From Tomocerus qinae (taxonomy: Eukaryota > Arthropoda > Collembola > Entomobryomorpha > Tomoceridae): a DNA stretch of 64,000 nucleotides. The position numbers were made by a program, and so were the translations under genes. Numbering within the stretch: position 1 is the first letter of the stretch; the number at the start of each line of letters is the position of its first letter. Where the stretch lies: the NCBI GenBank assembly GCA_020055645.1, contig CM034546.1:50468001-50532000 (forward strand), given 5' to 3'. The notes below the pieces were generated by a model that had not been told where the DNA came from, ran no database searches, and saw only the letters and a program-made list of their open reading frames with translations. Below, in pieces: positions 1-64,000 of the stretch.

Positions 1-1061
1 CTTCATGTGCTGATTTTAGTGAATGGAGGTATGCGTTGGGGTACATTGTTGAAAACATTAATTGATTAAATACCGGATTTTTGAACATGATAATTCCCGA
101 TTTGCTCTGTCTGCTGTATTTCATTTTTATCACGGTCCCATGGCTGTTAAAGTGTTCTAAAATCAATTTCCGATTATTAACGATTTCTGGCACTTCACAA
201 ACATATATTGTTCGTATTTTACTGTTTTTGACAGCTGCAATACAAACACATTGTATGACAAAAATATTAAGTCCCTCATACTAGTAATAAAACATAAAAA
301 TTTGGAAATATAAAATACAGATTACAGTGTATTACTTTTTTTATTTCCTCGCGCTGACGAAGAATTGAATTCCATATTGATTGCCAATCAAAAACAGAAA
401 TGGCATTGGTCCAAATTTTATAAGAATCAATCCACAAGTGGACAATGGGCCAATCTCAGCATCGCCTCACTAAAGGAAACACGTTAACAGCAAAATATGC
501 ACTAAAGACATGAAATTCACGGTAGCAGCTGGATTTGTAGTTCGTAGTAAAAAGGAAAAAGTCATACGTATGCTGTGTGATGTGTGCACTGTGCAGAGTA
601 AAAATCCGTCAACAGTCAGCTTTTATTTTCTTTTCTCTTACCACGATTTCATGCGATTTGTCCATATTGGCGGGTTATGACCTTATGACCATTTCAAACT
701 TTATTACACTAAACTGTCAACTGTTACATGGCCAATTTTAGCCGTTTGCATTGTATTACTTTCTCTATATGTGCATGTATTTCCAGACACCCATAAATAC
801 CATATAGGAATCAAAACTTGTCTCTATGCTGCAGTTCGTTACTTTTTGCTGGTGATGTTTATGCATAGTTTAATTTACGTAAATGTGTTAATAACAGGTT
901 GATCACTACCCCAAGGAAAATACTAAAGTTATAAGAATAAGAATATGAAGCAGATATCGCCAACCCTGCAATTCGAAGAGTTGCAAACATTTTATCACTG
1001 TTTATAATGTCTCTTACCCCGCTTAGCCCAGTTATTTTCAAATGTTCGTGATATTCAAAGG
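1..1061. other. Non-satellite AT-rich flank, no supportable gene
   Basis: This stretch shares no visible similarity with the 769-bp satellite that begins near 1062. It is AT-rich with scattered stops in all frames. The open frames present are short: one of 67 codons from 81 begins with TTG rather than ATG, and one of 60 codons on the minus strand at 859-1041 shows no recognisable motif. I see no splice-supported exon, RNA gene or transposon terminus. It is the only unique anchor in the window and therefore the best place to fix the array to a chromosome. Confidence 0.6.
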
Positions 1062-1500
1062 TAAAAAGCTAGCTGCATTCCACAACAGGATTTAGACTGG
1101 CAACAAATCTACCAAAATGACATCTGTCACGGTTTTCAAACAGCCAAACTACAAAACACTACTACACATTCACCGAATTAACATACTAAATCACACCTCT
1201 AGTGGAGTGATAAAAGGATAGAATTCAAAAATAATAAACGTCAAAACCAATTGATTATAGAATCATGCCATTTTCATCAAAATCGTTCAACAGACTAAGT
1301 TGAGACAAAGACAATTATATTTATTAACACACAAGAACTTTTCATTCCAAATAAGTTAACAAAAATTATTTATTGCTGTAAAGTAATTGTTTTGGTTCTG
1401 GGAAATTCATTGCAAAACGGATTCCAAGTAGTACCACATGAAATGAATTACAACGAAATAGTTCATCATCCTAGGTTACAATAAAACCAGATTCTTTAAA
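1062..1500 (+). repeat. Diverged, internally deleted edge monomer
   Basis: The first recognisable satellite sequence (about 1062-1140) matches the ACAGGATTTAGTCTGGCAC...CAGCCGTACTACAAA part of the consensus with many substitutions, for example GACATCTGTCACGG for GATATCTGCCGAGG. After AAACTACAAA it jumps straight to the CATTCACCGAATTAACATACT part, so about 190 bp of the monomer is missing. From there it becomes normal Y-type sequence. This is the expected look of a border monomer that escapes homogenisation. Confidence 0.8.
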
Positions 1501-4170
1501 TAATGGCTTCGAATATTTTAAAAGACAAAACCGACCACAAACAATTTATATCGTATTCTTGTTGATTTGGAGATTCTTTGAAATATTTTATGAAACGGAT
1601 TTCTAGAAGTATAACATGTGCTACAAAAACTAACCATCACCCTAATTTGAAACCTAGATAACCGAATTCAATAACAGGATTAAGTCTGGCACTGGCACCT
1701 AAACCTACCGAAATGATATCTGCCGAGGTTTTCAACCAGCCGTACTACAAATCAATACCTTCCATCATCCTTCACGGCAGTCACACTAGTAGGTAATAGC
1801 AATAAAAATTGTTCCACAAAAGTCACAATTGAGACAAGATATTTACCATAGAACGGACCCCAAATTATATTTTAGTGAGGCATTAAGTAATTTGACGGTT
1901 TTCGTAAATGTTCTAGGATCTTTTTACTACTACAAAATCGCCGAAACAACATACTAAATCACACATCAAGTGGAATTATTAAAAGATGGAATTCAAAAAT
2001 TGGAAGCATCAAAATCATTTGCATTTAGAATCATATCTGTTTTATCAAAATTGTTCAACAGACTAAGTTGACACAAAGACAATTATATTTATTAACACAC
2101 AAGAATTTTTCACTCCAAATATGTTAACAAAAATTATTTTTTGTTGTAAAGTAATTGTTTTGGTTCTGGGAAATTCATTACAAAACGGATTCCAAGTAGT
2201 ACCTTATGAAATGAATTACAACGAAATAGTTCATCGACCTAGGTAACAATAAAACCAGATTCTTTAAATAATGGCTTCAAATATTTTAAAAGACAAAACC
2301 GACCACAACAAATTTATATCGTATTCTTCTTGATTTGGAGATTCTTGGAAATATTTTATGAAACGTATTTCCAGAAGTATATTATGTGCTACGAAAATTA
2401 ACCATCAACTAAAATTGAGACCTAGATAACCGCATTAAATAACAGGATTTACTCTCGCACTGGCACCTAAACCTACCAAAATGATATCTGCCGAGGTTTT
2501 CAACTAGCCGTACTACAAACCAAGGCCTTCCATCATCCTTCACAGCAGTCACACTAGTAGCTAATAGCAATAAAAATTGTTCCAAAAAAGTCACAAGTGA
2601 AACAGGGTATTTGCCATTAAACGGATTCCAAATTATATTTTAGTGAGCGATTAAATATTTTGACTGTTTTCCTAACGTTTCTACGATCTTTTTACTACTT
2701 CACAATCACCGAATTAACATACTAAATCACACATCTAGTGGAGTCACAAGAGCATAGAATTCAAAAATAATAAACATCAAAACCAATTGATTATAGAATC
2801 ATGCCATTTTCATCAAAATCGTTCAACAGACTTAGTTGAGACAAAGACAATTATATTTATTAACACACAAGAATTTTTCATTCCAAATAAGTCAACAGAA
2901 ATTATTTATTGTTGTAAAGTAATTGTTTTGGTTCTGGGAAATTCATTACAAAACGGATTCCAAGTAGTACCACATGAAATGAATTACAACGAAATAGTTC
3001 ATCATCCTAGGTTACAATAAAACCAGAATCTTTTAATAATGGCTTCGAGTGTTTTAAAAGACAAAACAGACCACAAGCAATTTATATTGTATTCTAATTG
3101 ATTTGAAAATTCTGGGAAATATTTTAAGAAACGGATTTCTAAAAGTAATTCATGTGCTATAAAAATTAACCATGAACCAAAATTTAGACAAAGCTAACCG
3201 CATTCAATAACAGGATTTAGTCTGGCACTGGCACCTAAACCTACCGAAACGATATCTGCCGAGGTTTTCAACCAGCCGTACTACAAATCAATACCTTCCA
3301 TCATACTTAACCGCAGTCACACTAGTAGCTAATAACAATAAAAATTGTTCCACAAAAGTCACAAGTGAGACAAAATATTTACTATAAAACGGACTCCAAA
3401 TTATATTTTAGTGAGGCATTAAGCAATTTGACTGTTTTCGTAAATGTTGTAGGATCTTTTTACTACTACAAAATCATCGAAACAACATACTAAATCTCAC
3501 ATCAAGTGGAATGATAAAAAGATGGAATTCAAAAATTAGAAGCATCAAAACCAATTGCATATAGAAACATATCTGTTTTATCAAAATCGTTCTACAGGCT
3601 AAGTTGAAACAAAGACAACTGTATTTAATAACTCACAAGAGTTTATCACTCCAAATGTGTTAACAAAAATTATTTATTTTTGTAAAGCAATTGTTTTGGT
3701 TCTGGGAAATTCATTACAAAACGGATTCCAAGTAGTACCACATGAAATGAATTACAACGAAATAGTTCATCAATCTATGTTACGACAAAACCAGATTCTT
3801 TAAATAATGGTTTCGAATATTTTAAAAGACAAAACCGACCACAAACAATTTATATCGTATTCAAATTGTTTTTTAGATTCTTGGAAACATTTTATGAAAC
3901 GGATTTCTAAAAGTAAACCATACATATGCTATAATAATTAGCCATTAACTAAAATTGGGACAAAGCTAACCACATTCAATAAAAGTATTTAATCTGGCGC
4001 TGGCACCTAAACCTACCGAAATGATATCTGCCGAGGTTTTCAACCAGCCGTACTACAAACCAAGGCCTTCCATCATCCTTCACAGCAGTCACACTAGTAG
4101 CTAACAGCAATAAAAATTGTTCAAAGTCACAAGTGAGACAAGGTATTTGCCATTAAACGGATTCCAAATT

Positions 4171-7100
4171 ATAGTTTTTTGAGCGATTAAGTATTTTGAC
4201 TGTTTTCCTAACGTTTCTACGATCTTTTTACGACTTCACAATCACCGAATTAACATACTAAATCAAACATATAGTGGAGTGATAAAAGGATAGAATTCAA
4301 AAATAATAAGCATCAAAACCAATTGATTATAGAATCATGCCATTTTCATCAAAATCGTTCAATAGACTAAGTTAAGACAAAGACAATTATATTTCTTAAC
4401 ACACAAGAATGTTTCACTCCAAATATGTTAACAAAAATTATTTATTGTTGTAAAGTAATTGTTTTGGTTCTGGGAAATTCATTACAAAGCGGATTCCAAG
4501 CAGTACCTTATGAAATGAATTACAACGAAATAGTTCATCATCCTAGGTTACAATAAAACCAGATTCTTTAAATAATGGCGTCGAATATTTTAAAAGACAA
4601 AACCGACCACAAACAATTTATATCGTATTCTTATTGATTTGGAGATTCTTGGAAATATTTTATGAAACGGATTTCTAGAAGTATAACATGTGCTACAAAA
4701 ATTAACCATCAACCAAAATTGAGATCTAGATAACCGCATTCAATAACAGAATTTAGTCTGGCACTGGCACCTAAACCTACCGAAATGATATCTGCCGAGG
4801 TTTTCAACCAGCCGTACTACAAATCGAGGCCTTCCATCATCTTTCACGGCAGTCACACTAGTGGGTAATAGCAATAAAAATTGTTCCACAAAAGTCACAA
4901 TTGAGACAAGATATTTACCATAGAACGGACCCCAAATTATATTTTAGTGAGGCATTAAGTAATTTGACGGTTTTCGTAAATGTTCTAGGATCTTTTTACT
5001 ACTACAAAATCGCCGAAACAACATACTAAATCACACATAAAGTGGAATTATTAAAAGATGGAATTCAAAAATTGGAAGCATCAAAATCAATTGCATATAG
5101 AATCATATCTGTTTTATCAAAATTGTTCAACAGACTAAGTTGAGACAAAAACAATTATTATTTTTAACACACAAGAATTTTTCACTACAAATATGTTAAC
5201 AAAAATTATTTATTGTTGTAAAGTAATTGTTTTGGTTCTGGGAAATTCATTACAAAACGGATTCCAAGTAGTACCACATGAAATGAATTACAACGAAATA
5301 GTTCATCATCCTAGGTTACAATAAAACCAGAATCTTTTAATAATGGCTTCGAGTGTTTTAAAAAACAAGACAGACCACAAACAATTTATATTGTATTCTA
5401 ATTGATTTGAAAATTCTGGGAAATCTTTTAAGAAACGGATTTCTAAAAGTAGTTCATGTGCTATAAAAATTAACCATGAACCAAAATTTAGACAAAGCTA
5501 ACCGCATTCAATAACAGGATTTAGTCTGGCACTGGCACCTAAACCTACCGAAACGATATCTGCCGAGCTTTTCAACCAGCCGTACTACAAATCAATACCT
5601 TCCATCATACTTCACAGCAGTCACACTAGTAGCTAATAGCAATAAAAATTGTTCCACAAAAGTCACAAGTGAGACAAAATATTTACTATAAAACGGACTC
5701 CAAATTATATTTTAGTGAGGCATTAAGCAATTTGACTGTTTTCGTAAATGTTGTAGGATCTTTTACTACTACAAAATCATCGAAACAACATACTAAATCT
5801 CACATCAAGTGGAATGATAAAAAGATGGAATTCAAAAAATTAGAAGCATCAAAACCAATTGCATATAGAAACATATCTGTTTTATCAAAATCGTTCTACA
5901 GGCTAAGTTGAAACAAAGGCAACTGTATTTAATAACACACAAGAGTTTATCACTCCAAATGTGTTAACAAAAAATTATTTATTGTTGTAAAGCAATTGTT
6001 TTGGTTCTGGGAAATTCTTTACAAAACGGATTCCAAGTAGTATCACATGAAATGAATTACAACAAAATAGTTCATCAATCTATGTTAGGACAAAACCAGA
6101 TTCTTTAAATAATGGTTTCGAATATTTTTAAAGACAAAACCGACCACAAACAATTTATATCGTATTCAAATTGCTTTTTAGATTCTTGGAAATATTTTAT
6201 GAAACGGATTTCTAAAAGTAAACCATACATATGCTATAATAATTAGCCATCAACTAAAATTGGGACAAAGCTAACCGCATTCAATAATAGGATTTAATCT
6301 GGCGCTGGCACCTAAACCTACCGAAATGATATCTGCCGAGGTTTTCAACCAGCCGTACTACAAACCAAGGCCTTCCATCATCCTTCACAGCAGTCACACT
6401 AGTAGCTAACAGCAATAAAAATTTTTCAAAGTCACAAGTAAGACAAGGTATTTGCCATTAAACGGATTCCAAATTATATTTTAGTGAGCGATTAAGTATT
6501 TTGACTGTTTTCCTAACGTTTCTACGATCTTTTTACTGCTTCACAATCACCGAATTAACATACTAAATCACACATCTAGTGGAGTGACAAAAGCATAGAA
6601 TTCAAAAATAATAAGCATCAAAACCAATTGATTATAGAATCATGCCATTTTCATCAAAATCGTTCAATAGACTAAGTTAAGACAAAGACAATTATATTTC
6701 TTAACACACAAGAATGTTTCACTCCAAATATGTTAACAAAAATTATTTATTGTTGTAAAGTAATTGTTTTGGTTCTGGGAAATTCATTACAAAGCGGATT
6801 CCAAGCAGTACCTTATGAAATGAATTACAACGAAATAGTTCATCATCCTAGGTTACAATAAAACCAGATTCTTTAAATAATGGCGTCGAATATTTTAAAA
6901 GACAAAACCGACCACAAACAATTTATATCGTATTCTTATTGATTTGGAGATTCTTGGAAATATTTTATGAAACGGATTTCTAGAAGTATAACATGTGCTA
7001 TAAAAATTAACCATGAACCAAAATTTAGACAAAGCTAACCGCATTCAATAACAGGATTTAGTCTGGCACTGGCACCTAAACCTACCGAAACGATATCTGC

Positions 7101-9544
7101 CGAGCTTTTCAACCAGCCGTACTACAAATCAATACCTTCCATCATACTTCACAGCAGTCACACTAGTAGCTAATAGCAATAAAAATTGTTCCACTAAAGT
7201 CACAAGTGAGATAAAATATTTACTATAAAACGGACTACAAATTATATTTTAGTGAGGCATTAAGCAATTTGACTGTTTTCGTAAATGTTGTAGGATCTTT
7301 TTACTACTACAAAATCATCGAAACAACATACTAAATCTCACATCAAGTGGAATGATAAAAAGATGGAATTCAAAAATTAGAAGCATCAAAACCAATTGCA
7401 TATAGAAACATATCTGTTTTATCAAAATCGTTCTACAGGCTAAGTTGAAACAAAGACAACTGTATTTAATAACACACAAGAGTTTATCACTCCAAATGTG
7501 TTAACAAAAATTATTTATTGTTGTAAAGCAATTGTTTTGGTTCTGGGAAATTCATTACAAAACGGATTCCAAGTAGTATCACATGAAATGAATTACAACA
7601 AAATAGTTCATCATCCTAGGTTACAATAAAACCAGAATCTTTTAATAATGGCTTCGAGTGTTTTAAAAACAAAACAGACCACAAGTAATTTATATTGTAT
7701 TCTAATTGATTTGAAAATTCTGGGAAATCTTTTAAGAAACGGATTTCTAAAAGTAGTTCATGTGCTATAAAAATTAACCATGAACCAAAATTTAGACAAA
7801 GCTAACCGCATTCAATAACAGGATTTAGTCTGGCACTGGCACCTAAACCTACCGAAACGATATCTGCCGAGCTTTTCAACCAGCCGTACTACAAATCAAT
7901 ACCTTCCATCATACTTCACAGCAGTCACACTAGTAGCTAATAGCAATAAAAATTGTTCCACTAAAGTCACAAGTGAGATAAAATATTTACTATAAAACGG
8001 ACTCCAAATTATATTTTAGTGTGGCATTAAGCAATTTGACTGTTTTCGTAAATGTTGTAGGATCTTTTTACTACTACAAAATCATCGAAACAACATACTA
8101 AATCTCACATCAAGTGGAATGATAAAAAGATGGAATTCAAAAATTAGAAGCATCAAAACCAATTGCATATAGAAACATATCTGTTTTATCAAAATCGTTC
8201 TACAGGCTAAGTTGAAACAAAGACAACTGTATTTAATAACACACAAGAGTTTATCACTCCAAATGTGTTAACAAAAATTATTTATTGTTGTAAAGCAATT
8301 GTTTTGGTTCTGGGAAATTCATTACAAAACGGATTCCAAGTAGTATCACATGAAATGAATTACAACAAAATAGTTCATCATCCTAGGTTACAATAAAACC
8401 AGAATCTTTTAATAATGGCTTCGAGTGTTTTAAAAACAAAACAGACCACAAGTAATTTATATTGTATTCTAATTGATTTGAAAATTCTGGGAAATCTTTT
8501 AAGAAACGGATTTCTAAAAGTAGTTCATGTGCTATAAAAATTAACCATGAACCAAAATTTAGACAAAGCTAACCGCATTCAATAACAGGATTTAGTCTGG
8601 CACTGGCACCTAAACCTACCGAAACGATATCTGCCGAGCTTTTCAACCAGCCGTACTACAAATCAATACCTTCCATCATACTTCACAGCAGTCACACTAG
8701 TAGCTAATAGCAATAAAAATTGTTCCACTAAAGTCACAAGTGAGATAAAATATTTACTATAAAACGGACTCCAAATTATATTTTAGTGTGGCATTAAGCA
8801 ATTTGACTGTTTTCGTAAATGTTGTAGGATCTTTTTACTACTACAAAATCATCGAAACAACATACTAAATCTCACATCAAGTGGAATGATAAAAAGATGG
8901 AATTCAAAAATTAGAAGCATCAAAACCAATTGCATATAGAAACATATCTGTTTTATCAAAATCGTTCTACAGGCTAAGTTGAAACAAAGACAACTGTATT
9001 TAATAACACACAAGAGTTTATCACTCCAAATGTGTTAACAAAATTATTTATTATTGTGAAGCAATTGTTTTGGTTCTGGGAAATTCATTACAAAACGGAT
9101 TCCAAGTAGTATCACATGAAATGAATTACAACAAAATAGTTCATCAATCTATGTTAGGACAAAACCAGATTCTTTAAATAATGGTTTCGAATATTTTAAA
9201 AGACAAAACCGACCACAAACAATTTATATCGTATTCAAATTGTTTTTTAGATTCTTGGAAATATTTTATGAAACGGATTTCTAAAAGTAAACCATACATA
9301 TGCTATAATAATTAGCCATTAACTAAAATTGGGACAAAGCTAACCACATTCAATAAAAGTATTTAATCTGGCGCTGGCACCTAAACCTACCGAAATGATA
9401 TCTGCCGAGGTTTTCAACCAGCCGTACTACAAACCAAGGCCTTCCATCATCCTTCACAGCAGTCACACTAGTAGCTAACAGCAATAAAAATTGTTCAAAG
9501 TCACAAGTGAGACAAGGTATTTGCCATTAAACGGATTCCAAATT
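4171..9544 (+). repeat. Heptameric higher-order repeat (Z-X-Y-X-X-X-Y), copy 1
   Basis: Seven monomers, measured from one ATAGTTTTTTGAGCG landmark in a Y monomer to the next equivalent one. Copy 2 follows directly. Private variants shared only by the two copies include ACTACAAATATG (5186 and 10559), AAAGGCAACTG (5916 and 11289) and AATTCTTTACAAAACGG (6011 and 11387). The differences I could see are a few substitutions and single-base length changes in A or T runs, for example TCTTTTAC against TCTTTTTAC. The block is therefore a recent tandem duplication of a 7-monomer unit. Confidence 0.85.
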
Positions 9545-12500
9545 ATAGTTTTTTGAGCGATTAAGTATTTTGACTGTTTTCCTAACGTTTCTACGATCTT
9601 TTTACGACTTCACAATCACCGAATTAACATACTAAATCAAACATATAGTGGAGTGATAAAAGGATAGAATTCAAAAATAATAAGCATCAAAACCAATTGA
9701 TTATAGAATCATGCCATTTTCATCAAAATCGTTCAATAGACTAAGTTAAGACAAAGACAATTATATTTCTTAACACACAAGAATGTTTCACTCCAAATAT
9801 GTTAACAAAAATTATTTATTGTTGTAAAGTAATTGTTTTGGTTCTGGGAAATTCATTACAAAGCGGATTCCAAGCAGTACCTTATGAAATGAATTACAAC
9901 GAAATAGTTCATCATCCTAGGTTACAATAAAACCAGATTCTTTAAATAATGGCGTCGAATATTTTAAAAGACAAAACCGACCACAAACAATTTATATCGT
10001 ATTCTTATTGATTTGGAGATTCTTGGAAATATTTTATGAAACGGATTTCTAGAAGTATAACATGTGCTACAAAAATTAACCATCAACCAAAATTGAGATC
10101 TAGATAACCGCATTCAATAACAGAATTTAGTCTGGCACTGGCACCTAAACCTACCGAAATGATATCTGCCGAGGTTTTCAACCAGCCGTACTACAAATCG
10201 AGGCCTTCCATCATCTTTCACGGCAGTCACACTAGTGGGTAATAGCAATAAAAATTGTTCCACAAAAGTCACAATTGAGACAAGATATTTACCATAGAAC
10301 GGACCCCAAATTATATTTTAGTGAGGCATTAAGTAATTTGACGGTTTTCGTAAATGTTCTAGGATCTTTTTACTACTACAAAATCGCCGAAACAACATAC
10401 TAAATCACACATAAAGTGGAATTATTAAAAGATGGAATTCAAAAATTGGAAGCATCAAAATCAATTGCATATAGAATCATATCTGTTTTATCAAAATTGT
10501 TCAACAGACTAAGTTGAGACAAAAACAATTATTATTTTTAACACACAAGAATTTTTCACTACAAATATGTTAACAAAAATTATTTATTGTTGTAAAGTAA
10601 TTGTTTTGGTTCTGGGAAATTCATTACAAAACGGATTCCAAGTAGTACCACATGAAATGAATTACAACGAAATAGTTCATCATCCTAGGTTACAATAAAA
10701 CCAGAATCTTTTAATAATGGCTTCGAGTGTTTTAAAAAACAAGACAGACCACAAACAATTTATATTGTATTCTAATTGATTTGAAAATTCTGGGAAATCT
10801 TTTAAGAAACGGATTTCTAAAAGTAGTTCATGTGCTATAAAAATTAACCATGAACCAAAATTTAGACAAAGCTAACCGCATTCAATAACAGGATTTAGTC
10901 TGGCACTGGCACCTAAACCTACCGAAACGATATCTGCCGAGCTTTTCAACCAGCCGTACTACAAATCAATACCTTCCATCATACTTCACAGCAGTCACAC
11001 TAGTAGCTAATAGCAATAAAAATTGTTCCACAAAAGTCACAAGTGAGACAAAATATTTACTATAAAACGGACTCCAAATTATATTTTAGTGAGGCATTAA
11101 GCAATTTGACTGTTTTCGTAAATGTTGTAGGATCTTTTTACTACTACAAAATCATCGAAACAACATACTAAATCTCACATCAAGTGGAATGATAAAAAGA
11201 TGGAATTCAAAAATTAGAAGCATCAAAACCAATTGCATATAGAAACATATCTGTTTTATCAAAATCGTTCTACAGGCTAAGTTGAAACAAAGGCAACTGT
11301 ATTTAATAACACACAAGAGTTTATCACTCCAAATGTGTTAACAAAAATTATTTATTGTTGTAAAGCAATTGTTTTGGTTCTGGGAAATTCTTTACAAAAC
11401 GGATTCCAAGTAGTATCACATGAAATGAATTACAACAAAATAGTTCATCAATCTATGTTAGGACAAAACCAGATTCTTTAAATAATGGTTTCGAATATTT
11501 TTAAAGACAAAACCGACCACAAACAATTTATATCGTATTCAAATTGCTTTTTAGATTCTTGGAAATATTTTATGAAACGGATTTCTAAAAGTAAACCATA
11601 CATATGCTATAATAATTAGCCATCAACTAAAATTGGGACAAAGCTAACCGCATTCAATAATAGGATTTAATCTGGCGCTGGCACCTAAACCTACCGAAAT
11701 GATATCTGCCGAGGTTTTCAACCAGCCGTACTACAAACCAAGGCCTTCCATCATCCTTCACAGCAGTCACACTAGTAGCTAACAGCAATAAAAATTTTTC
11801 AAAGTCACAAGTAAGACAAGGTATTTGCCATTAAACGGATTCCAAATTATATTTTAGTGAGCGATTAAGTATTTTGACTGTTTTCCTAACGTTTCTACGA
11901 TCTTTTTACTGCTTCACAATCACCGAATTAACATACTAAATCACACATCTAGTGGAGTGACAAAAGCATAGAATTCAAAAATAATAAGCATCAAAACCAA
12001 TTGATTATAGAATCATGCCATTTTCATCAAAATCGTTCAATAGACTAAGTTAAGACAAAGACAATTATATTTCTTAACACACAAGAATGTTTCACTCCAA
12101 ATATGTTAACAAAAATTATTTATTGTTGTAAAGTAATTGTTTTGGTTCTGGGAAATTCATTACAAAGCGGATTCCAAGCAGTACCTTATGAAATGAATTA
12201 CAACGAAATAGTTCATCATCCTAGGTTACAATAAAACCAGATTCTTTAAATAATGGCGTCGAATATTTTAAAAGACAAAACCGACCACAAACAATTTATA
12301 TCGTATTCTTATTGATTTGGAGATTCTTGGAAATATTTTATGAAACGGATTTCTAGAAGTATAACATGTGCTATAAAAATTAACCATGAACCAAAATTTA
12401 GACAAAGCTAACCGCATTCAATAACAGGATTTAGTCTGGCACTGGCACCTAAACCTACCGAAACGATATCTGCCGAGCTTTTCAACCAGCCGTACTACAA

Positions 12501-14918
12501 ATCAATACCTTCCATCATACTTCACAGCAGTCACACTAGTAGCTAATAGCAATAAAAATTGTTCCACTAAAGTCACAAGTGAGATAAAATATTTACTATA
12601 AAACGGACTACAAATTATATTTTAGTGAGGCATTAAGCAATTTGACTGTTTTCGTAAATGTTGTAGGATCTTTTTACTACTACAAAATCATCGAAACAAC
12701 ATACTAAATCTCACATCAAGTGGAATGATAAAAAGATGGAATTCAAAAAATTAGAAGCATCAAAACCAATTGCATATAGAAACATATCTGTTTTATCAAA
12801 ATCGTTCTACAGGCTAAGTTGAAACAAAGACAACTGTATTTAATAACACACAAGAGTTTATCACTCCAAATGTGTTAACAAAAATTATTTATTGTTGTAA
12901 AGCAATTGTTTTGGTTCTGGAAATTCATTACAAAACGGATTCCAAGTAGTATCACATGAAATGAATTACAACAAAATAGTTCATCATCCTAGGTTACAAT
13001 AAAACCAGAATCTTTTAATAATGGCTTCGAGTGTTTTAAAAAACAAAACAGACCACAAGTAATTTATATTGTATTCTAATTGATTTGAAAATTCTGGGAA
13101 ATCTTTTAAGAAACGGATTTCTAAAAGTAGTTCATGTGCTATAAAAATTAACCATGAACCAAAATTTAGACAAAGCTAACCGCATTCAATAACAGGATTT
13201 AGTCTGGCACTGGCACCTAAACCTACCGAAACGATATCTGCCGAGCTTTTCAACCAGCCGTACTACAAATCAATACCTTCCATCATACTTCACAGCAGTC
13301 ACACTAGTAGCTAATAGCAATAAAAATTGTTCCACTAAAGTCACAAGTGAGATAAAATATTTACTATAAAACGGACTCCAAATTATATTTTAGTGTGGCA
13401 TTAAGCAATTTGACTGTTTTCGTAAATGTTGTAGGATCTTTTTACTACTACAAAATCATCGAAACAACATACTAAATCTCACATCAAGTGGAATGATAAA
13501 AAGATGGAATTCAAAAATTAGAAGCATCAAAACCAATTGCATATAGAAACATATCTGTTTTATCAAAATCGTTCTACAGGCTAAGTTGAAACAAAGACAA
13601 CTGTATTTAATAACACACAAGAGTTTATCACTCCAAATGTGTTAACAAAAATTATTTATTGTTGTAAAGCAATTGTTTTGGTTCTGGGAAATTCATTACA
13701 AAACGGATTCCAAGTAGTATCACATGAAATGAATTACAACAAAATAGTTCATCATCCTAGGTTACAATAAAACCAGAATCTTTTAATAATGGCTTCGAGT
13801 GTTTTAAAAAACAAAACAGACCACAAGTAATTTATATTGTATTCTAATTGATTTGAAAATTCTGGGAAATCTTTTAAGAAACGGATTTCTAAAAGTAGTT
13901 CATGTGCTATAAAAATTAACCATGAACCAAAATTTAGACAAAGCTAACCGCATTCAATAACAGGATTTAGTCTGGCACTGGCACCTAAACCTACCGAAAC
14001 GATATCTGCCGAGCTTTTCAACCAGCCGTACTACAAATCAATACCTTCCATCATACTTCACAGCAGTCACACTAGTAGCTAATAGCAATAAAAATTGTTC
14101 CACTAAAGTCACAAGTGAGATAAAATATTTACTATAAAACGGACTCCAAATTATATTTTAGTGTGGCATTAAGCAATTTGACTGTTTTCGTAAATGTTGT
14201 AGGATCTTTTACTACTACAAAATCATCGAAACAACATACTAAATCTCACATCAAGTGGAATGATAAAAAGATGGAATTCAAAAATTAGAAGCATCAAAAC
14301 CAATTGCATATAGAAACATATCTGTTTTATCAAAATCGTTCTACAGGCTAAGTTGAAACAAAGACAACTGTATTTAATAACACACAAGAGTTTATCACTC
14401 CAAATGTGTTAACAAAAATTATTTATTGTTGTGAAGCAATTGTTTTGGTTCTGGGAAATTCATTACAAAACGGATTCCAAGTAGTATCACATGAAATGAA
14501 TTACAACAAAATAGTTCATCAATCTATGTTAGGACAAAACCAGATTCTTTAAATAATGGTTTCGAATATTTTAAAAGACAAAACCGACCACAAACAATTT
14601 ATATCGTATTCAAATTGTTTTTTAGATTCTTGAAATATTTTATGAAACGGATTTCTAAAAGTAAACCATACATATGCTATAATAATTAGCCATTAACTAA
14701 AATTGGGACAAAGCTAACCACATTCAATAAAAGTATTTAATCTGGCGCTGGCACCTAAACCTACCGAAATGATATCTGCCGAGGTTTTCAACCAGCCGTA
14801 CTACAAACCAAGGCCTTCCATCATCCTTCACAGCAGTCACACTAGTAGCTAACAGCAATAAAAATTGTTCAAAGTCACAAGTGAGACAAGGTATTTGCCA
14901 TTAAACGGATTCCAAATT
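9545..14918 (+). repeat. Heptameric higher-order repeat (Z-X-Y-X-X-X-Y), copy 2
   Basis: Same 5,374-bp length and monomer order as copy 1. After its end the array begins a third run with Z X, but then continues Z X Y instead of Y X X X Y. The heptamer periodicity therefore breaks inside the X monomer near 16.8 kb, where an X head passes into a Z-type downstream part. Confidence 0.85.
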
Positions 14919-17900
14919 ATAGTTTTTTGAGCGATTAAGTATTTTGACTGTTTTCCTAACGTTTCTACGATCTTTTTACGACTTCACAATCACCGAATTA
15001 ACATACTAAATCAAACATATAGTGGAGTGATAAAAGGATAGAATTCAAAAATAATAAGCATCAAAACCAATTGATTATAGAATCATGCCATTTTCATCAA
15101 AATCGTTCAATAGACTAAGTTAAGACAAAGACAATTATATTTCTTAACACACAAGAATGTTTCACTCCAAATATGTTAACAAAAATTATTTATTGTTGTA
15201 AAGTAATTGTTTTGGTTCTGGGAAATTCATTACAAAGCGGATTCCAAGCAGTACCTTATGAAATGAATTACAACGAAATAGTTCATCATCCTAGGTTACA
15301 ATAAAACCAGATTCTTTAAATAATGGCGTCGAATATTTTAAAAGACAAAACCGACCACAAACAATTTATATCGTATTCTTATTGATTTGGAGATTCTTGG
15401 AAATATTTTATGAAACGGATTTCTAGAAGTATAACATGTGCTACAAAAATTAACCATCAACCAAAATTGAGATCTAGATAACCGCATTCAATAACAGAAT
15501 TTAGTCTGGCACTGGCACCTAAACCTACCGAAATGATATCTGCCGAGGTTTTCAACCAGCCGTACTACAAATCGAGGCCTTCCATCATCTTTCACGGCAG
15601 TCACACTAGTGGGTAATAGCAATAAAAATTGTTCCACAAAAGTCACAATTGAGACAAGATATTTACCATAGAACGGACCCCAAATTATATTTTAGTGAGG
15701 CATTAAGTAATTTGACGGTTTTCGTAAATGTTCTAGGATCTTTTTACTACTACAAAATCGCCGAAACAACATACTAAATCACACATAAAGTGGAATTATT
15801 AAAAGATGGAATTCAAAAATTGGAAGCATCAAAATCAATTGCATATAGAATCATATCTGTTTTATCAAAATTGTTCAACAGACTAAGTTGAGACAAAAAC
15901 AATTATTATTTTTAACACACAAGAATTTTTCACTCCAAATATGTTAACAAAAATTATTTATTGTTGTAAAGTAATTGTTTTGGTTCTGGGAAATTCATTA
16001 CAAAACGGATTCCAAGTAGTACCACATGAAATGAATTACAACGAAATAGTTCATCATCCTAGGTTACAATAAAACCAGAATCTTTTAATAATGGCTTCGA
16101 GTGTTTTAAAAACAAGACAGACCACAAACAATTTATATTGTATTCTAATTGATTTGAAAATTCTGGGAAATCTTTTAAGAAACGGATTTCTAAAAGTAGT
16201 TCATGTGCTATAAAAATTAACCATGAACCAAAATTTAGACAAAGCTAACCGCATTCAATAACAGGATTTAGTCTGGCACTGGCACCTAAACCTACCGAAA
16301 CGATATCTGCCGAGCTTTTCAACCAGCCGTACTACAAATCAATACCTTCCATCATACTTCACAGCAGTCACACTAGTAGCTAATAGCAATAAAAATTGTT
16401 CCACAAAAGTCACAAGTGAGACAAAATATTTACTATAAAACGGACTCCAAATTATATTTTAGTGAGGCATTAAGCAATTTGACTGTTTTCGTAAATGTTG
16501 TAGGATCTTTTTACTACTACAAAATCATCGAAACAACATACTAAATCTCACATCAAGTGGAATGATAAAAAGATGGAATTCAAAAATTAGAAGCATCAAA
16601 ACCAATTGCATATAGAAACATATCTGTTTTATCAAAATCGTTCTACAGGCTAAGTTGAAACAAAGACAACTGTATTTAATAACACACAAGAGTTTATCAC
16701 TCCAAATGTGTTAACAAAAATTATTTATTGTTGTAAAGCAATTGTTTTGGTTCTGGGAAATTCATTACAAAACGGATTCCAAGTAGTATCACATGAAATG
16801 AATTACAACGAAATAGTTCATCATCCTAGGTTACAATAAAACCAGATTCTTTAAATAATGGCGTCGAATATTTTAAAAGACAAAACCGACCACAAACAAT
16901 TTATATCGTATTCTTATTGATTTGGAGATTCTTGGAAATATTTTATGAAACGGATTTCTAGAAGTATAACATGTGCTACAAAAATTAACCATCAACCAAA
17001 ATTGAGATCTAGATAACCGCATTCAATAACAGAATTTAGTCTGGCACTGGCACCTAAACCTACCGAAATGATATCTGCCGAGGTTTTCAACCAGCCGTAC
17101 TACAAATCGAGGCCTTCCATCATCTTTCACGGCAGTCACACTAGTGGGTAATAGCAATAAAAATTGTTCCACAAAAGTCACAATTGAGACAAGATATTTA
17201 CCATAGAACGGACCCCAAATTATATTTTAGTGAGGCATTAAGTAATTTGACGGTTTTCGTAAATGTTCTAGGATCTTTTTACTACTCCAAAATCGCCGAA
17301 ACAACATACTAAATCACACATCAAGTGGAATTATTAAAAGATGGAATTCAAAAATTGGAAGCATCAAAATCAATTGCATATAGAATCATATCTGTTTTAT
17401 CAAAATTGTTCAACAGACTAAGTTGAGACAAAAACAATTATTATTTTTAACACACAAGAATTTTTCACTCCAAATATGTTAACAAAAATTATTTATTGTT
17501 GTAAAGTAATTGTTTTGGTTCTGGGAAATTCATTACAAAACGGATTCCAAGTAGTACCACATGAAATGAATTACAACTAAATAGTTTATCATCCTAGGTT
17601 ACAATAAAACCAGAATCTTTTAATAATGGCTTCGAGTGTTTTAAAAAACAAAACAGACCACAAGCAATTTATATTGTATTCTAATTGATTTGAAAATTCT
17701 GGGAAATATTTTAAGAAACGGATTTCTAAAAGTAATCCATGTGCTATAAAAATTAACCATGAACCAAAATTTAGACAAAGCTAACCGCATTCAATAACAG
17801 GATTTAGTCTGGCACTGGCACCTAAACCTACCGAAACGATATCTGCCGAGCTTTTCAACCAGCCTTACTACAAATCAATACCTTCCATCATACTTCACAG

Positions 17901-18757
17901 CAGTCACACTAGTAGCTAATAGCAATAAAAATTGTTCCACTAAAGTCACAAGTGAGATAAAATATTTACTATAAAACGGACTCCAAATTATATTTTAGTG
18001 TGGCATTAAGCAATTTGACTGTTTTCGTAAATGTTGTAGGATCTTTTTACTACTACAAAATCATCGAAACAACATACTAAATCTCACATCAAGTGGAATG
18101 ATAAAAAGATGGAATTCAAAAATTAGAAGCATCAAAACCAATTGCATATAGAAACATATCTGTTTTATCAAAATCGTTCTACAGGCTAAGTTGAAACAAA
18201 GACAACTGTATTTAATAACACACAAGAGTTTATCACTCCAAATGTGTTAACAAAAATTATTTATTGTTGTGAAGCAATTGTTTTGGTTCTGGGAAATTCA
18301 TTACAAAACGGATTCCAAGTAGTATCACATGAAATGAATTACAACAAAATAGTTCATCAATCTATGTTAGGACAAAACCAGATTCTTTAAATAATGGTTT
18401 CGAATATTTTAAAAGACAAAACCGACCACAAACAATTTATATCGTATTCAAATTGTTTTTTAGATTCTTGGAAATATTTTATGAAACGGATTTCTAAAAG
18501 TAAACCATACATATGCTATAATAATTAGCCATTAACTAAAATTGGGACAAAGCTAACCACATTCAATAAAAGTATTTAATCTGGCGCTGGCACCTAAACC
18601 TACCGAAATGATATCTGCCGAGGTTTTCAACCAGCCGTACTACAAACCAAGGCCTTCCATCATCCTTCACAGCAGTCACACTAGTAGCTAACAGCAATAA
18701 AAATTGTTCAAAGTCACAAGTGAGACAAGGTATTTGCCATTAAACGGATTCCAAATT

Positions 18758-21061
18758 ATAGTTTTTTGAGCGATTAAGTATTTTGACTGTTTTCCTAACG
18801 TTTCTACGATCTTTTTACGACTTCACAATCACCGAATTAACATACTAAATCAAACATATAGTGGAGTGATAAAAGGATAGAATTCAAAAATAATAAGCAT
18901 CAAAACCAATTGATTATAGAATCATGCCATTTTCATCAAAATCGTTCAATAGACTAAGTTAAGACAAAGACAATTATATTTCTTAACACACAAGAATGTT
19001 TCACTCCAAATATGTTAACAAAAATTATTTATTGTTGTAAAGTAATTGTTTTGGTTCTGGGAAATTCATTACAAAGCGGATTCCAAGCAGTACCTTATGA
19101 AATGAATTACAACGAAATAGTTCATCATCCTAGGTTACAATAAAACCAGATTCTTTAAATAATGGCGTCGAATATTTTAAAAGACAAAACCGACCACAAA
19201 CAATTTATATCGTATTCTTATTGATTTGGAGATTCTTGGAAATATTTTATGAAACGGATTTCTAGAAGTATAGCATGTGCTACAAAAATTAACCATCAAC
19301 CAAAATTGAGATCTAGATAACCGCATTCAATAACAGAATTTAGTCTGGCACTGGCACCTAAACCTACCGAAATGATATCTGCCGAGGTTTTCAACCAGCC
19401 GTACTACAAATCGAGGCCTTCCATCATCTTTCACGGCAGTCACACTAGTGGGTAATAGCAATAAAAATTGTTCCACAAAAGTCACAATTGAGACAAGATA
19501 TTTACCATAGAACGGACCCCAAATTATATTTTAGTGAGGCATTAAGTAATTTGACGGTTTTCGTAAATGTTCTAGGATCTTTTTACTACTACAAAATCGC
19601 CAAAACAACATACTAAATCACACATAAAGTGGAATTATTAAAAGATGGAATTCAAAAATTGGAAGCATCAAAATCAATTGCATATAGAATCATATCTGTT
19701 TTATCAAAATTGTTCAACAGACTAAGTTGAGACAAAAACAATTATTATTTTTAACACACAAGAATTTTTCACTCCAAATATGTTAACAAAAATTATTTAT
19801 TGTTGTAAAGTAATTGTTTTGGTTCTGGGAAATTCATTACAAAACGGATTCCAAGTAGTACCACATGAAATGAATTACAACTAAATAGTTTATCATCCTA
19901 GGTTAAAATAAAACCAGAATCTTTTAATAATGGCTTCGAGTGTTTTAAAAAACAAAACAGACCACAAGCAATTTATATTGTATTCTAATTGATTTGAAAA
20001 TTCTGGGAAATATTTTAAGAAATGGATTTCTAAAAGTAATTCATGTGCTATAAAAATTAACCATGAACCAAAATTTAGACAAAGCTAACCGCATTCAATA
20101 ACAGGATTTAGTCTGGCACTGGCACCTAAACCTACCGAAACGATATCTGCCGAGCTTTTCAACCAGCCTTACTACAAATCAATACCTTCCATCATACTTC
20201 ACAGCAGTCACACTAGTAGCTAATAGCAATAAAAATTGTTCCACTAAAGTCACAAGTGAGATAAAATATTTACTATAAAACGGACTCCAAATTATATTTT
20301 AGTGTGGCATTAAGCAATTTGACTGTTTTCGTAAATGTTGTAGGATCTTTTTACTACTACAAAATCATCGAAACAACATACTAAATCTCACATCAAGAGG
20401 AATGATAAAAAGATGGAATTCAAAAATTAGAAGCATCAAAACCAATTGCATATAGAAACATATCTGTTTTATCAAAATCGTTCTACAGGCTAAGTTGAAA
20501 CAAAGACAACTGTATTTAATAACACACAAGAGTTTATCACTCCAAATGTGTTAACAAAAATTATTTATTGTTGTGAAGTAATTGTTTTGGTTCTGGGAAA
20601 TTCATTACAAAACGGATTCCAAGTAGTATCACATGAAATGAATTACAACAAAATAGTTCATCAATCTATGTTAGGACAAAACCAGATTCTTTAAATAATG
20701 GTTTCGAATATTTTAAAAGACAAAACCGACCACAAACAATTTATATCGTATTCAAATTGTTTTTTAGATTCTTGGAAATATTTTATGAAACGGATTTCTA
20801 AAAGTAAACCATACATATGCTATAATAATTAGCCATTAACTAAAATTGGGACAAAGCTAACCACATTCAATAAAAGTATTTAATCTGGCGCTGGCACCTA
20901 AACCTACCGAAATGATATCTGCCGAGGTTTTCAACCAGCCGTACTACAAACCAAGGCCTTCCATCATCCTTCACAGCAGTCACACTAGTAGCTAACAGCA
21001 ATAAAAATTGTTCAAAGTCACAAGTGAGACAAGGTATTTGCCATTAAACGGATTCCAAATT
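18758..21061 (+). repeat. Trimeric higher-order repeat (Z-X-Y), copy 1
   Basis: A 2,304-bp unit followed directly by a second copy. Private variants shared by both copies: GTATAGCATGTG (19267 and 21574), ATCGCCAAAACAAC (19596 and 21901), GGTTAAAATAAAACC, AAGAAATGGATTTC and ATCAAGAGGAATG. These are absent from the flanking trimers, which marks a very recent duplication. Confidence 0.85.
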
Positions 21062-23368
21062 ATAGTTTTTTGAGCGATTAAGTATTTTGACTGTTTTCCT
21101 AACGTTTCTACGATCTTTTTACGACTTCACAATCACCGAATTAACATACTAAATCAAACATATAGTGGAGTGATAAAAGGATAGAATTCAAAAATAATAA
21201 GCATCAAAACCAATTGATTATAGAATCATGCCATTTTCATCAAAATCGTTCAATAGACTAAGTTAAGACAAAGACAATTATATTTCTTAACACACAAGAA
21301 TGTTTCACTCCAAATATGTTAACAAAAATTATTTATTGTTGTAAAGTAATTGTTTTGGTTCTGGGAAATTCATTACAAAGCGGATTCCAAGCAGTACCTT
21401 ATGAAATGAATTACAACGAAATAGTTCATCATCCTAGGTTACAATAAAAACCAGATTCTTTAAATAATGGCGTCGAATATTTTAAAAGACAAAACCGACC
21501 ACAAACAATTTATATCGTATTCTTATTGATTTGGAGATTCTTGGAAATATTTTATGAAACGGATTTCTAGAAGTATAGCATGTGCTACAAAAATTAACCA
21601 TCAACCAAAATTGAGATCTAGATAACCGCATTCAATAACAGAATTTAGTCTGGCACTGGCACCTAAACCTACCGAAATGATATCTGCCGAGGTTTTCAAC
21701 CAGCCGTACTACAAATCGAGGCCTTCCATCATCTTTCACGGCAGTCACACTAGTGGGTAATAGCAATAAAAATTGTTCCACAAAAGTCACAATTGAGACA
21801 AGATATTTACCATAGAACGGACCCCAAATTATATTTTAGTGAGGCATTAAGTAATTTGACGGTTTTCGTAAATGTTCTAGGATCTTTTTACTACTACAAA
21901 ATCGCCAAAACAACATACTAAATCACACATAAAGTGGAATTATTAAAAGATGGAATTCAAAAATTGGAAGCATCAAAATCAATTGCATATAGAATCATAT
22001 CTGTTTTATCAAAATTGTTCAACAGACTAAGTTGAGACAAAAACAATTATTATTTTTAACACACAAGAATTTTTCACTCCAAATATGTTAACAAAAATTA
22101 TTTATTGTTGTAAAGTAATTGTTTTGGTTCTGGGAAATTCATTACAAAACGGATTCCAAGTAGTACCACATGAAATGAATTACAACTAAATAGTTTATCA
22201 TCCTAGGTTAAAATAAAACCAGAATCTTTTAATAATGGCTTCGAGTGTTTTAAAAAACAAAACAGACCACAAGCAATTTATATTGTATTCTAATTGATTT
22301 GAAAATTCTGGGAAATATTTTAAGAAATGGATTTCTAAAAAGTAATTCATGTGCTATAAAAATTAACCATGAACCAAAAATTTAGACAAAGCTAACCGCA
22401 TTCAATAACAGGATTTAGTCTGGCACTGGCACCTAAACCTACCGAAACGATATCTGCCGAGCTTTTCAACCAGCCTTACTACAAATCAATACCTTCCATC
22501 ATACTTCACAGCAGTCACACTAGTAGCTAATAGCAATAAAAATTGTTCCACTAAAGTCACAAGTGAGATAAAATATTTACTATAAAACGGACTCCAAATT
22601 ATATTTTAGTGTGGCATTAAGCAATTTGACTGTTTTCGTAAATGTTGTAGGATCTTTTTACTACTACAAAATCATCGAAACAACATACTAAATCTCACAT
22701 CAAGAGGAATGATAAAAAGATGGAATTCAAAAATTAGAAGCATCAAAACCAATTGCATATAGAAACATATCTGTTTTATCAAAATCGTTCTACAGGCTAA
22801 GTTGAAACAAAGACAACTGTATTTAATAACACACAAGAGTTTATCACTCCAAATGTGTTAACAAAAATTATTTATTGTTGTGAAGTAATTGTTTTGGTTC
22901 TGGGAAATTCATTACAAAACGGATTCCAAGTAGTATCACATGAAATGAATTACAACAAAATAGTTCATCAATCTATGTTAGGACAAAACCAGATTCTTTA
23001 AATAATGGTTTCGAATATTTTAAAAGACAAACCGACCACAAACAATTTATATCGTATTCAAATTGTTTTTTAGATTCTTGGAAATATTTTATGAAACGGA
23101 TTTCTAAAAGTAAACCATACATATGCTATAATAATTAGCCATTAACTAAAATTGGGACAAAGCTAACCACATTCAATAAAAGTATTTAATCTGGCGCTGG
23201 CACCTAAACCTACCGAAATGATATCTGCCGAGGTTTTCAACCAGCCGTACTACAAACCAAGGCCTTCCATCATCCTTCAGCAGCAGTCACACTAGTAGCT
23301 AACAGCAATAAAAATTGTTCAAAGTCACAAGTGAGACAAGGTATTTGCCATTAAACGGATTCCAAATT
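21062..23368 (+). repeat. Trimeric higher-order repeat (Z-X-Y), copy 2
   Basis: Near-identical partner of the preceding trimer. It differs mainly by extra single bases in homopolymer runs, for example AATAAAAACCAG at 21443 and CTAAAAAGTAATT near 22337. Such one-base gains continue to about 25.8 kb and look more like consensus errors than evolution. Confidence 0.8.
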
Positions 23369-26300
23369 ATAGTTTTTTGAGCGATTAAGTATTTTGACTG
23401 TTTTCCTAACGTTTCTACGATCTTTTTACGACTTCACAATCACCGAATTAACATACTAAATCAAACATATAGTGGAGTGATAAAAGGATAGAATTCAAAA
23501 ATAATAAGCATCAAAACCAATTGATTATAGAATCATGCCATTTTCATCAAAATCGTTCAATAGACTAAGTTAAGACAAAGACAATTATATTTCTTAACAC
23601 ACAAGAATGTTTCACTCCAAATATGTTAACAAAAATTATTTATTGTTGTAAAGTAATTGTTTTGGTTCTGGGAAATTCATTACAAAGCGGATTCCAAGCA
23701 GTACCTTATGAAATGAATTACAACGAAATAGTTCATCATCCTAGGTTACAATAAAACCAGATTCTTTAAATAATGGCGTCGAATATTTTAAAAGACAAAA
23801 CCGACCACAAACAATTTATATCGTATTCTTATTGATTTGGAGATTCTTGGAAATATTTTATGAAACGGATTTCTAGAAGTATAACATGTGCTACAAAAAT
23901 TAACCATCAACCAAAAATTGAGATCTAGATAACCGCATTCAATAACAGAATTTAGTCTGGCACTGGCACCTAAACCTACCGAAATGATATCTGCCGAGGT
24001 TTTCAACCAGCCGTACTACAAATCGAGGCCTTCCATCATCTTTCACGGCAGTCACACTAGTGGGTAATAGCAATAAAAATTGTTCCACAAAAGTCACAAT
24101 TGAGACAAGATATTTACCATAGAACGGACCCCAAATTATATTTTAGTGAGGCATTAAGTAATTTGACGGTTTTCGTAAATGTTCTAGGATCTTTTTACTA
24201 CTACAAAATCGCCGAAACAACATACTAAATCACACATCAAGTGGAATTATTAAAAGATGGAATTCAAAAATTGGAAGCATCAAAATCAATTGCATATAGA
24301 ATCATATCTGTTTTATCAAAATTGTTCAACAGACTAAGTTGAGACAAAAACAATTATTATTTTTTAACACACAAGAATTTTTCACTCCAAATATGTTAAC
24401 AAAAATTATTTATTGTTGTAAAGTAATTGTTTTGGTTCTGGGAAATTCATTACAAAACGGATTCCAAGTAGTACCACATGAAATGAATTACAACGAAATA
24501 GTTCATCATCCTAGGTTACAATAAAACCAGAATCTTTTAATAATGGCTTCGAGTGTTTTAAAAAACAAAACAGACCACAAACAATTTATATTGTATTCTA
24601 ATTGATTTGAAAATTCTGGGAAATCTTTTAAGAAACGGATTTCTAAAAAGTAGTTCATGTGCTATAAAAATTAACCATGAACCAAAATTTAGACAAAGCT
24701 AACCGCATTCAATAACAGGATTTAGTCTGGCACTGGCACCTAAACCTACCGAAACGATATCTGCCGAGCTTTTCAACCAGCCGTACTACAAATCAATACC
24801 TTCCATCATACTTCACAGCAGTCACACTAGTAGCTAATAGCAATAAAAATTGTTCCACAAAAGTCACAAGTGAGACAAAATATTTACTATAAAACGGACT
24901 CCAAATTATATTTTAGTGAGGCATTAAGCAATTTGATCTGTTTTCGTAAATGTTGTAGGATCTTTTTACTACTACAAAATCATCGAAACAACATACTAAA
25001 TCTCACATCAAGTGGAATGATAAAAAGATGGAATTCAAAAAATTAGAAGCATCAAAACCAATTGCATATAGAAACATATCTGTTTTATCAAAATCGTTCT
25101 ACAGGCTAAGTTGAAACAAAGACAACTGTATTTAATAACACACAAGAGTTTATCACTCCAAATGTGTTAACAAAAATTATTTATTGTTGTAAAGCAATTG
25201 TTTTTGGTTCTGGGAAATTCATTACAAAACGGATTCCAAGTAGTATCACATGAAATGAATTACAACGAAATAGTTCATCATCCTAGGTTACAATAAAACC
25301 AGATTCTTTAAATAATGGCGTCGAATATTTTAAAAGACAAAACCGACCACAAACAATTTTATATCGTATTCTTATTGATTTGGAGATTCTTGGAAATATT
25401 TTATGAAACGGATTTCTAGAAGTATAACATGTGCTACAAAAAATTAACCATCAACCAAAATTGAGATCTAGATAACCGCATTCAATAACAGAATTTAGTC
25501 TGGCACTGGCACCTAAACCTACCGAAATGATATCTGCCGAGGTTTTCAACCAGCCGTACTACAAATCGAGGCCTTCCATCATCTTTCACGGCAGTCACAC
25601 TAGTGGGGTAATAGCAATAAAAATTGTTCCACAAAAGTCACAATTGAGACAAGATATTTACCATAGAACGGACCCCAAATTATATTTTAGTGAGGCATTA
25701 AGTAATTTGACGGTTTTCGTAAATGTTCTAGGATCTTTTTACTACTACAAAAATCGCCGAAACAACATACTAAATCACACATCAAGTGGAATTATTAAAA
25801 GATGGAATTCAAAAATTGGAAGCATCAAAATCAATTGCATATAGAATCATATCTGTTTTATCAAAATTGTTCAACAGACTAAGTTGAGACAAAAACAATT
25901 ATTATTTTTAACACACAAGAATTTTTCACTCCAAATATGTTAACAAAAATTATTTATTGTTGTAAAGTAATTGTTTTGGTTCTGGGAAATTCATTACAAA
26001 ACGGATTCCAAGTAGTACCACATGAAATGAATTACAACGAAATAGTTCATCATCCTAGGTTACAATAAAACCAGAATCTTTTAATAATGGCTTCGAGTGT
26101 TTTAAAAAACAAAACAGACCACAAACAATTTATATTGTATTCTAATTGATTTGAAAATTCTGGGAAATCTTTTAAGAAACGGATTTCTAAAAGTAGTTCA
26201 TGTGCTATAAAAATTAACCATGAACCAAAATTTAGACAAAGCTAACCGCATTCAATAACAGGATTTAGTCTGGCACTGGCACCTAAACCTACCGAAACGA

Positions 26301-27453
26301 TATCTGCCGAGCTTTTCAACCAGCCGTACTACAAATCAATACCTTCCATCATACTTCACAGCAGTCACACTAGTAGCTAATAGCAATAAAAATTGTTCCA
26401 CAAAAGTCACAAGTGAGACAAAATATTTACTATAAAACGGACTCCAAATTATATTTTAGTGAGGCATTAAGCAATTTGACTGTTTTCGTAAATGTTGTAG
26501 GATCTTTTTACTACTACAAAATCATCGAAATAACATACTAAATCTCACATCAAGTGGAATGATAAAAAGATGGAATTCAAAAATTAGAAGCATCAAAACC
26601 AATTGCATATAGAAACATATCTGTTTTATCAAAATCGTTCTACAGGCTAAGTTGAAACAAAGGCAACTGTATTTAATAACACACAAGAGTTTATCACTCC
26701 AAATGTGTAAACAAAAATTATTTATCGTTGTAAAGCAATTGTTTTGGCTCTGGGAAATTCATTACAAAACGGATTCCAAGTAGTATCACATGAAATGAAT
26801 TACAACAAAATAGTTCATCAATCTATGTTAGGACAAAACCAGATTCTTTAAATAATGGTTTCGAATATTTTTAAAGACAAAACCGACCATAAACAATTTA
26901 TATCGTATTCAAATTGCTTTTTAGATTCTTGGAAATATTTTATGAAACGGATTTCTAAAAGTAAACCATACATATGCTATAATAATTAGCCATCAACTAA
27001 AATTGGGACAAAGCTAACCGCATTCAATGATAGGATTTAATCTGGCGCTGGCACCTAAACCTACCGAAATGATATCTGCCGAGGTTTTCAACCAGCCGTA
27101 CTACAAACCAAGGCCTTCCATCATCCTTCACAGCAGTCACACTAGTAGCTAACAGCAATAAAAATTGTTCAAAGTCACAAGTGAGACAAGGTATTTGCCA
27201 TTAAACGGATTCCAAATTATAGTTTTTTGAGCGATTAAGTATTTTGACTGTTTTCCTAACGTTTCTACGATCTTTTTACGACTTCACAATCACCGAATTA
27301 ACATACTAAATCAAACATATAGTGGAGTGATAAAAGGATAGAATTCAAAAATAATAAGCATCAAAACCAATTGATTATAGAATCATGCCATTTTCATCAA
27401 AATCGTTCAATAGACTTAGTTGAGACAAAGACAATTATATTTATTAACACACA

Positions 27454-27457
27454 AGAA
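27454..27457. repeat. Target site duplication AGAA, left
   Basis: AGAA directly precedes the GGAG terminus and is repeated at 28783-28786 directly after the other terminus. The consensus monomer carries a single AGAA at this point. Confidence 0.75.
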
Positions 27458-27718
27458 GGAGCGTTGTCGAAACAAACGGAGCAGAGGCGAAGTGAGACAT
27501 TTCTGCCGTGTACATTCAGAATGTAACTTTCATACAGCGCACCTTCATGCAATTTAAAATAGCGGATTCCATGAGCAATTATCTCAAATAATGAGATACA
27601 CAAAAATGTTTGTTGAACCCTCGTCCACATTACCAAAATTTTTTTTTTCAAAATTGCACCCCATTTTCTTACAAAGAGCAAAAATTTTGTGACAATTAAA
27701 TGCATACAAAATCTACAC

Positions 27719-27810
27719 GCACCATTTATCCCCAACCAAACTCTTTTGGTTGGATAGTACATTAAAAATGCTACATTTTACTAATTGGAACCAGTGGGGA
27801 TAAATGGTGC
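27719..27810. repeat. Perfect 16-bp inverted repeat, small hairpin in the 1.3-kb element
   Basis: GCACCATTTATCCCCA at 27719-27734 is the exact reverse complement of TGGGGATAAATGGTGC at 27795-27810, with a 60-base loop. It lies in the left third of the 1,325-bp element and is separate from the large central hairpin. Confidence 0.85.
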
Positions 27811-28125
27811 ATTCAAAAGTTATAAGCGTTCGAAATAGTTGAAATTCATAAAATTTCCAAAATACCAAGGTAGTTTTATGTAGGGACAATTACAGTTCCT
27901 TTATTACAAAATATTTTAAAGGTATAGACCCTAGAAAATTAATGACTTAATGACAACTACAAAGGCAATTTTAGGCGTACTTAAGTTTTCGAATACGGTG
28001 ATTTCGAAAAAAATAAATCTTACTATGAAATTCTAAAAAGTGGGAGGGGCATCCCAACCCTCTCAGTTTTTGTCTTCACATTTGTTTAAAATTTTGGATT
28101 TAAGCATTTTCAAACATACTGATTT

Positions 28126-28590
28126 CGAATACAATAATCATTTATTTGTAAATCCAAAATTCGGGGTGGGCGGGGTAGCCACACCCAATAAATTTAGTAC
28201 AGACAAATTATAATAACAAATTATATTTTGAGAATTTCGGATGCGTTAATTTAAAAAAAATACCGTTACTGCAAAAATTCCAATAAATGGGAGGGGCTAC
28301 TTTGTTTTGGCAGTCATATTTATTTTAATAATGCTTATTGTATTCGAAATTAGAATATTCGAAAACCTGAAAACAAAAAAATTGACAAATATGACTACCA
28401 AAACTAAGTGGGTAGGGCTGTCCCTCCCACTTCTGGGATGTTTGCAGTAACGGTAATAGTTTTTAAAATTAGCGTGCCCGACAACCTCAAAATGTAATTT
28501 GCAATATTAATTTGACTGCCCTTAATCAAATGGGTGGGGTCACCCCGCCCACCCCGAATTTTGAATTTACAAATCATTATTGTATTCAAA
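28126..28590. repeat. Long imperfect inverted repeat (foldback core) of the 1.3-kb element
   Basis: The arms run inward from CGAATACAAT (28126) and ATTGTATTC (ending near 28588), with the centre near 28350. The best-matched stretch is 28148-28176 against 28542-28570, where 28 of 29 positions pair, including CGGGGTGGGCGGGGT. TACCGTTACTGCA at 28261-28273 pairs perfectly with 28443-28455. Indels make the rest imperfect. A transcript could fold into a double-stranded stem of about 200 bp. Confidence 0.8.
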
Positions 28591-28782
28591 ACGACCATCA
28601 TTAGTGCAAAGCAGAGCAGTGAATGGCACCACCTAAAACGCCATGACCAACCACAGTACCATACCTCACTCACCTTGTGGCATAGTTAAATGGTGCTGTG
28701 AAGATGGCGCACGGAATACTTATTTGTTAATGGGACCTACTACTGCTATATCGCAGTGCTCCGTTTGAATCGGCACGTCTCC

Positions 28783-28786
28783 AGAA
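28783..28786. repeat. Target site duplication AGAA, right
   Basis: Second copy of AGAA. Satellite sequence resumes from here (AGAATTTTTCATTCC). Confidence 0.75.
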
Positions 28787-31700
28787 TTTTTCATTCCAAA
28801 TAAGTTAACAAAAATTATTTATTGTTGTAAAGTAATTGTTTTGGCTCTGGGAAATTCATTACAAAACGGATTCCAAGTAGTACCACATGAAATGAATTAC
28901 AACGAAATAGTTCATCATCCTAGGTTACAATAAAACCAGAATCTTTTAATAATGGCTTCGAGTGTTTTAAAAAACAAAACAGACCACAAGCAATTTATAT
29001 TGTATTCTAATTGATTTGAAAATTCTGGGAAATATTTTATGAAACGGATTTCTAGAAGTATAACATGTGCAACAAAAAATAAACCATCAACCAAAATTGA
29101 GATCTAGATAACCGCATTCAATAACAGAATTTAGTCTGGCACTGGCACCTAAACCTACCGAAATGATATCTGCCGAGGTTTTCAACCAGCCGTACTACAA
29201 ATCGAGGCCTTCCATCATCTTTCACGGCAGTCACACTAGTGGGTAATAGCAATAAAAATTGTTCCACAAAAGTCACAATTGAGACAGGGTATTTGCCATT
29301 CAACGGATTCGAAATTATATTTTAGTGAGCGATTAAGTATTTTGACTGTTTTCCTAACGTTTCTACGATCTTTTTACTACTTCACAATCACCGAATTAAC
29401 ATACTTAATCACACATCTGGTGGAGTGATGAAAGCATAGAATTCAAAAATAATAAACATCAAAACCAATTGATTATAGAATCATGCCATTTTCATCAAAA
29501 TCGTTCAACAGACTTAGTTGAGACAAAGACAATTATATTTATTAACACACAAGAATGTTTCACTCCAAATATGTTAACAAAAATTATTTATTGTTGTAAA
29601 GTAATTGTTTTGGTTCTGGGAAATTCATTACAAAGCGGATTCCAAGCAGTACCTTATGAAATGAATTACAACAAAATAGTTCATCAATCTATGTTAGGAC
29701 AAAACCAGATTCTTTAAATAATGGTTTCGAATACTTTAAAAGACAAAACCGACCACAAACAATTTATATCGTATTCAAATTGTTTTTTAGATTATTGGAA
29801 ATATTTTATGAAACGGATTTCTAAAAGTAAACCATACATATGCTATAATAATTAGCCATTAACTAAAATTGGGACAAAGCTAACCACATTCAATAATAGT
29901 ATTTAATCTGGCGCTGGCACCTAAACCTACCGAAATGATATCTGCCGAGGTTTTCAACCAGCCGTACTACAAACCAAGGCCTTCCATCATCCTTCACAGC
30001 AGTCACACTAGTAGCTAACAGCAATAAAAATTGTTCAAAGTCACAAGTGAGACAAGGTATTTGCCATTAAACGGATTCCAAATTATAGTTTTTTGAGCGA
30101 TTAAGTATTTTGACTGTTTTCCTAACGTTTCTACGATCTTTTTACGACTTCACAATCACCGAATTAACATACTAAATCAAACATATAGTGGAGTGATAAA
30201 AGGATAGAATTCAAAAATAATAAGCATCAAAACCAATTGTTTATAGAATCATGCCATTTTCATCAAAATCGTTCAACAGACTAAGTTAAGACAAAGACAA
30301 TTAAATTTCTTAACACACAAGAATGTTTCACTCCAAATATGTTAACAAAAATTATTTATTGTTGTAAAGTAATTGTTTTGGTTCTGGGAAATTCATTACA
30401 AAACGGATTCCAAGTAGTACCACATGAAATGAATTACAACGAAATAGTTCATCATCCTAGGTTACAATAAAACCAGAATCTTTTAATAATGGCTTCGAGT
30501 GTTTTAAAAAACAAAACAGACCACAAGCAATTTATATTGTATTCTAATTGATTTGAAAATTCTGGGAAATATTTTATGAAACGGATTTCTAGAAGTATAA
30601 CATGTGCAACAAAAAATAAACCATCAACCAAAATTGAGATCTAGATAACCGCATTCAATAACAGGATTTAGTCTGGCACTGGCACCTAAACCTACCGAAA
30701 TGATATCTGCCGAGGTTTTCAACCAGCCGTACTACAAATCGAGGCCTTCCATCATCTTTCACGGCAGTCACACTAGTGGGTAATAGCAATAAAAATTGTT
30801 CCACAAAAGTCACAATTGAGACAGGGTATTTGCCATTCAACGGATTCGAAATTATATTTTAGTGAGCGATTAAGTATTTTGACTGTTTTCCTAACGTTTC
30901 TACGATCTTTTTACTACTTCACAATCACCGAATTAACATACTTAATCACACATCTGGTGGAGTGATGAAAGCATAGAATTCAAAAATAATAAACATCAAA
31001 ACCAATTGATTATAGAATCATGCCATTTTCATCAAAATCGTTCAACAGACTTAGTTGAGACAAAGATATTTATTAACACACAAGAATGTTTCACTCCAAA
31101 TATGTTAACAAAAATTATTTATTGTTGTAAAGTAATTGTTTTGGTTCTGGGAAATTCATTACAAAGCGGATTCCAAGCAGTACCTTATGAAATGAATTAC
31201 AACAAAATAGTTCATCAATCTATGTTAGGACAAAACCAGATTCTTTAAATAATGGTTTCGAATACTTTAAAAGACAAAACCGACCACAAACAATTTATAT
31301 CGTATTCAAATTGTTTTTTAGATTCTTGGAAATATTTTATGAAACGGATTTCTAAAAGTAAACCATACATATGCTATAATAATTAGCCATTAACTAAAAT
31401 TGGGACAAAGCTAACCACATTCAATAATAGTATTTAATCTGGCGCTGGCACCTAAACCTACCGAAATGATATCTGCCGAGGTTTTCAACCAGCCGTACTA
31501 CAAACCAAGGCCTTCCATCATCCTTCACAGCAGTCACACTAGTAGCTAACAGCAATAAAAATTGTTCAAAGTCACAAGTGAGACAAGGTATTTGCCATTA
31601 AACGGATTCCAAATTATAGTTTTTTGAGCGATTACGTATTTTGACTGTTTTCCTAACGTGTCTACGATCTTTTTACGACTTCACAATCACCGAATTAACA

Positions 31701-34639
31701 TACTAAATCAAACATATAGTGGAGTGATAAAAGGATAGAATTCAAAAATAATAAGTATCAAAACCAATTGTTTATAGAATCATGCCATTTTCATCAAAAT
31801 CGTTCAACAGACTAAGTTAAGACAAAGACAATTATATTTCTTAACACACAAGAATGTTTCACTCCAAATGTGTTAACAAAAATTATTTATTGTTGTAAAG
31901 TAATTGTTTTGGTTCTGGGAAATTCATTACAAAACGGATTCCAAGTAGTACCACATGAAATGAATTACAACGAAATAGTTCATCATCCTAGGTTACAATA
32001 AAACCAGATTCTTTAAATAATGGCGTCGAATATTTTAAAAGACAAAACCGAAAACAAAAAATTTATATCGTATTCTTATTGATTTGGAGATTCTTGGAAA
32101 TATTTTATGAAACGGATTTCTAGAAGTATGTTATGTGCTACGAAAATTAACCATTAACTAAAATTGAGACCTAGATAACCGCATTAAATAACAGGATTTA
32201 CTCAAGCACTGGCACCTAAACCTACCGAAATGATATCTGCCGAGGTTTTCAACCAGCCGTACTACAAACCAAGGCCTTCCATCATCTTCACAGCAGTCAC
32301 ACTAGTAGTTAATAGCAATAAAAATTGTTCCAAAAAAGTCACAAGTGAAACAGGGTATTTGCCATTAAACGGATTCCAAATTATATTTTAGTGAGCGATT
32401 AAGTATTTTGACTGTTTTCCTTACGTTTGTACGATCTTTTTACTACTTCACAATCACCGAATTAACATACTCAATCACACATCTAGTGGAGTGACAAAAG
32501 CATAGAATTCAAAAATAATAAACATCAAAACCAATTGATTATAGAATCATGCCATTTTCTTCAAAATCGTTCAACAGACTTAGTTGAGACAAAAACAATT
32601 ATATTTATTAACACACAAGAATTTTTCATTCCAAATAAGTTAACAAAAATTATTTATTGTTGTAAAGTAATTGTTTTGGTTCTGGGAAATTCATTACAAA
32701 ACGGATTCCAAGTAGTACCACATGAAATGAATTACAACGAAATAGTTCATCATCCTAGGTCACAATAAAACCAGATTCTTTAAATAATGGCGTCGAATAT
32801 TTTAAAAGACAAAACCGACCACAAACAATTTATATCGTATTCTTATTGATTTGGAGATTCTTGGAAATATTTTATGAAACGAATTTCTAGAAGTATAACA
32901 TGTGCTACAAAAATTAACCATCAACCAAAATTGAGATCTAGATAACCGCATTCAATAACACAATTTAGTCTGGCACTGGCACCTAAACCTACCGAAATGA
33001 TATCTGCCGAGGTTTTCAACCAGCCGTACTACAAATCGAGGCCTTCCATCATCTTTCACGGCAGTCACACTAGTGTGTAATAGCAATAAAATTGTTCCAC
33101 AAAAGTCACAATTGAGACAAGATATTTACCATAGAACGGACCCCAAATTATATTTTAGTGAGGCATTAAGTAATTTGACGGTTTTCGTAAATGTTCTAGC
33201 ATCTTTTTACTACTACAAAATCGCCGAAACAACATACTAAATCACACATCAAGTGGAATTATTAAAAGATGGAATTCAAAAATTGGAAGCATCAAAATCA
33301 ATTGCATATAGAATCATATCTGTTTTATCAAAATTGTTCAACAGACTAAGTTGAGACAAAGACAACTGTATTTAATAACACACAAGAGTTTATCACTCCA
33401 AATGTGTAAACAAAAATTATTTATCGTTGTAAAGCAATTGTTTTGTCTCTGGGAAATTCATTACAAAACGGATTCCAAGTAGTACCACATGAAATGAATT
33501 ACAACGAAATAGTTCATCATCCTAGGTTACAATAAAACCAGAATCTTTTAATAATGGCTTCGAGTGTTTTAAAAGACAAAACAGACCACAAGCAATTTAT
33601 ATTGTATTCTAATTGATTTGAAAATTCTGGGAAATATTTTAAGAAACGGATTTCTAAAAGTAATTCATGTGCTATAAAAATTAACCATGAACCAAAATTT
33701 AGACAAAGCTAACCGCATTAAATAACAGGATTTACTCTCGCACTGGCACCTAAACCTACCGAAATGATATCTGCCGAGCTTTTCAACCAGCCGTACTACA
33801 AACCAAGGCCTTCCATCATCTTCACAGCAGTCACACTAGTAGCTAATAGCAATAAAAATTGTTCCAAAAAAGTCACAAGTGAGACAGGGTATTTGCCATT
33901 CAACGGATTCGAAATTATATTTTAGTGAGCGATTAAGTATTTTGACTGTTTTCCTAACGTTTCTACGATCTTTTTACTACTTCACAATCACCGAATTAAC
34001 ATACTTAATCACACATCTGGTGGAGTGATGAAAGCATAGAATTCAAAAATAATAAACATCAAAACCAATTGATTATAGAATCATGCCATTTTCATCAAAA
34101 TCGTTCAACAGACTTAGATGAGACAAAGACAATTATATTTATTAACACACAAGAATGTTTCACTCCAAATATGTTAACAAAGATTATTTATTGTTGTAAA
34201 GTAATTGTTTTGGTTCTGGGAAATTCATTACAAAGCGGATTCCAAGCAGTACCTTATGAAATGAATTACAACAAAATAGTTCATCAATCCATGTTAGGAC
34301 AAAACCAGATTCTTTAAATAATGGTTTCGAATACTTTAAAAGACAAAACCGACCACAAACAATTTATATCGTATTCAAATTGTTTTTTAGATTCTTGGAA
34401 ATATATTATGAAACGGATTTCTAAAAGTAAACCATACATATGCTATAAAAATTAGCCATTAACTAAAATTGGGACAAAGCTAACCACATTCAATAATAGT
34501 ATTTAATCTGGCGCTGGCACCTAAACCTACCGAAATGATATCTGCCGAGGTTTTCAACCAGCCGTACTACAAACCAAGGCCTTCCATCATACTTCACAGC
34601 AGTCACACTAGTAGCTAACAGCAATAAAAATTGTTCAAA

Positions 34640-36175
34640 GTCAAAAGTGAGACAAGGTATTTGCCATTAAACGGATTCCAAATTATAGTTTTTTGAGCGA
34701 TTAAGTAATTTGACTGTTTTCCTAACGTTTCTACGATCTTTTTACTACTTCACAATCACCGAATTAACATACTAAATCAAACATCAAGTGGAATGATAAA
34801 AAGATGGAATTCAAAAATTAGAAGCATCAAAACCAATTGCATATAGAAACATATCTGTTTTATCAAAATCGTTCTACAGGCTAAGTTGAAACAAAGACAA
34901 CTGTATTTAATAACACACAAGAGTTTATCACTCAAAATGTGTTAACAAAAATTATTTATTGTTGTAAAGCTGTTGTTTATGTTCTGGGAAATTCATTACA
35001 AAACGGATTCCAAGTAATACCACATGAAATGAATTACAACAAAATAGTTCATCAATCTATGTTAGGACAATACCAGATTCTCTAAATAATGGTTTCGAAT
35101 ATTTTAAAAGACAAAACCGACCACAAACAATTTATATCGCATTCAAATTGTTTTTTAGATTCTTGGAAATATTTTATGAAACGGATTTCTAAAAGTAAAC
35201 CATACATATGCTATAATAATTAGCCATCAACTAAAATTGGGACAAAGCTAACCGCATTCAATAATAGGATTTAATCTGGCGCTGGCACCTAAACCTACCG
35301 AAATGATATCTGCCGAGGTTTTCAACCAGCCGTACTACAAACCAAGGCCTTCCATCATCCTTCACAGCAGTCACACTAGTAGCTAACAGCAATAAAAATT
35401 GTTCAAAGTCAAAAGTGAGACAAGGTATTTGCCATTAAACGGATTCCAAATTATAGTTTTTTGAGCGATTAAGTAATTTGACTGTTTTCCTAACGTTTCT
35501 ACGATCTTTTTACTACTTCACAATCACCGAATTAACATACTAAATCAAACATCAAGTGGAATGATAAAAAGATGGAATTCAAAAATTAGAAGCATCAAAA
35601 CCAATTGCATATAGAAACATATCTGTTTTATCAAAATCGTTCTACAGGCTAAGTTGAAACAAAGACAACTGTATTTAATAACACACAAGAGTTTATCACT
35701 CAAAATGTGTTAACAAAAATTATTTATTGTTGTAAAGCTGTTGTTTATGTTCTGGGAAATTCATTACAAAACGGATTCCAAGTAATACCACATGAAATGA
35801 ATTACAACAAAATAGTTCATCAATCTATGTTAGGACAATACCAGATTCTCTAAATAATGGTTTCGAATATTTTAAAAGACAAAACCGACCACAAACAATT
35901 TATATCGCATTCAAATTGTTTTTTAGATTCTTGGAAATATTTTATGAAACGGATTTCTAAAAGTAAACCATACATATGCTATAATAATTAGCCATCAACT
36001 AAAATTGGGACAAAGCTAACCGCATTCAATAATAGGATTTAATCTGGCGCTGGCACCTAAACCTACAGAAATGATATCTGCCGAGGTTTTCAACCAGCCG
36101 TACTACAAACCAAGGCCTTCCATCATCCTTCACAGCAGTCACACTAGTAGCTAACAGCAATAAAAATTGTTCAAA
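34640..36175 (+). repeat. Local duplication of a single hybrid monomer (768 bp, twice)
   Basis: Two adjacent copies share private features: AAGTCAAAAGTGAG, a junction where a Y tail passes into X sequence (AATCAAACATCAAGTGG, near 34785 and 35553), and TGTTGTTTATGTTCTGGG (34971 and 35739, exactly 768 apart). The ends are approximate. This is the smallest-scale recent duplication in the window. Confidence 0.75.
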
Positions 36176-36220
36176 GTCACAAGTGAGACAAGGTATTTGC
36201 CATTAAACGGATTTTAAATT

Positions 36221-37759
36221 ATAGTTTTTTGAGCGATTAAGTATTTTGACTGTTTTCCTAACGTTTCTACGATCTTTTTACGACTTCACAATCACTGTAT
36301 TAACATACTCAATCACACATCTAGTGGAGTGACAAAAGCATAGAATTCAAAAATAATAAACATCAAAACCAATTGGTTATAGAATCATGCCATTTTCATC
36401 AAAATCGTTCAACAGACTTAGTTGAGACAAAAATTATTATATTTATTAACACACAAGAATTTTTCATTCCAAATAAGTTAACAAAAATTATTTATTGTTG
36501 TAAAGTAATTGTTTTGGCTCTGGGAAATTCATTACAAAACGGATTCCAAGTAGTACCACATGAAATGAATTACAACAGAAATAGTTCATCATCCTAGGTT
36601 ACAATAAAACCAGATTCTTTAAATAATGGCGTCGAATATTTTAAAAGACAAAACCGACCACAAACAATTTATATCGTATTCTTATTGATTTGGAGATTCT
36701 TGGAAGTATTTTATGAAACGGATTTCTAGAAGTATAACATGTGCTACAAAAATTAACCATCAACCAAAATTGAGATCTAGATAACCGCATTCAATAACAG
36801 AATTTAGTCTGGCACTGGCACCTAAACCTACCGAAATGATATCTGCCGAGGTTTTCAACCAGCCGTACTACAAATCGAGGCCTTCCATCATCTTTCACGG
36901 CAGTCACACTAGTGGGTAATAGCAATAAAAAATTGTTCCACAAAAGTCACAATTGAGACAAGATATTTACCATAGAACGGACCCCAAATTATATTTTAGT
37001 GAGGCATTAAGTAATTTGACGGTTTTTCGTAAATGTTCTAGGATCTTTTACTACTACAAAATCGCCGAAACAACATACTAAATCACACATCAAGTGGAAT
37101 TATTAAAAGATGGAATTCAAAAAATTGGAAGCATCAAAATCAATTGCATATAGAATCATATCTGTTTTATCAAAATCGTTCTACAGGCTAAGTTGAAACA
37201 AAGACAACTGTATTTAATAACACACAAGAGTTTATCACTCCAAATGTGTTAACAAAAATTATTTATTGTTGTGAAGCAATTGTTTTGGTTCTGGGAAATT
37301 CATTACAAAACGGATTCCAAGTAGTACCACATGAAATGAATTACAACAAAATAGTTCATCAATCTATGTTAGGACAAAACCAGATTCTTTAAATAATGGC
37401 TTCAAATATTTTAAAACACAAAACCGACCACAAAAAATTTATATCGCATTCAAATTGTTTTTTAGATTCTTGGAAATATTTTATGAAACGGATTTCTAAA
37501 AGTAAACCATACATATGCTATAATAATTAGCCATCAACTAAAATTGGGACAAAGCTAACCGCATTCAATAATAGGATTTAATCTGGCGCTGGCACCTAAA
37601 CCTACCGAAATGATATCTGCCGAGGTTTTCAACCAGCCGTACTACAAACCAAGGCCTTCCATCATCCTTCACAGCAGTCACACTAGTAGCTAAAAGCAAT
37701 AAAAATTGTTCAAAGTCACAAGTGAGACAAGGTATTTGCCATTAAACGGATTTTAAATT
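36221..37759 (+). repeat. Dimeric higher-order repeat (Z-Y), copy 1
   Basis: A 1,539-bp unit, repeated at 37760-39295. Shared private variants are GGATTTTAAATTATAG, CAATCACTGTATTAAC and TTGGTTATAGAATC. Copy 1 has extra bases in homopolymers (AATAAAAAATTG near 36925, GGTTTTTCG near 37021). Confidence 0.75.
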
Positions 37760-39295
37760 ATAGTTTTTTGAGCGATTAAGTATTTTGACTGATTTCCTAA
37801 CGTTTCTACGATCTTTTTACGACTTCACAATCACTGTATTAACATACTCAATCACACATCTAGTGGAGTGACAAAAGCATAGAATTCAAAAATAATAAAC
37901 ATCAAAACCAATTGGTTATAGAATCATGCCATTTTCATCAAAATCGTTCAACAGACTTAGTTGAGACAAAAATTATTATATTTATTAACACACAAGAATT
38001 TTTCATTCCAAATAAGTTAACAAAAATTATTTATTGTTGTAAAGTAATTGTTTTGGCTCTGGGAAATTCATTACAAAACGGATTCCAAGTAGTACCACAT
38101 GAAATGAATTACAACGAAATAGTTCATCATCCTAGGTTACAATAAAACCAGATTCTTTAAATAATGGCGTCGAATATTTTAAAAGACAAAACCGACCACA
38201 AACAATTTATATCGTATTCTTATTGATTTGGAGATTCTTGGAAGTATTTTATGAAACGGATTTCTAGAAGTATAACATGTGCTACAAAAATTAACCATCA
38301 ACCAAAATTGAGATCTAGATAACCGCATTCAATAACAGAATTTAGTCTGGCACTGGCACCTAAACCTACCGAAATGATATCTGCCGAGGTTTTCAACCAG
38401 CCGTACTACAAATCGAGGCCTTCCATCATCTTTCACGGCAGTCACACTAGTGGGTAATAGCAATAAAAATTGTTCCACAAAAGTCACAATTGAGACAAGA
38501 TATTTACCATAGAACGGACCCCAAATTATATTTTAGTGAGGCATTAAGTAATTTGACGGTTTTCGTAAATGTTCTAGGATCTTTTTACTACTACAAAATC
38601 GCCGAAACAACATACTAAATCACACATCAAGTGGAATTATTAAAAGATGGAATTCAAAAATTGGAAGCATCAAAATCAATTGCATATAGAATCATATCTG
38701 TTTTATCAAAATCGTTCTACAGGCTAAGTTGAAACAAAGACAACTGTATTTAATAACACACAAGAGTTTATCACTCCAAATATGTTAACAAAAATTATTT
38801 ATTGTTGTGAAGCAATTGTTTTGGTTCTGGGAAATTCATTACAAAACGGATTCCAAGTAGTACCACATGAAATGAATTACAACAAAATAGTTCATCAATC
38901 TATGTTAGGACAAAACCAGATTCTTTAAATAATGGCTTCAAATATTTTAAAACACAAAACCGACCACAAAAAATTTATATCGCATTCAAATTGTTTTTTA
39001 GATTCTTGGAAATATTTTATGAAACGGATTTCTAAAAGTAAACCATACATATGCTATAATAATTAGCCATCAACTAAAATTGGGACAAAGCTAACCGCAT
39101 TCAATAATAGGATTTAATCTGGCGCTGGCACCTAAACCTACCGAAATGATATCTGCCGAGGTTTTCAACCAGCCGTACTACAAACCAAGGCCTTCCATCA
39201 TCCTTCACAGCAGTCACACTAGTAGCTAAAAGCAATAAAAATTGTTCAAAGTCACAAGTGAGACAAGGTATTTGCCATTAAACGGATTTTAAATT
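37760..39295 (+). repeat. Dimeric higher-order repeat (Z-Y), copy 2
   Basis: The 1,536-bp partner of the preceding unit. A third related stretch starts after it but diverges within the next monomer, around 39.5 kb. Confidence 0.7.
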
Positions 39296-42200
39296 ATAGT
39301 TTTTTGAGCGATTAAGTATTTTGACTGATTTCCTAACGTTTCTACGATCTTTTTACGACTTCACAATCACTGTATTAACATACTCAATCACACATCTAGT
39401 GGAGTGACAAAAGCATAGAATTCAAAAATAATAAACATCAAAACCAATTGATTATAGAATCATGCCATTTTCATCAAAATCGTTCAACAGACTAAGTTAA
39501 GACAAAGACAATTATATTTCTTAACACACAAGAATGTTTCACTCCAAATATGTTAACAAAGATTATTTATTGTTGTAAAGTAATTGTTTTGGTTCTGGGA
39601 AATTAATAACAAAGCGGATTCCAAGTATTACCTTATGAAATTAATTACAACGAAATAGTTCATCAACCTAGGTAACAATAAAACCAGATTCTTTAAATAA
39701 TGGCTTCAAATATTTTAAAAGACAAAACCGACCATAAAAAATTTATATCGTATTCTTATTGATTTGGAGATTCTTGGAAATATTTTATGAAACGTATTTC
39801 TAGAAGTATATTATGTGCTACGAAAATTAACCATCAACTAAAATTGAGACCTAGATAACCGCATTAAATAACAGGATTTACTCTCGCACTGGCACCTAAA
39901 CCTACCGAAATGATATCTGCCGAGGTTTTCAACCAGCCGTACTACAAACCAAGGCCTTCCATCATCTTCACAGCAGTCACACTAGTAGCTAATAGCAATA
40001 AAAATTGTTCCAAAAAAGTCACAAGTGAGATAAAATATTTACTATAAAACGGACTCCAAATTATATTTTAGTGAGGCATTAAGCAATTTGACTGTTTTCG
40101 TAAATGTTGTAGGATCTTTTTACTACTACAAAATCATCGAAACAACATACTAAATCTCACATCAAGTGGAATGATAAAAAGATGGAATTCAAAAATTAGA
40201 AGCATCAAAACCAATTGCATATAGAAACATATCTGTTTTATCAAAATCGTTCTACAGGCTAAGTTGAAACAAAGACAACTGTATTTAATAACACACAAGA
40301 GTTTATCACTCCAAATGTGTTAACAAAAATTATTTATTGTTGTGAAGTAATTGTTTTAACTCTGGGAAATTCATTACAAAACGGATTCCAAGTAGTATCA
40401 CATGAAATGAATTACGACAAAATAGGTCATCAATCTATGTTAGGACAAAACCAGATTCTTTAAATAATGGTTTCGAATATTTTAAAAGACAAAACCGACC
40501 ACAAACAATTTATATCGTATTCTTATTGATTTGGAGATTCTTGGAAATATTTTACGAAACGGATTTCTAAAAGTAAACCATACATATGCTATAATAATTA
40601 GCCATTAACTAAAATTGGGACAAAGCTAACCACATTCAATAATAGTATTTAATCTGGCGCTGGCACCTAAACCTACCGAAATGATATCTGCCGAGGTTTT
40701 CAACCAGCCGTACTACAAACCAAGGCCTTCCATCATCTTCACAGCAGTCACACTAGTAGTTAATAGCAATAAAAATTGTTCCAAAAAAGTCACAAGTGAA
40801 ACAGGGTATTTGCCATTAAACGGATTCCAAATTATATTTTAGTGAGCGATTAAGTATTTTGACTGTTTTCCTTACGTTTCTACGATCCTTTTACTACTTC
40901 ACAATCACCGAATTAACATACTAAATCACACATCTAGTGGAGTGATAAAAGCATAGAATTCAAAAATAATAAACATCAAAACCAATTGATTATAGAATCA
41001 TGCCATTTTCATCAAAATCGTTCAACAGACTTAGTTGAGACAAAGACAATTATATTTATTAACACACAAGAATTTTTCATTCCAAATAAGTTAACAAAAA
41101 TTATTTATTGTTGTAAAGTAATTGTTTTGGCTCTGGGAAATTCATTACAAAACGGATTCCAAGTAGTACCACATGGAAATGAATTACAACGAAATAGTTC
41201 ATCATCCTAGGTTACAATAAAACCAGAATCTTTTAATAATGGCTTCGAGTGTTTTAAAAGACAAAACAGACCACAAGCAATTTATATTGTATTCTAATTG
41301 ATTTGAAAAATTCTGGGAAATATTTTTAAGAAACGGATTTCTAAAAGTAATTCATGTGCTATAAAAATTAACCATGAACCAAAATTTAGACAAAGCTAAC
41401 CGCATTCAATAACAGGATTTAGTCTGGTACTGGCACCTAAACCTACCGAAACGATATGTGCCGAGGTTTTCAACCAGCCGTACTACAAATCAATACCTTC
41501 CATCATACTTCACAGCAGTCACACTAGTAGCTAATAGCAATAAAAATTGTTCCACAAAAGTCACAAGTGAGACAAAATATTTACTATAAAACGGACTCCA
41601 AATTATATTTTAGTGAGGCATTAAGCAATTTGACTGTTTTCGTAAATGTTGTAGGATCTTTTTACTACTACAAAATCATCGAAACAACATACTAAATCTC
41701 ACATCAAGTGGAATGATAAAAAGATGGAATTCAAAAATTAGAAGCATCAAAACCAATTGCGTATAGAAACATATCTGTTTTATCAAAATCGTTCTACAGG
41801 CTAAGTTGAAACAAAGACAACTGTATTTAATAACACACAAGAGTTTATCACTCCAAATGTGTTAACAAAAATTATTTATTGTTGTGAAGCAATTGTTTTG
41901 GTTCTGGGAAATTCATTACAAAACGGATTCCAAGTAGTATCACATGAAATGAATTACGACAAAATAGTTCATCAATCTATGTTAGGACAAAACCAGATTC
42001 TTTAAAAAATGGTTTCGAATATTTTAAAAGACAAAACCGACCACAAACAATTTCTATCGTATTCTTATTGATTAAAAAATTATGGAAATATTTTATGAAA
42101 CGGATTTCTAAAAGTAAACCATACATATGCTATAATAATTAGCCATTAACTAAAATTGGGACAAAGCTAACCACATTCAATAATAGTATTTAATCTGGCG

Positions 42201-44064
42201 CTGGCACCTAAACCTACCGAAATGATATCTGCCGAGGTTTTCAACCAGCCGTACTACAAACCAAGGCCTTCCATCATCTTCACAGCAGTCACACTAGTAG
42301 TTAATAGCAATAAAAATTGTTCCAAAAAAGTCACAAGTGAAACAGGGTATTTGCCATTAAACGGATTCCAAATTATATTTTAGTGAGCGATTAAGTATTT
42401 TGACTGTTTTCCTAACGTTTCTACGATCTTTTTACTACTTCACAATCACCGAATTAACATACTAAATCACACATCTAGTGGAGTGATAAAAGCATAGAAT
42501 TCAAAAATAATAAACATCAAAACCAATTGATTATAGAATCATGCCATTTTCATCAAAATCGTTTAACAGACTTAGTTGAGACAAAGACAATTATATTTAT
42601 TAACACACAAGAATTTTTCATTCCAAATAAGTTAACAAAAACTATTTATTGTTGTAAAGTAATTGTTTTGGCTCTGGGAAATTCATTACAAAACGGATTC
42701 CAAGTAGTACCACATGAAATGAATTACAACGAAATAGTTCATCATCCTAGGTTACAATAAAACCAGAATCTTTTAATAATGGCTTCGAGTGTTTTAAAAG
42801 ACAAAACAGACCACAAGCAATTTATATTGTATTCTAATTGATTTGAAAATTCTGGGAAATATTTTAAGAAACGGATTTCTAAAAGTAATTCATGTGCTAT
42901 AAAAATTAACCATGAACCAAAATTTAGACAAAGCTAACCGCATTCAATAACAGGATTTAGTCTGGTACTGGCACCTAAACCTACCGAAACGATATGTGCC
43001 GAGGTTTTCAACCAGCCGTACTACAAATCAATACCTTCCATCATACTTCACAGCAGTCACACTAGTAGCTAATAGCAATAAAAATTGTTCCACAAAAAAG
43101 ACACAAGTGAGATAAAATATTTACTATAAAACGGACTCCAAATTATATTTTAGTGAGGCATTAAGCAATTTGACTGTTTTCGTAAATGTTGTAGGATCTT
43201 TTTACTACTACAAAATCATCGAAACAACATACTAAATCTCACATCAAGTGGAATGATAAAAAGATGGAATTCAAAAATTAGAAGCATCAAAACCAATTGC
43301 GTATAGAAACATATCTGTTTTATCAAAATCGTTCTACAGGCTAAGTTGAAACAAAGACAACTGTATTTAATAACACACAAGAGTTTATCACTCCAAATGT
43401 GTTAACAAAAATTATTTATTGTTGTGAAGCAATTGTTTTGGTTCTGGGAAATTCATTACAAAACGGATTCCAAGTAGTATCACATGAAATGAATTACGAC
43501 AAAATAGTTCATCAATCTATGTTAGGACAAAACCAGATTCTTTAAATAATGGTTTCGAATATTTTAAAAGACAAAACCTACCACAAACAATTTATATCGT
43601 ATTCAAATTGTTTTTTAGATTCTTGGAAATATTTTATGAAACGGATTTCTAAAAGTAAACCATACATATGCTATAATAATTAGCCATTAAATAAAATTGG
43701 GACAAAGCTAACCACATTCAATAATAGTATTTAATCTGGCGCTGGCACCTAAACCTACCGAAATGATATCTGCCGAGGTTTTCAACCAGCCGTACTACAA
43801 ACCAAGGCCTTCCATCATCCTTCACAGCAGTCACACTAGTAGCTAACAGCAATAAAAATTGTTCAAAGTCACAAGTGAGACAAGGTATTTGCCATTAAAC
43901 GGATTTTAAATTATAGTTTTTTGAGCGATTAAGTATTTTGACTGTTTTCCTAACGTTTCTACGATCTTTTTACGACTTCACAATCACTGTATTAACATAC
44001 TCAATCACACATCTAGTGGAGTGACAAAAGCATAGAATTCAAAAATAATAAACATCAAAACCAA

Positions 44065-47000
44065 TTGATTATAGAATCATGCCATTTTCATCAAAATCGT
44101 TCAACAGACTTAGTTGAGACAAAAATTATTATATTTATTAACACACAAGAATTTTTCATTCCAAATAAGTTAACAAAAATTATTTATTGTTGTAAAGTAA
44201 TTGTTTTGGCTCTGGGAAATTCATTACAAAACGGATTCCAAGTAGTACCACATGAAATGAATTACAACGAAATAGTTCATCATCCTAGGTTACAATAAAA
44301 CCAGATTCTTTAAATAATGGCGTCGAATATTTTAAAAGACAAAACCGACCACAAACAATTTATATCGTATTCTTATTGATTTGGAGATTCTTGGAAGTAT
44401 TTTATGAAACGGATTTCTAGAAGTATAACATGTGCTACAAAAATTAACCATCAACCAAAATTGAGATCTAGATAACCGCATTCAATAACAGAATTTAGTC
44501 TGGCACTGGCACCTAAACCTACCGAAATGATATCTGCCGAGGTTTTCAACCAGCCGTACTACAAATCGAGGCCTTCCATCATCTTTCACGGCAGTCACAC
44601 TAGTGGGTAATAGCAATAAAAATTGTTCCACAAAAGTCACAATTGAGACAAGATATTTACCATAGAATGGACCCCAAATTATATTTTAGTGAGGCATTAA
44701 GTAATTTGACGGTTTTCGTAAATGTTCTAGGATCTTTTTACTACTACAAAATCGCCGAAACAACATACTAAATCACACATCAAGTGGAATTATTAAAAGA
44801 TGGAATTCAAAAATTGGAAGCATCAAAATCAATTGCATATAGAATCATATCTGTTTTATCAAAATCGTTCTACAGGCTAAGTTGAAACAAAGACAACTGT
44901 ATTTAATAACACACAAGAGTTTATCACTCCAAATGTCTTAACAAAAATTATTTATTGTTGTGAAGCAATTGTTTTGGTTCTGGGAAATTCATTACAAAAC
45001 GGATTCCAAGTAGTACCACATGAAATGAATTACAACAAAATAGTTCATCAATCTATGTTAGGACAAAACCAGATTCTTTAAATAATGGCTTCAAATATTT
45101 TAAAACACAAAACCGACCACAAAAAATTTATATCGCATTCAAATTGTTTTTTAGATTCTTGGAAATATTTTATGAAACGTATTTCTAGAAGTATATTATG
45201 TGCTACGAAAATTAACCATCAACTAAAATTGAGACCTAGATAACCGCATTAAATAACAGGATTTACTCTCGCACTGGCACCTAAACCTACCGAAATGATA
45301 TCTGCCGAGGTTTTCAACCAGCCGTACTACAAATCAATACCTTCCATCATACTTCACAGCAGTCACACTAGTAGCTAATAGCAATAAAAATTGTTCTACA
45401 AAAGTCACAAGTGAGATACGGACTCCAACTTATATTTTAGTGAGGCATTAAGCAATTTGACTGTTTTCATAAATGTTGTAGGATCTTTTTACTACTACAA
45501 AATCATCGAAACAACATACTAAATCTCACATCAAGTGGAATGATAAAAAGATGGAATTCAAAAATTAGAAGCATCAAAACCAATTGCATATAGAAACATA
45601 TCTGTTTTATCAAAATCGTTCTACAGGCTAAGTTGAAACAAAGACAACTGTATTTAATAACACACAAGAGTTTATCACTCCAAATGTGTTAACAAAAATT
45701 ATTTATCGTTGTAAAGCAATTGTTTTGGTTCTGGGAAATTCATTACAAAACGGATTCCAAGTAGTACCACATGAAATGAATTACAACAAAATAGTTCATC
45801 AATCTATGTTAGGACAAAACCAGATTCTTTAAATAATGGTTTCGAATATTTTAAAAGACAAAACCGACCACAAACAATTTATATCGTATTCAAATTGTTT
45901 TTTAGATTCTTGGAAATATTTTATGAAACGGATTTCTCAAAAGTAAACCATACATATGCTATAATAATTAGCCATCAACTAAAATTGGGACAAAGCCAAC
46001 CGCATTCAATACCTTCCATCATCTGGTTTAATCTGGCGCTGGCACCTAAACCTACCGAAATGATATCTGCCGAGGTTTTCAACCAGCCGTACTACAAACC
46101 AAGGCCTTCCATCATCCTTCACAGCAGTCACACTAGTTGCTAACAGCAATAAAAATTATTCAAAGTCACAAGTGAGACAAGATATTTGCCATTCAACGGA
46201 TTTCAAATTATAGTTTTTTGAGCGATTAAGTATTTTGACTGTTTTCCAAACGTTTCTACGATCTTTTTACTACTTTACAATCACCGAATTAACATACTAA
46301 ATCAAACATATAGTGGAGTGATAAAAGGATAGAATTCAAAAATAATAAACATCAAAACCAATTGATTATAGAATCATGCCATTTTCATCAAAATCGTTCA
46401 ACAGACTAAGTTAAGACAAAGACAATTATATTTCTTAACACACAAGAATGTTTCACTCCAAATATGTTAACGAAGATTATTTATTGTTGTAAAGTAATTG
46501 TTTTGGTTCTGGGAAATTCATAACAAAGCGGATTCCAAGTATTACCTTATGAAATTAATTACAACGAAATAGTTCATCAACCTAGGTAACAATAAAACCA
46601 GATTCTTTAAATAATGGCTTCAAATATTTTAAAAGACAAAACCGACCATAAAAAATTTATATCGTATTTTATTGATTTGGAGATTCTTGGAAATATTTTA
46701 TGAAACGTATTTCTAGAAGTATATTATGTGCTACGAAAATTAACCATCAACTAAAATTGAGACCTAGATAACCGCATTAAATAACAGGATTTACTCTCGC
46801 ACTGGCACCTAAACCTACCGAAATGATATCTGCCGAGGTTTTCAACCAGCCGTACTACAAACCAAGGCCTTCCATCATCTTCACAGCAGTCACACTAGTA
46901 GCTAATAGCAATAAAAATTGTTCCACAAAAGTCACAAGTGAGATAAAATATTTACTATAAAACGGACTCCAAATTATATTTTAGTGAGGCATTAAGCAAT

Positions 47001-49433
47001 TTGACTGTTTTCGTAAATGTTGTAGGATCTTTTTACTACTACAAAATCATCGAAACAACATACTAAATCTCACATCAAGTGGAATGATAAAAAGATGGAA
47101 TTCAAAAAATTAGAAGCATCAAAACCAATTGCATATAGAAACATATCTGTTTTATCAAAATCGTTCTACAGGCTAAGTTGAAACAAAGACAACTGTATTT
47201 AATAACACACAAGAGTTTATCACTCCAAATGTGTTAACAAAAATTATTTATTGTTGTGAAGTAATTGTTTTGGCTCTGGGAAATTCATTACAAAACGGAT
47301 TCCAAGTAGTATCACATGAAATGAATTACGACAAAATAGGTCATCAATCTATGTTAGGACAAAACCAGATTCTTTAAATAATGGTTTCGAATATTTTAAA
47401 AGACAAAACCGACCACAAACAATTTATATCGTATTCTTATTGATTTGGAGATTCTTGGAAATATTTTACGAAACGGATTTCTAAAAGTAAACCATACATA
47501 TGCTATAATAATTAGCCATTAACTAAAATTGGGACAAAGCTAACCACATTCAATAATAGTATTTAATCTGGCGCTGGCACCTAAACCTACCGAAATGATA
47601 TCTGCCGAGGTTTTCAACCAGCCGTACTACAAACCAAGGCCTTCCATCATCTTCACAGCAGTCACACTAGTAGTTAATAGCAATAAAAATTGTTCCAAAA
47701 AAGTCACAAGTGAAACAGGGTATTTGCCATTAAACGGATTCCAAATTATATTTTAGTGAGCGATTAAGTATTTTGACTGTTTTCCTTACGTTTCTACGAT
47801 CCTTTTACTACTTCACAATCACCGAATTAACATACTAAATCACACATCTAGTGGAGTGATAAAAGCATAGAATTCAAAAATAATAAACATCAAAACCAAT
47901 TGATTATAGAATCATGCCATTTTCATCAAAATCGTTCAACAGACTTAGTTGAGACAAAGACAATTATATTTATTAACACACAAGAATTTTTCATTCCAAA
48001 TAAGTTAAAAATTATTTATTGTTGTAAAGTAATTGTTTTGGCTCTGGGAAATTCATTACAAAACGGATTCCAAGTAGTACCACATGAAATGAATTACAAC
48101 GAAATAGTTCATCATCCTAGGTTACAATAAAACCAGAATCTTTTAATAATGGCTTCGAGTGTTTTAAAAGACAAAACAGACCACAAGCAATTTATATTGT
48201 ATTCTAATTGATTTGAAAATTCTGGGAAATATTTTAAGAAACGGATTTCTAAAAGTAATTCATGTGCTATAAAAATTAACCATGAACCAAAATTTAGACA
48301 AAGCTAACCGCATTCAATAACAGGATTTAGTCTGGTACTGGCACCTAAACCTACCGAAACGATATGTGCCGAGGTTTTCAACCAGCCGTACTACAAATCA
48401 ATACCTTCCATCATACTTCACAGCAGTCACACTAGTAGCTAATAGCAATAAAAATTGTTCCACAAAAGTCACAAGTGAGATAAAATATTTACTATAAAAC
48501 GGACTCCAAATTATATTTTAGTGAGGCATTAAGCAATTTGACTGTTTTCGTAAATGTTGTAGGATCTTTTTACTACTACAAAATCATCGAAACAACATAC
48601 TAAATCTCACATCAAGTGGAATGATAAAAAGATGGAATTCAAAAATTAGAAGCATCAAAACCAATTGCGTATAGAAACATATCTGTTTTATCAAAATCGT
48701 TCTACAGGCTAAGTTGAAACAAAGACAACTGTATTTAATAACACACAAGAGTTTATCACTCCAAATGTGTTAACAAAAATTATTTATTGTTGTGAAGCAA
48801 TTGTTTTGGTTCTGGGAAATTCATTACAAAACGGATTCCAAGTAGTATCACATGAAATGAATTACGACAAAATAGTTCATCAATCTATGTTAGGACAAAA
48901 CCAGATTCTTTAAATAATGGTTTCGAATATTTTAAAAGACAAAACCTACCACAAACAATTTATATCGTATTCAAATTGTTTTTTAGATTCTTGGAAATAT
49001 TTTATGAAACGGATTTCTAAAAGTAAACCATACATATGCTATAATAATTAGCCATTAAATAAAATTGGGACAAAGCTAACCACATTCAATAATAGTATTT
49101 AATCTGGCGCTGGCACCTAAACCTACCGAAATGATATCTGCCGAGGTTTTCAACCAGCCGTACTACAAACCAAGGCCTTCCATCATCCTTCACAGCAGTC
49201 ACACTAGTAGCTAACAGCAATAAAAATTGTTCAAAGTCACAAGTGAGACAAGGTATTTGCCATTAAACGGATTTTTAAATTATAGTTTTTTGAGCGATTA
49301 AGTATTTTGACTGTTTTCCTAACGTTTCTACGATCTTTTTACGACTTCACAATCACTGTATTAACATACTCAATCACACATCTAGTGGAGTGACAAAAGC
49401 ATAGAATTCAAAAATAATAAACATCAAAACCAA
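44065..49433 (+). repeat. Second heptameric higher-order repeat (Z-X-Y-Y-Y-X-Y), copy I
   Basis: Unit of 5,369 bp. Diagnostic variants shared with copy III: AAATGTCTTAAC (44932 and 55141), and a deletion in an X monomer that fuses GTGAGATA to CGGACTCC (about 45415 and 55625). Copies II and III also share with it the TACCTTCCATCATCTGG patch inserted where ATAATAGGATTT is usual (46011, 50628 and 56219). Confidence 0.8.
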
Positions 49434-52400
49434 TTGATTATAGAATCATGCCATTTTCATCAAAATCGTTCAACAGACTTAGTTGAGACAAAAATTATTA
49501 TATTTATTAACACACAAGAATTTTTCATTCCAAATAAGTTAACAAAAATTATTTATTGTTGTAAAGTAATTGTTTTGGCTCTGGGAAATTCATTACAAAA
49601 CGGATTCCAAGTAGTACCACATGAAATGAATTACAACGAAATAGTTCATCATCCTAGGTTACAATAAAACCAGATTCTTTAAATAATGGCGTCGAATATT
49701 TTAAAAGACAAAACCGACCACAAACAATTTATATCGTATTCTTATTGATTTGGAGATTCTTGGAAGTATTTTATGAAACGGATTTCTAGAAGTATAACAT
49801 GTGCTACAAAAATTAACCATCAACCAAAATTGAGATCTAGATAACCGCATTCAATAACAGAATTTAGTCTGGCACTGGCACCTAAACCTACCGAAATGAT
49901 ATCTGCCGAGGTTTTCAACCAGCCGTACTACAAATCGAGGCCTTCCATCATCTTTCACGGCAGTCACACTAGTGGGTAATAGCAATAAAAATTGTTCCAC
50001 AAAAGTCACAATTGAGACAAGATATTTACCATAGAATGGACCCCAAATTATATTTTAGTGAGGCATTAAGTAATTTGACGGTTTTCGTAAATGTTCTAGG
50101 ATCTTTTTACTACTACAAAATCGCCGAAACAACATACTAAATCACACATCAAGTGGAATTATTAAAAGATGGAATTCAAAAATTGGAAGCATCAAAATCA
50201 ATTGCATATAGAATCATATCTGTTTTATCAAAATCGTTCTACAGGCTAAGTTGAAACAAAGACAACTGTATTTAATAACACACAAGAGTTTATCACTCCA
50301 AATGTGTTAACAAAAATTATTTATTGTTGTGAAGCAATTGTTTTGGTTCTGGGAAATTCATTACAAAACGGATTCCAAGTAGTACCACATGAAATGAATT
50401 ACAACAAAATAGTTCATCAATCTATGTTAGGACAAAACCAGATTCTTTAAATAATGGCTTCAAATATTTTAAAACACAAAACCGACCACAAAAAATTTAT
50501 ATCGCATTCAAATTGTTTTTTAGATTCTTGGAAATATTTTATGAAACGGATTTCTAAAAGTAAACCATACATATGCTATAATAATTAGCCATCAACTAAA
50601 ATTGGGACAAAGCCAACCGCATTCAATACCTTCCATCATCTGGTTTAATCTGGCGCTGGCACCTAAACCTACCGAAATGATATCTGCCGAGGTTTTCAAC
50701 CAGCCGTACTACAAACCAAGGCCTTCCATCATCCTTCACAGCAGTCACACTAGTTGCTAACAGCAATAAAAATTATTCAAAGTCACAAGTGAGACAAGAT
50801 ATTTGCCATTCAACGGATTTCAAATTATAGTTTTTTGAGCGATTAAGTATTTTGACTGTTTTCCAAACGTTTCTACGATCTTTTTACTACTTTACAATCA
50901 CCGAATTAACATACTAAATCAAACATATAGTGGAGTGATAAAAGGATAGAATTCAAAAATAATAAACATCAAAACCAATTGATTATAGAATCATGCCATT
51001 TTCATCAAAATCGTTCAACAGACTAAGTTAAGACAAAGACAATTATATTTCTTAACACACAAGAATGTTTCACTCCAAATATGTTAACGAAGATTATTTA
51101 TTGTTGTAAAGTAATTGTTTTGGTTCTGGGAAATTCATAACAAAGCGGATTCCAAGTATTACCTTATGAAATTAATTACAACGAAATAGTTCATCAACCT
51201 AGGTAACAATAAAACCAGATTCTTTAAATAATGGCTTCAAATATTTTAAAAGACAAAACCGACCATAAAAAATTTATATCGTATTCTTATTGATTTGGAG
51301 ATTCTTGGAAATATTTTATGAAACGTATTTCTAGAAGTATATTATGTGCTACGAAAATTAACCATCAACTAAAATTGAGACCTAGATAACCGCATTAAAT
51401 AACAGGATTTACTCTCGCACTGGCACCTAAACCTACCGAAATGATATCTGCCGAGGTTTTCAACCAGCCGTACTACAAACCAAGGCCTTCCATCATCTTC
51501 ACAGCAGTCACACTAGTAGCTAATAGCAATAAAAATTGTTCCACAAAAGTCACAAGTGAGATAAAATATTTACTATAAAACGGACTCCAAATTATATTTT
51601 AGTGAGGCATTAAGCAATTTGACTGTTTTCGTAAATGTTGTAGGATCTTTTACTACTACAAAATCATCGAAACAACATACTAAATCTCACATCAAGTGGA
51701 ATGATAAAAAGATGGAATTCAAAAATTAGAAGCATCAAAACCAATTGCATATAGAAACATATCTGTTTTATCAAAATCGTTCTACAGGCTAAGTTGAAAC
51801 AAAGACAACTGTATTTAATAACACACAAGAGTTTATCACTCCAAATGTGTTAACAAAAATTATTTATTGTTGTGAAGTAATTGTTTTGGCTCTGGGAAAT
51901 TCATTACAAAACGGATTCCAAGTAGTATCACATGAAATGAATTACGACAAAATAGGTCATCAATCTATGTTAGGACAAAACCAGATTCTTTAAATAATGG
52001 TTTCGAATATTTTAAAAGACAAAACCGACCACAAACAATTTATATCGTATTCTTATTGATTTGGAGATTCTTGGAAATATTTTACGAAACGGATTTCTAA
52101 AAGTAAACCATACATATGCTATAATAATTAGCCATTAACTAAAATTGGGACAAAGCTAACCACATTCAATAATAGTATTTAATCTGGCGCTGGCACCTAA
52201 ACCTACCGAAATGATATCTGCCGAGGTTTTCAACCAGCCGTACTACAAACCAAGGCCTTCCATCATCTTCACAGCAGTCACACTAGTAGTTAATAGCAAT
52301 AAAAATTGTTCCAAAAAGTCACAAGTGAAACAGGGTATTTGCCATTAAACGGATTCCAAATTATATTTTAGTGAGCGATTAAGTATTTTGACTGTTTTCC

Positions 52401-52915
52401 TTACGTTTCTACGATCCTTTTACTACTTCACAATCACCGAATTAACATACTAAATCACACATCTAGTGGAGTGATAAAAGCATAGAATTCAAAAATAATA
52501 AACATCAAAACCAATTGATTATAGAATCATGCCATTTTCATCAAAATCGTTCAACAGACTTAGTTGAGACAAAGACAATTATATTTATTAACACACAAGA
52601 ATTTTTCATTCCAAATAAGTTAAAAATTATTTATTGTTGTAAAGTAATTGTTTTGGCTCTGGGAAATTCATTACAAAACGGATTCCAAGTAGTACCACAT
52701 GAAATGAATTACAACGAAATAGTTCATCATCCTAGGTTACAATAAAACCAGAATCTTTTAATAATGGCTTCGAGTGTTTTAAAAGACAAAACAGACCACA
52801 AGCAATTTATATTGTATTCTAATTGATTTGAAAATTCTGGGAAATATTTTAAGAAACGGATTTCTAAAAGTAATTCATGTGCTATAAAAATTAACCATGA
52901 ACCAAAATTTAGACA

Positions 52916-52923
52916 AAGCTAAC
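52916..52923. repeat. Target site duplication AAGCTAAC, left
   Basis: An 8-bp direct repeat with 53143-53150. The consensus monomer has a single AAGCTAACCGCATTC here. Confidence 0.8.
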
Positions 52924-53142
52924 CATAGATATAGAAAGGGGATTTAGATAACGCATAACAAAATAACAGGATAAGTAACAGGATATTGTAAACAGACAAA
53001 AAGCTTCCATTCTCCACACTTTTTACACACGTTTCCCGGTCTTGTACTTTCGTACAACAAACGCTTCCATATAAATTAATACATTGTGAGATAGGGAAAT
53101 GTTTCTTCTAGTAGCGTGTGTTAGTGTGTTTCTAATTCTATG
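52924..53142. mobile_element. 219-bp hAT-like MITE
   Basis: The insertion is flanked by an 8-bp duplication, AAGCTAAC (52916-52923 and 53143-53150). Its ends are inverted repeats: CATAGATATAGAAA at the left against CATAGAATTAGAAA at the right on the other strand, 12 of 14 matching. The 8-bp TSD and CA...TG ends fit the hAT superfamily. At 219 bp it has no coding capacity, so it must depend on a transposase elsewhere. The equivalent monomer one higher-order unit earlier (about 48300) is uninterrupted and serves as an empty site. Superfamily assignment is inference from TSD length and end sequence only. Confidence 0.8.
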
Positions 53143-53150
53143 AAGCTAAC
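53143..53150. repeat. Target site duplication AAGCTAAC, right
   Basis: Second copy of the 8-bp direct repeat. Satellite sequence resumes with CGCATTCAATAACAGG. Confidence 0.8.
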
Positions 53151-54275
53151 CGCATTCAATAACAGGATTTAGTCTGGTACTGGCACCTAAACCTACCGAA
53201 ACGATATGTGCCGAGGTTTTCAACCAGCCGTACTACAAATCAATACCTTCCATCATACTTCACAGCAGTCACACTAGTAGCTAATAGCAATAAAAATTGT
53301 TCCACAAAAGTCACAAGTGAGATAAAATATTTACTATAAAACGGACTCCAAATTATATTTTAGTGAGGCATTAAGCAATTTGACTGTTTTCGTAAATGTT
53401 GTAGGATCTTTTTACTACTACAAAATCATCGAAACAACATACTAAATCTCACATCAAGTGGAATGATAAAAAGATGGAATTCAAAAATTAGAAGCATCAA
53501 AACCAATTGCGTATAGAAACATATCTGTTTTATCAAAATCGTTCTACAGGCTAAGTTGAAACAAAGACAACTGTATTTAATAACACACAAGAGTTTATCA
53601 CTCCAAATGTGTTAACAAAAATTATTTATTGTTGTGAAGCAATTGTTTTGGTTCTGGGAAATTCATTACAAAACGGATTCCAAGTAGTATCACATGAAAT
53701 GAATTACGACAAAATAGTTCATCAATCTATGTTAGGACAAAACCAGATTCTTTAAATAATGGTTTCGAATATTTTAAAAGACAAAACCTACCACAAACAA
53801 TTTATATCGTATTCAAATTGTTTTTTAGATTCTTGGAAATATTTTATGAAACGGATTTCTAAAAGTAAACCATACATATGCTATAATAATTAGCCATTAA
53901 ATAAAATTGGGACAAAGCTAACCACATTCAATAATAGTATTTAATCTGGCGCTGGCACCTAAACCTACCGAAATGATATCTGCCGAGGTTTTCAACCAGC
54001 CGTACTACAAACCAAGGCCTTCCATCATCCTTCACAGCAGTCACACTAGTAGCTAACAGCAATAAAAATTGTTCAAAGTCACAAGTGAGACAAGGTATTT
54101 GCCATTAAACGGATTTTTAAATTATAGTTTTTTGAGCGATTAAGTATTTTGACTGTTTTCCTAACGTTTCTACGATCTTTTTACGACTTCACAATCACTG
54201 TATTAACATACTCAATCACACATCTAGTGGAGTGACAAAAGCATAGAATTCAAAAATAATAAACATCAAAACCAA

Positions 54276-57200
54276 TTGATTATAGAATCATGCCATTTTC
54301 ATCAAAATCGTTCAACAGACTTAGTTGAGACAAAATTATTATATTTATTAACACACAAGAATTTTTCATTCCAAATAAGTTAACAAAAATTATTTATTGT
54401 TGTAAAGTAATTGTTTTGGCTCTGGGAAATTCATTACAAAACGGATTCCAAGTAGTACCACATGAAATGAATTACAACGAAATAGTTCATCATCCTAGGT
54501 TACAATAAAACCAGATTCTTTAAATAATGGCGTCGAATATTTTAAAAGACAAAACCGACCACAAACAATTTATATCGTATTCTTATTGATTTGGAGATTC
54601 TTGGAAGTATTTTATGAAACGGATTTCTAGAAGTATAACATGTGCTACAAAAATTAACCATCAACCAAAATTGAGATCTAGATAACCGCATTCAATAACA
54701 GAATTTAGTCTGGCACTGGCACCTAAACCTACCGAAATGATATCTGCCGAGGTTTTCAACCAGCCGTACTACAAATCGAGGCCTTCCATCATCTTTCACG
54801 GCAGTCACACTAGTGGGTAATAGCAATAAAAATTGTTCCACAAAAGTCACAATTGAGACAAGATATTTACCATAGAATGGACCCCAAATTATATTTTAGT
54901 GAGGCATTAAGTAATTTGACGGTTTTCGTAAATGTTCTAGGATCTTTTTACTACTACAAAATCGCCGAAACAACATACTAAATCACACATCAAGTGGAAT
55001 TATTAAAAGATGGAATTCAAAAATTGGAAGCATCAAAATCAATTGCATATAGAATCATATCTGTTTTATCAAAATCGTTCTACAGGCTAAGTTGAAACAA
55101 AGACAACTGTATTTAATAACACACAAGAGTTTATCACTCCAAATGTCTTAACAAAAATTATTTATTGTTGTGAAGCAATTGTTTTGGTTCTGGGAAATTC
55201 ATTACAAAACGGATTCCAAGTAGTACCACATGAAATGAATTACAACAAAATAGTTCATCAATCTATGTTAGGACAAAACCAGATTCTTTAAATAATGGCT
55301 TCAAATATTTTAAAACACAAAACCGACCACAAAAAATTTATATCGCATTCAAATTGTTTTTTAGATTCTTGGAAATATTTTATGAAACGTATTTCTAGAA
55401 GTATATTATGTGCTACGAAAATTAACCATCAACTAAAATTGAGACCTAGATAACCGCATTAAATAACAGGATTTACTCTCGCACTGGCACCTAAACCTAC
55501 CGAAATGATATCTGCCGAGGTTTTCAACCAGCCGTACTACAAATCAATACCTTCCATCATACTTCACAGCAGTCACACTAGTAGCTAATAGCAATAAAAA
55601 TTGTTCTACAAAAGTCACAAGTGAGATACGGACTCCAACTTATATTTTAGTGAGGCATTAAGCAATTTGACTGTTTTCATAAATGTTGTAGGATCTTTTT
55701 ACTACTACAAAATCATCGAAACAACATACTAAATCTCACATCAAGTGGAATGATAAAAAGATGGAATTCAAAAATTAGAAGCATCAAAACCAATTGCATA
55801 TAGAAACATATCTGTTTTATCAAAATCGTTCTACAGGCTAAGTTGAAACAAAGACAACTGTATTTAATAACACACAAGAGTTTATCACTCCAAATGTGTT
55901 AACAAAAATTATTTATCGTTGTAAAGCAATTGTTTTGGTTCTGGGAAATTCATTACAAAACGGATTCCAAGTAGTACCACATGAAATGAATTACAACAAA
56001 ATAGTTCATCAATCTATGTTAGGACAAAACCAGATTCTTTAAATAATGGTTTCGAATATTTTAAAAGACAAAACCGACCACAAACAATTTATATCGTATT
56101 CAAATTGTTTTTTAGATTCTTGGAAATATTTTATGAAACGGATTTCTAAAAGTAAACCATACATATGCTATAATAATTAGCCATCAACTAAAATTGGGAC
56201 AAAGCCAACCGCATTCAATACCTTCCATCATCTGGTTTAATCTGGCGCTGGCACCTAAACCTACCGAAATGATATCTGCCGAGGTTTTCAACCAGCCGTA
56301 CTACAAACCAAGGCCTTCCATCATCATTCACAGCAGTCACACTAGTTGCTAACAGCAATAAAAATTATTCAAAGTCACAAGTGAGACAAGATATTTGCCA
56401 TTCAACGGATTTCAAATTATAGTTTTTTGAGCGATTAAGTATTTTGACTGTTTTCCAAACGTTTCTACGATCTTTTTACTACTTTACAATCACCGAATTA
56501 ACATACTAAATCAAACATATAGTGGAGTGATAAAAGGATAGAATTCAAAAATAATAAACATCAAAACCAATTGATTATAGAATCATGCCATTTTCATCAA
56601 AATCGTTCAACAGACTAAGTTAAGACAAAGACAATTATATTTCTTAACACACAAGAATGTTTCACTCCAAATATGTTAACAAAGATTATTTATTGTTGTA
56701 AAGTAATTGTTTTGGTTCTGGGAAATTCATAACAAAGCGGATTCCAAGTATTACCTTATGAAATTAATTACAACGAAATAGTTCATCAACCTAGGTAACA
56801 ATAAAACCAGATTTTTTAAATAATGGCTTCAAATATTTTAAAAGACAAAACCGACCATAAAAAATTTATATCGTATTCTTATTGATTTGGAGATTCTTGG
56901 AAATATTTTATGAAACGTATTTCTAGAAGTATATTATGTGCTACGAAAATTAACCATCAACTAAAATTGAGACCTAGATAACCGCATTAAATAACAGGAT
57001 TTACTCTCGCACTGGCACCTAAACCTACCGAAATGATATCTGCCGAGGTTTTCAACCAGCCGTACTACAAACCAAGGCCTTCCATCATCTTCACAGCAGT
57101 CACACTAGTAGCTAATAGCAATAAAAATTGTTCCAAAAAAGTCACAAGTGAGATAAAATATTTACTATAAAACGGACTCCAAATTATATTTTAGTGAGGC

Positions 57201-59646
57201 ATTAAGCAATTTGACTGTTTTCGTAAATGTTGTAGGATCTTTTTACTACTACAAAATCATCGAAACAACATACTAAATCTCACATCAAGTGGAATGATAA
57301 AAAGATGGAATTCAAAAATTAGAAGCATCAAAACCAATTGCATATAGAAACATATCTGTTTTATCAAAATCGTTCTACAGGCTAAGTTGAAACAAAGACA
57401 ACTGTATTTAATAACACACAAGAGTTTATCACTCCAAATGTGTTAACAAAAATTATTTATTGTTGTGAAGTAATTGTTTTGGCTCTGGGAAATTCATTAC
57501 AAAACGGATTCCAAGTAGTATCACATGAAATGAATTACGACAAAATAGGTCATCAATCTATGTTAGGACAAAACCAGATTCTTTAAATAATGGTTTCGAA
57601 TATTTTAAAAGACAAAACCGACCACAAACAATTTATATCGTATTCTTATTGATTTGGAGATTCTTGGAAATATTTTACGAAACGGATTTCTAAAAGTAAA
57701 CCATACATATGCTATAATAATTAGCCATTAACTAAAATTGGGACAAAGCTAACCACATTCAATAATAGTATTTAATCTTGCGCTGGCACCTAAACCTACC
57801 GAAATGATATCTGCCGAGGTTTTCAACCAGCCGTACTACAAACCAAGGCCTTCCATCATCTTCACAGCAGTCACACTAGTAGTTAATATCAATAAAAATT
57901 GTTCCAAAAAAGTCACAAGTGAAACAGGGTATTTGCCATTAAACGGATTCCAAATTATATTTTAGTGAGCGATTAAGTATTTTGACTGTTTTCCTTACGT
58001 TTCTACGATCCTTTTACTACTTCACAATCACCGAATTAACATACTAAATCACACATCTAGTGGAGTGATAAAAGCATAGAATTCAAAAATAATAAACATC
58101 AAAACCAATTGATTATAGAATCATGCCATTTTCATCAAAATCGTTCAACAGACTTAGTTGAGACAAAGACAATTATATTTATTAACACACAAGAATTTTT
58201 CATTCCAAATAAGTTAACAAAAATTATTTATTGTTGTAAAGTAATTGTTTTGGCTCTGGGAAATTCATTACAAAACGGATTCCAAGTAGTACCACATGAA
58301 ATGAATTACAACGAAATAGTTCATCATCCTAGGTTACAATAAAACCAGAATCTTTTAATAATGGCTTCGAGTGTTTTAAAAGACAAAACAGACCACAAGC
58401 AATTTATATTATATTCTAATTGATTTGAAAATTCTGGGAAATATTTTAAGAAACGGATTTCTAAAAGTAATTCATGTGCTATAAAAATTAACCATGAACC
58501 AAAATTTAGACAAAGCTAACCGCATTCAATAACAGGATTTAGTCTGGTACTGGCACCTAAACCTACCGAAACGATATGTGCCGAGGTTTTCAATCAGCCG
58601 TACTACAAATCAATACCTTCCATCATACTTCACAGCAGTCACACTAGTAGCTAATAGCAATAAAAATTGTTCCACAAAAGTCACAAGTGAGATAAAATAT
58701 TTACTATAAAACGGACTCCAAATTATATTTTAGTGAGGCATTAAGCAATTTGACTGTTTTCGTAAATGTTGTAGGATCTTTTTACTACTACAAAATCATC
58801 GAAACAACATACTAAATCTCACATCAAGTGGAATGATAAAAAGATGGAATTCAAAAATTAGAAGCATCAAAACCAATTGCGTATAGAAACATATCTGTTT
58901 TATCAAAATCGTTCTACAGGCTAAGTTGAAACAAAGACAACTGTATTTAATAACACACAAGAGTTTATCACTCCAAATGTGTTAACAAAAATTATTTATT
59001 GTTGTGAAGCAATTGTTTTGGTTCTGGGAAATTCATTACAAAACGGATTCCAAGTAGTATCACATGAAATGAATTACGACAAAATAGTTCATCAATCTAT
59101 GTTAGGACAAAACCAGATTCTTTAAATAATGGTTTCGAATATTTTAAAAGACAAAACCGACCACAAACAATTTCTATCGTATTCTTATTGATTAAAAAAT
59201 TATGGAAATATTTTATGAAACGGATTTCTAAAAGTAAACCATACATATGCTATAATAATTAGCCATTAACTAAAATTGGGACAAAGCTAACCACATTCAA
59301 TAATAGTATTTAATCTGGCGCTGGCACCTAAACCTACCGAAATGATATCTGCCGAGGTTTTCAACCAGCCGTACTACAAACCAAGGCCTTCCATCATCTT
59401 CACAGCAGTCACACTAGTAGTTAATAGCAATAAAAATTGTTCCAAAAAAGTCACAAGTGAAACAGGGTATTTGCCATTAAACGGATTCCAAATTATATTT
59501 TAGTGAGCGATTAAGTATTTTGACTGTTTTCCTAACGTTTCTACGATCTTTTTACTACTTCACAATCACCGAATTAACATACTAAATCACACATCTAGTG
59601 GAGTGATAAAAGCATAGAATTCAAAAATAATAAACATCAAAACCAA
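54276..59646 (+). repeat. Second heptameric higher-order repeat (Z-X-Y-Y-Y-X-Y), copy III
   Basis: Unit of 5,371 bp with the same monomer order and private variants as copy I. Its last Y monomer carries TTTCTATCGTATTC and ATTAAAAAATTATGG (near 59175-59205), which match a monomer near 42.05 kb rather than the last Y of copies I and II. That points to later exchange at its right end. Confidence 0.75.
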
Positions 59647-61015
59647 TTGATTATAGAATCATGCCATTTTCATCAAAATCGTTCAACAGACTTAGTTGAG
59701 ACAAAGACAATTATATTTATTAACACACAAGAATTTTTCATTCCAAATAAGTTAACAAAAATTATTTATTGTTGTAAAGTAATTGTTTTGGCTCTGGGAA
59801 ATTCATTACAAAACGGATTCCAAGTAGTACCACATGAAATGAATTACAACGAAATAGTTCATCATCCTAGGTTACAATAAAACCAGAATCTTTTTAATAA
59901 TGGCTTCGAGTGTTTTAAAAGACAAAACAGCCCACAAGCAATTTATATTGTATTCTAATTGATTTGAAAATTCTGGGAAATATTTTAAGAAACGGATTTC
60001 TAAAAGTAATTCATGTGCTATAAAAATTAACCATGAACCAAAAATTTAGACAAAGCTAACCGCATTCAATAACAGGATTTAGTCTGGTACTGGCACCTAA
60101 ACCTACCGAAACGATATGTGCCGAGGTTTTCAACCAGCCGTACTACAAATCAATACCTTCCATCATACTTCACAGCAGTCACACTAGTAGCTAATAGCAA
60201 TAAAAATTGTTCCACAAAAGTCACAAGTGAGATAAAATATTTACTATAAAACGGACTCCAAATTATATTTTAGTGAGGCATTAAGCAATTTGACTGTTTT
60301 CGTAAATGTTGTAGGATCTTTTTACTACTACAAAATCATCGAAACAACATACTAAATCTCACATCAAGTGGAATGATAAAAAGATGGAATTCAAAAAATT
60401 AGAAGCATCAAAACCAATTGCGTATAGAAACATATCTGTTTTATCAAAATCGTTCTACAGGCTAAGTTGAAACAAAGACAACTGTATTTAATAACACACA
60501 AGAGTTTATCACTCCAAATGTGTTAACAAAAATTATTTATTGTTGTGAAGCAATTGTTTTGGTTCTGGGAAATTCATTACAAAACGGATTCCAAGTAGTA
60601 TCACATGAAATGAATTACGACAAAATAGTTCATCAATCTATGTTATGACAAAACCAGATTCTTTAAATAATGGTTTCGAATATTTTAAAAGACAAAACCT
60701 ACCACAAACAATTTATATCGTATTCAAATTGTTTTTTAGATTCTTGGAAATATTTTATGAAACGGATTTCTAAAAGTAAACCATACATATGCTATAATAA
60801 TTAGCCATTAAATAAAATTGGGACAAAGCTAACCACTTTCAATAATAGTATTTAATCTGGCGCTGGCACCTAAACCTACCGAAATGATATCTGCCGAGGT
60901 TTTCAACCAGCCGTACTACAAACCAAGGCCTTCCATCATCCTTCACAGCAGTCACACTAGTAGCTAACAGCAATAAAAATTGTTCAAAGTCACAAGTGAG
61001 ACAAGGTATTTGCCA

Positions 61016-61019
61016 TTAA
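61016..61019. repeat. Target site duplication TTAA, left
   Basis: The satellite TTTGCCATTAAACGGATT is split at TTAA, with a second TTAA at 63669-63672. TTAA is the obligate piggyBac target. Confidence 0.95.
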
Positions 61020-61037
61020 CCCATTAGGCCCCAGTGT
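61020..61037 (+). repeat. piggyBac left terminal inverted repeat
   Basis: CCCATTAGGCCCCAGTGT directly abuts the TTAA and pairs with the right end at 14 of 18 positions. Its inner part overlaps the CCCCAGTGTCATATATA motif that recurs twice inside the element. Confidence 0.85.
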
Positions 61038-61368
61038 CATATATATAAGCCTTACTAAATAAGTTCTTATTCCACCGAGTTATAACCGCCAAGATTTAAA
61101 CTTTTTGTGTCAAAACATTGCCATGACTCAAGACAAAATTCCCGAAAGTGGAATTTTTCAAAAATTCCAATAACTCGTCGTAATACGGTGTTTCAAAAAT
61201 CTTCAAAATTTTAGCCAGGTAAGTTCATTTTCAAAAAAGGTGATTAAAAAACGAATAAGCGTTATACAACTACAAAAATATTTTTTATTACTTAAAATTT
61301 GTCCACTCAATTATGTGGTGGGTATTAATGATTGTATTATGTCAATTTGAAAATATCCGATGCGTTTG

Positions 61369-61403
61369 AAAATGCCCGTCTTCTATATATGACACTGGGG
61401 TTA
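61369..61403 (-). repeat. piggyBac subterminal inverted repeat, left
   Basis: On the minus strand it reads TAACCCCAGTGTCATATATA then GAAGACGGGCATTTT, matching 63512-63546 at 33 of 35 positions. It ends 31 bases before the transposase ATG, so it lies in the 5' leader or promoter region. Confidence 0.9.
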
Positions 61404-61434
61404 TCCGTAAGCATTTCCTATGTTCATGTAGATA

Positions 61435-62451
61435 ATGGCGAATCGAATAAAAGCTTTGACAATGGAGGAGGTTAGTGCCATTGTCAACTCTGATGACTTC
61501 CATGGAGACAATATTGACATTGTCATCATTCCCCCTGGGGTAGATGAGCTTACGGACGAGGAGGAAGAGGGGGGTGAAGACTTCGAAGAAAGATATGATG
61601 TTGCTGGCACTCTAGAAATCCACTACGATTCTGTTAATCAAGATCAATACAATGACGAGGAGGAACTTCAATCTCCTGATGAAAAAGACATCGAGGAAGA
61701 AGATCCCGAACCGCTACCAACTGCAAATTCTAAACCTGTACCAAAGCGGAGAAAGACTGACCCAAGGGGGAAAATGACTGCACCAAAGCGAAAAAGGACC
61801 GCTGCTACGCAGAATAAGACTACATCAAACAAAAAGTCCTTTCTACCGCAACCTTCGGCACAACAACAGGAAGAATCTTCCCCAGAAGAAAGTGACATTA
61901 GTGAAGAAGAACCTGCATATCATCCGGAGGAAAGCGACATTAGTGATGAAGAGCCCCAGCCCCCACAAACTGACAAGCCTAAAGTGGCACAGAAGCGAAA
62001 TAAGGCTCCAGCAAAGAAACAGACTATTGTGCCACCGCAAATTGCCTGGGAAAAGCGTGACCCAATTTATTCAAAAATTTTCCAAAAAACTGAAGGCTGG
62101 AAAACAGCGCTAGAAAATCTTGTCAGGACTTTACGAGATCTTTCCCCTGTTGAACTGTTCGAAGAAATGCTGTCTGAGAGTACTTTTGATCTACTGCTAG
62201 AAGAAACATTGCGATATGCCAAAGATGTCAAAAACGATCAAACGTTTTCCCTTAGCCTTGAAGAGTTGAAAGTTTTTTTAGGAATTATTTTATATTCCGG
62301 ATACTCAAGATTGCCTAGACAGCACATGTATTGGGCTGAAGCCGAGGACGTTGGACGAGAAATAGTAAAGAACGCTATGAGTCGTAATAGGTTTGAAAAG
62401 ATCAAAAGTTATCTTCACGTGCAAGATAAGATCTCTCTGTCGATGAGATGA
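61435..62451 (+). CDS. piggyBac transposase, N-terminal part, truncated by frameshift
   Basis: 338 codons from an ATG 31 bp after the left subterminal repeat. Residues 1-95 are strongly acidic. Residues 101-200 contain basic clusters (KRRK at 104-107, PKRKR at 117-121, QKRNKAPAKK at 186-195) that could act as nuclear signals. PEESDISEEEP and PEESDISDEEP (150-160, 164-174) are a short tandem duplication. From about residue 208 the sequence is recognisable piggyBac transposase (DDE_Tnp_1_7): LEELKVFLGIILYSGYSRLP, YWAEAEDVGREIVKNAMSRN and RFEKIKSYLHVQD. Family members continue with roughly 35-45 further residues before the first catalytic aspartate. Here the frame instead ends in ISLSMR and stops, while the catalytic segment resumes in the next frame. 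I read this as a deletion at about 62427-62436 and not as a natural C-terminus. The estimate of missing residues rests on remembered family spacing. Confidence 0.9.
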   Translation: MANRIKALTMEEVSAIVNSDDFHGDNIDIVIIPPGVDELTDEEEEGGEDFEERYDVAGTLEIHYDSVNQDQYNDEEELQSPDEKDIEEEDPEPLPTANSKPVPKRRKTDPRGKMTAPKRKRTAATQNKTTSNKKSFLPQPSAQQQEESSPEESDISEEEPAYHPEESDISDEEPQPPQTDKPKVAQKRNKAPAKKQTIVPPQIAWEKRDPIYSKIFQKTEGWKTALENLVRTLRDLSPVELFEEMLSESTFDLLLEETLRYAKDVKNDQTFSLSLEELKVFLGIILYSGYSRLPRQHMYWAEAEDVGREIVKNAMSRNRFEKIKSYLHVQDKISLSMR

Positions 62452-63437
62452 TAGTCCGTTATTATGGAAGAAACAGCCTCAAGCAATTCATCAGAGGTAA
62501 ACCAATACGCTTTGGTTATAAACTTTGGGCTTTATGTGGTAGCTCCGGATTTTTATATAACTTTGATCTCTATTGCGGCAAAATTGAGAATACGGATCCA
62601 AAATCTTTACCTCTTGGAGAGAAAGTCGTCTTAAACATGCTGGAAGCTGTAACTGAACCATCAGCTCATAAATTGTTTATAGACAATTTCTTCACCTACA
62701 GAAGTCTTCTAATCAAACTAAGGGATCATGGAATTAGAGCAACTGGAACAATTCGGGAAAACCGTACTTCAAAATGCCCACTATGGGACAAGAAAGAAAT
62801 GTCGAAGAAAAAAAGAGGAGATTACGACTATCAGTTTGATGAAAACGAAGAAATTCTGATGGTTCGATGGAAGGACAACAAATGCGTTTCTCTTGCCACC
62901 AATTTTGACTCTGTCTTACCCCTTACATCGGCTAAACGTTATAGCCGAGAAGCCAAGGCAAAAGTTGATATCCCGCAGCCAAAGCTAATATCAAACTATA
63001 ACTTTGGTATGGGTGGGGTTGACATTCACGACTGGTATGCGTCAAAATACCACATTGGAATTAAAGGAAATAAGTGGTACTTTCCACTTATAACCCGGTT
63101 ATTCGATATGGTAATTACCAATGCTTCAATATTGTACCGGAAAATTCATGGGAAAAAATCCTTTGATATGTTGGACTATAGAAGACAGGTTGCCGTATTT
63201 TATATGAAGACCGGTTATGGACAGCGGAAACTAGGCAGACCATTGTCATTAGTAAAATCACATGCTCAAAAAGTGTTTACTAGTGTCCAATACGATGGCA
63301 TTGGACATTTTATCGCCAAAAGAAGCAAGCAGCAACGGTGTCAGTACCAAAATTGCAAGAGCAAGCCGTTAACATTTTGTCAAAAATGTGACACAACTCT
63401 TTGCCAAAAATGCTTTTTACCTTTTCATGCCAAATAA
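62448..63437 (+). CDS. piggyBac transposase, catalytic and C-terminal part
   Basis: 329 codons counted from ATG 62448, but that ATG is an internal methionine. Homology starts slightly upstream in this frame (DLSVDE, from 62430), and the first catalytic aspartate codon is 62442-62444, outside the ATG-initiated frame. Visible landmarks: YYGRNSLKQFIRGKPIRFGY at 5-24; LFIDNFFTYRSLL with the second catalytic Asp at 79; GMGGVDIHDWY with the third at 192 (a further Asp at 195); NKWYFPLITRLFD at 208-220. The C-terminus is a cysteine-rich zinc-binding tail with C298, C303, C311, C314, C319 and C322 plus H327, as in PGBD-type proteins. The frame overlaps the N-terminal one by four bases (ATGA), which looks like coupling but is a by-product of the deletion. 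Started at its own ATG, the product would lack the first catalytic residue and the N-terminal domain, so activity is unlikely. Confidence 0.9.
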   Translation: MIVRYYGRNSLKQFIRGKPIRFGYKLWALCGSSGFLYNFDLYCGKIENTDPKSLPLGEKVVLNMLEAVTEPSAHKLFIDNFFTYRSLLIKLRDHGIRATGTIRENRTSKCPLWDKKEMSKKKRGDYDYQFDENEEILMVRWKDNKCVSLATNFDSVLPLTSAKRYSREAKAKVDIPQPKLISNYNFGMGGVDIHDWYASKYHIGIKGNKWYFPLITRLFDMVITNASILYRKIHGKKSFDMLDYRRQVAVFYMKTGYGQRKLGRPLSLVKSHAQKVFTSVQYDGIGHFIAKRSKQQRCQYQNCKSKPLTFCQKCDTTLCQKCFLPFHAK

Positions 63438-63479
63438 TTTCATTATTACTTATTTGTAACTCCTAAATTGAAATTAGGC

Positions 63480-63485
63480 AATAAA
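63480..63485 (+). promoter_or_regulatory. Polyadenylation signal AATAAA of the transposase gene
   Basis: AATAAA lies 43 bases after the TAA stop of the catalytic frame and before the right subterminal repeat, a sensible position for 3'-end formation of the transposase mRNA. No cleavage site can be confirmed from sequence alone. Confidence 0.6.
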
Positions 63486-63511
63486 GAATGAAATTTTATA
63501 TTTACACGGTG

Positions 63512-63546
63512 TAACCCCAGTGTCATATATAAAGGACGGGCATTTT
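63512..63546 (+). repeat. piggyBac subterminal inverted repeat, right
   Basis: TAACCCCAGTGTCATATATA then AAGGACGGGCATTTT, inverted relative to 61369-61403 with two mismatches. Together with the left copy it brackets the transposase gene, with the CCCC side of each facing the gene. Confidence 0.9.
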
Positions 63547-63650
63547 CGGAAAAACTTCTGAAGATAGAATTTTTTAAATATTTTTGACGGATTCCTTGTA
63601 TTTTTTGGGATTGGGAGCATAAATATCATTGTCCAATTCGAAAAACAAAT

Positions 63651-63668
63651 AAATTGGGGACCAATGGG
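63651..63668 (-). repeat. piggyBac right terminal inverted repeat
   Basis: On the minus strand it reads CCCATTGGTCCCCAATTT, pairing with 61020-61037 at 14 of 18 positions, immediately inside the right TTAA. Confidence 0.85.
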
Positions 63669-63672
63669 TTAA
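63669..63672. repeat. Target site duplication TTAA, right
   Basis: Second TTAA. Satellite sequence resumes with ACGGATTCCAAATTATAG. Confidence 0.95.
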
Positions 63673-64000
63673 ACGGATTCCAAATTATAGTTTTTTGAGC
63701 GATTAAGTAATTTGACTGTTTTCCAAACGTTTCTACGATCTTTTTACTACTTCACAATCACCGAATTAACATACTAAATCACACATCTAGTGGAGTGACA
63801 AAAGCATAGAATTCAAAAATAATAAACATCAAAACCAATTGATTATAGAATCATGCCATTTTCATCAAAATCGTTCAACAGACTTAGTTGAGACAAAGAC
63901 AATTATATTTATTAACACACAAGAATTTTTCATTCCAAATAAGTTAACAAAAATTATTTATTGTTGTAAAGTAATTGTTTTGGTTCTGGGAAATTCATTA
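63669..64000 (+). repeat. Satellite array segment 4, partial Y monomer running off the window
   Basis: The right half of the Y monomer split by the piggyBac. It has GAGCGATTAAG, the Y tail, then the CACATCTAGTGGAGTGAC and CACAAGAATTTTTCATTCC parts. It ends mid-monomer, so the array continues beyond position 64000. Confidence 0.95.

Follow-up and report, generated by a model that had tools for sequence, protein, structure and literature searches.

What kind of repeat fills a 64,000-nucleotide stretch of the Tomocerus qinae genome, and could it mark a centromere? The whole stretch that we analysed, referred to here as the window, covers positions 50,468,001 to 50,532,000 of C1, a contig of 140.45 Mb in an assembly of 334.4 Mb and 115 contigs. 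The initial annotation of this DNA described a long homogenised satellite with several coexisting higher-order repeat (HOR) periods and suggested that it could be a centromeric or pericentromeric array. Our analysis confirms the structural description. As to the nature of the locus, we think that this is probably a low-copy, single-locus and hence chromosome-private satellite shaped by unequal crossing-over, which most likely needs no sequence-specific job.

The array and the elements inserted in it

We located the satellite by a BLAST comparison of one monomer against the window. Matches spanned positions 1158-61019 and 63669-64000, all on the plus strand and head-to-tail, and between 1158 and 61019 the series was broken by two inserts only. 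The strongest period across the array was 768 bp. Seventy-three monomers were complete (751 to 778 bp, mostly 767 to 771 bp), and three more were split by inserts, at 27356-27457 and 28783-29453, at 52500-52924 and 53144-53488, and at 60403-61019 and 63669-63823. Partial monomers lay at 1158-1235 and 63824-64000. These figures agree with the initial count of about 77 monomers of ~769 bp. The proposed start at position 1062 was also fair, as the regular array from 1158 is preceded by a degenerate scrap of the satellite on the plus strand (1067-1158; 74.7% identity over 99 columns), which corresponds to monomer positions 421 to 519 and includes the conserved box described below. Tandem Repeats Finder (TRF) detected the array when the maximum period was set to 2000; a standard run missed it because its longest period was 500.

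Two domains of the array can be told apart, both on the plus strand. The left domain (1158-27457) comprises 34.2 copies according to TRF. The right domain comprises 31.4 copies at 28783-52924 and a further 10.3 copies at 53144-61019, and the satellite at the right end of the window (63669-64000) carries on past it. Beyond the window, the array continues on the plus strand to C1:50,533,885, flips to the minus strand and stops near C1:50,536,797. Its orientation is therefore asymmetric, with a long plus part against only 2.9 kb of inverted satellite. A detached satellite piece of 2.3 kb was found 22 kb past the inverted end, at C1:50,558,555-50,560,873.

All three inserts in the window interrupt finished monomers. 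The first (27458-28782, 1325 bp, unstranded) contains inverted repeats internally and terminates in short GGAG/CTCC motifs; it lies inside one monomer, with the 4-bp motif AGAA flanking it on both sides, and these features suggest a non-autonomous transposon. The second (52925-53143, 219 bp, unstranded) also lies inside one monomer, with the 8-bp sequence AGCTAACC at both flanks. The third, at 61020-63668 on the plus strand, is a piggyBac-type element at a TTAA site, with ends CCCATTAGG.../...CCAATGGG and a piggyBac-type transposase (Pfam DDE_Tnp_1_7) split between two overlapping frames. The view of a single satellite over 1062-64000 consequently holds for most of that range, with the exception of the stretch taken up by this transposon.

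Higher-order structure and monomer composition

The number of monomer families depended on the threshold chosen. Average-linkage clustering at 10% distance gave three groups of 41, 28 and 4 monomers, while at 8% distance it gave five groups of 28, 21, 18, 4 and 2. The three main groups at 8% hold 67 of the 73 complete monomers, which bears out the three families first proposed, with two minor ones to be added at this distance. At a 2% cut-off, the complete monomers fell into 24 types. Lettered by type, their order is ABCDEFGHIIDEFGHIIDEFJFDEFDEFDEFJFDKLKMNOPQRNSNSTUCUCVNWXTUCVNXTUVNWXTUCUC, a string from which the split monomers are left out; one of them belongs where D is first followed by K, and another follows VNXTU.

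Several multimeric units can be read from this order. In the left domain, the 7-mer DEFGHII and the 3-mer DEF are repeated in tandem; for DEFGHII, 10 consecutive monomers are 99.8% identical to those seven further along. The 5-mer DEFJF occurs twice in the same domain, recurring 11 monomers later and not in tandem. The right domain holds the tandem 2-mers NS and UC and the 7-monomer block VNWXTUC, which is present twice, the second copy lying in the 53144-61019 segment, with a shorter VNXTU plus a split monomer in between. VNWXTUC thus recurs as a block without being strictly tandem. Counting the monomer split at 52500-53488, the 7-monomer block of the right domain recurs at 13 monomers and a 5-monomer block at 22. 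All of the 7-, 5-, 3-, 2- and second 7-monomer units that had been listed for this array do recur, but the 5-mer and the second 7-mer lack strict tandem repetition.

The order of types is far from random, since the string contains 43 distinct triples, whereas 10,000 shuffles averaged 70.7 and never gave fewer than 66. Among HOR blocks, taken as 13 runs of three or more monomers selected at less than 1.5% distance, identity was 99.35 to 99.87%, compared with 89.3% for adjacent monomers in the left domain and 87.6% in the right. The locus thus shows what defines a satellite with HORs, namely monomers arranged head-to-tail and multimers far more alike than adjacent monomers, and it was rightly described as homogenised, with several coexisting periods. 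The sequence GAGCGATTAAG was counted 32 times, its copies lying about 768 bp, 1.53 to 1.55 kb, 2.3 kb, 3.07 kb or 3.84 kb apart, with irregular spacings at the inserts; these positions reproduce the tail spacings of about 1.54, 2.3, 3.07 and 3.84 kb noted initially. The restriction pattern predicted for the array was likewise obtained in silico: EcoRI and SpeI each yielded a ladder of ~770 bp, and BglII gave mostly fragments of 1.54, 2.3 and 5.37 kb.

Some monomer types are mosaics of others. When we compared one representative of each type by eighths, the first half of type H equalled E and its second half matched F, I and C at 98 to 100%. In type J, the first quarter equalled I and the fourth to seventh eighths equalled E, while the third and last eighths were nearest to M and A. 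Mosaics of this kind are the expected trace of out-of-register recombination between monomers. A weak internal repetition, at a lag of around 175 to 178 bp, is also present in part of the consensus, and the best internal alignment of the consensus beat all 200 of 200 dinucleotide shuffles. The 768-bp unit may have grown from a nucleosome-sized unit.

Variation along the monomer is uneven. A box of ~60 bp at monomer positions 457 to 516 (for example, at about 20891-20950 of the window) contains 5 variable columns among the 24 types, against a mean of 19.4 per 60 columns. The permutation P value was about 0.001 with a 60-column window and 0.14 with a 30-column window. Judging by sequence variation, such a box could reflect a bound protein and hence a function; gene conversion would be an alternative cause. 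We rejected a CENP-B box, as the satellite contained none at up to one mismatch; at one mismatch, 2 matches were found against 2.85 expected, both inside the 1325-bp insert. A known structured RNA was rejected because Rfam gave no match at the gathering threshold. A strong single-strand fold was also rejected: the fold of one monomer was unremarkable (z -1.25, with 2 of 20 shuffles equally good), and two monomers examined carry short inverted repeats only.

Genomic distribution and neighborhood

We next asked where else the satellite occurs. An 18-mer present in most monomers had 81 exact matches in the genome, and all 81 lay within C1:50,469,692-50,559,481, a number equal to the count in the arrays of this locus. 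A second satellite word, a 22-mer, gave 90 genome matches at up to three mismatches, of which 87 were at the locus; the 3 outside equalled the 3 obtained with a reversed-pattern control. Strongly diverged copies could escape such word counts. Two genome searches with long queries returned 10 and 4 matches, from this locus only, a weak result in that two of four candidates were scored in each and the window monomers were not among the matches listed. Summed, the 768-bp satellite amounts to ~66 kb of 334 Mb, or about 0.02% of the genome. With less than 0.1% of the genome and every exact 18-mer match at one locus, it has the abundance and distribution of a low-copy, chromosome-specific satellite. 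Centromeric satellites are usually, though not universally, present on all or most chromosomes; the 18-mer matches are confined to one locus, and the 22-mer matches outside it do not exceed the control. We therefore discarded the idea of a centromeric satellite that the chromosomes have in common.

The array lies close to genes, whose exons are located 4.5 to 11 kb from its left edge. Frames matching SAC3/GANP are found 3.3 to 3.9 kb before the window, roughly 4.5 kb away from the satellite; a PH_13 frame with a sub-threshold RhoGEF match lies 9.6 to 9.9 kb before the window. The left flank also contains C2H2 zinc-finger, kinase and glycosyl hydrolase frames. Some family match was obtained for 6 of 10 and 5 of 10 of the frames searched, the remainder being unmatched. 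Elsewhere on the same contig, a nuclear copy of mitochondrial COI is present at C1:36,670,928-36,672,268, where the matched stretch is open under the invertebrate mitochondrial code; further COI pieces lie on C1 near 139.1 to 139.9 Mb and on contigs C81 and C11.

To the right, a second satellite with a unit of ~302 to 303 bp starts at C1:50,565,749, 29 kb past the 768-bp array. Its plus arm (C1:50,565,749-50,580,800) holds about 50 copies in 15 kb, and its minus arm (C1:50,582,275-50,608,185) about 86 copies in 26 kb; a junction stretch of ~1.5 kb containing satellite-like pieces separates the two. A 22-mer of this satellite had 101 matches in the genome, equal to its count in the array (101), and the matches listed were all in the array. 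The 133 complete monomers were 90.1% alike on average. The minus arm has at most a weak 4-monomer period (93.2% at lag 4 versus 89.6% at lag 1), and the plus arm has no clear one (90.0% versus 88.4%). Kinship of the two satellites was rejected (best match E 0.11), and so was internal repetition of the 303-bp unit, since 134 of 200 shuffles scored equally well. Between the satellites, we observed minisatellites at C1:50,545,685-50,553,116, including units of 20 and 22 bp, and a PIF1-helicase (Helitron-like) frame. Past the second satellite, at about C1:50,609,798-50,615,023, the frames point to virus-like or Polinton-like genes, with one sub-threshold Pox_A32 match.

Together, these repeats form an island of ~140 kb with zinc-finger genes on both sides and other gene frames on its left. 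The zinc-finger gene stretches to the left of the island and to its right, beyond the 302-bp array, are 92.7% identical in DNA sequence, and six more flank stretches are 88 to 97% identical, with order and orientation kept. The satellite island would accordingly appear to be flanked on each side by one copy of a duplicated gene block.

Origin of the array and comparison with known systems

Because the 768-bp satellite is found at a single locus, spans ~66 kb, contains no CENP-B box even with one mismatch allowed and has exons 4.5 to 11 kb away, the suggestion of a centromeric or pericentromeric array is weakened. Its one locus, its ~0.02% share of the genome and the nearby exons further indicate that it is not common to all centromeres. 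What is left of the suggestion is a private centromere, in which the ~140-kb island, its middle rich in transposons and minisatellites, would be the small regional centromere of this chromosome, made of private DNA, with other chromosomes using other sequences. By these word counts, neither satellite is shared with another contig, which argues against a centromere, as do the absent CENP-B box and the exons of the left genes; a CENP-B box is, however, not required for a centromere. Pfam CENP-C_C had no match in the genome, a negative that is weak because this domain diverges and the control genomes were prokaryotes. On the other side, ~140 kb located at 36% of the length of this 140-Mb chromosome contain two unrelated satellites, each private as judged by exact-pattern counts, with minisatellites and a PIF1-helicase frame between them. 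Both also switch orientation, which recalls the macro-dyad symmetries reported for putative Tribolium pericentromeres (PMC13081366). On balance, we regard a private centromere as unlikely, though well worth keeping in mind. The more specific proposal, that the 768-bp array and the inverted 302-bp arrays act together as the centromere and that the centromeres of this animal are chromosome-private and defined by arrangement (HORs and inverted arms) instead of a common sequence, strikes us as slightly less likely. If the array were a centromere, it would offer a clean test of whether a satellite private to one chromosome can serve that chromosome alone.

Two other explanations deserve mention. 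Human DXZ4 is a chromatin boundary, and the array might be a functional non-coding locus of this kind, that is, a DXZ4-like macrosatellite, or else a source of small RNAs aided by the inverted end. The single locus, the long unit, the conserved ~60-bp box and the inverted right end would suit such a role, but Rfam had no match at the gathering threshold and the fold of the monomer was ordinary, and we consider this improbable. It is more improbable still that the assembler partly made the copy number and the HOR order. Many monomers have a counterpart with 100% identity, so that assemblers could collapse or expand them, and the array is known from the assembly alone; yet no N occurs in the 264 kb examined, the three inserts are unlike one another, and the array has two distinct domains.

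We therefore return to the low-copy, chromosome-private satellite as the probable explanation. A unit of ~768 bp, in part of which traces of an older ~175-bp repeat are faintly visible, would have been tandemly duplicated in an interval separating gene clusters. Several adjacent HOR periods would then have arisen by unequal crossing-over and by the duplication of multi-monomer blocks, recombination within monomers would have given the mosaic types, and a fold-back event may have created the inverted right end. DNA transposons would have inserted into monomers already finished. Local heterochromatin would be the expected state of such an array. Two observations speak against this explanation: the low variation of the ~60-bp box, which could mean function, and the second private satellite, whose two large inverted arms exceed what one chance expansion would predict. 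As the array is free of gaps and is accompanied by its flanks, its inverted end and an adjoining private satellite, the birth of an array and the turnover of its HORs can be read stepwise at one locus.

The 768-bp array, a block that has probably been reshuffled recently, adds one more case to a known class of repeats. Human alpha satellite has a 171-bp unit, occurs on all chromosomes, extends over megabases and carries a CENP-B box in part, and the 768-bp satellite lacks these traits; human macrosatellites have units of kilobases. The array nevertheless resembles alpha satellite in its diverged monomers, near-identical multimers and adjacent HOR variants (HORs as defined in PMC4053949). It resembles macrosatellites in forming a tandem array at one or very few loci; the four human macrosatellites described in PMC3018141 are expressed, whereas no gene is evident in the 768-bp unit. 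The initial annotation held that HOR arrays are not commonly described outside primates, a statement contradicted by several reports. Of the 171 species covered by PMC4053949, 76 had clear HORs, and that survey calls them widespread in plants and animals, so that HORs can no longer be seen as mainly a primate matter, and PMC11917152, PMC10218199 and PMC7598501 describe them in Drosophila and Tribolium.

Among insects, the satellites of the Drosophila ananassae subgroup are likewise recently expanded and organized in HORs, but as reported in PMC11917152 they reach up to 2 Mb, are pericentromeric and have monomers of 99 to 411 bp. The putative (peri)centromeric satellites of Tribolium madens share a complex monomer with older subunits (TmSat2) and orientation switches, but according to PMC13081366 they account for 38% of that genome, in multi-megabase regions likely on all chromosomes, as opposed to ~0.02% in one place. 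The 768-bp satellite is unnamed in the titles and abstract openings that we compared, a comparison made without a satellite sequence database and no proof of absence. Its nearest kind, among the systems considered here, is that of the low-copy satellites of T. castaneum. As PMC10218199 describes them, nearly all of these (45) each occupy less than 0.1% of the genome, and 31 satellites have their annotated copies on a single chromosome or among unplaced pieces; they are mainly euchromatic and A+T-rich, with transposons nearby and, in some cases, dimeric HORs. The T. qinae satellite shares with them the small genome share, the single chromosome, the nearby transposons, the A+T richness and the HORs, and it differs from that description in that ~80 monomers with a unit length of 768 bp make up one long array, whose several HOR periods reach 7 monomers.
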